Both the position numbers and the translations under genes were made by a program. Of a DNA stretch of 64,000 bases, positions 1 to 64,000 are shown one piece after another. The notes beneath the pieces were generated by a model, which was given only the letters and a program-made list of their open reading frames with translations, made no database searches and had not been told where the DNA came from. Each line of letters begins with the position of its first letter. Position 1 is the first letter of the stretch. Source of the stretch: Apostichopus japonicus (lineage: Eukaryota; Echinodermata; Holothuroidea; Aspidochirotida; Stichopodidae); assembly GCF_037975245.1 (NCBI RefSeq), contig NC_092569.1, positions 15,980,001-16,044,000 on the forward strand. Direction: 5' to 3'.

Positions 1-657
1 AAGCGGAGCACCACCATCGGTTGGCGCGCAGCGTACAAGAAAATTTTTCTTCTGGCAGACCCCTCAGATTGCAGGAAACGGCACTTCCCGTGCATTATGG
101 CAGAGAGCAACGCCCCTAAAATTGATAAAAATTTCCGGCAATTTTTTATTTTGGGAGATATTCTCGAAGGAAGTGATCGCCATTTATTCCTAAGTTTACC
201 AATTCCTCGTCTGCCGTGAAGCGCCCAACATTTAAGATATCGAAACATTTTCGTGTTGGCTGATCCATGATCACCGCCCATCAAGGGCGGCGGAAGCACT
301 TTTAATCTGGGGGGGCACCGACATCAAATGGCACTTTGCAGCAATTCGATTGGACTGATGCAGCCTTATATTTAGTACCCTTTACAACTCTTGTTGCATT
401 ATCTTATTTGTGTACACACATCACTCCATCACCCCCCCCCCCCCTCTCAAGGAAAATATGCATACTAGCACTGCAATATCCAATGTGAAAATTGGGAAAC
501 AAGGAACAAGTTTTCTTTAGAGACAAAATGAGGCGAAATCATGCTAATTGCTAATGTAGGAATCTTCCGAATTAGAGTTTATTTCTTGTTAATATCTTAA
601 CAAATTTGTTTCATTCGAAATAGCTTTGAGTTTGACCCACAGAAATTCACTAAGAGT
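1..657. other. Repeat-rich, no gene
   Basis: Bases 1-110 hold the shared module with CACCATCGGTTGGCGC that recurs at 700-800 and 26.4-26.9 kb. There is a C-run near 430-446. Nothing coding is supported. Confidence 0.6.
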
Positions 658-1306
658 CAGAGGCGTAGCCAGGAGTTGCCAGGTTGTATGCACGACTATC
701 TGAGCGGAGCGCCACCATCGGTTGGCGCAGAGCGTAGTAGAAAATTTTTGGTTTTACAAACCCCTCAGATGGCCGGAAAAAAGCCCTTCCCGAGTGTTCA
801 TTCTGGTTCCCTGGCCTCTTGCTAACTTGAGACACCTCAATTTTTATGTAGAAAATGGGCACATTTTTAACCTGGGGAAAAGTGGGGGCACGTGCCCCCT
901 GTGCCCCCCGGTTCCGCCGCCCTTGCCGCCCATGCCCGTGAGAAGTGGTGATTGGGTGAAGAAAAAGCCATGCCGTTTGAAAACATGGGCAGAAAAAGTG
1001 AAAGTAGCGAAACCTAAGGTAAAACGCGCCATAACGAAGTGATTATTTTCCAGGTTAATTGAGACTGTATCAAACGCGAGCTTAGGACAAACATATTCAA
1101 AGGTAATGGCATTACTAATCCCGATATGTGGTCTTTGAGGTGTGTGGAAAATCCGCAACGACCATCAAAGAGCAATTGAATATTTAGTCTACTTTTCGAT
1201 TTCGAAAACACTTTTTTTTTTAAATTATGACAACATTTTATGACACCTTTGATTTTTTTTGGGGGGGGGGCTGTGCCCCCGGGCCCCAATGGGCACGACG
1301 CCACTG
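658..1306. mobile_element. hAT-type MITE(s), GC-rich
   Basis: It starts CAGAGGCGTAGCC, a hAT-like terminus. Possible ends are at 925 (CCGCCGCCCTTG) or 1306 (CGACGCCACTG). Neither pairing gives a clean 8-bp target duplication, so nesting is likely. Confidence 0.5.
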
Positions 1307-1336
1307 ACCCCAGGGCCTCAGATATAGGCCCATAGG

Positions 1337-1696
1337 CTGGGGTGGGCAACCTTTTGAATGAATGGGCCAGATTTTAGGAGTGAAAGATTGACAGGGCCGC
1401 ACCTAACCAACGGCCTGCTGCTGATTTCAAACCTTTGATTCCGAGGACGTTCAAGCAATAGGTGTGTGTACTTAATCTGTATTCACAAAACCATAATGTC
1501 AATACAGTCCTGTTGATAATTAATGGTGATAATAGACCAACCTGACAGCATCATAAGTGCAGATAAATTCTAAGCAGCTAGCTCGTTTTTGGTGATGATG
1601 CAAAATAGATTGATTTTTTTCTTTTTCTTGAGACATCTCACGGGCCACAAAAAAATCACTGGCGGGCCGCATGTGGCCCGCAGGTTGCCCACCCTG
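1337..1696. mobile_element. hAT MITE, Charlie-like termini
   Basis: Inverted ends are GGGGTGGGCAACCT on the left and AGGTTGCCCACCC on the right, with GGGCCGCATGTGGCCCGC near the right end. This is a widespread animal hAT (Charlie-like) terminus. The flanking CATAGG/CTATAGG is only an imperfect target duplication. Confidence 0.7.
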
Positions 1697-2165
1697 GTCT
1701 ATAGGAACGATGTCCGAAAATTTCCCCGGACATATAGGCGAAGGAAGCTATCCGCCGCGACTGCATGTGAGTTTCTCGACTTTCTGTCCTGGGAGTCATA
1801 CCACAAAATGGTGCATTTCCTCATACGCCATTACTAATAATTTAAATAACTAACTAATAAGGCACAGCCCATATCCGAGTTCGTATAGCGAGCTTAGCGC
1901 AAATTTGGCGCCAGCATGTTAATACATTTACATGAAATTTGAAAACAAGGATAGCAAGACAAACAACTTTTATTATGTTTTCAGGACCTCACACATGCGC
2001 ATGTATCGTCAGACTTAGAATAGGTCCATGCATGTGAGTGGTGGCTAAAGTGATGAAGGCATGAAAATAAATCAGTGGTTGTTCGTGGGAGTCCTCAAGC
2101 AAGTTACCTCGGTTGCTAGGTGGATTTGCATCTGGTTATCGGGTGAATTCTGGTCGGAGCGTACT
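1697..2165. other. No recognised feature
   Basis: Unique-looking sequence; short open frames only, none with coding character. Confidence 0.5.
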
Positions 2166-3043
2166 ATGTAACCACCATGTACCCAGGGACGTAGCTAAGG
2201 CATGATGATTGGGGGGGGGGGTGGTGTAGTGGCTGAAAATCGGTTTTGAAGCCAGAAAATTCCATCTGCTGCTTTGTACCCCCACCCTCCCGCTACTTGT
2301 CAACGATACGGTCAGTGTCAGTCAGAAAACCCAATCTTTCGCGACTGCACTTCTGTTACGAACTTGTTGCGATACATTTGTACCCACTGGCACTCATTTC
2401 AAAAACTTATTGCCCCCCCCCCCACCACCCCAACCAAATATTTTTGTGAAATTCGGGCAATATGCTGATAGCTTTTTTGATAATTTGCAATGTGTTTTTC
2501 AGTGGTTATACTGATATTATTATTACCCAACAATTATCACCAATACGGAAGGGTAATAAGACGGAAAACGATTGTATGCTATTTGCATGCGATGTAAACA
2601 CCGATGCATGCCTGTATGATATGCACATGATCATGTGTGATGCGCGCGTAGCGCGCGAAAAATTTTGGTTATATTTTTCGAGCAAGTCGTTACAACCCCC
2701 CCCCCCCCCCCCCCCACAAAACAAATTGGGCTACTACGCCTATGACGGTAGTTCTATTAGGCATTTTTTTGTAGTATTCAAAATCATAAGAAGTTTTGTA
2801 CGGTGGAGTATAAGAATCGCGAGAGACAATTTCCCAAAGTGGCAAAGAAAACGTGGTAAATATGACAGGTTAAAGGTCAATTTTGACCGAAATTTAAAAA
2901 AAAAATTATATGAAAAGGCCTAGATAAACTAGAGTGCGACAGCCGGAAATTCCGACTGTCGCACTCCAATTTTCCAACTAGCGTCAGTTTTACCATGGCT
3001 TGGGGGTGAGACACACCCACACCCCCCTATAACGACGTCCCTG
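2166..3043. mobile_element. Probable hAT non-autonomous element with CAGGGACGT ends
   Basis: It begins CAGGGACGTAGC and ends with the inverted form AACGACGTCCCTG. It contains G-, C- and A-runs and a GCGCGCGTAGCGCGC palindrome near 2641. Its right end abuts the broken hAT transposase. No clear target duplication was found. Confidence 0.5.
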
Positions 3044-3044
3044 C

Positions 3045-3365
3045 GAGGTGAATATGGAACACGATCACATGGTTCAGCCCCTGTTGAGTCATGGTGCTCC
3101 GTAGCATTGTCTTCAAACGCCTCAAAAGATCTCTCGGCTTCCGTCGAACTGGCGGAGGAGACGAGGAGCAACCGCAAGAGAGCTTCGACTTCACCAAACA
3201 TAGCCCGTACCACTGGATTCGTCAACTTGAATATTTGTCTATACCCTTCAACCTACGACGAATGGAACTGGCCTCGAAATAAAGGCAGACTAAGCTTAAG
3301 ATTGTTGGAGAGCTCAGGGTACCAACTCACGAGATCTGGGTGGAATTCTCCATTCAGCAACATTG
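3045..3365 (-). pseudogene. hAT transposase C-terminal fragment
   Basis: One frame reads FGEVEALLRLLLVSSASSTE then AERSFEA; a +1 shift continues with LRRLKTMLRSTMTQQGLNHV then IVFHIH. Together they are the classic hATC dimerisation domain (ERSF.ALRRLKT..RSTM..ERLN), as in Ac/ZMYM-type hAT transposases. An upstream stop and the frameshift show it is dead. It ends abruptly at a CAGGGACGT-type element end at 3043. Confidence 0.85.
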
Positions 3366-3532
3366 AGTGATATTCGAGGATATGAATCCTAAGATGTGTA
3401 AGCCGTAACCAAATAGAGCCACGACACTACTCTTTTTCCAAATGTGTGGGGGGGGGGACATTTGATATTGTTTCCCCCATCCATCGAAATGTAAGGGGAA
3501 GTGCCCCCCCCCCCCCTGGATTGACGCCCATG
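3366..3532. other. GC-homopolymer spacer at duplication edge
   Basis: G-run at 3447-3456 and C-run near 3505-3519, resembling the local MITE cores. Copy A begins immediately after. Confidence 0.45.
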
Positions 3533-5451
3533 CATGGGCACATGAATTCTCGAAAACTTGACTTGAACAGGTACCTTGTAAAACTTGATATTTCTAAATT
3601 AACAGAAGTTGACATGCTAACAGGTTTGTGTTTATTTATTTCAACACCACCGTACATGTGAGGGCGGCATTCTTGAAGCATACCAATAAGAATAGAATCA
3701 GGTAGGAGTTGGTGGTGGTGGTGGTGGGGTGGTGGAGGGTAGTGTTATATTTCTTATTTGTTAAGGTTATCATTTTGGGGGGGGGGGGTTAGGTGTTAAG
3801 GTTTTCTATTTTCTTTGATGGGAGTACTCTATTCGATTAAGCCAGAAAGGGTTTCTTAGTTCACTTCCTTTCACATATTTTACTTATTTGCAGTTATATT
3901 GTCTTGTTCACCTTGTATTACTATATGTTGAAAATAAATGTTAAACTATTAGAATGATTTAATTTTCCAAAGTTCGCGACACATATCAGAGAGATCAAGA
4001 AAGATCGTTTCTTTACAAGAGAAAGCATATATAGAAGACCTGGTATTTTAAAGCGTTGGAAGATGATTGTTTTATTAAATATTAAATATAAGGACATATT
4101 TTTCATATTATAAACAGTTTCAAAATCTGCCTGAATTAAATCTACTTTCATCAATTATATCATGGAGTTAAAACATTCATCCCGACATAAAGTGTAAATT
4201 TGTTCGACATGGTAAAGAATTTGTAAACGTTAATATATACTTTTCAGATGATAACCATGTATAAGATGTATCGGGAACACCGTGACACGGACCTAATACC
4301 GTTCAGTATGTTTCAATGAACGGTGTAAATGTGTTATAGGATCTTCTATGCTGTCAGAAATGTGTAGAAAGATTGAAACGTTGTCACCATTGTTACATTA
4401 CAGATAAAGTTCCTTGAAAATTGACCAATAACGTATAAGACCCATTTTTAAAAATTGTATATTGAAGCGGTTTCGTTGACCTATACCTGATAGCCTAATC
4501 AAAGTAAAACTAATTTAGGCTGTTGGAAAGATTATGTGACATGCGACAGCTCTGAAAATATTTCAAACCGATGGGGCAGGGCTAGACGGGGTGGGGAGAG
4601 CGGAGGGGTTACTGGGAGTAGTATATGTCGGTAAGAACTTCCACCCTCCCCCTTTCCCCTCGGAATTTCGGTGACCCTGAATGGGCAAAGTATCTATATA
4701 CAATTGCTAAATCGAAATTTCTAGATATCTAAAAGTCTTAAAATGTAGAGATTTCGAGATGAATGTTAAAACTTCGACTTACCAATAATTCGTTTTATGC
4801 CTTATGTCCCTTCTAGGCCCGTGATACCATTGTCAAGAACAACAAAATACCTTCCCCCATCCCTCTACCACCGAACCCAAGGGAATGGATGCACTCGCCC
4901 CATCCACCACAACCCCAACCATGTTAAATTGAAACGTATTCTTGCAACACCAAAAAAAACTAGATGATAAATAGGCTATATATGTAGCTAGCAGATACCG
5001 ATTATTGGCTGATGGTCATTTGGATGAATTTAGACCCACCAAATATGTAAAAAAAATCATATGTGATATATATGATTAAAAGCATTACTATCAGTTCATA
5101 TGTTACAATTTTATACCGCATAGTAATTTCATTGAGAACTGAGTCTTTCAACATCTGAGGCTTGCAAATTTGACTGTATAAATTCTTCTCGTAACAGACA
5201 TCCAGATCCACAGTTGCAATTAAGACAAAACTCGATAGGAAAACATAAGACTAATTGTATGGCCTCAAATAACATATGTTTCTAATGTATTACATACATT
5301 TCAAGGGCAATCATGTCGAATATCATTCGAGGTTCTCTGTTAGACCGTTGTTTCAAGGATCTTATCATTTAAATCTGAATATTTTGTAAATCAAAATAGC
5401 TTTAGCCGCTTAGCGGCGCCTGAGCCTATTACCATTATTCCAATCATTCCA

Positions 5452-5612
5452 AGATTAATGTATGTCGTCCAGTTATAGAGTTGTTGACAATTGACAATTC
5501 ATAATCATGGACGTTAAATGTGAATCTAAGAGACTGGCTTCAGTCAGCTTGCGGCTTTGATAAGCCAATGAGGCTTCTTCGCGAATTCCTGCTTGCACGA
5601 GGATCTAAAATA
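5452..5612 (+). mobile_element. SINE body fragment (copy A)
   Basis: Shares GCGGCTTTGATAAGCCAATG and AGGCTTCTTCGCGA with the full SINE at 28975, without the tRNA-like head. Confidence 0.7.
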
Positions 5613-5952
5613 AACATTATACATACATTACTAGCTCTCGTTGTTATATTGTTTTGATAGATTATGCCATATCAAACCTAGAATTCAGTCTACAGTAATA
5701 GGCCTATACTTGACGAAAACTGATTCCGAGACATAGAGTGCTAATGACCTATCATGAGTGACACCTTTATTCAACTTAATTATGATCTTTAAAGACAGCC
5801 CGCACATTGAAGAAACTATTTCCGAGGAATGTGAAACGAATTAGCTGGTATAGGCCTATGTAGGCATATAGCCAGTTTAAAAGTGGACTCGGTGAAGTGC
5901 AGTTTATCATAGTTATTATATAAACAGATATTTAACGGTCCTATATGCCTAC

Positions 5953-6045
5953 CATTACTTGGCTCCCGAAGCAAAATGTTCTGATACAGACAGCGAGAGC
6001 AAGCACGATACCGGTTGCTTTTATATTCAGCACTTCAGAGGCCAT
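5953..6045 (-). pseudogene. Orphan second copy of SUEL receptor exon 1
   Basis: This 93-bp copy matches 24908-25000, with an intact ATG and signal-peptide frame (one residue reads FGSQ for SGSQ, and V for G near the donor). It keeps both possible donors, CAA|GTAATG and ATG|GTAGGC. No lectin exon follows it on the minus strand inside the window, because the duplicated block ends about 80 bp short of the equivalent of exon 2. Confidence 0.65.
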
Positions 6046-6590
6046 TGTAACACTCTGCTATACAGTCTGTGTGTTCAAATGTATCTATTCATAAACGAAC
6101 GTTAATATCAGTGTACCATTTCCCACGGTAACTTCTCTCAACGATATAACCTATACGTAAACTCGACCTATCTAACGGAAATGGGTCAATGGGGAAGAGT
6201 ATTGAGTTTATATATATAAATGACTGTATGGGAGAGTGTGTACAGTGATCACATTTCCGTACAGGTTTCGTACTGAACAATGAATTGCTCAAACTAACTT
6301 ACACATTAAAGCTCGTCACTTTCCAAGACAGCTAGAAACATAGGTAGATTTGTTTCAACTGACATATGTCTTACCCACCATATAATAAGGTTAGCATAGT
6401 ACTCCCCAAACCCATCTGCCAGCTTCCTGAAATGCCTTAAGTCACCTTCAATCCTCCTGAATTTATGATTTTATTATAACATCAGTAGTTTATTTCATAC
6501 TCTTCAACATCAAAGCATGAGAAAGAGTGATGGTGACTCACAAAATGGCAAACAAGTCATTACAGTAGGTCACATTAGGTTATTTTCCGA

Positions 6591-6967
6591 CAAGGGCGTA
6601 TACCGGGGGCTGGGGGCGCCAGCCCCCCCCCCCCAGTGAAAAATGTGGAGGGGCGGAAGTATCATTCCGCCCCCCCCCCCCGCTTCGCAAGTCAGAAAAC
6701 CCCTTTTTCATTTCCAAATGAGAAAAAAAAATCTCATTTGGAGCACCAAATTGCATCTAAGGCCAGGTGAAAATACAAAATTAAGTTTACAAAATGGAGT
6801 GGGTGTTAAAGTGTGCTATATTGCACCAAATTGCATCTGAGGCCACCTGGAAATGCAAAAAAAATCCAAAGGGGAGGGGGACACCCCCTCCCCTTAGACC
6901 CCTCCCCCAGGCCGGCCATCAGTCTTCAGCCCCCCCCCCCACTCAAAAGTAACTTCCTACGCCACTG
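6591..6967 (+). mobile_element. 377-bp hAT MITE, copy 1
   Basis: Ends CAAGGGCGTA and TACGCCACTG, flanked by a perfect 8-bp target duplication TTTTCCGA (6583-6590, 6968-6975). 8-bp duplications and CA(A/G)GGGCG ends fit hAT elements. The interior is shared with 27378-27768 and 25240-25470. Confidence 0.9.
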
Positions 6968-7620
6968 TTTTCCGACAATGTTTAACCGTTCAGGCGTATG
7001 TACACTCACAAAATTGTGTAGGTACCGCTCAGAGGAAAGGTCCCGTTATATTTGCGTATCGTATATCAGCCCTATTGAGAATCTCCATAGAATATGTTGT
7101 ACACACATGTAGCAATCTGAATGAGAATTCCAATCTCAGAATTAATAATTACACCGTAATCAAGATGATCAATTCCGACGGACTCGTTTTTTACCTTTTC
7201 TTCGTAAAATCGACTTGTTCATTTCTACAAGTTAGAAAGGAGGTCTAGCAGACTACCATAGGTGTAAATACTGACTATCATAAGGCTTAGCTTGTTACAG
7301 ATTAAGAGTGGCTATAGACGTGTTAAGAGTAGGACTACCTTTTTCAGGTAACATTAATTATTATGGTATAAACTTACTATGTATTCACTGATGCTTAATT
7401 CATTCCTTCTTGTTAAGTTACACTAGGGCTCCCTCTTCTTGTTATATTTATTCATGATATTGAACCCTAACTCAGTTTTGAAATTGTGGAATGCTGGGGA
7501 AGGGGTGGGTTGGGGTGGGCGGCTAGTTGGACCATCAATGTTCCCTGGTATTGCAATTGCCGACATGCCGGCGTCAAAATCATTGTTGTTAAATATATCA
7601 GGGGGTTATGCGCACCCACC

Positions 7621-8984
7621 CGGCCGCGAATTTTTTTTTCCCAAACAGGTTTGCAATTGCGTGTAAATAGGCGCTCATGATTGGTCGGAAAAGTTACGTC
7701 ATCACGATAGAAACCTTCACTTCCAGGTAACCAAAGTCTCTGCATCCATTCGTTGCAACGAAGATATACCCGTTCACAATTACCCGAGGCTTTGGTTGTA
7801 GATGTGTTTGGAATTGGTTTAGACTTATTGAGCACACTACTATGGTATGATCATCTACTTTGATCGAATTTTTCTGTGAAGGCATTAGTCGATAACAACG
7901 CACAGTGAAATGTTCGTACAGGGTACATCAAACATGCTCTGGTTGCCTATATGTATTATAACTGTGTACACAGTGCAGTGACGGAAAAATATCATACTGT
8001 AGCATGGTGGGCTCATAATTGACGCACTTAAGGATTTGATCAAAGATGTATATCAAGGAAAAATCCAAATCACCCAACTCTATGTGTTTTTCATATGTGT
8101 AGTTCCTCAGAAATGTTATGATCTCAAAATATTTAAGTATCTGTGCTTATGCACAGTAAAATTGAGCAGAATTTGACCACAAAATGTCTGCCTTATCAAG
8201 TTCTTTCATACCCCTAATTTGACACATTCGTCGATTTGCTAACTGTAGTCCAGGCTTTAGTATACATCCATTGACTTTAGATGCTGTTTGCAATGCTCTG
8301 AGCCTCTAAGCGCAGACAGGTCAGGTCCCAGAGAGTAGTCTCATCATATTGAGGTAATGTTGGTTATTTTTAGGATGTAAGATTTCCAAATACAAATCAA
8401 AAAACGTTCAAAACTGGGGGGAGGGTGTTAAAAGCTTAAAAAATACCACAATTTGGTCAGCAAATCTGAGTTGAAATGGATTCAAACTCATGAAAAATGT
8501 AATTCTGCTTGACTGTAAAAAGTTTAGGTGGCCTGCTGTATCGTTGCTAGTAATAATTGAAGGTGCGTCAATTACGGGGGTGCGTCAATTATGAAGCCTT
8601 GACTATACACTAAACTGTTTGCGTATATTCATTCAAGACTCGTGAAGTTGATTTTAATGTAGGCCTACCCATTCCACGAAACGAATTCCGATTGCAGTTG
8701 AACGGCTCACAAATCTTTAATAACGTAAACACGAACCCAATAGAATGTAGCGTATGTATCATAAGTAAGGTCAACATGTGATTCAAGCATTAAAAGTAAA
8801 GTTAGGGCGTTTGATGGGAAACCCCGTAACTAGACTTAATTAAGTGTCCGTGTGTAACTCAGTGCATGTCTTCGAACTTCGAAGCGATGCCCATTATTGA
8901 TGCTGACGTCACGAGCAATCTGATTGGCGGAAAACTCCGTAATTGCAAACCTGTTTGGGAAAAAAAATTCGCCACCCGGCCGTC
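7621..8984. mobile_element. Element with about 95-bp imperfect inverted ends (copy A only)
   Basis: The ends share TTCCCAAACAGGTTTGCAAT and nearby GATTGG/ACGTCA words in inverted orientation at 7621-7715 and 8890-8984. No coding sequence was found inside. The superfamily is not recognised. Confidence 0.5.
8011..8602. mobile_element. Nested element with TCATAATTGACGCAC ends
   Basis: Inverted ends CTCATAATTGACGCAC (8011) and GTGCGTCAATTATGAAG (to about 8600), with an extra copy of GGTGCGTCAATTACG near 8562. It lies inside the previous element. Non-coding. Confidence 0.45.
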
Positions 8985-9059
8985 TCTCTCACTTGCCCGC
9001 ACGTGGTGTTGCAAGCTGAGTAGCCGTTTTGATTGTCCCAAAGTTATGAACAGCACGCA

Positions 9060-10860
9060 AGACTCTTTTCAATACCATTAATTATTTTGCGCAAGCGTAA
9101 TAGATTTCGTTAAGAGTACCCTAAATGAAATAAAGACACTTGGTCGACCATTAACAACTTCTAGTCTATAGGCTGACTTTTCGTTAATGTTAGATGACAT
9201 TAAGCTCAAGGGGAAAATGTCATTAAATGTTTCAGTTGATAGCATAATTATATGCTAATGGACAGGGAGTGTACCACCCTATTTCATTGAATGTTCTTGA
9301 ATGATCACAAATGTTACGTCTTGTCTCAGTATTTTTAGTTGAAAGAAATTTGTTTCTAGGAGTTTTATCATTTGTTCCTTAATTGCTGAGGTTTACCATG
9401 AAAAAAAATTAACATTTAATCTCAAAATTTCGACATTTTTTCTCTATATTTCAACGTTTTAGCCAAATATCCTAACGAATAAGGGTGAAAATATGTCAAT
9501 TTATTTTTCATTTGTTCATAGTGCACTGTCATCGTTAATTACGGTTGAGCTAAGGATTTATGTATTCGACATATTTACTCTCACTGCATATGATGTTAAG
9601 ACAAGTGTTTGCAATTTTTAATTTCAAATACAGAAAACTTAAAAGCTTTTCAATAGTATGCATAATGAATACAATGATTAACTAGAGAAGAATAACTACT
9701 CAAAATTATGGCTAAATTGTCTTCAACAAGAAAAAAAAGTACCATTCAATCAATCAATCTTGTACATTTTCATGTCAACAACAGCCCGTAACATCTACAA
9801 CTTATTTTGTCTTTTCGTCTCAATTCAACATTATTCAGTCAATGTAACTTTCCTCCTAGTTCCTGAGACCAGAACTCATGAATAACATTATGCTGAATAC
9901 ATCCTAGCAGATTTGCAGCAACAATACTAATTAATAAATACTAACATGGCTGACATGATCAAATGGAAGCATTTTTCACCTTCTTTTGAGAACTTGCTGT
10001 GTACCTTTTTAGAAGTGATTTTAAAAAAGATGTAGCATTTAATTCTTATTTTACCATTTAACACATGAAGACAACAACAACAAAACAAGGCGGAAACGTA
10101 AACTTCAGAAGACTTCTGATCAAGGCACATGTAGTATCATTAATAATTAAGACATTTAATTCAAGGTGTTCACAGAAAGATACTTGGTTCATCATTTATG
10201 CTTTAAAAAGCTATTCTGGTGACTGAAGTGGATTGCTGATTAAAATTAAATTGTCTGTATCTCTAGGTTAAAGCCCACATCCCCATCATATTCAGTATTT
10301 GCAGAGATATGATTTTGTTTTAATTACAAATTTGGTCATATTTTTGCATCTGGCAAGAGCACAGTGATGGATGATGCCATCACACTAATCGAGGTGTTAA
10401 TGGTTGCAATCGATATCTACAGTAAAAAGTAACATTTCTACAACAACAACACAAAACATCGAAGTTTAATGAAATTCTAAAATACAGAGAACATTGACTG
10501 CTAAAAAAAAACCATTCCAAATGTATCATATTTCAAGGATAAATCCACAAGAAGGTTAACGTCAGGAAAATATAAAAAGTATTTGGAGAATATCTGTCAT
10601 TGTGACATCACAGTGATATTTTCAATATGAACATCATCATGGTTCCCCTTCCTGAAGGGAATGTGGGTGAGTCCAAATAGGTTACATTTATTCAACCATA
10701 TCTCCAATATAAAGAAACAAGATATTGGTATGGGTTTATTAGGAAAAGAATGACATATCGTTTTTGTATTTAATATATTAGTGTAATATTGACCGCCAAT
10801 GCAATATCCCTTTTAAGTAATAAAACACCGGATTTGAAAGGTGAAAAGTGAAAAGTTCCA
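9060..10860. other. Copy A intergenic DNA
   Basis: Colinear with 25480-29590 in copy B minus its insertions. It is the region between the SUEL exon 1 copy and the DNAAF11 terminal exon copy. No gene seen. Confidence 0.7.
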
Positions 10861-10871
10861 ATGAATCGATA

Positions 10872-11037
10872 TCATATGAGTGGTGGCACATCAGGATCAT
10901 CGACAAAGGCTTCGCTGACTGGCCTTTCCTTGACCTCTTTAAGTGTGGTTCTCTCCCGTGGCTTGTTTTCCTTATTTATAATCAGGTCAATGTTTTTAGC
11001 TGCGGCTGGATCAACCTCCAGAAATTCCCTCTCAGGT
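10872..11037 (-). pseudogene. DNAAF11 exon 15 copy (open frame)
   Basis: Acceptor CTCTCAG|ACC and the reading frame to [14 protein letters not shown] are kept. It is one codon shorter than exon 15 in copy B. It has no intact upstream exon to join, so it is treated as part of a pseudogene. Confidence 0.88.
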
Positions 11038-11852
11038 CTGAGAGTTGAAGATGTGAATAAAGATGGAATCTATAGTTAATACCATATATAAAGTAATGAA
11101 AGGAGGGTGAATCAAAATCAATGTATGTAACTGTATATATACATACATATAATTGAACTGGGAACGGATTTCATAACAAAGGGATGATTTGACCAGTCTA
11201 AGGTTAAACTCGGTCTCACAATTCCAGTGGAGAAGAAGAACAGTGTAACAAACACTTTGCTTCTAAGTGTGTGCGTGTGTGCTGTAACGTTTGACTTCTT
11301 CCTTTTTTCTTTGAATCACTATAATCGTTTACCACGGAAACTTAACATCCTGTTATGATTTTAGCCGTAAATAAAACCTCAAATGTCAGTGAAATGAAAG
11401 CAGTACAAAAGTTTCCTTGTTGCTAAGTGGATCTACTGTACATGAGTGCAGTTTGAAGAGAAAATGAAGAAGTGCAATGGTAGAAAGCTACTTTCAGTAA
11501 GAATTGCTTCAAGTGAATGTTAGAAATTCACTTTGTTTAGTATTTTTTCATCTGCATCTTTAGTGGACATTTTACAATCCATCTTTTTAAATATAACGAA
11601 ATCTAAGATATAAACTGACTCAAGCAATATACTTTATGTGTCTAGTTTTACTTTCATTTCTTCCAACCTGAGTACCCAGACACTGACTTCCCCCTCCCCC
11701 CCCCCCACACATTCCATCTACCCCTTTTATACTCTTATTGATAACAAAAACATGAGCGATCTTATTTGAGTTATGCTAATTTAGTCTAAAGGTGTAATAA
11801 AATACGTCACACAACCAATAAAAAATAAATAAATAAATGTGACTTTCAATAC

Positions 11853-11942
11853 CTCATACGAAGATCACAGGTTTCTGTATTGATCAGTTCCTTCTCCGCT
11901 GTGTTTACTTTAGAACTCGTATGGTGTGATAATTGCTTTCAG
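11853..11942 (-). pseudogene. DNAAF11 exon 14 copy (frameshifted)
   Basis: It aligns with 32138-32226 but has one extra base after the codons for AIIT, which brings an in-frame TAA a few codons later. Acceptor TTTCAG and donor GAG|GTATTG remain. Confidence 0.88.
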
Positions 11943-13072
11943 CTGAAACAGGACGTAAAGGTTAAATATATGGGAATAAATGGAAATGATATACTGTCGC
12001 ACTTAACTTCCTGCTAGTGTTTTCATATGATGATGGGATTGTTTTGTTTCTTTGCTGCTTGGATTTCTTTTGTTATAAAGACAAAAATGTTTTCATTTGG
12101 GTTCCAAAAGAACCCTTGATATACAGCTTTGCATATATCATTGACAGTGTGTACAAATTTCATTGAACTTTCTCACTGAGCAAGCCATGTCAAGGAATGA
12201 TGTGTTTTGATCACTGACAGCTAATCATGTATTTCGTAATGCATCTATTCAGATATCTTAATGATACATAGAATATCATGCATAGCGGTTTTTGGCAAGG
12301 AACGTTAACAATTCAGTTAAATGGAGCAATTCATCTACGAGTTTTGACATTATGTTCTCAAAGTGTTGACTTAGTTTTCTATTTTTTTGGGGGGTGGGGG
12401 GGGTGAGTGTGAAACCTTCCATTTAAGAATCTTATTTCTAATGGCCCACCACAATAAATCAACACTGACAATGGTGCATGATGGTATGGGAGTTCACAAA
12501 CACCTGTGTACATACCCAATTTCATTCATTTACTTAATCATTTATTAGGACATGAAAATGCTCAAATACTTATCAATCAAGAACTGTTCTTTAGCACATT
12601 GCTCACTCCCTCTTTAAATACCTGGACACAAAACAAAAGTCTGTATTTTCTGATCCCAAAATTGCTAGCAAAATGCTTTTTGTTTAACGTTTTCTTGAAT
12701 ATTGAAAACACACGCTCTATTGTAAATGGAAATTAGTCTGTTTCAGCAGAAGACATCACAATTGAGGCAGTAAAGATACATAAATAGTCCATAGTAAATG
12801 ATAGATAGGACAATTCTCAAAGGTTTGCTAACAATAACACCGTTATATATTTTATTTGGAGTTATTCTTGGCTAATGTGATAGTACGGTGTGCCGTCAAT
12901 GTGTAGACTTCCATGGCTTTTCATGGAAGACCAGGCTGCGTAACATCTCTTGGCGAGCACTGTGGATCTATCAATAGTCAGCTGTGCAGGGAATTATAAC
13001 AGTAGGTTCAAGGTCTCTTCGGCGGACGGCAACATAGGAGTGGAGACACCAAGTTGGGGGGAATGTATGTAT

Positions 13073-13165
13073 ACATACATATATTTGGAGAGAGAGGTGG
13101 GTGGAGAGAGGTGGAGAGAGAGAGGTAGAGAGAGAGGGGCGAGCCTGGTGGAGAGACAGGTGGAG
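13073..13165. repeat. GA-rich simple repeat
   Basis: GAGAGAGGTGG-type tract following the TATGTATACATACATATA palindrome; it is absent from the matching place in copy B. Confidence 0.7.
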
Positions 13166-13465
13166 AGAATGAGTTGCAGCACCCAGCAGCGCAGGCTGTG
13201 TGAAACACTGTTTGTGCTGTATAGTTTCCCTTAGTATACACCCCTGATCTGCAGCAATACTCTACATTGTTTGATATTGATTCAGGGGATTTAAGAGCTG
13301 ATGTGGCTGCTTTCATATTAGTCACCATGCCTTAATACAATCTACAGGAAATCATATGAACAATTCAATAGATATGTTTACATGAGTAGGTGATAGAATT
13401 ACATAAATATGATGCAAAGTTTTACATAATGTCTTCACAGTATGACAATATTAAATCTGACAAAC

Positions 13466-13603
13466 CTTTCCTTTGATGACCACCTTCACGTGAGTGGGTT
13501 GAACATCGATATCCATCAACGATGTATCCAAGTGCTTGTAACAAGCAACCTCTAGGAGGAACTGGTTGTCATCTTCATCATCTAATAAAGGAAATTATTT
13601 CCT
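13466..13603 (-). pseudogene. DNAAF11 exon 12 copy (5' damaged)
   Basis: It keeps [20 protein letters not shown] then [14 protein letters not shown] and the GTTTGT donor. The 5' end (13583-13603) has diverged, with a TAA in frame just before the conserved part. The duplication ends here. Confidence 0.88.
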
Positions 13604-15737
13604 AGAAAATCCCACTATTTGAAAATATAATTTCACGGACAGGGAGGGAGCCACTTGGCGCCGAAACCCTAGGTAAGTCGACCCCAAAACTAAACGAAAC
13701 GATGAACACAACACATTGCGTTCAGAAGTGACAGGTTTAATATCACCAAGAAGATGTGGGAAAGGAGTCTTAGCACGCAAATGTGGTTAATCGATGGTCT
13801 CTCATTGTGTCTTTGCGAATTATTGAGTTATCTGCACTTAATTACTGGGAACGGGACACCCAGTCAAATAGAAACCGCACCCATCTAATATGCGAGGGAC
13901 TGGATGTTTGGGAAGCTTGGAATTAATAAAGTTGTTATGGTCGATCACATTCTGCTGTACTGCTTTTAAGTTTCAGGATAGGTTGCTATGAAATATATGT
14001 TCTCTCCGACAGCCTCTATGGTGTAGAATGGTACTTTCAAGTTTCAGAATACCTTGTTATGAGAATATATGAGAACGATACAAAAAGATCAATTTGTTAG
14101 CAATTTCAGCAAAAGTGGTGATGTTAACGTCTAACGTAGGACATGCAGTACATGAGTAACATAAAAACGGCACATAGAACAAACTTGATTCTTTCTTCTC
14201 CGTCTTATTCACAACTACGAAGAGGATAGAAAAGTGACGAGAATTAATCATATGTTGAATAAAATCATTTTGGTATGTGTTTTCTGCATAAGTCATCAAC
14301 ACATCGCATACAAAAATATTTCTTGTGATTTTGAAGATTAAACATCTTATTATAAATGAATATTTTAATTATTATCATGTACAAAACACATGTCCATTAT
14401 AATAAGTAAGCAAATATGAAGCTTTTTATTGAAAGATTTCGTGGTTGGATCATATACAAATGATTTAGCTTGTTGCGAGCCGTTGCCCTGCAGGCAATTA
14501 TGGGGACATTTTCAGCATAATTTAATCAGGTAATGACAATTTGACAGTATAAGTTCACAAAGAATTCATGAAAAGTCATCAATAATACAAATAAAGTCCA
14601 TTTTTCTCCTTCTCGACCGTATTTGCAAAACGTCTCTGCAGCAAACATTGTCCCTCTTAGTCGACATTAAGCGACATTCGCACAAAGATAGCCTTCGTTG
14701 CTGTTCTCCGTATCAGTTTGTCTTACGTTGAGTCAGTACCTCTTGTTGCGCAACTAGGCCTAACATTAAGTTGCTTAGACCCTTCGTCACTCGCTCTATT
14801 GTTCTGCTGTGCTTTACTGAGGCTCGAAAAGATATTCCTGAAGGCCAAATGTATCGATAGTCAAGACTCATTTTTTTTCACCTTCCAAGTAAGGTTGAAT
14901 TTATATTTACTTGCTTTAACTTTGTACGTGGTGTAATTTGTTTCGTTCGATGTTTGTCGTTTCGATGGTGATGGTATGCTAACGAATTCTCAGCCTCGTG
15001 TCATAAATAACAAATTTCATTTATTCATATTGAGTCGTTTTTATTATATTACGCTTACAAAATGCTTGTTTAATTTTTTCTTAAATATATTTATATGCGA
15101 TCAAATAATCCAATATATTTTTTTTAGTAACGTAACAATCTTATATATTACTCAATAATTAAATTAGTGTAAATCGGAGCAGCAGATTTCTTCCTAATAA
15201 GTCTTGTTTTTAAACACGTTTTTTTGGCTCATTTAGCGCAAAAAAAATATTAGGTTTTAGAAATTAATGGTAACAAAATTTATAAATTTAAACTTCGCAG
15301 ACATAACATGCTTTATTTATTGCTGTAGTAAATTACAATAAGACATTATTTTGTGTGGTTTGGCAACACAAATAGCAAGGAAGTTAAAAACGTCACAGGA
15401 TGATCAAAAACGCGTGAAAATATAAAATATGTACGCCTCCTTGAGTATTACAAAAATATTTTTTGTCATCATCCTTTGGAATTTGAGAAATCATATAATG
15501 ATCTTTCATAACTCGTTAATTAAATAAAAGAAAGAAAATCTGAACCTTTTCATCTCCTTTATTAATTAGCTAACGTTAGGTCACTTTGTAACAAGAGCTT
15601 TACAATCTAAGCGGCTTGGCATAACTGTAGTGTTAGCACTATAGCTGTGACATGCTCATAGCAGTAGTGGTTGGTATTTCTTTACAGCACAATTGAATGT
15701 CATGTAAACAAGTATCACTTATTCAATGAGATCACAA
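13604..15737. other. AT-rich spacer, no gene
   Basis: Lies between the end of copy A and the TA microsatellite. Only short unsupported open frames; I see nothing that looks coding. Confidence 0.5.
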
Positions 15738-15801
<64 letters not shown>

Positions 15802-15813
15802 TATATATGTATG

Positions 15814-15846
<33 letters not shown>

Positions 15847-15899
15847 TTATATATATATATATATATTTTACCAAGAAGTATATATATATATATAATATA

Positions 15900-15953
<54 letters not shown>

Positions 15954-15967
15954 TATATATGTATGTA

Positions 15968-15998
<31 letters not shown>

Positions 15999-15999
15999 A

Positions 16000-16044
<45 letters not shown>
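15738..16044. repeat. TA/TATG microsatellite
   Basis: About 300 bp of (TA)n with TATG variants, split once by ACCAAGAAG near 15870. The two halves look like duplicates of each other. Confidence 0.95.
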
Positions 16045-16046
<2 letters not shown>

Positions 16047-16276
16047 GCTCAGTTGTCCAAATGTAATTATATTTGAATGTTGATTACATCACACTGATGC
16101 CTCCTCAAATTAAAACAATTATACCAACTGAAACTATTTCCATAATTACTCGAACTTATTTCAAGAAATTATTTACGCTTTTTTTTAACGAAATGACAAA
16201 AAAAAATATACAAAAATAGATGTAATCATGTAATATTCAGTAGGCCTTATTTGTTAACAAATAAGAACATACTTTC

Positions 16277-16517
16277 TTAACGAATAATTTCGTAACCTTC
16301 ATCAGGCGTTTTCCTGTGTATTTGGCCTTCGTTGACATAATGTGGTTCCTGTGGTCCACACGTAGGATTGTTAACCAACTCGTTATCTTCCTCGGCTCTC
16401 TCAGATAATTGTTGGTGGTAGATTTCTGTGGTATATGTCTGATCGGCAAGGTAGCTCATTTGAACGGCACCTAAATTTCTCTTCTCTCTGAAAGGAATAA
16501 CAAACACAGGCTCTGAT
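16277..16517 (-). CDS. SUEL receptor exon 5 (cytoplasmic tail, stop)
   Basis: The acceptor GAACAG|ATCAGAG was chosen because it restores the phase-2 frame. The tail of about 80 residues ends GYEII-Arg-stop at 16277. It has tyrosines in YLADQTY, TEIYHQQL, HYVNEG and GYEII. YVN fits the Grb2-SH2 consensus (pY-x-N) and YEII fits a YxxPhi or immunoreceptor-like motif. Phosphorylation is inferred, not shown. Confidence 0.7.
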
Positions 16518-17682
16518 CTGTTCTTTTCTAATTGTTCTAATAATAATAATAATTATTATTATTACAAGATAAAGTTTATTAACCAGTTCCAAACTTTAAT
16601 TTTGTCTTTGTACACAGTCTGCTGCAGAATGGGGAGGGACTGTAACCAGATAACAATATCGGTTGTTTCCAAAATGTTAGACTACAATGCAACCCGACAT
16701 TTTAAGTTAATAAGAGTGTAGATTTCTATAACTACACCAGATATTCACGGTACCTATTTTGGAATTGAGTGAACCGAAGCTAGACAAATACTTCTGCTAC
16801 TATTTTACTCCAAAAAAACCCAACAGGTTACCTTTTATTCTTGCATTTCCACCACACGACTAGCAGAGTTGCCACTACAACCAGAAGAAAAATTACAACC
16901 GGGAAAGCAATCACCGCTGCTGTTGATAATGCTCCTAAAACAAATAATGTTATGAAACTGAACAAAAAAATAAATTTTGTCTTTAACTAATTTGAATAAG
17001 AAGATCTGTAAATATGAAGAGGATGTTAATATCAGAAGGCTGAATTTCCAAAACCATTTGGAAAAAAGTTATTTTGACACTTTCAAACCACAAGGTTCAT
17101 TGATTTCATAGAATCAATTGTAAATTTATTTTACATTTATCATAAGCCCCATTCGTGCCTTTTTGACCTTGTTGGTTACATGGAAGGTTTTGCTCAAAAG
17201 GAGGCGGATAAAAGATGTCTGAGAAATGTTCCCTCTTCTTTTAAGTAACTCTACTTCGTGAACTACCTCTGACAATATACACCTACTTTTTCGGCATTAC
17301 AAATATAGAGAAACTAATCCACTTTTTGAAATGCTACCGACCCGCACAAAATAATCGTACAGAAATAAACTGTTATTTCTAGGCTGGATTTCTCTCATTC
17401 AAGTTTTCCATTTATTTTGCAAAATATAGCTAAATTATCAAAATTACTGAACTTGTCCGTGTTACGATCGTTGTGTTATATGGATCCTTTGTGTGATTTG
17501 GGGGGAGGGGTGGAGATGGGTCCAACCCCGACTCCTTCTAAATTCCTGTATAAAGTTTAATCATAATAACTGACCTGTTTTTCGGTCACCAAATGATTCG
17601 TCGTCAATATCATCGTCATGGTCATCGTCACCATCATCTGGATCATCAACATTATCATCATCTGGATCATCAACATCACCAT

Positions 17683-17714
<32 letters not shown>

Positions 17715-20700
17715 TCCTCATTATCATCATCCTCATCATCGATCACTATAGTATCGTCACCGTATTCAGGGCGTTCATTGCCGTTAACTTCAAAATAACA
17801 AATCACATCACAAATAAGTTGTAAGATTTCCTCATTTAAATTATTTCGCATTGACGAAACTATCTTTACTATAATATTTAAAGAAATAACCAAATATCGG
17901 GACTTGATCCAACTTTCATTTTATTCTGTTTTGAAATGTCATTCATCGTTTCATAAAAGTAAAGAAACGAGCGACCTCAGATGCTTGAGTCGGTTTCTTG
18001 TTGATAATATGTTGTTTTAATAATTTGTCAGGTTGTTTAGTAATACAATGTATATAGTTCATTCAAGCTTGTCTATGGCCAAAATTAACGTCAAAATAAT
18101 GACGATACATAAATAGTGCGAGATTTTAAAAATGTCTTTGCTTCTTGACTTTCATAATAAAGCTATGAAAAAGAGTATTGTTCTCTTCGGATGAATAGAC
18201 CATTTTGGGGGCCGTTTAAGGCTGCTTTCTGGGGCTCCGTATGGGAGAAAGTTGATGTCATTGTTAGTATTATTAATCTTAATGTGTAATAGTTACTATG
18301 CAAAAAGAATCATACTTCTCTCCCTTCGGCTAAATAAATGCATTTTAGTGGATCCTTTGGTGTTGCTGTTTGGGACCCAGTTCAGGAGACAGTCGCTGTC
18401 ATTGGTTTTGTTACTAAAAATACCACCATACGAGTGATACCCAGCTATTTTTGTCCTTGTCTCTCTTCGGCTAAATAAATGCATTTTAGTGGGCCGCCTT
18501 ATTCTGGGCCCCTCGGTCCACTCTTACAGGGTGGGAGCTGGCAGCAATGCGAAATATTGAATCTTGAACATATATTAACATAACCAGGCCATCAAACCCT
18601 TTTGTCTCTTTTCGGCGAAATAAATCTTCTGGGCAAACCCGGTCTATTACCACAATCCCTTTGAATATAAACAGCACTAAAATTTAATACCAAGCTTGAA
18701 ACGCTTTGATTTAAACACTTAAAACGTCTATAAAACGTTTAATTAAGTAACCTTCTTAAAATTCATGCTTTACAGGTGGTTTTTCACGTTTTAGGTAACA
18801 AAGTCATTTTGTTTCAGCGATGAAAAGTTTAAAAAAAATTACTTTATTTTTCGTTTTCCAAAGAGAAAAGTAGCCTAATTAAAATCAAACTGTGATGTTA
18901 AGAATAGGATTTCTCCAAATGTTCACTTAGTTTTCGCATACCTTCTCTACAGTAATATTCCACTACCAGGTATTTCGTGACGCCTTGACATGTATCTGTA
19001 AACATCTTGTCTGATGATGAGATGGTACACGCCATCAACCCGTTGCAAACAGCAGACGCTTCCAGAGTAGAATTTGGATCACAGCGTACACCCTCCAAAT
19101 TACGGAACAAAATATTGCGGACATCGTCGCATTGTTCCCTTGCTTCTGAATCGTTGTATTGAAATCCATAGCTGGCGTAGATAATTTTGATAGTCTGATT
19201 AACTTTGCACGATATGTCGTAGTCTTCACCCTCGCAAACAATGCTCTTGGTAGGCTTATTGAGAAGAGAAGAGAAACGGATATGTTACAAAGTTACACAT
19301 TCAAAACTTAGTTTAATCCACGGGAAAGAGCAATGCCCGGGCACATGAATTCTCGAAAACTTTACTTCAACAGGTATCTCGTAAAACTTGATACTTGTAA
19401 ATTAACAGAAGTTTACATGACAACAGGTTTGTGTTGATTTATTTCGACACCACCGTAAATGTGGCTGCGGCGTTCTAGAAGCATACCAATAAGAATAGAA
19501 TCAGGTGGGAGTTGGTGGTGGTGGTGGGGAGGGGGGTAGTGTTATATGTCTTATTTGTTAAGGTTATCATTTTTTGGGGGGTTAGGTGTTAAGGGTTTTC
19601 TATTTTCTTTGATGGGAGTACTCTATTCGATTAAGCCTGAAAGGGTTTCTTAGTTCACTTCCTTTCACATATTTTACTTATTTGCAGTTATATTGTCTTG
19701 TTCACCTTGTATTACTATATGTGTTGAAAATAAATGTTAAACTATTAGAATGATTTAATTTTCCAAAGTTCGCGACACATACCAGAGGGATCAAGAGGAG
19801 ATCGTTTCTTTACATGAGAAAGCATATATAGAAGACCTAGTATTTTAAAGCGTTGGAAGATGATTCTTTTATTATATATTAAATATAAGGACATATTTTT
19901 CATTTATAAACAGTTTCAAAATCTGCCTGAATTAAATCAACTTTCATCAATGATATCATGGAGTTAAAACATTCATCCCAACACAAAGTGTAAATTTGTT
20001 CGAAATGGTAAATAATTTTTACACGTTAGTGTATACTTTTCAGATGATAACCATGCATAAGATGTATCGCGAACACTGTGGCACGGATCTAATACCGTTC
20101 AGTATGTTTCAATGAATGATGAAAATGTGTTATAGGATCTTCTATGCTGTCAGAAATGTGTAGAAAGATTGAACCGTTGTCACCTATGTAACATTACAGA
20201 TTAAGTTTCTCGAAAATTGACCTATAAGGTACAAGACCCATTTTTAAAAATTGTGTATTGAAGCGGTTTCGTTGACCTATACCTGATGGCCTAATCAAAG
20301 TAAAACTAATTTAGGCTGTTGGAAAGATTATGTGACATGCGACAGCTCTGAAAATATTTTAAACCGATGGGGCAGGGCTAGACGGGGTGGGGAGAGAGGA
20401 GGGGTTACTGGGAGTAGTATATGTCGGTAAGAACTACTACCCTCCCCCTTTCCCCTTTGAATTACGGTGACCCTGAATGAGCAAAGTATATACAACTGCT
20501 AAATCGAAATTTCTAGCTATCTAAAAGTCTTAAAATGTAGAGATTTCGAGATGAATGTTAAAACTTCGACTTACCAAAAATTCGTTTTATGCCTAATGTC
20601 CCTTCTAGGCCACAATGGGGGCCCGTGATACCATTGTCAACAACAACAAAACACCTTCCCCATCCCTCTACCACCGAACCCAAGGGAATGGATGCAACAC

Positions 20701-23700
20701 CAAAAACAACTAGATGATAAATAGGCTATATATGCAGCTAGCAGATACCGAATTGCCATATTATTGGCTGGTGGTCATTTGGATGAATTTAGACCCACCA
20801 AATATGTAAAAAAAATCATATGTGATATAGATGATTAAAAGCATTACTATCAGTTCATATGTTACAATTTTATACCGCATAGTAACTTTTTTGAGAACTG
20901 ACCCTTAAACACATCTGAGGCTTGCAATTTTACACTATAAATTCTTCTCGTAACAGACATCCAGATCCACAGTTGCAATTAAGACAAAACTCGATAGGAA
21001 AACATAAGACTAATTGTATGGCCTCAAATAACATATGTTTCTAATGTATTACAAACATTTCAAGGGCAATCATGTCGAATATCATTCGAGGTTCTCTGTT
21101 AGACCGTTGTTTCAAGGATCTAATAATTTAAATCTGAATATTTTGTAAATCAAAATAGCTTTAGCCGCTGAGCCTATAGACCGGCAGCCCAGTGCACTTT
21201 GATCAAACGAACGAGGTACCAATATCTGAGTATTGGAACATTTGTGGAAAAACCCAGTATATCCAAAAGTGGATGTCTGCCGTGGTCGCTCTGATGCATG
21301 TGGCCCCTGGGCCGGTTAAAGGGGGCCCAAAAAAGCATCTGATCAAACGAACGAGGTACCACTTGAAACCAATGTCAACTTAATGCATGAATGCCACATA
21401 GTACTGAACGGCCCATGCCAGACAAATTTTCTGCTGCAAAGGGCCCGCCAGACGCCCAAGAAGGGCCCCTAAAAAAATGCATCTGATCAAACGAACGAGG
21501 TACCACTGGAAACCAATGTCAACTTAATGCATGAATGCCACAAAGTACTGAATGGCCTATGCCAGACAAATTTTCTGCTGCAAAGGGCCCGCCAGACGCC
21601 CCCAAATATGGCCCAAATGCCCATTAGCGTAGCACTGACCCAGATTAAATATGCAAGGTACCACTCAGAACCGGTTTGGAATGTTCGGGTTGATCTTACA
21701 GACTATGGAAATCATCATGCCAGACAAAGTTCCTGCTACAAACGGACTAAAAGACACACTAAAAAAGGGCCCCCAAATGGGCCATGATCAATCATAGTTG
21801 GTACCACACAAAACCAATATTAAATGCAAAGGTACTTTCCACAGAGTAAAGAACTGCCAATGCAAGACAAATTTTCTTCTGCATAGGTCCCACCAGATAG
21901 AAAGTATAGGTGGCCCAATGCGGCCCTATATGGGCCTAATGAATTGTATGTCGATGCAGACTATATGTGCCTTGTGACATGACATTTGTAGCATTCCACA
22001 GAGTACAGAAATGCCGATACAATACAAATTTTCTTCTGCAAAGTGCCCACCACATGTAAAAAAAATTATGGAGTTTAAATAGTTAAGATACCACAAGAAA
22101 CCAATCTATAACAATCAAGAACATCCTGAATTATTCAAATTCCTTCCCGCTACATAGGCCAATGGAATAATGAGATTAGTATACTAGTAGGCGTATCAAT
22201 TACTGAACATTTCATTGAGCAAAACAAAAATGACGCGAACTCAGTCTTTGAGGGAGATCCTGACAGTTATAATGCATTCTCAAATCCATTCTTTTTCCTT
22301 TTATCCATTCCTTTTCGTTTTATCCAGTCAGTACTTTGTATCGTGAGCAGTGTTTAACTTGGCAGTTACTTTGTTTCGCTGGAAACACTGGAGCAGATTA
22401 AAATCAGTTTATGTATTGTAAATAAGAAACCCAAAATCATTTTGTACCTTAAAACACTGTGTTTACGTTAGCATTGTAAATCTACAAAGTTTAAAATCTT
22501 GAGAAAGAACGCTTAAGTGTCATCTTAAGACATACATGTAGTCGAACAAAAGAGATTGTTTTGTTTCTTAAGCTCAGACAAAGAAACAATTATCAAACAA
22601 TGGTGAAAATGCTTTATAACGTGTACTTAACGATAAAGGTTTGGGTTGAAACTGTCCAATATGGTTTTTAAAAGATACATAATTGAAGCATAAAAATGTA
22701 TATGTACCTTTATGCTATGTACACTCTTTACAGGACTTAAAATGCTAAGATTGAACAAACAAATACTGATATCACCACGTATTACTCCATTCCTTGGTAC
22801 AAAATATAAAATGAGTAATTGGCCTATATTACTCCATCTTGGTCTTTTACAACTTCCATCATTACACTAATTCAATTCGAATAGCTTGTAACGAGTCCAA
22901 CAAATAGATGTGGCCTCCATTTTTCAGAAATATGAATGCTAGATGAGGGTTTTTGTTTTCATCTATGAAGAAATCTTTTACCTTTCAAGAAAGTCATCTT
23001 GCTAGTTTAAAATGTACTAAAATCATAATTGGCAAAGATAGTAACAAAAGATCACTATGTGATTACTCTGAACATGACACATGTTAGGTTCGAAGTATAA
23101 GAACTGAGAATGCATGTCTCTTGACAGTGATTAAACACTGGAGTGTGTGCATTGTAAAAAGACACTGCATTTGCCATTCAGACAGATCTCAAAAGAATCA
23201 TTAGTAAGTTTATGAAAATTAAGTATTCCCATGAACTTGATTCTAAAAAGACAATGGAAGCTCAAATCTATGTTTCATTGTCGGAGTCATCACTCCAAGA
23301 TGGTTCAGTACTTGAATCATCGGCATCAAACTCGGAAGCCACGTCTGGTCGGCTACTTTGAAAATCTTCGCTCAGTTCCCCCTCTTGGAATAGATGATCT
23401 GGGAGAGCCGGTCCCTCAAACCAGTCAGGGCTGTAGCACCCATTATTGCTCTTCCAACCGTAGTTCTGTGGATCCAAGCCAGGCAAGACTCTTCCTCAGA
23501 GTGTTAGAATTATAATGTGGGGAACTGTAATTTTTTGCCCAGGCCAGCAGATCCCAAAATATTTAGAGGCTTAAGTGAAAGTGTTATCTTTATTTTGCTT
23601 AGAGCAGCGAATAGCTAAATAAGATAAAACACTGGTCTTGTGTACAGTAACTCCAATTTATGCTGGAAACAATATAATCATGAGCTTGAAATGTCATGTT

Positions 23701-25000
23701 ACAAGGCACATATATCCAATTCTTTAGACCCATATGTAGGGCCACATTGGGCCACCTATTCTTTCTATCTGGTGGGACCTATGCAGAAGAAAATTTGTCT
23801 TGCATTGGCAGTTCTTTACTCTGTGGAAAGTACCTTTGCATTTAATATTGTTTTTGTGTGGTTCCAAACCGGTTTTGAGTGGTACCTTGTATATTTAATC
23901 TGGGTCAATGCTACGATAATGAGCATTTTGGGCCATATTTGAGGGCGTCTGGCGGGCCCTTAGCAACAGAAAATTTGTCTGGCATAGGCCATTCAGTACT
24001 TTGTGGCATTCATGCATTAAGTTGACATTGGTTTCAAGTGGTACCTCGTTCGTTTGATCAGATGCATTTTTTATAGGGGCCCTTCTTGGGCGTCTGGCGG
24101 GCTCTTTGCAGCAGAAAATTTGTCTGGCATGGGCCATTCAGTACTATGTGGCATTCATGCATTAAGTTGACATTGGTTTCAAGTGGTACCTCGTTCGTTT
24201 GATCAGATGCATTTTTGGGCCCCCTTTAACCGGCCCCAGGGGCCACATGCAGCAGAGCGATCACGGCAGACATCCACTTTTGGATATACTGGGTTTTTCC
24301 ACAAACGTTCCAATACTCAGATATTGGTACCTCGTTCGTTTGGTCAAAGTGCACTGGGCTGCCGGTCTATTACTAGCATTTTTCCAATCACTCCAAGTCA
24401 CTCCAAGATTAATGTATGTCGTCCAGTTATAGAGTTGTTGACAATTGACAACTCATTAGGCATGGACGTTAAATTTGAATCTAAGAGACTGACTTCAGTC
24501 AGCTTGCGGCTTTGATAAGCCAATGAGGCTTCTTCGCGAATTCCTGCTTGCAGGAGGATCTTAAATACATACATAGGCTACATACATTACTAGTTCTCAT
24601 TGTTTGTTTAATAGATTATGCCATATCAAAATTAGAATTCGGTCTACAGTATTATAGGCCTACTTGACGAAAACTGATTCCGAGCCATAGAGTGCTAAAT
24701 GACCTATCATGTGAGTGACACCTTTATTCAACTTAATTATGATGTTTAAAGATAGCCCGCACATTGAAGAAACTATTTCCAAGGAATGCGAAACGAATTA
24801 GCTGGTATAGGCCTATGTAGGCATATAGCCAATTTAAAGGTGGACTCGGTGAAGTGCAGTTTATCATAGTTATTATATAAACAGATATTTAATATATATA
24901 TGCCTACCATTCCTTGGCTCCCGGAGCAAAATGTTCTGATACAGACAGCGAGAGCAAGCACGATACCGGTTGCTTTTATATTCAGCACTTCAGAGGCCAT
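16277..25000 (-). CDS. SUEL-lectin transmembrane receptor (five-exon gene)
   Basis: Joining 25000-24908, 19254-18942, 17787-17575, 16934-16832 and 16517-16277 gives 963 bp, 320 codons plus stop, with all intron phases agreeing (0,1,1,2). The product starts with a possible signal peptide (residues 1-31, hydrophobic TGIVLALAVCI). A SUEL/rhamnose-binding-lectin domain (about 32-133) has eight cysteines and the family-like end TCQGVTKYLVVEYYC. An Asp-rich stalk (about 137-206) and one transmembrane helix (about 207-234, followed by WWKCKNKR) precede an 80-residue cytoplasmic tail. The family's usual YGR and DPC sugar-contact motifs read YGF and DTC here, so classical L-rhamnose or galactose binding is uncertain. 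By inference it is a plasma-membrane receptor that signals through its tyrosines. Intron 1 (5.6 kb) holds a foldback transposon. The exon 1 assignment rests on phase, position and signal-peptide character. I know no named orthologue with this exact layout. Confidence 0.75.
16832..16934 (-). CDS. SUEL receptor exon 4 (transmembrane helix)
   Basis: The acceptor is TTTTAG|GAGC, phase 1, and the donor AAAAG|GTAACC, phase 2. It encodes about 28 hydrophobic residues (ALSTAAVIAFPVVIFLLVVV and on to WW) followed by the basic stop-transfer KCKNKR, giving type I topology. Confidence 0.8.
17575..17787 (-). CDS. SUEL receptor exon 3 (Asp-rich stalk)
   Basis: The acceptor is TTTTGAAG|TTAACG and the donor AAACAG|GTCAGT, phase 1 at both ends. 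About 45 of its 71 codons are Asp, Glu or Gly, written by an interrupted GAT/GAC trinucleotide repeat (DDDNEDDDDDDD, DVDDPDDDNVDDPDD). It lies between the lectin domain and the membrane helix, so it is an extracellular acidic stalk, perhaps calcium-binding. Its length may be polymorphic. Confidence 0.7.
18180..18660. repeat. Three degenerate tandem units in SUEL intron 2
   Basis: The phrase CTTCGGCTAAATAAATGCAT occurs at about 18326 and 18465, and a variant at about 18611. Each is spaced roughly 140 bp apart with related flanks. No coding sense. Confidence 0.65.
18942..19254 (-). CDS. SUEL receptor exon 2 (lectin domain)
   Basis: The acceptor is CTCAATAAG|CCT, phase 0, and the donor GAGAAG|GTATGC, phase 1. 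It encodes one complete SUEL domain, from PTKSIVCEGEDYDISC through ASYGF to the final YYC. Eight cysteines fall in the family's order. The duplication boundary lies only about 80 bp upstream. Confidence 0.85.
21177..24369. mobile_element. Foldback-type DNA transposon, 3.2 kb, in SUEL intron 1
   Basis: Long inverted arms begin TAGACCGGCAGCCCAGTGCA at each end. The left arm runs to about 21,990 and the right arm from about 23,680; the right arm lacks about 120 bp. Each arm is built of tandem monomers of about 145 bp marked by GATCAAACGAACGAGGTACC (21201, 21340, 21486, then degenerate). This is the layout of Drosophila FB and sea urchin TU elements. The 1.7 kb centre has no recognised transposase; a 72-residue acidic frame at 23486-23268 (minus) is the only oddity. 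Copy A shows the empty site (GAGCCTATTACC at 5431). Confidence 0.88.
24405..24570 (+). mobile_element. SINE body fragment (copy B)
   Basis: Duplicate of 5452-5612; same headless SINE. Confidence 0.7.
24908..25000 (-). CDS. SUEL receptor exon 1 (signal peptide)
   Basis: The exon starts at ATG 25000 (MASEVLNIKA...) and contains a hydrophobic stretch. The donor is ATG|GTAGGC, phase 0, which fits the phase-0 acceptor of exon 2. The other possible donor seen in copy A, CAA|GTAATG, is destroyed here (GGAATG), so the ATG|GTAGGC site is the only usable one in this copy. It would add two codons and keep the phase. Confidence 0.6.
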
Positions 25001-25239
25001 TGTACCACTCTGCTATACAGTCTGTGTGTTCAAGGGCAAACTATTTGTCTATTCATAGACAAACGTTGATATCAGTGTACCATGTCGCACGATAACTTCT
25101 CTCAACGTTATAACCTATACGTAAACTCCACCTATCTAACGGAAATGGGTCAATGGGAAAGAAACCGCGTATTTCAGTAGGCCTATAGGAGGAAGAGTAT
25201 TGATTTTATATATAGGCCTATATAGGACTGTATGGGATC

Positions 25240-25472
25240 ACATATATAGCACACTTCAACACCCACTCCATTTTGTAAATAATTTTGCATTTTCATCTGG
25301 CGTTAGATGCAATTTGGTGCTCCAAATGAGATTTTATTCTCATTTGGAAATGAAAAAGGGGTTTTCTGACTTGCGAAGCGGGGGGGGGGGGCGGAATGAT
25401 ACTTCCGCCCCTCCATATTTTTCAATGGGGGGCTGGCGCCCCCAGCCCCCCGGTTCCTACGCCCTTGCATAC
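25240..25472 (-). mobile_element. Truncated hAT MITE, copy 3
   Basis: Reverse-strand copy of the same family. It keeps the CAAGGGCGTAGGAACCGG end (at 25472) and stops in the middle near 25240. Its truncated end is where copy B departs from copy A. Confidence 0.8.
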
Positions 25473-25679
25473 AAGGCTCTTTTCAATATCATTAATTATT
25501 TTGTGCAAGCGTAATATATTTTGTTTAGAGTACCCTAAATGAAATAAAGACACTTCGTCGATCATAACCAACTTCTAGCCTATACTATTGGCTGACTTTT
25601 CGTTAATGTAAGATATCATTAAACTCAAGGGGAAAATCTCATTAAATGTTTCAGTTGATAGCATAATTATAGGCTAATG

Positions 25680-26943
25680 CAGTGGCGGCGGAACCGGGGG
25701 GGGGGGGGCTTGGGGGGGCTCAGCCCCCCCAATGAAAAAGCTGAGGGGGCAAATTCATGATTAGCCCCCCCCCCCAATATTTACCAAGGCTCCGAAACGT
25801 GCATCTGCCCATTTTTTAATGCATACTTGTCGATCTGTCCGATGCACACGCATACTACATAGGTGTAATAATTAAATATGATAATTGATTGTCTGTATCA
25901 TGCCTCATCGAATATTAGTGTTTTAAACAAGAGGGTAATACGCTAAACGCTACACTCATCAACATTTGCGTTTACACTACGAGTACACGCAAGGCGTGGA
26001 ACATGGCTTTATGTTTAAACGCAATCAATTATGAAACGAACAAAAACACAATATTAGCATTTCACCTGTACTGTATAGGGTACATGCATTTTTGACATGA
26101 TGACAGTGCTAGGTCATAGAAATTTGTTGGCAACTGCACATGGTTTTGGAATTACCCATTTGTTGACATTAAGAAATGCTTTCTGTTTTTTCTTATGACA
26201 TTTATTTAATTCAGGGGCGTCGGAGCCGGTACGGGCAGGTCCGGCGAACGCCGGACCAATATTCACGACGCCAAAAAAAAAAAAAAAAAAGTAGGACTAA
26301 AAAAGGAGGGAAAAAATCGCGGAGGTATATGTTTCAATAATTTTCAATAATGATGACGGCAAGTAGGCTAAATGTGACTACTCTGGCATGGCAGGGGTCT
26401 TGTTTTCAAGCTCGGGAAGTGCCATTTCCTGCAATCTGGTAGGCATATTTTCAAAATTTTCTCCATTACGCTACGCGCCAACCGTGGTGGCGCGTAGCGT
26501 AGTGTGACCTACCAAACGTCCCCCCCGATAATTATGATGGTTGGCCACACTCTGAACCGCCGTACCAATCAAAAATAGCTTCCGACGCCCTTGTAATTAT
26601 TGCATTTAATTGCAAGTAGTAATTTACTACACTCAAAAACGTCTTTGCAAATACACGTCGAGTAATAGCTACTCTCTTAAAACACCATCGAATATACAAA
26701 TTACAATGTTTTTACAGATTTTTACGTGCAATCTGAGAAATTGCAGGCTTGAGACCCATGTTTTAGGGCTAGGTATTCGCAGCACAAAACACTCGGGAAG
26801 TGCCGTTTCCGGCCATCTGGGGGGTTTGAAAAACCCAAAATTTTCTTCTACGCTCCGCGCCAACCGATGGTGGCGCTCCGCTTAGATAGTCTCCACAATA
26901 TTAGCCCCCCCCCCCCAATAATTTTCCCGTTCCGCCGCGCCTG
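25680..26943. mobile_element. 1.26-kb hAT element (copy B only)
   Basis: Termini CAGTGGCGGCGGAACCGG and, inverted, CAGGCGCGGCGGAACGGG. A perfect 8-bp target duplication GGCTAATG lies at 25672-25679 and 26944-26951. Copy A has the empty site near 9253. No transposase frame; it contains a nested element at 26212-26593. Confidence 0.92.
26212..26593. mobile_element. Nested hAT-like MITE
   Basis: Ends CAGGGGCGTCGGAGCCGG and, inverted, CAAGGGCGTCGGAAGC. Only TAATT is shared at the flanks, not a full 8 bp. It contains the CACCACGGTTGGCGCG-type module on the minus strand. Confidence 0.7.
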
Positions 26944-27377
26944 GGCTAATGGACAGGGAGTGTACCACCCTATATCACAGAAGGTTCTCCCCGTCGGGCG
27001 ATGGTCACAAATCATACGACATGTTACGTTGAGTTCGATGATTTATGGAAATATTGTTACGTCTTGTCTCAATATTTTTAGTTGAAAAGAAATTGAAATT
27101 TGTTTCTAGGAGTCATTATCATTTGTAACTTAAATGTTGAGGATTACCATAAAGAAAAATTAACATTTAATCTCAAAATTTCGACATTTTTTCTCGATAT
27201 TTCGACGTTTTTGCCAGATATCCTAACGAATAAGGGTGAAAATATGTCAATTGATTGTTCATTTGTTCATAATGTGCTGTCAGCGTTAATTACGGTTGAG
27301 CTAAGAGAGTTGACGTTCTTTTCAGTTCGAGACTTTTTGTCGGGACAGATATTTTCGTCCTATCAGCATGCCACAAC

Positions 27378-27768
27378 CAAGGGCGTAGGAACCGGGGGGG
27401 CTGGGGGGGGGGGGGCGCCAGCCCCCCAGTGAAAAATGTGGAGGGGCGGAAGTATCATTCCGCCCCCCCTGGTTCGCAAGTCAGAAAACCCCTTTTTCAT
27501 TTCCAAATGAGAAAAAAATCTCATTTGGAGCACCAAATTGCATCTTGGGCCAGGTGAAAATACAAAATTAAGTTTACAAAATCGAGTGGGTGTTGAAGTG
27601 TGCTATATTGCACCAAATTGCATCTGAGGCCACCTGGAAATGCAAAAAATTCCAAAGGGGAGGGGGACACCCCCTCCCCTTAGACCCCTCCCCTTAGACC
27701 CCTCCCCCAGGCCGGCCATCAGTCTTCAGCCCCCCCCCCCCACTCAAAAGTACCTTCCTACGCCACTG
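27378..27768 (+). mobile_element. 391-bp hAT MITE, copy 2
   Basis: Same family as 6591-6967, with a perfect 8-bp target duplication GCCACAAC (27370-27377, 27769-27776). Confidence 0.9.
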
Positions 27769-28974
27769 GCCACAACAGTCGAACAATAGTGGCGCCCCTG
27801 CTCTTTTGATAAACAAATGACGAGTTTAGACCCATTTCTTGAAGATGATTGAGTCCCCTTTAACAATTCGTAAAGATACAGTTTATCTCTGAAGGAATTC
27901 CTCCATGTGCTCAATGACCATCAGTGGTATTTGCCTTAGCAACTTTGAATAGGTAAACTATCTGTTTTCTGCTTCTGTGTCGGAAGGAAGGGAGTTGAGG
28001 GCTGTGCGAGGGAGGGGGGGGAGGGGAGGGGAAGAGGGTGCTAAGACAATATTGTACAGACATGCCACTTTCGTCACACCAATGTATTCGAAATATTTAC
28101 TCTCATTGCATTATGATGTTAAGACAAGTGTTTGCAATTTTTCATTTCAAATGCAAAAAACTCAAAAGCTTTTCAATAGTATGCATAATGAATACAATGA
28201 TTAACTAGAGAAGAATAACTACTCAAAATTATGGCTAATTTGTCTTCAACAAGAAAAAAAAAAGTACCATTCAATCAATCAATCTTGTACATTTTCATTT
28301 CAACAACAGCTCATAACATCTACAACATATTTTGTCTTTTCGTCTTAATTCAAAATTATTCAGTCAGTGTAACTTTCATCCTAGTTCCTGAGACCAGAAC
28401 TCATGAATAACATTATGCTGAATACATCCTAGAAGATTTGCAGCAACAATACTAATTAATAAATACTAACATGGCTGACATGATCAAATGGAAACATATT
28501 TCACCTTCTTCTGAGAACTTGCTGTGGTCCTTTTTAGAAGTGAATTTAAAAAATATGTAGCATTTACTGTTATTTTACCATTTAACACATAGAGACAAAA
28601 AACAAACAAAAAACAAGGCGGAAATGTTAACTTCAGAAGACTTCTGATCAAGGCACGTGTTGCAACTTTAGTAATTAAGACATTTAATTCAAGGTGTTCA
28701 CAGAAAGATCATTTATGCTTTAAAAGGCTATTCTGGTGACTGAAGTAAATTGCATATTAAAATTAAATTTTCTGTATCTCTAGGTTAAAGCCCAAATCCT
28801 CATCACATTCGGTATTTACAGAGATATGATTTTGTTTGAATTACAAATTTGGTCATATTTTTGCATCTGGCAACAGCACAGTGATGGGTGATGTCATCAC
28901 ACTAATCGAGGTGTTAATGGTTGCAATCAATATCTACAGTAAAAAGTAACATTTCTACAACAACAACACAAAAC

Positions 28975-29204
28975 ATTATGCCTTTCAATCAAAAGGTCCC
29001 CGGTTCGAGTTCAGATTAATGTATGTCGTCCATTTACAGAGTTGTTGACAATTAACAATTCATAAACATTGGACGTTAAATGTAAGAGACTGACTTCGGT
29101 CAGCTCGCGGCTTTGATAAGCCAATGAGGCTTCTTCGCGAGTTCCTGCTTGCAGGAGAATCTAATGTACATACATACATACACCCGTATATACATACATT
29201 GAAG
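28975..29204 (+). mobile_element. tRNA-derived SINE, copy B insertion
   Basis: Copy A lacks it (10458). It has a perfect B-box-like GGTTCGAGTTC and a tail of TACA repeats. The body matches 5452-5610 and 24405-24570, which sit in both copies and so predate the duplication. Confidence 0.75.
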
Positions 29205-29604
29205 TTTCATGAAATTCTAAAATACAGAGAACATTGACTGCTAAAAAACACATTCCATATGTATCATATTTCAAGGATAAATCCACAAGAAGGTTAACGT
29301 CAGGAAAATATAAAAAGTATTTGGAGAATATCTGTCATTGTGACATCACAGTGATATTTTCAATATGAACATCATCATGGTTCCACTTCCTGAAGTAAGG
29401 GAATGGTGAGTGGGTCTAAATAGGTTACATTTATTCAACCATATTTCCAATATAAAGAAACAAGATGGGTTTATAAGGAAAAGAATGACATATCGTTTTT
29501 GTATTTAATATAAGTGTAATATTGACCGCCAATGCAATATCCCTTTTAAGTAATAAGACACCAAATTTGAAAGGTAAAAAGTGAAAAGTTCCAATGAATC
29601 GATA

Positions 29605-29773
29605 TCATATGAGTGGTGGCACATCAGGATCATCAACAAAGGCTTCGCTGACTGGTTTTTCCTTGACCTCTTTAAGTGTGGTTCTCTCACGCCGTGGCTT
29701 GTTTTCATTATTTACAATCAGGTCAATGTTTTTAGCTGCGGCTGGATCAACCTCCAGAAATTCCCTCTCAGGT
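29605..29773 (-). CDS. DNAAF11: DNAAF11 exon 15 (C-terminus, stop)
   Basis: The acceptor is CTCTCAG|ACCTG, phase 2. It runs from [20 protein letters not shown] to [14 protein letters not shown], matching human EKLEVDPS and EVPPLI. A possible AATAAA lies on the minus strand at 29435-29430, about 170 bp past the stop. Confidence 0.92.
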
Positions 29774-32700
29774 CTGAGAGTTGAAGATGTGAATTAAGGT
29801 GAAATCTATAGTTAATACCATATATAAAGTAATAAATATAGGGTAAATAAAAATCAATGTACGTATATGTATATAAACATACATATAATTGAACTGGGAA
29901 CGGATTTCATAACAAAGGGATGATTTGATTAGTCTAAGGTTAAACTCAGTCTCATATGTCAAGTGAAGAAGAAAAAAGTGTAACAAACACCTTACTCCTT
30001 AGTGTGTGTGTGCTGTAATGTGTAACAAACACCTAACTCCTTAGTGTGTGTCCTTAGTGTGTGCGTGCTGTAATGTGTAACAAACACCTTACTCCTTAAT
30101 GTGTTTGCTGTAATGTGAAACAAACACCTAACTCCTTAGTGTGTGAGTGCTGTAATGTGTAACAAACACCTAACTCCTTAGTGTGTGAGTGCTGTAATGT
30201 GTAACAAACACCTTACCCCTTAATGTGTTTGCTGTAATGTGAAACAAACACCTTACTCCTTAGTGTGTGAGTGCTGTAATGTGTAACAAACACCTAACTC
30301 CTTAGTGTGTGAGTGCTGTAATGTGTAACAAACACCTAACTCCTTAGTGTGTGAGTGCTGTAATGTGTAACAAACACCTAACCCCTTAATGTGTTTGCTG
30401 TAATGTGAAACAAACACCTTACTCCTTAGTGTGTGTGTGCTGTAATGTGAAACAAACACCTTACTCCTTAGTGTGTGAGTGCTGTAATGTGTAACAAACA
30501 CCTAACTCCTTAGTGTGTGAGTGCTGTAATGTGTAACAAACACCTTACCCCTTAATGTGTTTGCTGTAATGTGAAACAAACACCTTACCCCTTAATGTGT
30601 TTGCTGTAATGTGAAACAAACACCTTACTCCTTAGTGTGTGTGTGCTGTAATGTGAAACAAACACCTTACTCCTTAGTGTGTGTGTGCTGTAATGTGTAA
30701 CAAACACCTTACACCTGTGTGTGTGTGGGTGTGTTTGCTGTAATGTTTGAATATTTTTCTATTATTTTAGCTACAAGGAAAAATTAACATCCTGTTTTGA
30801 TTTTAGCCAATACCAAAACCTCAAATGTCAGTGACAAGGAAAGCAATACCAACATGTCCTTTTTGCTAAGTGGATCAACTATACATATATACTTGAATGA
30901 GCGCAGTTTGAAGAGCGACCAGAATGCAAAAAATGAATTGTGGTTTTTAATGATGTAACATGAGCAGTTTTCTTCATGAATCTGACGTAATGTATTGTGA
31001 GGGTGTACAACATACTTGATCTTAGTAATACAGTGAAAAGCAGTGTGATGTTACAAACAATAAATTCACAATGACACAGGCTGTCCTGATATAACCATTG
31101 ACCTCAACAACAGGCTTCTTGTACTAAATGTGATAGATACATCAACATACTAAATATGACATCTGTCCTTGTTGAAATATTGTGTAAAACATGGTTTTCA
31201 CAATTTGAATGAAATGACCATTTGCCACAGCATTAGGCCTCTTGTACACAATGTGGTACTTCTACACACCACATATGAGGTTTGCACATGCTTTCCTTCT
31301 TGAGATATCGTGTTTACAAGGTTTTCACATTTTGACCCCTGGTGACCCCAAATGACCTTTGACCTCTACCAAAAATAATATGCTTCTTGTACGCAATGTG
31401 GTACTTCCACACATGAAATATGAAATTGGTCCGAACTTCCCTTTTCGAGATATCGTGTTTACAAGGATTCACAATTTGACTCCTGGTGATCCCAAATGAC
31501 CTTTAACCTCCACCAAAAACAATAGGCTTCTTCTACTCAATGTGGTACTTCTACACACCAACTATGAAATTGGTCCGACCTTTCTTTCTTGAGATATCAT
31601 GTTTACAAGCTGGGCGTCACAAATGCACACATACACACATCTAGGTGTGTATTCAAACACAAGTCCCCTGATTGATGTGGCGGTTCAAGCACACACACAC
31701 ACATCTGCCATCATGAATGCAAAGGTTACAAATATCATCAAAGAGCAAGTTCAATGGCAGAAAGTTACCTTTAGTAAGAACTGTGATTGCTTCAAGTGAA
31801 TATAGCAATTCACTGACTAAGTCTACTATTTTTCTGACTCCATCTTTAGTAGACAATTTAAAACACCAAACTTTCAAATTATAACAAAATCTAAGATATT
31901 GGAATAAACTGACTCAAGTAATACTTTATGTGTCTACTATTACTTTCATTTCTTCCAACCTGACTCCACCCGCCCCCCAACCCAACCACCCCCCCCCCTA
32001 TTCCTCCATATATCCCTTTTACAAATTGTTGGTAACAAAAACATTATCTTATTTGGGGAATGCTGATTTACTTTAAAGGTGTCATAAAATACGTCACACA
32101 ACCGATAAAAAAAACAAATAAATGTGCCTTTCAATACCTTGTACGAAGATCACAGGTTCCTGTATGGTGCAGTTCCTTCTCCGCTCTGTTTACTTTAGAA
32201 TTCGTCCGGGTAATAACTTCTTTCATCTGTAACAGGACGTAAAAGGTTAAATATATCATGGTAATAACATAGTGTAGCAGTATCACTTCCTGACAGTGTT
32301 TACACATCAGCAAAGGATTGTTTTTTCTTGCTTGGTTTTGTTTAAAATTAAAAAATGAAAAAAGGTTTTCATTTTGGGTTGAAACAGGATCTAATATTTT
32401 TGTTATCAAAGGTACTGTTGCATTCATACTTGTTTATACTAAACTTCGAAAAATTATTCTTTACGGTAGCCCAGAGCGGACATTGCAAATGAAATGAAAT
32501 AAATATATCGATAAGACTCAAAATTTTCAAATTTTAGTTCACAATTTTTTTTTTTTTTGTCACTCCTGAACCACCAGTAAGAGTTACTGACTAATGAACA
32601 TCTCTGGACAGTTGGTTGTAATTCACTTAATAATACAGACTTTCTTAATTTTTTATGATAGACAAAAATGTTTTTCTGGAGCAAATTACGGGCCAAAGAA

Positions 32701-35700
32701 CCAAACTTATTTCAATAAAACTAGATTGAGCGATGTGCGGAATGCGCCGGCCGAGTTCTGAAGCCTGTGGGCTTATGCCGCATACATATCCTTCTCATCT
32801 GCAGTGTATGGCCAGGGGCAAGTAATGTAGAACCCTTGATATACAGCTTCGCATATATCACTGACAGTGTGTACAGATATCGTTCAACATTCTCACCGAG
32901 CCAGCCATGTCACGGAATGCTAATGTGTTTTGATTACTAACATAAATAAAATTAAAATAAATAAATACCATATATTAAAGTGCTGTTATCATGAAATAAA
33001 ACATGCTCAAGAGCACTGTACAAAAGAACCAATACCTGGAATATAAAATTACCAAACTTAAGTAAACCTAAAAGTAATAATAACAGCAATAAAAGTAAAA
33101 AATGATATAAGACAGGGATATAAACCACAATAAAGATAAAAATAAAAATAAAAATATATATAAAAATGGACAGTAATGTAATGGTTAGTTGTAATTCAGG
33201 ACGGTTAGTAATTCAGGACGGTTAGGTTACTAACAGTTTATCATGTACTTTGAAATGCATTTATGTTAGATCCCTTAATTACGCACAGCATATAATGAAT
33301 AGAGGCTGTTGGCAAGTGCCATTAGCACTAAAGTTAAATGGAGCAATTCATCTAACAAAATTCATAACATCAAAGTGTTGCCTTAAGTTTTGTTTTTTGA
33401 GTGAAAGCTTCCACTTAAGAAATGTTTTTCTAATGATCCACCACAGTAAAGTAACACTGGCACTGGTACATGATGGTATGGGGTTCACAAACACTAGTTC
33501 ATCAATTTCATTCATGTACTTAATCATTTATTAGTACATGAAAATGTTCAATTCCTTATCAATCAAAAACTGTTCTTTAGCACATTGCTCACTCCCTCTA
33601 TAAATACCACTATGCAAAACACACTCTGGATGTTGTGGTAATTGATGAACACTCAGTTTAACAACAGTATATATTTTCTGACCCCAAAATTGCTGGCAAA
33701 ATGTTTGTTGTTGAATGTTTGTTGAATATTCAAAACACATGCTTTATTGAAAATAAGTCTGTTTGAGCAGAAGACATCACAATTGAGGCAGTAAGAATAC
33801 GTACATAGTCCACAGTAAATGATAGATAGGACAATTCTCAGACGTTTGCTCAAACTTGCACCGTAAAATATTACGTTTGGGGCTAATGGGATGGTACGGT
33901 GTGAGGTCTGTGTATAGACATGCATGGGCAACAGTTACTCACAGACATATCCCCACAGAGATATATCCGATCAGGCTATCAGGTGTTATGACAAGGTATC
34001 ATTGGTCATGGAACACTAGGTTGTGTAAGACCTCTTGAGAAGCACCGTGGGTTTATAAATATATTCAGCTGCGCATGGAATCATGGCAATTTGTCCAAGG
34101 TCTCTGTGGTGGACGGCAACAGAGGAGTTGGGTACAGCCAGTTGGAAGGAATGTATGTGTGTTTATATATATAGTTATGTGTATGTTTATATAGTTATGG
34201 TAATAGGTTAAAGATATTATAATGTGTGCCAAAGACAGGACACTGAGGGGGTCGCAGCACCCAAGCAGCCAGCCTGCGTGCGACATTGGTTGTGCTGCAT
34301 TTTACAGTAAGTTCGGGATAGGGCCTTTTAGTCACAAACAATATTCGTCTATCAAGAGACTTTTGCAATGTCTATGTCAGAGTTGGGAAAAAGACTGACC
34401 TTTGGCATGGTTATCAGTAGGTGACCTGTAGTCTGTGACCTTTGTGCTGTACTGCTATCCGGTTTGACTTCCTCTGCTAGGACCAGTTGAAGCACCTTCA
34501 ACAACAAGAGAAACAACAACAAAAAAATGGAATACAACTGACAAGATTGCATTAGCCCTGATTAGTTGAGTTTAAGTCCTTTTCAGGAATATATAGTTGT
34601 GGTCATAGTATGAAGGTAGGAGACTATGTGTCAAAGGTAGGATGTATACACTTAAGGGAGTTGCAGCACCCGGCAGCCCAGGCTGTGTAGGACATTGTTT
34701 GTGCTGTACAGTACCTCACAATATTGTTTTTAAATAAAAAAATCCTTATAGATACATATATATTTTTATATTAATTTTCAAGCTGAGTCCATTTGATTTT
34801 TCCTATTCATATTTTAAGGGATTTTGTCATTTTGTTACTTAAATTTACTTAAAACTCACTTTTTTTCTATTTTTAAAAATTATTCCTTCGTTTATATATA
34901 TATTTTTATATTAATAGTTAAGCTACGTCCATTTTAGTTTTCATATTCATATTTAAAGGGATTTGTCATTTGTAGTCATTGTAAAGCGCTCTCGAACAAG
35001 CTTAATTAAGCATGAAAAGAGCGCTAGATAAATTTGGCAAAGTAATAACCCAATATACATTCCTGGTCTGCAGCAATACTCTCTACTGTTGGATGTTGAT
35101 TCAGCCTGGCTGCAGGGCATTTTGAGCTTCTGCAGCTAGGCTTTCAGTTTCTGACACCGGGCCTTGACACAATCTACGGGAAATTATCTGAACTTTCCCT
35201 TTGATAGATATGGTTAAGTGAGTGGGTTTGATAATTAAATAAATACGATGCAGAATGTTTACATAAATCTTCCCACGGTAAATAAAACATTTAATCTGAC
35301 AAACCTTCCCTTTGATGACCACCTTCACGTGAGTGGGTTGAACATCGACATCCATCAACGATGTATCCAAGTGCTTGTAACAAGAAACCTCTAGGAGGAA
35401 CTGGTTTTCATCTTCATCATCTATTAAAGAGAAATCCATCCTGGGAGAGAAAGAAGAGTTAAAACTCTCACCGATTGACAGGATAATAGTGAAAGCGTGG
35501 TGGCCAATTGGCTAAGGCTTCGGACTCGTGATCCAAGGATTGCTGGTTTGATTCCTGCCTAGTTCATTACGTTGTGTCCTTGGGCAAGATGCTTTATCTC
35601 ACTTGCCTCTCTCCACCCAGGGGTTAAATGGGTACCTGTGAGGTAACTTGTCATTGGGCGCAGAATATAACTGCTGCCGACTGGAGGGATTGTCTCTGGG

Positions 35701-38700
35701 ACAGGTTATCATTGACCAGGGGTAATATAACATCTGTAAAGCGCTTTGAGACTTATCACTGGTATAAAGCGCTATATAAAAAAGCAAATATTATTATGAT
35801 ATATATAATCTGAAAGCCTACTAGCAGCTTGCCATACATTTATGCTATGAATACCTTCTTCAGTCATCAAATATACACTTGCACAGAGACCAGTATATTT
35901 CATTAACATGTAAGGAATGAACGTGTCAAGAAGTGCTCTTAATTAAATCACATCGTCGACCTTTGCACCTTAATGTTCAGTTCATAATCTTGATATATTT
36001 ACGTGACCGGTATCATAGATAGACACTTTGGATGGTAGAATGAGAAGGAAGGACAATGACCGGAGGAGCCGGTCGTTGAGGGTGCACAGTGTTAAAAGAT
36101 TACCAGGGCATACTAGACACGGTAGAATGAGGTGCTAAGGTTGTGAGGAGAGAGGTAAGCGAGGAGCAAAGTACCTTATCGTGACCGGTATCACAGATAT
36201 CCGAAATCAGTTCAACATGCTCACTCTAGAAATGGAGATTTCAAGAACAGAAAAAAAAAACGGAAACAAATCAATAAAATCTCACTTTGCTTGATTAACG
36301 TTCAGTTTCCTTCCATCATCTGACTCCAGCCTTACTTTTCTCTTCTCTTGACTCCTGTCATCTCTGCCGATGGTGAAGTTAAAGAAGAAAGAATGACATT
36401 AATTTGCATAATGACCTAATTAGAGGTATGGCCAATAAAATGAAAGAGAAATGATCATGTTATTATAGGAATAGGCACAATTATTTTTGTTATGCCATTT
36501 TGTCTCAATTCCAACATTTTGTACTTCCAAAAGACAAAGTAACTCCTCTGTCACTGGTTGCCACATTAACAAGTGGAAACCCTGAGATTAGCCCTGAAAA
36601 GTTTGTGGATATTGTGTAAAAATGTGTGATTCTGAAACACATCGACACAGGTGTGTCAACCAACCTGTGGCAAGAAAATCCAATTTGTGAATTAACAGGG
36701 TTTTGCAACAAAGAAAAGTTGTCTATTAATCATGGGTTGGATTTGTCCTGAGTTTGCCTGACCGGTACAGATTTGTTCTGAGTTTGCCTGACCGGTACAG
36801 ATTTGTCCTGAGTTTGCCTGACCAGTACAGATTTGTCTGAGTTTGCCTGACCGGTACAGATTTGTCCTGAGTTTGCCTGACCGGTACAGATTTGTTCTGA
36901 GTTTGCCTGACCGGTACAGATTTGTTCTGAGTTTGCCTGACCGGTACAGATTTGTCCTGAGTTTACCTGACCGGTACAGATTTGTCCTGAGTTTGCCTGA
37001 CCGGTACAGATTTGTCCTGAGTTTACCTGACCGGTACAGATTTGTCCTGAGTTTGCCTGACCGGTACAGATTTGTTCTGAGTTTGCCTGACCGGTACAGA
37101 TTTGTACTTGTACTGAGTTTGCCTGACCGGTACAGAATTGTCCTGAGTTTGCCTGACCGGTACAGATTTGTACTTGTACTGAGTTTGCCTGACCGGTACA
37201 GATTTGTACTGAGTTTGCCTGACCGGTACAGATTTGTTTGGAGTTTGCCTGACCAGTATAGATTTGTCCTGAGTTTGCCTGACCGGTACAGATTTGTCTG
37301 AGTTTGCCTGACCGGTACAGATTTGTACTTGTACTGAGTTTGCCTGACCGGTACAGAATTGTCCTGAGTTTGCCTGACCGGTACAGATTTGTACTTGTAC
37401 TGAGTTTGCCTGACCGGTACAGATTTGTACTGAGTTTGCCTGACCGGTACAGATTTGTTCGGAGTTTGCCTGACCGGTACAGATTTGTTCTGAGTTTGCC
37501 TGACCGGTACAGATTTGTACTGAGTTTGCCTGACCGGTACAGATTTGTTCTGAGTTTGCCTGACCGGTACAGATTTGTCCTGAGTTTGCCTGACCGGTAC
37601 AGATTTGTCCTGAGTTTGCCTGACCGGTTCAGATTTTTCCTGAGTTTGCCTGACCGGTCCAGATTTGTCCTGAGTTTGCCTGACCGGTACAGATTTGTGC
37701 TGAGTTTGCCTGACCGGTACAGATTTGTTCTGAGTTTGCCTGACCGGTACATATTTGTCCTGAGTTTGCCTGACCGGTACATATTTGTCCTGAGTTTGCC
37801 TGACCGGTACAGATTTGTCCTGAGTTTGCCTGACCGGTAAAGATTTGTCCTGAGTTTGCCTGACCGGTACAGATTTGTCCTGAGTTTGCCTGACCGGTAA
37901 AGATTTGTCCTGAGTTTGCCTGACCGGTACAGATTTGACAGTTTTTCACTATGTCACACATGTCACAATTTGTATGTTTCCTCACATCTTCCACATAAAT
38001 TGCTGGCACATGTGAAATATGTCATTTCTATGTGTGAAATAGGTTCCATGCATGTTCATGTGTGTTTCCTGTTTGTGTTTATGTGTGCCCACAGGTACGG
38101 GTTACAACGGTGTTCCTCTCTCTTGTCATCTTGATCATAACCTTGGGACATGGAACTAATACAGTCGATGACGTACAGCAAAGCAGGTAATAAGCCATAT
38201 CGCAGAATCCAATATCTCATGATTCAAATGACCTATTCTTATATTCAGCAAAAAATATAAAATAAAAAAAATTCATATCTTTCATGACTAAATCATGAAT
38301 GTTTGAAGATTTCAAAAGGAGGGGTTCTTGTTACATAGTTGTCTGTGGGGGCCCAAACTTTGGCTACCTGCACCCCTGATCGTCAGGGTCATAGCCTCAC
38401 AATTTGCAAACTACTTACTTCTTGTCCTGCTTTCTCCTCTGTTTCTCTAGATGTTCGTGGACCGCTACTCGAGACTCTGGGGTGTACGCAGTCTTTTCTT
38501 TCCAAAACCTTTAGAAAAAAACGCAGGGAACTTTGTGTGTTAACTATCGAACGGGGGAATAGAGATGACATCTCATTTTCTACTCTTATTGGTGACAACA
38601 GCACTTGAGAAATAAATGGAAAATCATAAAGTGAAATTGTATATAAATACTTCTTTCATCTGAACTATTTCATTGATTCCCGGGATTCTATTACCACTTT

Positions 38701-41628
38701 CCATCAATTGATACTACACAATATGAAATAATTACCAAAAGGCAATGTAACCTCACTGTATTACATACATTGAAAATTATAAAAAAAACACCTTACTCAT
38801 CATTATCACCATCCTCATCTTTGATTTCCTCTATCCTCTTTGTATCTACATCGGAGTGACTTTCAGTTTTAGAATCCCTGTCAAGAAAAATATGACTTTA
38901 TTTTTTATGTTTAAACCAATGGTAATAATACTATTTAATAATTCATTCATAATATCAATAAATGTAATGGTACCGCTGACACAGAAGATCGTAATTAATG
39001 CAACCTTAACAGTTGAAAACATTTGAAAACATGCATCATTAAAACAAGATGTTCAACGAATCTCTCCCTTCACACATCAGGAAATTCCAAGTTAAGTTTG
39101 CACACCAGTCTGTACACACCGTGCCATTGCTAACTTTAAAACTTGTTACAAATCTGTTTTATTATCTAAGTATTCCAAACTATTCCTGTCTTGTTTTTCT
39201 AGTTCACTGAAGCGTGGTCTCGTAGAGATGTGTATACATAGTGGGGGTGGACAGGTGGGGTGGAAGGGGTGAGGTAGACAGGGTGGGGTGCCCTTTGATT
39301 TCTTTGTTTGTCAATTCCAAATCCTTCTTTTTGCCTGTTTTTATTGCTCTCTGGGGACTTCTGTACACAAGTTTTCTTGTCAAACTTTCTTTAAATGAAG
39401 TCACTTCAACATTCAATTATCTATACAGTCATTTCCCACTTATTAACAAACTAGTATATACACTGTACACTTACCCTGCATTTATATCTGTGTACCATCT
39501 TCCATTCTCACCATCTCCATCTTGTCTCTCCTTTCCTTTCTCTGCCTCCAACTTTTCCTTTTCCTGATGAAAATAAAACATAAAAATAAAACAAAATAAA
39601 AATAACAATAAAACTGTTAGCAAACTGCTTATCCACTAGAGAGCCTGTGTAGGAGAATGTGTGAAAGTAAGTTGGCCTGACGTTTCCATCCTAGCAGGAT
39701 CTTCTTCAAAGGCTGAATGACAAGTAACAGTAACAGAAGGGACAAAAACATGCACAGAATACAGACAGGTTAACTTTCCACCCAAATCTTCCTCCTCTTC
39801 AGCAAGTCACCTCTAATAACCACAACATTCTCCTCACTTCAGATAGAAACCAACATGCCGTCCCTGAAAAACCGATCATCGCCTACAGGCAACCCTGCAA
39901 CCTATAAGACCTTCTTGTGCGTGCTGCTGTTCCACCTCTAACTTCTAACCCCACACCCATTCAGCATGGTACTTCCAAATGTGATCGTACTTCGAGATGC
40001 ATCATCGGCAGCCACCACATTGTTGAATCCAATTCCATCACCAGCCACAGCATGCAACTCACACAAGACTAAGGGTCACATCACATGCACAACCACTAAT
40101 GTCATATATCTGATCTCTTGTAGAGTTTGCGGCATCCAGTATGTTGGCGAAACCAAAACAACCCTCAAGAAGCGATTCTATGGTCACAGATCCACAGTCA
40201 ACACCATGAAGACTGAGACCCCAGGTGGAGAACACTTTAACCTTCCCAACCATACCATTAACGACAGCTCCCTTCAGGGGATTGAATCCTTAGGTAGCCG
40301 TCCTGACCTAGTACGAATCAGCAGAGAGAGGCTGTGGATGCAACGCCTTCGCACCATCCAACCTCATGGGCTCAACATTCAGGAAGGACATGACTAACTT
40401 TTCTTCTGTTCCCCCCTCCTTCTCCCCTTGTTCCCCCCCCCCACCATCACTCCTATTCTGATAGCTTTCTTCCACCTTTTTTTCTCCACACCTTTCTGTC
40501 TTTGTCCTTCTCCAGTTTATTCCCCACCCCCTTCCCTTAATCCTCTCTTTGTCCCTCCACTGCTTATCTCCTACCTCTCCTCTTCCCCTGTTGGTTTCTT
40601 TCTTTCTTCTCTCCATCCCTTGCCTACTAATCCCCTTACATCCATCTCTTTGTGTTCACCATGCTCATTAACTTGTCTGTATTCTGTGCGTGTTTTTGTC
40701 CCTTCTGTTACTGTTAATTGTCATTTAGCCTTCGAAGAAGATCCTGCTAGGATCGAAACGTTAGGCCAACTTACGAAAATAAAACATATCTATATATTTT
40801 GGTATATATATACTTTACATTAATTACATGTCTATAAAACTTTGTTATCTACTGCATATTTAAATTACACATATCGATATGACTTTGTTATATACTGCAC
40901 ATGTAAATTACATATATGTCTACATAACTTAGAGAGTAAAATACATAAAAAAATTCATAAGATACATCAAAATACATAAGTTTATCACATCAGACCTGAC
41001 TAGTATCCAAGACTCTATCATTTCAACATGAAAGGCTTGAGATCTTCACCAATCGGAACTGTTATAAAGGACAACTTTTACAACTACCTTCACTAAATAC
41101 CAAAGTTTACCAAATTATACTCCAGATTAGAAAGTAGACTGTTACTGAAGTGATATCAAATATCCTTGCTGTTTCTTTTTGGTCCATGGTTCTGAGAGGG
41201 TGGTATCAAACTTACTCTTTTCTTTCGATACTGTTCTTGCTGTATTATTATCTGTGGTTTTATCTCATGGAGCTCTTGCAGGGCCTTTATTCTCTCAGAT
41301 TTGTCTATTTCAGCTCCATCTAGCCTCTGACAAAAAAATTAAAACAGAAAACAAAGTTAACCAATCAGCAATCCACTGCTTTATGAGCTCAAGTATGGAT
41401 ACCGTACATTATAATGTTTGTCCATTATAAAACTGTTAATAAAAATAAATATTTAATATAATAATTTGTTATGTACAGTATATTCCTTGATGATGGAGCA
41501 TTGTCTACGCAGTGTGTGACTTTAAAGAACCAACTTGAATTTACTTTAAAGTAAACGGAAGATGACTTTGAACTACAGACACTCAATGGGAATTCTTTTA
41601 TTGATTGATTGGTTCATACACAGCCTAC

Positions 41629-41716
<88 letters not shown>

Positions 41717-44700
41717 ACTAGTCAGTATGAAACAATCACAAATCTCCTGCAAGCTCACATTTTCCATCATGCATATAAGCTGTGATTTATGCTTCATCAC
41801 CTTACAGCATTTGTATAATGCTTTTGGTGCTCTATAACTATCACTGTATCGATTGATTGACAGATTGATTAATTGACAAACTGCCTGAATACATAAGAAT
41901 ATTCAGTTTGAAAGATTTAAGTACCTCCAGAAAGCACACCTGTTTCAGGCCTCCCGAAACCTATAATATATAACAGTACCATCAACACCATAGCTTGTCT
42001 GAAATGCGAGCTGGACTCTATTAATATCAATGATTAATTGATTGATCAATGGATCGATTGATTGACAATGACCTTTGTTGCAAACTCCTTAGTTTATTTC
42101 CATTCATGTTACATTGTGCAGTATGTATGACAAAAACATGGCAGTACATACAAATAGAAAGTAAACAATCTAATTGTTTGAATACTTTGAAACACTTGGT
42201 CACCTGATCCTAAACAAAAACATAGGTCTCTGTCTGAAATGTAATTATTACACATGTGTAAGCAACCAAACTGTTGGGATGTTACCACTGTACCTTCATC
42301 CACTTCACACAACATGCTCATAATGTGACCAGTCGACATACAAAGGAATCATATTAAGTCAACAGTGCATGACCATCTGTACTCATTCAAAATGAACATT
42401 CCCTCAAAAATGTTTCCTCAAGCAAGTACAAACTACACTTAGCTAAGTGACTACAACCAAAATATATAACACCTTCATGAATCATGTAAGTGAAGAATGT
42501 TTATTTCTGTACAGTGATTTTATGGATTAGCAGGGGATCAAGTTAAACTTATAGCAAATAGCTACATTCAACAGAACTGATGGTTACGTCATGCATCGTT
42601 CTTACCTTTAATCCAGGTAAAGTGGCAATCACATATTTTCGAAAGCCTTCGTATTCAGTGCAAGGATTCCCTGTCAGAAATCTTCCACAAAAAAAAAAAA
42701 AAAAAAAAAAAAAAAGCAAAGATGGAAGAAAATAGCATAAACCGAAAAAAGCTCATTGAAATAAGACTACTTAAGTGTAGAACGAGAAATAATTACTCAA
42801 AGTATTGTAAATACTTTCAAATTTCGTGGAACGACCCACAAAACAGTAACTAAGTGATTATCAAACAGAAAACCAAAACTGATAATCCGAGAATAATCTA
42901 ATGTTCTAATTTTGTGCAGCAGTATTGACGGCTCTGAATTTTGTCTCTTGTAGAATACTATGGTTCAGTCGGCTTCGTGATTCCTTAGCTAAGAGCAGTG
43001 GTTCTCAAACTTCGACCATCTTAAACTGTCCCAATGCCCCCCTCCCCTCGACTTTGCGATCAGTGACCAGCTCAGGGAATACCCCAAATGACAGGCTACC
43101 GGTGGCGCTATGCGCTTTTAAGTTACAAGAGATGTCTCTGCTACAATATAATCCAAATGCGATAGAAATTGGACCTAGGGGTGGAGTTATTGAATTTCTA
43201 ATACCATTTTTGGATAATTTTGGGTCACAAAATGTATTTCTTTTTGTTCCCAGACCCCCTTGATGCCTTATTGTGCCCTAATTCGATGCAGTGATATGTT
43301 GTAATCGCCAGGGACCCCCAAATCAGTGCCAAGGCCCCCCCTACTCCCCGTATACCCTGTAGCGCCCCCTGAGACTTCCCAATGGACCACAGAGGGTGGC
43401 AGGGACCACTTTGAGAACCACTGCCCTAAAGGATTCTACATGGAATCACCTAATTGACAGCGCAACTGAGGAAAAATCTGTCCTAAAGTCAAGTTCCAGA
43501 ACATCAGAAATGAGTTCCAGATAACTTGACCACTGCAAAGCGAATTAGCTTCATTGTTCGAGGCCATCGTTTTTACAAAGTTTTCAGACTTTGACCTCCA
43601 CAGAACACAACATGATTCTTCTACTCAATAAGGTGCATCCATGCACTACATACAGAGTTAATCCAACTTCTACTTTGTGACTTAACATATTTGCCAGGTC
43701 TTCGGTCTTTGACCTCTGTTGACCTCAAATGATGAACAACCTCTACAGAAAGCAATGAGTTCTCTTACTCAATACGGTGCATCCAAATACAGAATATGAA
43801 GTTCATCCACCTTACGAACTCCAATGAACTTTGACCTCCGCAGAAAACAACAGGGTTTCTTTTTCTCAATAACGTGCATCTACGTACGATATATGAAGTT
43901 CTACCACCATAAAATGTTTGAGTTACAAGCCAAAGCATCACATACTCACACACCCACCTAGATGAGGTTGACATTCAGACCGAGAACGCCATTGTTTTTT
44001 TCTTACATTGTTCGAATCCAAGTTCCCTAACCTTAACAAATACCCCTTAATGATAGAAATCTTCTGAAGTTTGTGATTCTCTTCAAAAGACGTCTGAGGA
44101 CTTGGAAATGTCTATGTTCTAGTCCTCAGTCAGAATACAAGTGTCACAAGTTCACACACACACACAAGCCATCACCATCGTATAGATTCCCTTTGCTTTT
44201 GGCAAGGAATTAAAAACCACTGCTAAAACTTCTTCACACTTGTACATATGCACTTGTATATATGCACTTGTATATATGCACTTGTATATATGCACTTCTA
44301 TATGCACTTATATGCACTTGTACTTATTATTTTAGAATTGCCTTTGATGTTTGAACTGTACAGTATTTTTGTATCACCATAGCTTTAATGTATTTTTTCT
44401 ATCCTAGTATAGGCTTTATGGTGTATACCTTTCAGGCGACACTTTTCTACTATTTGCTTTTGATTGTTTCCTGTATTTTCAATGTTTCCTGTATATTAAT
44501 TGTTTCAATTCCAGTAAAGCGCTTCAAGCAGTGCTGCTGATGAATGCACTATTTAACAACTATTTTATTATTTATTATTATATATCAATTTTACCACTTT
44601 GCATAGCAGTTTGCAATGCAATCATAGAGGGATGATTCCCTGACGAGGAATAACTGTACACATGTTCTTCTTATATCAGATGCAATATTTTACACAGAGT

Positions 44701-47700
44701 AATAATCCCTGTGGACTAGGAAGCCAACAGAAGCTTATTTGAAACCTGATGATGATCAAGGATGTACACCAGCTCATATGAAGCTTTCCCTTTTTAATTA
44801 GCATTCTGGGAATGTTGAGGCAGGCATGGAATCTCACAGTCCAAGTCTGTTGATTTCTTGATCTACATGAGACACAGCTTTTGAATATGAATTATTCCTG
44901 AATACTGTATCAAAGTGCATATTTGCTTGTAAATTTCTTGAAAACAATATGGAATTCGCTGTCAGTCCATCTGCGGGAAATTGATTCACTTGAACAATTC
45001 AAAAGTGTTATTAAAACTAACTTATTTTCTAAATGCTACACACATCTGTAAAGCGCTTTGAGCAACCTTTAGGTTGGATTCTGCGCTATTTAAGGCCAAT
45101 TATTATTATTATTATTATTATTATTATCTTAAATTTGCTGCTTACACTCATCATTTTGAATTCTGTTTGACATCATTGGATAAATCTATATATGAATATT
45201 AAATGTAACACGTATCACGAATATATACACCATCGGTAGGTGACATGACCTTGTGGCTAAATCAAGTTTCCTTAAGTTTGTCGTAGTACAAATATCTCGA
45301 CCATTCGACAACTTACAACTCTTCAAAGTGCACCAAGTCTCGTAGACACTCTATACTTGTCAATTCTCCAATAAAATTAACAGTCAAATCTAACTTCTGG
45401 AGAGATTCACATCCTGATAAAAAAAACAAAAAGACAAGCATTAGATCAAAACTTACATTTTATCAATTAGCATGTGTGTGTAAGAAACCAGAAAAACATA
45501 AATTACCAGGACAGGTGTTGATCTGTGGACAATGTTAAACTATCTGGAGAGTTTGACATTGACAGTTGTACACTAAACATGCAATTCAAACATAAGAAAG
45601 AAAATAACATATGATACATATAAATAAATATATATGTATCAATTGTTCTACCTCTACACCAATACATTTAAACAAAGGCCTACAGTAGGTTGTATATTAG
45701 CTAATCGAAGTTTTAGTATAGAAATAATTAAAAAAAAAAAAACAGTGCAGTAACTGTGGGTTACAAACCTTGGCATGGAAATAGTGTGTAAAGTAGCAAC
45801 CAGTAATTGTAAACATCTATAGTACTGTATATTTAGTCTATCTATTCCTGTTTTTTCCCCCCTTTTTTTTTATCGCCTTTATTGTTTAAATAGTTTTCTT
45901 ACCTTCTAAGTTTTCAATCCTCTCAATGTTATTCAGCGCCAGGTTTAAATACTCAAGTTTCTTCAGTCTTCCCACATTCTCTGCAAAAGGTATGTCAATC
46001 AAAGGACGAAATTGGGAATAATCAAAGGAATGTAAAATTAACTAAACTGTTTCACTAATTCTTTCGCAACCAAATAATCTTTTCATAGCCTGCATGCCAA
46101 CAATAACTGTATTATGCCCAGTTCACACTTGTAAAATTTAACATACAATTAAATTTGCAATAAGCAAGAATCAAGACGAAGTTTAAATGTTGCTTTACGG
46201 TGTGCATACAGACAATGCATGTGTATTGTATATCACAATATTATATACATGCATTGTGGTTCTGGCACAGCGCCACCACTTGGACTTGATTGACTATGAA
46301 GCTCTCTCGTATACTGGCAGCCATCTTGTAAGCACATTCTCATTAAACCCAATTACCAAATAGCCTTTCAAGGTAACTCTTATATTGTATACCACCAATG
46401 CACATCATCTCTACGAAAGAATTTATCAAAACGAACAAATCATTTGACTACAGTATGAGTTCATACTTTATCTAAAAATAAGCTGCATTCGTAAAGAACT
46501 AGAAATGACAGACATGAATGAGAAACCTTTAGGAAGGGTACAGTGAGGGAACAAACTAAACAAAACTATATATATACAACAAACCAAACAGAAGAATCAA
46601 GATATTAATGCAGATTTCTGTACAAACCTACTTGAAACACAGCATTTGAGATCCTCTGTGATTTTCTGTACATGTATACTGCATGTGAATGTGTGCATTG
46701 CAGATATATTGCTTGTTCCTTTTTTTTTTCTTTTTTTTTAACTACCTACAGTTGTTGGCCTGTTTTAATATGTAAAGCAGATGCAGAAATTATCCGTCAC
46801 GAGCATTCTAAGAGGAGGTTCAGAGGGATTCGACTGGATTTCATGCCAACAACCAGCAGAGTTTCAAATCTAGCAGCACATTGTTATTAGTATTGCTGTT
46901 CTCTAGACAGCTAGACAGCTAAATAGAAACGACCCATATTAAATGGGGAACGAATGAGGCATGCATGTGCACTGCAATCATTACGGAATAGTTTACGCAT
47001 TACAATGTCCTGCGCTTACTATGTTTTTCAAGGATCTAATTGGCTGGCAGTGAAAGGTAACTCGTGCTGGGTGTAACTCGATGCAAAGGTTGACAAAGAA
47101 TTGGGCGTAGCAACAAACCCCCAGGTCATCAATAAAAGTATTCTGTTATATAACCATACCTCAACAGTCCACATTGAACTACTCCAAATATAATACTGTA
47201 CATAGGGATTATTGTAGCATACATGTTACTTGTGTAATAATACTTTATTGAAAGGATGCCCCCTTGAATGAATACAGAATGTCATGGATTCTTCCCTAAC
47301 ATACAAGAACATCTAGACCTATATATATTACAACAACATCTATCACATTATCATGTACAGTATCAGACTAACATTAAAATGCAAGTTCTTGTCATACTGT
47401 ACATGATCATGACCTGTTAACATGTTATATTATAAATCAGTCATACATTCATCATTTTAACTATTTATCATCTGGGTAAAGTCTATTAAAGTTTGCACTC
47501 ACCTATTTTGGGTATTAAGTTGCTCTGTAGATAAAGGATTCGTAAATCTCGGCACCATTTATCGATGTGCTCAATTCTGTGAAGAAGATAAACAGTAACG
47601 GTGATCATGTAACACCAAACAGACATAGAGTTCTACTTTCAAGAAAAACAACGGAAAGAATTGAATTTCAAGACAGTGGCAAAAGTACTACATCGTTCTC

Positions 47701-49547
47701 GGTCAGAAGCAAAGTGGAGAGGGGACCATTGTCCCCCAGCCCCACCCCCCCTACATGGGAATCCCATCAACATCTCATTTGTTAAACATTTGATACACTA
47801 ACAGCCTGACCATCAAAGTTCTTGTTCCTGACAAAATCAGTCAGGGAAAATCTGGAATTTTGCTCCCTCCCCCACCCCCACCCCCCTCCACCTTTGAAAT
47901 ACATGTGCACTTCTAGTGTCATTTTGTACCACTAAAAAGTGATGAAGGTGAGATCAGGTTGCTTATGTATGTCAGGTACAGTAAAAAGGTCTGAAGATCA
48001 TAGCCATTCTAGAAAAACCTAAACGAAGTAATCTTCTCAAGTCATTGAAAGACCTAAAAAGATAAATGAGAATCCGCTTCGTCTTTACACAAAAAAAGCA
48101 AAAAGGTTTACAAAACGCATTTGAAAAAAAGCACTTTTGAAACATTGGCACTTAATCTCGCAACAAGCGGAATTATCCAAACTGTTTCCAAAAGAACCGA
48201 TTCTAGCCTACAAAAAGGCCCAAAATCTCAAAGATTTACTTGTTAACTCAAGGTTTCGTACTAACGAAGAATCAGCTAACTCTCAAGGTTCACACGAATC
48301 TTTTTTAGATGCTCTTATAGTTGCACCATGAGTCCATAAAAACTCATGCACAGAAAATAGATGCATTTTGTGAACGAGACGCTCATGCCGAATATAAAAT
48401 ATTCAAAGGCTTACTACTGATGAAGCTCCCCCTATAAAAGTTGAGAGCAGAAACCGGTCTAGTTGGTCATAAGAACCTACGCTAGTCTTTCTTACTATTA
48501 AAAGTACACTCAATTCACCTAATAGGTGCAATTATGTTTCACCATGAGGAGCATGCTATAAGTTCATGTTCTTCGGGCCCTCCCTTAAAAATACTTCAGG
48601 TTCTTGGCTACTACGTTGCGTTAGATAGTGTAAAACCGCCTACACCCCCATTTCATATACTGTATGGAGGGAAAAACAAGCCAGAAAAAGAATCTCTTTT
48701 AAAGGGAAACATATAAAGTGACTCTCACAAGTTTTTTTTTAAATAGCAATCAAATATTACTGGCTGTGGCAGTCCAACAAGGAGATTCAGACACAAAAAT
48801 CCTGCGATCAAAATGCCACTTGACTCGCAGTTTCACACAAGAACAGACACAATGGTAGAAATTATACCATGCTTATATTTTGACACAGTTCTTCACAAGA
48901 CCTCTTTCCTGCTGGTACTGACATTCCAAATTGTTCTTTAACAATTGTGGAGAGAGAAAAGAAATATCCTCGTGATGGAATATGTTTTTTTTTTGGGGAG
49001 TAATATTGATAACCTTAGGATTTAATAACTTTAAACAGGAATCTGAAGTTTGATTTAACTTGAACAAAACAAACCATGTCTAGTTTGCTAAATTACAATT
49101 GCTGATTAATCCTGTCATGTACAGTACATTTAGACTTTCAAATCAACACAGTCACTAGAAAAAGGTTAAAAGACTACTAAAAGTTTACCCCCCCCCCCCA
49201 AAAAAAAAATAATGTGAAATCAGACCTTCTTTCTCTCTCTGTACACACAATGAACTTGGTGATGACACTTCTTACTGGGAAACAATTATTAATGTAAATT
49301 ATCACCAATTAGATGAAGTAATTAGGACAGCTATTATGCACAATTAGGACAGTGCAATGGTTATTGTAAAGACAAACAGGGAGGTACTGTGCCCCTTGGG
49401 ACTATTTAATTTATTCAAAAGAATAAAAATGTGTGACCCTTTCAAAAACTGACCTTTCTATATCTTGTTGATGCAGAGACAATTCTTCTAAGGTTGATAT
49501 TTCCAGGTTATTGTGCTCTGCCCTCTTTCTGATAAGATTCTCCGTGA
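29605..49547 (-). CDS. DNAAF11: Dynein axonemal assembly factor 11 (LRRC6/tilB), 14 exons, 5' incomplete
   Basis: Fourteen exons join in phase to 1,349 bp, about 449 codons; human LRRC6 has 466 residues. It is a cytoplasmic factor that helps preassemble ciliary dynein arms. Exons 2-6 encode SDS22-like LRRs ([51 protein letters not shown]) and an LRR cap ([20 protein letters not shown]). Exons 7-8 are charged and include SERIKALQ and GRWYTDINA. Exon 10 has FW..K.AYTPESR and a basic coiled stretch. Exons 11-13 form the CS/p23-like domain ([43 protein letters not shown]). The last exon ends DDPDVPPLI-stop, matching vertebrate PEVPPLI. The residues matched by memory span the whole protein, so identity is secure. 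The start-codon exon, expected to add only a few residues, lies upstream of 49547 and was not found. Introns carry minisatellites, a Penelope fragment, a MITE and SINEs. Confidence 0.93.
29982..30755. repeat. 40/42-bp minisatellite, 18 units (copy B)
   Basis: Unit: GTGTAACAAACACC, then TTACTCCTTAGTGTGTG, then AGTGCTGTAAT. A 40-bp variant has AATGTGTTTGCTG. Copy A has a single degenerate unit at about 11245-11290. Confidence 0.95.
30915..31745. repeat. Tandem repeat with TGACCTTTGACCT motif (copy B only)
   Basis: Roughly 170-bp units, each with TGACC..TGACCTCYACCAAAA, a variant of AGGCTTCTTGTACTCAATGT and GAGATATCGTGTTTACAAG, ending in CA-rich sequence. Absent from copy A. A relative lies at 43570-43960. 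Confidence 0.75.
32138..32226 (-). CDS. DNAAF11: DNAAF11 exon 14
   Basis: The acceptor is CTGTTACAG|ATGAAA, phase 0, and the donor GTACAAG|GTATTG, phase 2. It encodes [20 protein letters not shown] then HTGTCDLRT, fitting human GEVITGGQRAF in position. Its copy A counterpart is frameshifted. Confidence 0.85.
32943..33226 (-). mobile_element. Retroposon-like insertion with 9-bp target duplication
   Basis: 284 bp flanked by TTACTAACA (32934-32942 and 33227-33235) and missing from copy A. The minus strand reads GTACAGTGCTCTTGAGCATG and CAGCACTTTA, like the SINE tails elsewhere in the window. Confidence 0.75.
34400..34495 (-). CDS. DNAAF11: DNAAF11 exon 13 (CS domain, second half)
   Basis: The acceptor is TTGTTGAAG|GTGCTT and the donor CCAAAG|GTCAGT, phase 0 at both ends. 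It encodes [20 protein letters not shown] then [12 protein letters not shown], almost the human sequence. The exon is missing from copy A. Confidence 0.92.
34980..35040 (+). mobile_element. SINE tail fragment
   Basis: GTAAAGCGCTCTCGAACAAG then AAAGAGCGCTAGATAAAT, the same tail type as at 35740-35797. Confidence 0.55.
35305..35440 (-). CDS. DNAAF11: DNAAF11 exon 12 (CS domain, first half)
   Basis: The acceptor is TCTCCCAG|GATGG, phase 2, and the donor GGGAAG|GTTTGT, phase 0. It encodes [20 protein letters not shown] then [20 protein letters not shown] and VIKGK. This is the distal end of the duplicated block; a damaged copy lies at 13466-13603. Confidence 0.92.
35494..35797 (+). mobile_element. 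tRNA-derived SINE
   Basis: The head has A-box-like TGGCCAATTGGCTAAGG and B-box-like GGTTTGATTCC (one change from consensus). The body ends GTAAAGCGCTTTGAG, AAAGCGCTATATAAA and an AT-rich tail. It is inserted in DNAAF11 intron 11, just outside the duplicated block. Confidence 0.85.
36286..36354 (-). CDS. DNAAF11: DNAAF11 exon 11
   Basis: The acceptor is GATGACAG|GAGTC and the donor AGCAAA|GTGAGA, phase 2 at both ends. It encodes [20 protein letters not shown] then QAK, aligning with human TLITEDGKALNVNEPK just before the CS domain. The 30-bp minisatellite starts about 380 bp upstream of it on the minus strand. Confidence 0.88.
36745..37936. repeat. 30-bp minisatellite, about 40 units
   Basis: Unit TGAGTTTGCCTGACCGGTAC then AGATTTGTCC. 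Some units carry six extra bases (ACTTGT). It lies in DNAAF11 intron 10. Because 30 and 36 are multiples of three, long frames stay open on both strands. Confidence 0.97.
38419..38508 (-). CDS. DNAAF11: DNAAF11 exon 10
   Basis: The acceptor is TTTCTAAAG|GTTTTGG and the donor GACAAGAA|GTAAGT, phase 2 at both ends. It encodes [20 protein letters not shown] then EKQRRKQDK, matching human FWNKP.LFTPESR and MEKQRKKQEK. Confidence 0.9.
38797..38877 (-). CDS. DNAAF11: DNAAF11 exon 9 (acidic linker)
   Basis: The acceptor is CTTGACAG|GGATTC and the donor GATGA|GTAAGG, phase 2 at both ends. It encodes [20 protein letters not shown] then EDGDNDE. The sequence is poorly conserved, but position, phase and acidity match the human linker. 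Confidence 0.75.
39475..39563 (-). CDS. DNAAF11: DNAAF11 exon 8
   Basis: The acceptor is TTCATCAG|GAAAAG, phase 0, and the donor GCAGG|GTAAGT, phase 2. A Lys/Glu-rich stretch is followed by the conserved GRWYTDINA motif. A short exon between 7 and 8 cannot be excluded, since the human linker is a little longer. Confidence 0.85.
39637..40790 (+). mobile_element. Penelope-like element fragment (GIY-YIG end)
   Basis: About 39850-40397 carries the end of an RT-EN polyprotein. [11 protein letters not shown] then DLLVRAAV is the linker, interrupted by a TAA. After a frameshift comes the GIY-YIG nuclease: [20 protein letters not shown] then [10 protein letters not shown]. The two edges, 39660-39770 (minus) and 40670-40780 (plus), are inverted copies of one terminal sequence containing GATCCTGCTAGGAT and GAAACGT. 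It is a broken element in DNAAF11 intron 7. Confidence 0.88.
39966..40397 (+). pseudogene. Penelope GIY-YIG endonuclease remnant
   Basis: 143-codon open stretch. GIY-YIG core: CGIQYVGET, then R at KKRFYGH, then [10 protein letters not shown] with a conserved-type His, ending [11 protein letters not shown]. The frame before residue 30 is not the native one, because the Cys-containing linker (KCDRTSRC) lies in a neighbouring frame. The element lacks its reverse transcriptase, so the domain is a remnant. Confidence 0.85.
41216..41326 (-). CDS. DNAAF11: DNAAF11 exon 7
   Basis: The acceptor is TTTGTCAG|AGGCTA and the donor AAAAGA|GTAAGT, phase 0 at both ends. It encodes [20 protein letters not shown] then [17 protein letters not shown], matching human [16 protein letters not shown]. 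Confidence 0.9.
41633..41714. repeat. (AT)n microsatellite
   Basis: About 40 uninterrupted AT dinucleotides in DNAAF11 intron 6. Confidence 0.98.
42606..42681 (-). CDS. DNAAF11: DNAAF11 exon 6 (LRR cap)
   Basis: It encodes [20 protein letters not shown] then LPGLK, matching human FLMGNPC and VVATLPQLK. The acceptor GTGGAAG|A is phase 2 and lies just after an uninterrupted run of 27 T on the coding strand (42689-42715). The donor is TTAAAG|GTAAGA, phase 0. Confidence 0.88.
42996..43423. mobile_element. hAT MITE, CAGTGGTTCTCAAAC ends
   Basis: 428 bp with termini CAGTGGTTCTCAAACTT and TTTGAGAACCACTG, a common animal hAT terminus. Flanks GCTAAGAG and CCCTAAAG are at best a decayed target duplication. 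Lies in DNAAF11 intron 5. Confidence 0.85.
43570..43960. repeat. TGACCTC-type tandem repeat, second locus
   Basis: About three degenerate units with TTTGACCTCC, CAATANNGTGCATC and TATGAAGTT words, ending CTCACACACCCACC. Related to 30915-31745. Confidence 0.65.
44225..44325. repeat. 16-bp minisatellite
   Basis: ATGCACTTGTATAT repeated about six times. Confidence 0.85.
44510..44585 (+). mobile_element. SINE tail fragment
   Basis: AGTAAAGCGCTTCAAGCAGT followed by an AT-rich end. Confidence 0.45.
45045..45127 (+). mobile_element. SINE tail fragment with (ATT)n
   Basis: TGTAAAGCGCTTTGAGCAAC, then CTGCGCTATTTAAGGC and an ATT run. Confidence 0.6.
45317..45413 (-). CDS. DNAAF11: DNAAF11 exon 5 (LRR)
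   Basis: The acceptor is TATCAG|GATGTG, phase 1, and the donor GAAGAGTT|GTAAGT, phase 2. It encodes [20 protein letters not shown] then [12 protein letters not shown]. Confidence 0.9.
45903..45980 (-). CDS. DNAAF11: DNAAF11 exon 4 (LRR)
   Basis: The acceptor is TTTTGCAG|AGAATG and the donor TTAGAAG|GTAAGA, phase 1 at both ends. It encodes [20 protein letters not shown] then IENLE, nearly identical to the human segment. Confidence 0.93.
45981..47502. other. DNAAF11: DNAAF11 intron 3, no other feature
   Basis: No repeat family or exon recognised; the open frame at 46672-46890 has no coding character. Confidence 0.55.
47503..47576 (-). CDS. DNAAF11: DNAAF11 exon 3 (LRR)
   Basis: The acceptor is TTCACAG|AATTG, phase 2, and the donor AAAATAG|GTGAGT, phase 1. 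It encodes [20 protein letters not shown] then IPKI, colinear with human [20 protein letters not shown]. Confidence 0.9.
48130..48720 (+). pseudogene. Retroelement fragment, Penelope-like linker
   Basis: The frame at 48137-48331 contains [20 protein letters not shown] then [12 protein letters not shown]. This is the motif that joins reverse transcriptase to the GIY-YIG domain in Penelope-type elements. What follows is too decayed to read. In DNAAF11 intron 2. Confidence 0.5.
49454..49547 (-). CDS. DNAAF11: DNAAF11 exon 2 (first exon found)
   Basis: The acceptor is TTTTTCAAG|TCACGG, phase 1, and the donor GAAAG|GTCAGT, phase 2. It encodes [20 protein letters not shown] followed by [11 protein letters not shown], matching human TEDLIRRNAEHN and [12 protein letters not shown]. 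Confidence 0.9.
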
Positions 49548-49724
49548 CTTGAAAAATTTAGAGAGAAGATGAATTAGAAAACAATCACTCTGATTAAATG
49601 GTTTAGCTTAATTACTATTAGAAGTCTGCTAAGTATAACTTTTAGTTTTTGTAAAATGACCGTTATATCAGACGGCTCATTTACCTATATGAAAGAAGCT
49701 GGATTAATAACACCGACAGCTACA

Positions 49725-50470
49725 GTACTTATGGTAGTCCTGCACCAAACAACACCCACAACTACAGTACTTACGATAGTCCTGCACCAAACAACACCCA
49801 CAACTACAGTATTTATGGTAGTCCTGCACCAAACAACACCCACAAGTACACTTACTGCAGTACTTATGCTTGTCCTGCACCAAAAAACACCCACAACTAC
49901 AGTATTTATGGTAGTCCTGCACCAAACAACACCCACGAGTATACTTACTACAGTACTTACGATAGTCCTGCACCAAACAACACCCACAACTACAGTACTT
50001 ATGGTAGTCCTGAACCAAACAACACCCACAAGTACACTTACTGCAGTACTTATGCTAGTCCTGCACCAAAAAACACCCACAACTACAGTACTTATGGCAG
50101 TCCTGCACCAAACAGCACCCACAAGTACACTTATTGCAGTACTTATGGTAGTCCTGCAACACACAACACCCACAACTACAGTACTTATGGTAGTCCTGCA
50201 CCAAACAACACCCACAACTACAGTACTTATGGTATTCCTGCACCAAACAACACCCACAACTACAGTACCTATGGTAGTCCTGCACCAAACAACACCCACG
50301 ATTGCACTTACTACAGTACTTATGGTAGTCCTGCACCAAACAACACCCACAACTACAGTACTTACGATAGTCCTGCACCAAACAACACACACCACTACAG
50401 TACTTATGATAGTCCTGCATCACAGAAAACCACACCTACAGTACTTATGGCAGTCCTGCACCAAACAGCC
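49725..50470. repeat. 42-bp minisatellite with 54-bp variants
   Basis: Unit CCTGCACCAAACAACACCCA then CAACTACAGTACTTATGGTAGT. Longer units add 12 bp (around AGTACACTTACTGC). About 17 units, lying just upstream of DNAAF11 exon 2 on the minus strand. Confidence 0.95.
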
Positions 50471-50770
50471 AACTACACAATTGATTTTAGCCTTAAAACT
50501 TGTGTTTATTTCAGACAAGATCTGCATATTTTAACAGACCTGTGAATTCAGTATCTTGGATACAGGAGTAGATGCATAGTCCTGCACTAAACAGCCAACC
50601 CCACAATTAATAACACCTACAACAACTGTACAGTACTTATGGCAGTCCTGCACCAAACAGCCAACTACACAATTGATGTACTCCTTAAAACTTGTGTTTA
50701 CTTCATACATCATCTGCCTATTTTAACAGACCTGTGAACCTCAGTATCTTGGATGCAGGAGAGTTTTATT
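50440..50770. repeat. Direct duplication of minisatellite flank
   Basis: Two copies (50453-50572 and 50645-50765) share AACAGCCAACTACACAATTG, ATTTTAACAGACCTGTGAA and TCAGTATCTTGGAT. Confidence 0.85.
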
Positions 50771-50772
50771 TT

Positions 50773-53700
50773 TGCTCTGGAGAAGATGGTCAGGTTCATT
50801 TACTTTCCAATTCATGAACTAAACACATGAATGATTCTCATTCATCAATGATAAATGTAAATTACACAGCTTTATAGCATCTGTGTTAACTAAATATTGT
50901 ATTATTAAGATCAATCTGCAGTGCTGAATATTATAATCTGGTTAAAGGTTATAAAGCAATATTATGTTTGTCATTTTGTATTTGAAATATCAGTACTCAC
51001 TTTTCACCATCATGTATTATTATTCTTTACACTAGTGCGCTGCCACACATCTCAGGGTTGACACAAATACCTAATCCTTTAGGATACCTACAGTAGTTTG
51101 AAAGAAACAGATGAGAAGTTAACAATCAATATCATTACAATCTGTGGCTTTATCCACTACACATCATGTTGAAATATACTCAAATACAGTACTCACCCTA
51201 ACTGAAATGTCTTAGATACTTACCTAAGGAAAGCAGTAATTAGTGTCTGTCTTAGAACAAGTAGGACACAACAGATGATTGACAGTATAACAGAACAGGT
51301 GAGCCAAACAAATGTATGAACATGGATTTAGGTATGTGTTTCCTCAAAATGTTACATACTGTATGGATTTAAAAATATATAGTTAAAATCACTAAGTATA
51401 GAGTAACATACATGCACTGTGCACACATAAATAATGAAATACGGAAATGGTGTTTGAGACTCTGGAACAGATTGGGACTGCTATACTATATATCCTTCAA
51501 TGGGGAAAATCTATGGCCAAAATGCATTAACAGAAATTGCTACAAAACAAAGAAAGTCTTAAAACTTAGTCACCATTTTCAAAGGTTGCTTGTGGTCAAC
51601 CTGCTGTACAATAATGTCAGTAGCAGTCATCAAGTTGCCACCAAACAGTTCAACACATTGCATAGAATAGGCCAGGTAAACCTTAGAAACAATGTGTATG
51701 GATAGTATTTATTGCCAGCTGTAGTCATAATGTCAACATCCTTACTGAAAATGTGTGGTATGGCTAGTCAACAAATTGTACTAGATAACATGAGGATTGT
51801 TATAGCTTAGATTAGGGTATGTTAATGTAATTTGCAAGAGACAACCACATAAGTCAAAATTATAATCACTTTTTTCAATCACAGCTTAATCTACAATGCG
51901 TGGAAAAAGCACAACCAAAATTTTCATAGGGAAACACAGCATTATCACTTTTGTATTTTGAGACACCTTTGTGAATTAATCCACTAATTTAACGTTAATA
52001 TACATAAACTTCGATGAATGTGCAAAGTTAGGGAGAAGTTTTTGTTGCTTTTAACAGGCAGTTTGACTCCCAACCTTAAGAAATAGAATTCTTCCTATTT
52101 GTGGTGAAATCTGGTCAACCTATCTATTAATCATGTAGCTGAAAGATAGAACTAAAAACCTCTGCCAGATCGTCATCACAGTTATCTCTTAAAATAACGT
52201 TAATGCCCTTACTATAAGAAATTTCCCATATATCATCATGTCTGTGTGCTTAATGGTGGAACTACTGCATATATGATGTCTACACTAAAGCAATCAGGGA
52301 TTTAAATAAAATTGTCTTTCTTCGATCTCTTCCTCTATATTTAGATCATAGTCACACACGGTATATAACGGTTGTTTGATGGCAGATCTAGCAGACAAAA
52401 TATCCTGCTCTGATCTACCTGGCAAGCAACATAGCTGACGCCTAGCCTTAGAGTTCAGTTTTTGTTGTAGGCTAGGCCTATGCTGATTTAGTTTATTGTT
52501 ATGAATTATTATTAACTATTAAAACAGTATTACTATTATAGCCTACCTCTACATTGAAAAAACATGCTGTCTTTAATTACAACAAATCTGACATCAGTTA
52601 GTTCCAGCTAACAACTAGAGTTAGTCACCTATCCAAAATAAACCTTTTGTTTTAGTATGTTGGAACTTTTACAGGTTGTCAGCCACACAGGGCTAGGGCC
52701 ACATTGGACTGTATGCAGCCAGTGGCTTACCCAAGGCTGGGCCTATTGTATTTATTATACTGTACCGATACGCCGATGGCTGGGCCTAGTAACAGTAAGA
52801 GATAGTAGCTGTTCCACGAAATAAAGAAAACATTTAAAACTGTTTAAGGTGCCTAAGACAAGCCAAAATATATTAACTGATTTATTGTAACTTGATATAC
52901 CAGTGCTAATCATGTTTTCTTATATTTTGGAGTAATTATATACCTTCATTTCCGGACTAAGTATTAACTAAAACAGACTTTTCATCAACGTTTTCAGTGG
53001 TCTCCACGGAAGCGACGAAATGTACGTTACCAGTGGTCAGGTCGACTTTCAGGCTAAATTAATAGCTGACAAGAGCAGGGTAACGTTACCTTGGTAATTG
53101 CCATCAACGATCTTTCACATTACAAAGACTAATGCAATATTTTCTTGCTTTTGTCTCTCTCCTTCCCCTCTTTTTTTTTTTTTCTTTTCTTTTTTTCCTT
53201 TTAGCAAGATCAATGGCACTCTCCCGCCAGCGACGTTCCAAACCATCGAAAAAATACATACATAAATGTATGAATACGTCGGAATACGTCGATGCCCAAG
53301 AAGGGCAGAGGGCGTTGTCAAATAAGGTTTCTTTGTGTCTTCATGTTTTTTTATATGGTCTCCTATTGGATCCTTGATTGGGACTTGAGTGTCCCTCCTG
53401 ATACTTTTTTGTCTACTAAACTTAACTAAATTAAGCTCTATCTGTACACTCAATGGCGTAGAGGTGGGGAAGGTGGGCGCAAACAAGAATACTTGTGGGT
53501 TACCCTAACCCCAAGAAAGCAATCAGGGAGCCTTAGCCCCATTGTCAGATAAAACATCACAAAAGATCTAGAGCTGTCCAATACTGTAGGGTACATCACC
53601 ATTTATCATGTACATGTGTCACAAAACACATCAAATACTGGTACAAAATTGTGCATCTAAGCGCCCTTCGTTTTCTCAAAAAAAATTAAAGGGGGAGGAG

Positions 53701-56700
53701 CCAACTTCCCCTTAGCCCCCTCTCCTTAGACAACAGACCATCTCACCCTCTTTAGGCTTATAGAAATAAGGTGGTTGGCCCTGGGGTCGACACAGAATCA
53801 GAATCTGTAGAATGGGGACAGCAGTGTTTATTTGCCCCTCGCACCACGAAGGCTGCCTGCGCTTGCAGATCCGAATGGTAACGCGAGTTGGATCTGTTTT
53901 GTTGTAGCTTGCATATAATTTAGTTGTTGAAGAAGATATCTTTTGGAACCGTAATTGTGAAGCTTCGATCAGTCCAACTAATAATTTGTGAACACTTTAA
54001 TTGTTTTTGTCTACAGCCATTTTTTTTTCGTTCGGCCAAATTGCAAAAGTGGAACCCGCTATGACATATTCGATCACCCAAAACTCATCGTGTAGTGGAA
54101 TGGATCAAATTTTGACCATTATGGAAATGAAGGATAAAGGCAAAATGATATATTAATTATAAAAACAAATGAAACTCCTCATTTGAAAATAGTTTTCATA
54201 TATATAATTTATATTATACACGACGATATACAATAAACGTATTAATATCTGTATATCATGCAGCCTTTCATGAAATTTGTTGCATGGCATAATGCAGATG
54301 TAGGCCTCATCAGTACGGTACTGCTAGAAAGGAAAGATAATCATTCGAATGAATTACCCATGTCGTACATTTGACCGCTAATATCGGGCACATGCCTGAC
54401 AGCTTTACAAAAAGATTGACTACATAGGCTATATCCACATGGGCATTTGCACTTTGATGAACTTCCTTATACATTCAGTCGATGAAATAATCCCTGAAAA
54501 TTTTGTGTTGACAAATGTATGGATATTATGGATATTATGGGTCGACTTATCTCATGAAGAGGCCGTCCCATTTATTCACTCTGTTAGGTAATTATGAAAT
54601 GAGAATCCACAATTGTTTATGACATAATTTTTTCCAGAGCCCCTCTATGTTTTCAATGGTCCCATGCATAAGTGATCCCATGTCCGGGGTTACATCCTCT
54701 GACCCCCACCCCATCTCCTCATACAGGGAACATACCGCGGGAACAGCGAAATTGATTGGGGATCGAGATAGTAGTAGGGGTGGAGACCAATTTCGAGGAT
54801 CACTAGTGGGCCATGTAACTTTGCATGTGAGAGGATAAATCATAAAGTTACCGCATGTGTGCATTTGTACGATAGATCAATTATTTGATTTTTTTTAAAT
54901 TCTCAACAAAGCGTAAATTTTAATACATATCTCTTAATTTTGCAACAATGAATTTGATTAATGTTGTGAGAATATGGCGCATTTTTTTAACATCATAACA
55001 ACACCTTTAAGTTATATAAATGGTAATGTGTTATTTCATTACCGTATTAACAAGTCATATTTAATATGATAAAATTTACTTGTTATCAATGGGTTCTTTT
55101 TTCTTTCTTCTTTTTTACAAATTGACTGAATGCTTGTGCCCCATGTAAACCCCCTCCTCTACCTTCTTTGTTTGCAGTTTGACTTACCACCGTTTTTCTT
55201 GAAGAATACTTAAATCGTGTAAGTCTGTGTGACGGTCCTTACATCGTTTCCTCACATCTTGCAACAATTTGGGATACATGCACAACCTCATCCATATATA
55301 CACCGGGGTGATACTTCAGACACCTAACCATTTGGATATCAACTGAATTCACCATCCCCGGCCATTGTAAGCTCTGAGTAGAACATCCACATGCATCATG
55401 CCACCTCGCACTGTGGAACAACTTAGCACAGTTACCCGTGAAATTGTCATTATTTCGGTCAAACGTTGTATGTGCAGGGGGTAGGAGGCGGAGGGGGGGG
55501 GGGCACTGTCGACACGTGCCCCCCCCCCCCACTTTTTTTTCAAACTAGCAAATATGCCCTTCTGGCAATTAAATAAAATGTGCTACTTTGATGAAGCACT
55601 GTCTTGTGGATATCTTGTTAATTTTAATAATTTATTTTTATTATTCACGTGCACCATAATAGTATTAATAGCATACTAACACATCATAAATGGCCGGGGT
55701 GTATCGGTTTAGAGCATAGCGAGTGGTGGTTGTGGAATGAGAAAGTTCCCCTCTGTTGTTGCCCCTCTCCTGTAAAGCAAACAAATAAATAAGGTTTCTT
55801 AAACCAGCACGTGGAGGTCATCTGATATACCTCACTGGAGGTAGACTAATGAATGACGTATCTGGATATATGAATGAATAAAGCAGTATATACATATGCC
55901 TCGTTGAACTACCCATTTTATATAATTAACTGGCCGCTTCGCCGGTCTAAACCGAACAGCCATGGCTTCAGAGGATGAGTGGTTATTTGTGAAGTAAGTA
56001 AGTAAGCTATAGTAGTTTGTTTGTATGTTTTCATGATGCTGATCTCTCGTAAATTAATGTGAGTATCTACATGCATGTTTGCGTTTACTGATCTGTCTTG
56101 TATCGTAGTATAGGAAGGAAAGAAATCAACTGGAAATCAAGTAAAGCGGTCAGGTCGAAGTTCACATATGTTTTTGGTAGCCGAAGACCCCCCCCCCCAG
56201 AAAAACGGCGTAACTAAGTCAATGCCCGGGGCCCGCTGACAAGTAGCGAAAAATATAACCATGCACCGACGCCCTACCGATACCCACCAAAATGGGGAAT
56301 TCAAGGGATCTATTATCCTCAACAGAGAAAGCCAGACAGTGCCATATCCGGGCATCTAGTGGTGCCAAATATAAAAATAAATGTCCTCCAAACCAAGGAT
56401 TCGTGCGGTTATGGACTCTGTTTCGGAAGCCTCATTGAATTGCTACACGGCCTCTCCTTTCCAGACAAATTCCCCGGTACCCGGTAAATTCTTTCTGCAT
56501 GCGGACGCCCATGTTGGGAGCCTAAAATGGATCACCAACTATTAGTGGCAACTTTATATAGGGAGAGGGGGGGGGGGGGTGGAATAAAGGTCAAGTATAT
56601 TCATCAGCTTTGAACAAAAACGAAACTGAATGCTTCCTGTGTAACAGCTTGTAAATCAGAATATTATATGAACATGTTAATACATATCTTGGCGAACTGA

Positions 56701-57000
56701 AAAATTTGTCGAGTTGCTGCGTTACGAGTGATAACACTTCTAAAGTACAATGGGCATGTTTGTCAATGATAGACAAGTTACCGTAACTTGAACCAGTTTC
56801 AACAAGATGCATGTAACAAAGCAACTCGATCATTTGACAATTCTATCCAAACTATCATATTATTGTAAACCACACATATTGTATTTTCCACGTGTTTTCG
56901 TGTTGCACTGCATGGAACAGGAAGTTTGCGACGTTCCTTCGTTACCCCGCCTGTACCCCAGTAGCAGTATCTGTACCCCAGTAGCAAATAAATGATACTT
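50773..57000. other. Intergenic DNA between DNAAF11 and the LAPTM4-like gene
   Basis: It should hold the start exon and promoter of DNAAF11. I see T-runs near 53169-53200, a MITE-like G/C-run block near 55480-55540, a C-run at 56190 and a G-run at 56569-56579. There is no supported gene; open frames here look like chance. Confidence 0.5.
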
Positions 57001-57009
57001 TGTTTTCTT

Positions 57010-57080
57010 TTCTCAGCTAGCCTCTGGAAAAGATCCTAATAGAATCGAAAACGTCAGGCCTTCAAACTTTTAAATAAATA
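57010..57080 (+). mobile_element. Penelope 3'-terminal remnant
   Basis: AGATCCTAATAGAATCGAAA then ACGTCAGGCC followed by TAAATAAATAA. It resembles the terminal sequence at 40730-40770. It sits about 350 bp before the LAPTM4-like start codon. Confidence 0.6.
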
Positions 57081-57422
57081 ATCACGCTACAGACCTGTTT
57101 ACACCCTATTCGATCACGGGACGGGATCATTCAGTGGTTGACCGATGGTTCCAATGAGGGATCAGAGCTTTATAAATGGCTCTGTGAAGGATATTAAGGG
57201 AAGAGGGCGCTAGTCAATTTTATTAATCGTCGAGGAAAGAGCCTAACAGGAAATAACCTACCGACCGTACCTAACCATTCATTGTTGTCGCACCAAGAGA
57301 ACTGAATCACAAGCGAAAACAAACCCAAAATTATGCTGAGGAGTGGAGACACAACCATACATCTTCTAGTATTTTAGATTTTCTAAGACTGGTAGGAACA
57401 GATATTCAATACTTGAACGAAA

Positions 57423-57512
57423 ATGATTCCTGTACGGCGAGAAGAACTACCATCATGCTGTTTGTGTCTTGATGTTCGTACAGGTTCCGTGCTAATAGGT
57501 GTTTGGCACTTA
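57423..57512 (+). CDS. LAPTM4-like exon 1 (start)
   Basis: ATG at 57423 opens MIPVRREELPSCCLCLDVRT followed by GSVLIGVWHL; the donor is CACTTA|GTAAGT, phase 0. The Cys-rich segment before the first membrane helix is typical of LAPTM proteins. The N-terminus is a few residues shorter than human LAPTM4A. Confidence 0.85.
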
Positions 57513-60500
57513 GTAAGTGTAAAAATAATATGCTTCACTGTACTGTGGTGTAACGTTAGTCATAGGCCCTTTGGTATCGCTACTGACAGTACTGTAGACT
57601 GTTTAGCCTAAGACCAATATCTAACCTAGGCCTAATTACGCAGTTGTCTTATAGGCTAGGTTTAAGTTAAGGTAGTCAAGACCAACTGCCGTTTAAGGTA
57701 TTTAAAGTACGACATGAACAATGTGCCAAATGTTGAAAACACAAACAATATCCAAGTGACGAGTTGATACTGTTCCAATTCTCATAACCTAGTAGTAGTC
57801 CTAAGTTACAAGTAGGGCCACTAGTATAATTGAAAATGTTTTCCCCGACTTTTGATTATGACCTAAATACTGACTTTTTTCAATTCCCAACTTATGTTAT
57901 GTTTTGTTTTATTCGCACTCAATTTGTTCATAATACAAAATATAACAGAGGTGACATTATAGAACGGAACAGATTGAAAGAACAAAAAGAGTAACAGGAG
58001 CTAAACACATAAGGCTGACAGAACGTCGACCCAATTCCGCTGGGGCCCAAGAGACACAAAATTGCACTTTCAATGGTAAATTTCAATAAAAGCAATAAAT
58101 AAACTCTAAATATGCACATATTGCACACATTTTCTCCTGTCCAACATGGAATCGTGGGCCTTGCATAAGTCTGTAGTGAACCACTTTATTTTTTGTAGTT
58201 TGAAGCTTCTTTTTTAAGAGTTTTATTGATGCCTGTGTACCAAGAAGAAGACTTATACTTTTGCTAGGGCATATGGTAGGCCAGACTGCAACTCTGGCAT
58301 ATTTTGTATAACATTTTTTACACAGTGCATGAATGATTTAATTGTGAACGTAATTAAAACAGATTTTTGCTAAATTGCAGCATTACTTATAGGTTTTCCA
58401 ATTTCAGCAAGAAAACTCTTGAGGTCAAAAGTAAAAAGTCCACCCTCTGAGCTACAAGTAATCAATGTTACACATCTTGAAATTAGTGAACAGCTTCCAG
58501 GTTAGCCAAAATATTAATCAAAATCATGTTTCCTGCCTCAGATAATATTGCTAAAAAAATTACAGATTCCATTTTTTTTTGGTTCCTCTCTAAGTTTGGC
58601 CAGCTATGTGGAATATTCCTGGTTTCACAGATGATCATCAGAGGTGGTGAAAATGACATCATCGAAAACGGCAAACTTGCTGGTTACGAAAGTCAACACT
58701 ATAAATGTAAGTTTATACTGAGATTGAAAGTCAGGTATGGTAGGCCTACAGTAGATGCAACTTTTCACAATGATTGGCAGTGGCATGCAGAATGCACAGG
58801 ATACTGTATATGTGGGTATGGTGTGAGGCAGATGGGATAGGGGGCAGACAACTTGCTGAACTACAGAAGTACACATAAAGGTCATCCAGTTTGCTCTGGA
58901 CACCAATATGGTAGAGAAACAAGATGGTTTATGTACTCATGGTCAATTGCTACACTAGTCTTACAGTATACTCACAAGCACCTTCCCCTCCCCCTCCCTT
59001 CCTCCATCCCTCCATCCCTCCCTCCTCTCCCCTTTTTTTAATGATAACATAGATCTCCAGGAAAAGAGGTACTGAACACTTCTCAAAATTCTGTAACATG
59101 CTTTCATATAGCATAAGGAGCAATACACATAAACACTAGGGCAGGGGGGGGGGTTGGTAGGGGGAACCAAATAACTCTACGGTAATAGTTAAATCAGAAT
59201 TTCTGATTCAGAATTTAACAATTTGGTGAATGGCACAGTGTGCTGTCCTTGGTACAGAAACCCACCTTAGATTAGCCAGTCAAGACGTGAGTCGGTGCTT
59301 TTACCTGCAGGTGAGGGATTGTATGGTGACGGATGTATGTTTAAATGGAATCGCATTATTTCAACTAAGTTTGGTTTTGTCTCGTTTTACAGCCGACTTC
59401 ACCGTGGGACTGGTTTTGATTCTTTGTTACTTCATCATCACTATAATAATGATGAAAGGAGCCTTGGAGGTAAGTACAGTAGTTGATCGAAAAATTAATT
59501 TGCATATTAATGAGTGGGCAAGGCTTTTATACAGAATTCTGAAAATGCCAATATCTCTTCAACCATATGTCCGATTTAGTTCATACTGGGTATGGTGATG
59601 TATCTACATAGTAAATAAATGTTCTTTGCACCAACAATTTTACCTCATTAATATTCATGAGTGGTAGAGGCTTGATGGGAAATCTTTGAAAACAGTTTGT
59701 AAACACAATATCTCACAAACAAATTGCATCAATGTCATACTTGGTATATATGGTGGTCATGGTCAGTTGATGGTCCCTTTTGGTTTTGGTTCGCATCTCT
59801 TGAATATCAATGAATGGTCAAGAGCTTACCATAAAATTCTTAAAATGTAAAATTCAATATCTCTGCAACTGTATTTCCAATTTAGCTTCTACTTGTTTTG
59901 GTGATGTATCGACATATCAGTCTTTGCAGCTAAATATTTTACCTCATTAATATTCACTATGGGTGGGGTTTTTATGGGAAATTGCCAAAAACAGCTTGCA
60001 AACATGATATCTCAACAACCACAAGTTGAATCAATGTCAAGTTTAGTTCAGTAGGTAAATCTGATGAGTAGATTGGTTTTGGTTCCCATTCATGAATATT
60101 AATGAATGGGCAGGAGTTAACATAACCTTTGGTTCATGCTGTTATGTCGATGTTGGTACAAAATAAGCACATTTTCATGACATTTCCATTTTTATGTCAT
60201 TAAAATTCATCAAACTGCAAGAAATGGCTTTTAAATACAAGACAAGAACCAAATGTTTCCATTATTTTCATCCTTGAAATATTAGGTTTGTCACACTACA
60301 TTAATACAAGCAACCTTGTCGTTAATTATGTGCATGTCATGAATATTAATCAGTGAACTTAAAATTCTTCATCAGAACTAATCTCTGAAATACTGTAGCA
60401 TGTCTAAAATTATCTGTATATTGTCATGTCATCCCCTTGGGTCTTCAAGGTGTCCTCTATTTTGTTGTTACGTCAGAGGCCACCCTGATACTAGCATGGT

Positions 60501-62630
60501 GTGAGTGACAAAACATGCGTTCATGGTACATGAGAGCCATACTGTGGATTTGATTAAGGAATTAAAGCTACTCTGAAAGTTAACGGTTACGTTCTTTTCT
60601 GTTTTGTGTTTATCGTTGCAGTACCGCTCTGGACTCCTCCTGCCATTCTTTTGCCTGCAGTTGTTTGATTTCTTCATAACTCTGTTAACATCGGTTCATC
60701 TGATGTCTTACTACCCGCAGTTGGAGTACGAAGAAGGGGTAAGGACTTGAAATGAATAGGTCTAGGTCCACAGGGAGAGTCTACAGACTTAATGCTGTAT
60801 TGGTGACTACAGTGTGTCTGCCTTGTAAATACCATCTGAATGAATGGGTTTGATGGTAGGGGGGGGGGGTAAGAAAAGAACTGGAGCTGTGTCCAAAGCA
60901 GGAAGTTGGAGGATTGTACAGCATCCTGCAGCTATGTTGCTGAACAGTAGAACACAATCCTTAGTGCTGTGCCGTATCACACAATGTGACCTGCAGAGAT
61001 AATCTTTTTTAGTATAGACTCAGCCGACAGGCTGTTTTGGGCGTGTGGACATTTTTGGGCTGTGTGAGGAGAAGCGTCAAGTTTTGAAGGAGGAAAATAA
61101 GGTTCTGTAAATAGGTAGACAAAAGCAGGTAGATTTCTAGTAGTAGCTGATAGTAAGGTTAGCGTCATGTTGCGGATGAGTGTTAGAATGTGTCGTCACC
61201 CTTGTTCATGTACTGTGTACAATGGGCATTATTTGCTGATCACAAACGAGGATGCTAAAAACTCTAGACTTCCTTCCAGGTTGCAGACCCTTAAATAAAT
61301 ATTGAATCAGCTGCTGTCAGCGTTTTACTTACTGTAGCTGTAGTACTGGGATAGATTACGTCTACCCTACACGCAGTGTTTACAACCACAGTCAGAAAGC
61401 CATCCTGCTGTAGCTGTAGTACTGTAGTAGGGATTACGTCTACCCTACACGCAGTGTTTACAACCACAGTCAGAAAGCCATCCTGCTGACATTTCAGATT
61501 CTATTATTTAAACAAAGCCAAGCACTGAAGAAATAGGTTCTGTTTTGACAGGCTCTGTCTGCACAATTAGAATTCTCCCTTCATATCATGTTGATCATTA
61601 ATACTTAACTTTCATTTTAATAATAACAATAAAATGTGTCAAATTAGGGGGCTCTCCATCCAGGCCGAAAAGTCAACAAAGGCCACCGTCGTATCGTCCC
61701 TATTTAGTCCCGCCAAACTGTCCCCAGATTTATATGTGTACCACTGTACCGTCCCCAGTAAATATCCCTTAATTTTGGCAAAATGGCCCTGAATAACTTT
61801 TGTGTCATTTTCTTTTGTTCATGACTCACTGATGCAAGGCAACCCATATCATTGCAAAATGTCATTGCCTCGATTTACATGGACTATATCTATTTGTTCT
61901 TTATTCACGATCAAAGAGACTTCCATGTTTTTAAAGATGGATTCTTTTTTTTTGTCCTGGACAAAAATACTTGTTTCTAAAAATGTGGTGTTGTAAATTG
62001 GTCATTTGTCCATCGTGGTCATCCTAGAGACAACACTCCTTTTACATACAGTGTAGTTAACTAAACCCTTCAATGTTTTAACATTTGGTCATTAACATCT
62101 ATACTATATGATGTTTCTGGATAACCTGTAATGATACTGTCCCCTTAAATTATCTTCATGTAATAATTACTGTCCCCTTAGATTATCTTCAAGTTATTAT
62201 TACTGTCCTTAAATTATATTCCTGTTATAATTTACTGTCCCCTTAAAATATTTTACTGTGATAATTACTGTCCCCTTTATCTTTTCTCCTGTAATAATTA
62301 CTCGTCCTTAAAATTATTTTCCAGTAACAATGACTGCCCCCTGAAATTATTTTCCGGTAATAAATAACTGTCCCCTTAAATTATTTTCAGGTAAAAAATA
62401 ACTGCCCCCTTAAATTATTTTCCGGTAATAATAACTGTCCTCTTAAATTCGTCGATAGCATCTACTCAATCTTGTTGTTTTGTTTATTTTTATTTCCTTA
62501 GATGACTAGGGATAAATTTCCCAATGACCAGGAGTTCATGCACTGGAAGGAGAACCTTGGGATGGTGGACGAGGGCCGTTGGTTTGTCTTCATTGCTCTG
62601 GTTATGTTTCTGTGCATCATGACTGTGAAG
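57423..62630 (+). CDS. LAPTM4-like lysosomal transmembrane protein, 5 exons, 3' end outside window
   Basis: Exons 57423-57512, 58595-58706, 59393-59469, 60622-60738 and 62502-62630 join to 525 bp (175 codons) with agreeing phases (0,1,0,0). Human LAPTM4A/B are about 230 residues, so only the fourth transmembrane segment's end and the C-terminal tail, where PxY motifs sit in that family, should lie outside. Recognisable blocks are CCLCLDVRTGSVLIGVWHL (human CCHVRTGTIILGTWYM), SDFTVGLVLILCYFIITIIM, and GLLLPFFCLQLFDFFITLL (human GWLIPFFCYRLFDFVLSCL). The family sits in late endosome and lysosome membranes and affects ceramide, EGFR and nutrient signalling; that role is taken from the family. 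Confidence 0.87.
58595..58706 (+). CDS. LAPTM4-like exon 2 (luminal loop)
   Basis: The acceptor is CCTCTCTAAG|TTTGG, phase 0, and the donor AAAT|GTAAGT, phase 1. It encodes the rest of helix 1 and a polar loop (FGQLCGIFLVSQMIIRGGEN and on). The loop is divergent; the exon is supported by splice sites and phase. Confidence 0.7.
59393..59469 (+). CDS. LAPTM4-like exon 3 (second membrane helix)
   Basis: The acceptor is TTTTACAG|CCGAC, phase 1, and the donor TTGGAG|GTAAGT, phase 0. It encodes DFTVGLVLILCYFIITIIMM then KGALE. Confidence 0.85.
59500..60115. repeat. Two-unit tandem repeat in LAPTM4-like intron 3
   Basis: Units of about 310 bp share CCTCATTAATATTCA, GGTGATGTATC, ATATCTC and TTTGGTTC words and end at TGAATGG. 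Degenerate. Confidence 0.7.
60622..60738 (+). CDS. LAPTM4-like exon 4 (third membrane helix)
   Basis: The acceptor is TCGTTGCAG|TACCGC and the donor GAAGGG|GTAAGG, phase 0 at both ends. The PFFC..LFDF motif is diagnostic for the LAPTM family. Confidence 0.9.
61325..61490. repeat. Tandem duplication, about 80 bp x 2
   Basis: TAGCTGTAGTACTG, then ATTACGTCTACCCTACACGC and AGTGTTTACAACCACAGTCA occur twice in a row. Confidence 0.9.
62125..62450. repeat. About 38-bp tandem repeat, some 9 units
   Basis: Unit ACTGTCCCCTTAAATTATTT then TCNGGTAATAATA, just before LAPTM4-like exon 5. Confidence 0.88.
62502..62630 (+). CDS. LAPTM4-like exon 5 (start of fourth helix)
   Basis: The acceptor is TTCCTTAG|ATGAC and the donor GTGAAG|GTAAGT, phase 0. 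It encodes a loop (MTRDKFPNDQEFMHWKENLG) and then WFVFIALVMFLCIMTVK. The next exon is beyond the window. Confidence 0.85.
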
Positions 62631-63239
62631 GTAAGTCGATCATGAATCCGAGCGCAAATCCATACATCAATATTAAACAAAGTCTCTTAAATGACCTATT
62701 CTACTGTTTTGCTTTATAACAATTTAAAAGAAAACAAAAAATTGACCTTAAAGGGTGCCCACCAACTGCCATGGTGTCCCTTCGTTCAAGATGGCGTAGG
62801 GTACCACCATAGTGACTCGTGGAGCCGATGTTTTGAGAATGTGCTCAGTCAAACGTGGAGACCAAATATTGTTGGGGGAAAAAATACCTTGTGCCCCCCA
62901 TTCATATTTGGAAAATTGCTTTGGTGTCCTTTTGAAATCTGAAAAATGGTGCCCTGCCATCTCAATGAAATGCCAAGGAAATCTTGAAAAATTTACTTGT
63001 CCCTATCATTTCTTTATTGAAACCGTTTTTAATATTATGTACAACAACTTGCATTTTCCTATGCCATTTCTGGGGGGATGGGGGGGGTGGGACCTATAGT
63101 GGGCCTCGATCCCAACTTGTGTGGGTTAAGGTAGCCTATTATGTTGGATTGTACTTGCACAGGTGTCTAAATCAGCCGTAATTCTAAGAGCATTGTCTGA
63201 CTGATAACTTTTAAATGGAAATAAATTGATAAAATAAGA

Positions 63240-64000
63240 ATGTTGTATGGGTGAGCTACATCAACACCGAAACCAGATAGCATATCTTTCTCTGAGGAGA
63301 AGAATTGCTTATTTCATCACAGAGCCACAACTCCTTAAATGAAAGAGTAAGTAACAGTACACTCCCGGAACAAATGTTCTATAATCTCACTCTGAATATC
63401 ACAAAAAGTACAGAGTCAGACTTTCCCATGGTGTGAAGAAGCTTACTTAACAGTCTGATCTGAAAATATTAGATTATTGATTTGGAAACTGTTGGCCAGG
63501 GTATTACGTAAAAACCTATTCCAATCTTCAATTGTCAAGGTTATCAAAAACATTAGCCCATTTACGGATAGTGGTAAGTTTCTGACTTTATCCGAACACA
63601 GGAAATAAATACATTGGGAAATAGAGTTAGGATGTATGACCTTATCAAGCCAAGTAACATCATGATTCGGGAAATTACAGATTTGACCAGACTCTCGACG
63701 CCTCTCCAAAGGAATCGCATGATTTTAATCCTGTATGGAAATGAAACCTTGGGAGATTAAATTTACTACCAAAAATTGTGCAAGGTTAAAGAATGCCAAT
63801 TTTTTTGTCAAGAAAGGTCACTCATAAATTTGAGATTAGCCTCATTTAAAAATGGATAGATGATAATATTGTCATCGATGTAAATGTAAGAGTTAATCCA
63901 GAAGAATTGATTACCGTGAAGATCCGTTATTGGACCACTAAAACAAATTTCACACCAAGCCTGAAGCCAAAGTCTGAAGTCACTCACACTTTTCCTGTGC
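63240..64000 (-). pseudogene. LINE reverse transcriptase C-terminal remnant
   Basis: In scattered frames, minus strand: FFWINSYIYIDDNIIIYPF, LNEANLKFMSDL, DVTWLDKVIHPNS, LTIEDWNRFLRNT and CTFCDIQSEIIEHLFRECT. The last is the Cys-Cys-His-Cys zf-RVT domain at the end of APE-type LINE ORF2; the style suggests the L1/Tx1 group. Many stops and shifts. It continues past the window. Confidence 0.8.

Follow-up and report, generated by a model that had tools for sequence, protein, structure and literature searches.

Segmental duplication and interlocus gene conversion are both well-known processes, and what we describe here is an ordinary kind of genome change. Minisatellite-associated recombination is likewise a known phenomenon. 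In the human interlocus gene conversion map (PMC10172114), conversion tracts have a mean length of 6.26 kb and conversion hotspots overlap duplications of high identity, with a median of 99.4%.

We analysed a 64,000-nucleotide window of the Apostichopus japonicus genome (contig NC_092569.1), which holds two copies, A and B, of one duplicated unit. As in the human work on interlocus conversion in segmental duplications (PMC10172114), nearly alike and diverged parts meet at a border within a single pair, and the tract in A is 7.7 kb long, of which 4.7 kb were compared and 2.8 kb occur in A only, against the human mean of 6.26 kb. Unlike the human hotspots with their median of 99.4% (PMC10172114), the copies here are old and 20% apart, and they represent one pair in one genome. 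The locus also resembles an unprocessed partial pseudogene spanning two neighbouring genes, with introns kept, direct orientation, close spacing, exon loss and a frameshift; unlike a uniformly decayed one, about two-thirds of its compared sites (4,725 of 6,949) look refreshed. As in minisatellite-associated recombination, the divergence border lies at a minisatellite expanded in one copy, although this is one case, known from sequence alone.

Duplication of a two-gene junction

Self-comparison of the window showed that copy A (3530-13595) matches copy B (19333-35439) collinearly and in direct orientation, with the matches arranged into 15 direct collinear blocks (A 3530-13600 versus B 19333-35440). 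About 7.0 kb of A aligned to B, and the last BLAST block ended at A 13595 and B 35435. The duplication is real in the assembly, and the data support a genuine partial direct duplication of a two-gene junction, comprising the 3' part of DNAAF11, a spacer and exon 1 of a SUEL-lectin gene. Introns and intergenic DNA are kept in both long copies, as in an unprocessed segmental duplication. The copies are divided as follows:

3530..11212, copy A, apparently young segment (segment 1): last DNAAF11 exon, spacer, SUEL exon 1 and start of intron 1
11291..13595, copy A, apparently old segment (segment 2): DNAAF11 introns and exon remnants
19333..29948, copy B counterpart of segment 1
30728..35439, copy B counterpart of segment 2

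A sequence-only reading of this DNA had already described copy A as repeating copy B in order, with SUEL exon 1, the spacer and the DNAAF11 3' part in the unit; we located these exons in both copies and found its coordinates right to within a few bases. It had placed the start of the unit about 80 bp from SUEL exon 2, and homology in B indeed begins at 19333, leaving 79 bp to the SUEL-domain exon (19254-18940). Its other end, placed inside DNAAF11 exon 12, agrees with the stop of B homology within the CS-domain exon (35439-35305), where the match fades over the first 19 bp of the exon (12 of 19 bases still match, counted from the printed sequences).

Genome searches with A 3533-4533, 9560-11290 and 11290-13700 gave long matches to A and B only among the best 40 candidates scored for each (of 183, 653 and 81, respectively), the remaining rows being short dispersed repeats; within these best 40 candidates, the searched parts are not a high-copy repeat. 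Within A 4534-9559, the uniqueness search was confined to 5439-5640. A pairing of A 6605-6967 with B 27404-27768 was rejected as a duplication block, being an out-of-order repeat-family match, and was excluded from the divergence counts.

The sequence to the right of A (13600-14900) scored 327 against B 35440-36739, compared with a mean of 332 and a maximum of 413 in 30 shuffles, and the left flank of A (1-3530) scored 398 against the SUEL gene body (shuffles: mean 444, maximum 578), so that neither comparison detected homology. The outer ends observed do not establish the duplication breakpoints. By eye, the left end of copy A adjoins repeat-like sequence, which could mark a later deletion. 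The segment between the copies also shares a 92-bp match (85%), at 13833-13923, with left-flanking DNA 5.0-5.1 kb ahead of the window, and this may be a repeat or a remnant.

The exons of the two genes, all on the minus strand, are:

24908..25000, minus strand, SUEL exon 1 in B, signal-peptide-like by eye
5953..6045, minus strand, orphan SUEL exon 1 in A; frame open, 2 of 93 sites differ
18940..19254, minus strand, SUEL lectin domain exon (PF02140); counterpart beside copy A not found
16831..16935, minus strand, SUEL transmembrane exon (modelled by eye); counterpart beside copy A not found
16280..16486, minus strand, SUEL tail exon (modelled by eye); counterpart beside copy A not found
35305..35439, minus strand, DNAAF11 CS-domain exon in B (exon 12 of the sequence-only reading)
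13466..13600, minus strand, copy of the CS-domain exon in A; 5 differences from B in 127 sites (13466-13592), against about 20% in the non-coding DNA of segment 2
34400..34495, minus strand, next DNAAF11 exon in B (rest of the CS domain); absent from A
32137..32226, minus strand, DNAAF11 exon in B; its A copy is 11942-11853
11853..11942, minus strand, A copy of the preceding exon; frameshift and stop, 14 of 89 sites differ
29605..29772, minus strand, last DNAAF11 exon in B, ending with the stop codon
10872..11036, minus strand, A copy of the last DNAAF11 exon; frame open, one 3-base deletion, 5 of 165 sites differ

The SUEL_Lectin domain (PF02140) is present in the non-duplicated body of the SUEL gene, which places it in that family. 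In the 40 kb to the left, no trace of SUEL exon 2 onward could be detected, and tblastn for SUEL or DNAAF11 exons there returned nothing beyond chance. An exon search found the CS-domain exon twice and the next DNAAF11 exon once; opposite the region of the latter (B 34400-34495), A has 86 bp, largely GA/CT-rich repeat, versus 485 bp in B. Copy A is a dead fragment, in which one DNAAF11 exon is gone, another is frameshifted and SUEL exon 2 onward is absent; its DNAAF11 part is a pseudogene by both a disabled frame and a lost exon. Comparison of the DNAAF11 C-terminal part with the PDB gave one chance-level match (E 0.086), and regular expressions for SUEL and CS motifs, which were too strict, gave no match.

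A divergence step beside a minisatellite

Copy A is a mosaic, one part being 6% and the other 20% different from B, and the two meet at a sharp border. Segment 1 differs at 5.9% of 4,725 compared sites and segment 2 at 20.1% of 2,224 sites, with a non-coding K2P of 0.245 in the latter. The change point falls at A 11212 (95% interval 11098-11221), with a log-likelihood gain of 150 in a scan at 25-site steps, compared with at most 55 among 1,000 permutations in blocks of 50 sites. The step persisted with three other alignment settings, which left out both segment 2 exons and the shortest blocks, in both differences (5.6-5.9% versus 18.0-19.1%) and gaps per 100 sites (0.8-0.9 versus 2.1-2.7). The border is collinear in A and B, with the two parts of A joining in register with B within about 100 bp, and a collinear pair whose divergence changes this abruptly shows a pattern expected of gene conversion. 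A uniform, single-age duplication, which the sequence-only reading had implied, is disfavoured by this step from 5.9% on the left of A 11212 to 20% on its right. Dating such duplications by one divergence number can mislead, and short-read data may be placed on the wrong copy in the SUEL 5' region and the last exon of DNAAF11.

The step lies next to a minisatellite with a 42-bp unit:

11243..11290, A carries one unit, some 30 bp away from the step in divergence
29978..30727, about 17.8 units in B

The support interval of the step stops about 20 bp short of the unit in A, and the association is one observation.

One-sided insertions and repeat dating

We read the ends of six stretches that are longer in B or disputed. 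Four of the six showed an empty site in A together with a flanking duplication in B. These and the other insertions and repeats considered are:

25680..26944, B-only repeat of 1.27 kb; 8-bp target duplication, empty site in A
32943..33228, B-only stretch; 9-bp flanking duplication, empty site in A
28977..29195, B-only stretch; flanking duplication of about 4 bp, empty site in A
21174..24391, B-only element of 3.2 kb; inverted ends of about 500 bp, 96% alike; duplication of about 2 bp, empty site in A
34713..35053, B-only dispersed repeat in segment 2; absent from A, without a clear target duplication
6234..9057, A-only stretch of 2.8 kb in segment 1
3701..3939, dispersed repeat TE1, common to A and B at the same site
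5444..5630, SINE-like dispersed repeat TE2, common to A and B at the same site

The repeat at 25680-26944, which we take to be hAT-like judging by the 8-bp size of its target duplication, has at least 40 other long copies among the matches listed (89-96% identical). Opposite B 25238-25471, A is not empty and carries its own 2.8 kb. Insertions confined to one copy, from which the sequence-only reading had built a relative timeline, exist, but the single event behind that timeline is not supported, given the mosaic of 6% and 20%.

Compared with the consensus of related copies, TE1 and TE2 carry 15 differences in 226 sites and 10 in 184 in A, and 15 in 213 and 8 in 184 in B, fewer than insertion before the segment 2 split predicts. 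The pooled Poisson P for the A path was 6e-5, 0.002 and 0.025 at a half segment 2 divergence of 0.1225, 0.105 and 0.09, with a possible ascertainment bias, since resemblance to the window copy guided the choice of family copies and makes ages look lower. At 0.09, the most conservative baseline, the signal was modest (pooled P 0.025 and 0.016; TE1 alone 0.14), and the A path is not independent of the B path. Judged by these counts, TE1 and TE2 look younger than the segment 2 split. The B-only repeat at 34713-35053 differs from its consensus at 26 of 309 sites (P about 1.5e-5 for insertion after the segment 1 split). It is too diverged for such an insertion, so that the separation of A and B predates the last common ancestor of segment 1; it is not significantly older than the shared repeats (P 0.24).

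Proposed history and alternatives

An old duplication, followed by interlocus gene conversion of the SUEL side ending near the minisatellite, is the probable history. One direct duplication would have placed at least the DNAAF11 3' part, the spacer and the SUEL 5' part downstream of the SUEL gene, presumably in tandem and with a deletion afterwards. Copy A decayed, one DNAAF11 exon being lost, another frameshifted and SUEL exon 2 onward missing. Much later, ectopic gene conversion, or a non-reciprocal exchange of the same effect, would have homogenised A from about 3.6 to 11.2 kb (present coordinates) with B, the likely donor being the working copy B and the recipient the dead copy A. One tract end would lie beside the minisatellite, a plausible break or template-switch site, with the diverged DNAAF11 introns past it left unconverted. 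Several repeat insertions in segment 1 must then postdate conversion. One echinoderm duplicate would show two processes, decay on one side and refreshment on the other, with the border at a minisatellite.

Rate differences along a chromosome are normal, and a duplication of one age could look like this one if evolution ran faster in the DNAAF11 3' part than in the spacer and the SUEL 5' part, or if selection restrained segment 1; the repeat dating, only modest at the most conservative baseline, leaves some room for this. We regard it as unlikely, since it must account for divergence that changes three- to four-fold over about 100 bp, in DNA that is mostly non-coding on both sides, and for a slow part that is a spacer holding dispersed repeats, while the shared repeats in segment 1 look younger than the segment 2 split and the B-only repeat in segment 2 older than the segment 1 split. 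Purifying selection across all of A segment 1 was itself thought unlikely, this sequence being mostly non-coding and holding repeats. The two ages and the shared young repeats would also be explained by two overlapping duplications at different times, the second putting a new spacer and SUEL exon 1 beside an old fragment. However, non-homologous insertion would not by chance yield parts of A in register with B within about 100 bp, and a homologous second event would be conversion or unequal exchange under another name; we find this decidedly unlikely.

The sequence-only reading had also argued against unmerged haplotypes of one locus placed in series, and its argument holds. The species is polymorphic, with reported heterozygosities of 1.59% and 0.986%, and the terms purge and haplotig are absent from the main text of the assembly paper. 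Yet 5.9% and 20% are about 4 and 13 times the reported heterozygosity of 1.59%, and copy A, with its frameshift and its missing exons (one of DNAAF11, and SUEL from exon 2 on), does not represent an allele of a functional locus; the segment separating the copies has no counterpart in A or B, and the window contains no N. We found neither the heterozygosity-range divergence nor the two gene-complete copies of a haplotypic duplication, and a false duplication is barely credible. There is a very slight chance that copy A is alive, its orphan SUEL 5' region and exon 1 driving a new transcript or its DNAAF11 fragment acting as a regulatory RNA, with selection keeping its likeness to B. SUEL exon 1 and the last DNAAF11 exon are open in A (2/93 and 5/165 differences), but these exons are not clearly more alike than non-coding segment 1 (274/4,467 differences), a remnant of SUEL exon 2 was not found within 40 kb to the left, and the DNAAF11 part has exon loss, a frameshift and a stop.

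Returning to conversion after an old duplication, a bolder and highly improbable version is that the dead two-gene fragment has been repeatedly rewritten by its living neighbour, with exchange starting or stopping at the minisatellite and the SUEL 5' region kept as two tradeable versions. If so, the orphan 5' region and exon 1 would act as a store of variation on which the SUEL gene could draw.

A further converted patch, of small size, may be the CS-domain exon copy at A 13466-13592, whose 5 differences in 127 sites have a P of 0.001 if A decayed neutrally at 0.1225, although the numbers are few. The well-aligned part has one synonymous and three non-synonymous changes (counted by eye), and an in-frame TAA lies near the 5' end of the exon copy, where homology is already weak (read by eye). 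Long-lasting function was considered for the few differences, but the non-synonymous changes and the stop fit a converted patch better.

Extent and gene content of the duplicate pair

Self-comparison of the window (G000:C9:15980001-16044000, which contains 0 N) gave direct, collinear matches between a left duplicate, copy A (3530-13595), and a right duplicate with the working genes, copy B (19333-35439, matched as far as 35435), which we arranged into 15 blocks. In a genome search of 671,581,487 bases on 35 contigs, covering only 5439-5640 within A 4534-9559, the long matches of A 3533-4533, 9560-11290 and 11290-13700 were A and B themselves (best 40 candidates scored for each). These matches bear out the sequence-only reading that A repeats B directly and in order, and the duplication is genuine. 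A further candidate block, A 6605-6967 / B 27404-27768, was out of order and belonged to a repeat family; it was rejected and removed from the counts.

Exons of the working genes
Near 47.5, 46.0 and 45.4 kb, minus strand: DNAAF11 leucine-rich-repeat exons (motif search)
35439-35305, minus strand: DNAAF11 CS-domain exon (PF23602; exon-by-exon search)
34495-34400, minus strand: DNAAF11 exon after the CS-domain exon (PF23602; exon-by-exon search)
32226-32137, minus strand: DNAAF11 exon
29772-29605, minus strand: DNAAF11 exon with stop
25000-24908, minus strand: SUEL-lectin gene exon 1 (read by eye)
19254-18940, minus strand: SUEL lectin exon (PF02140; read by eye)
16935-16831, minus strand: SUEL gene transmembrane exon (read by eye)
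16486-16280, minus strand: SUEL gene tail exon (read by eye)

The joined C-terminal part of DNAAF11 matches PF23602 at 1.2e-35, and the SUEL-lectin gene is the next gene on the minus strand. Copy A retains the CS exon, in which we read by eye an in-frame TAA close to the exon's start; the exon after it is absent, 86 bp in A standing against 485 bp in B. Genome-wide, PF23602 has 3 matches: the CS exon in both copies, and the following exon in B only. The next exon in A (counterpart of B 32226-32137) carries a frameshift and a stop; the last DNAAF11 exon has an open frame with 5/165 differences and a 3-base deletion. As a DNAAF11 gene, copy A is dead and partial. SUEL exon 1 is open in A (2/93 differences). 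The next listed SUEL domains on the contig lie ~0.85 Mb away, so the search gave copy A no SUEL exon 2 of its own.

Further SUEL domain exons cluster at G000:C9:15128205-15152512, at that distance from the window, and at C15:24278676-24606996, over >0.3 Mb. Between the SUEL gene and copy A, just beyond the gene's downstream end, lies an AT-dinucleotide run of ~300 bp (15740-16044). Inside DNAAF11, upstream of the CS-domain exon, a 30-bp minisatellite of ~39 units (36740-37937) has several frames open over long stretches. A second long minisatellite (49709-50467; ~17 units of 42 bp, plus a 93-bp period) also has long open frames and is a possible source of artefacts in gene prediction. An open frame with a GIY-YIG domain (39966-40394, plus strand, inside DNAAF11; PF01541, 1.5e-05) is perhaps a remnant of a Penelope-like element.

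Two ages along the pair

Across 6949 compared sites, A and B diverge by 5.9% left of A 11212 and by 20.1% right of it. The step has a likelihood gain of 150 (95% interval 11098-11221); when blocks of 50 sites were permuted 1000 times and scanned at 25-site spacing, the gain averaged 12 and never exceeded 55. Non-coding K2P distances are 0.064 on the left (4467 sites) and 0.245 on the right (1896 sites). Three other alignment settings, which left out the two exons right of the step and the shortest blocks, gave 5.6-5.9% versus 18.0-19.1%, with gaps ~3 times denser on the right. The single age implied by the earlier reading is therefore not borne out, and the mosaic age of copy A, which is new relative to it, is the main value of the finding. 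We refer to the young part (A 3530-11212 / B 19333-29948) as segment 1 and to the old part (A 11291-13595 / B 30728-35439) as segment 2. Near A 3675 there is a second, weaker step (13% versus 5.7%, gain 5.3), at which the young tract may end on its other side. The border adjoins a 42-bp repeat with one unit in A (11243-11290) and ~17.8 in B (29978-30727), a single coincidence that says nothing on cause.

Were A and B unmerged haplotypes, they would be two alleles of a working locus. Divergences of 6% and 20%, together with lost exons, are not what such alleles look like, and the earlier preference for a real duplication holds on these grounds; reported heterozygosity in A. japonicus is 1.59% by k-mers (PMC5638244) or 0.986% (PMC5437941). 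Among the matches listed for A. japonicus segmental duplication, and for at least two of sea cucumber, DNAAF11, LRRC6, SUEL and rhamnose-binding lectin together, no title or abstract start described the locus, which is a well-formed case of already known processes.

Timing from dispersed repeats

Two dispersed repeats of segment 1, TE1 (A 3701-3939) and the SINE-like TE2 (A 5444-5630), each occupy the same site in both copies. Measured against consensuses of copies selected for their likeness to the repeat searched with, a choice that biases each of the three repeat ages downward, TE1 (26 of 38 other listed copies) differs at 15/226 sites in A and 15/213 in B, TE2 (28 of 38) at 10/184 and 8/184, and a B-only repeat in segment 2 (34713-35053) at 26/309 (14 of 49 other listed matches). 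Insertion of TE1 and TE2 before the segment 2 split would predict ~9-12%. At half-divergences of 0.1225, 0.105 and 0.09, Poisson P is 6e-5, 0.002 and 0.025 for the pooled A paths (25/410), and 3e-5, 0.001 and 0.016 for the pooled B paths (23/397). The B-only repeat is too diverged for insertion after the segment 1 split (P 1.5e-5), and shows no significant excess of age over TE1 and TE2 (P 0.24). The order supported, if not proven, is the segment 2 split, the B-only segment 2 repeat, TE1 and TE2, the segment 1 split and then the B-only insertions of segment 1, of which a 1.27 kb repeat with an 8-bp target duplication (25680-26944) is an example. Another B-only element, of 3.2 kb (21174-24391), has ~500-bp inverted ends 96% alike and holds 144-bp tandem units; its site is empty in copy A.

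Origin and probable later homogenisation

In the simplest scheme, the 3' part of DNAAF11, the spacer and the SUEL gene would have been duplicated in tandem, with SUEL exon 2 onward then lost from A. The left end of A is now abutted by what we read as repeat-like sequence, and in 40 kb to the left we found nothing that clearly derives from the lost exons. Alternatively, a smaller unit may have been copied and inserted on the downstream side of SUEL. A 92-bp match (85%) links the left flank (window-relative positions -5090 to -5001) to 13833-13923, in the segment between the copies.

The young part of A meets the old part in register with B, which makes a homologous later event the likeliest: gene conversion of segment 1, or an exchange with the same effect. 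Its direction was probably from B to A, since transfer the other way would have loaded the functional DNAAF11 and SUEL genes with sequence that had already decayed. The young tract now spans 7.7 kb in A, including a 2.8 kb A-only stretch, and is ordinary in size given the mean of 6.26 kb reported for human interlocus conversion events (PMC10172114). Within segment 2, the CS exon of A (5/127 differences; P 0.001 versus neutral decay at 0.1225) may be a further small converted patch, while the other A exon there, at 14/89, fits plain decay.
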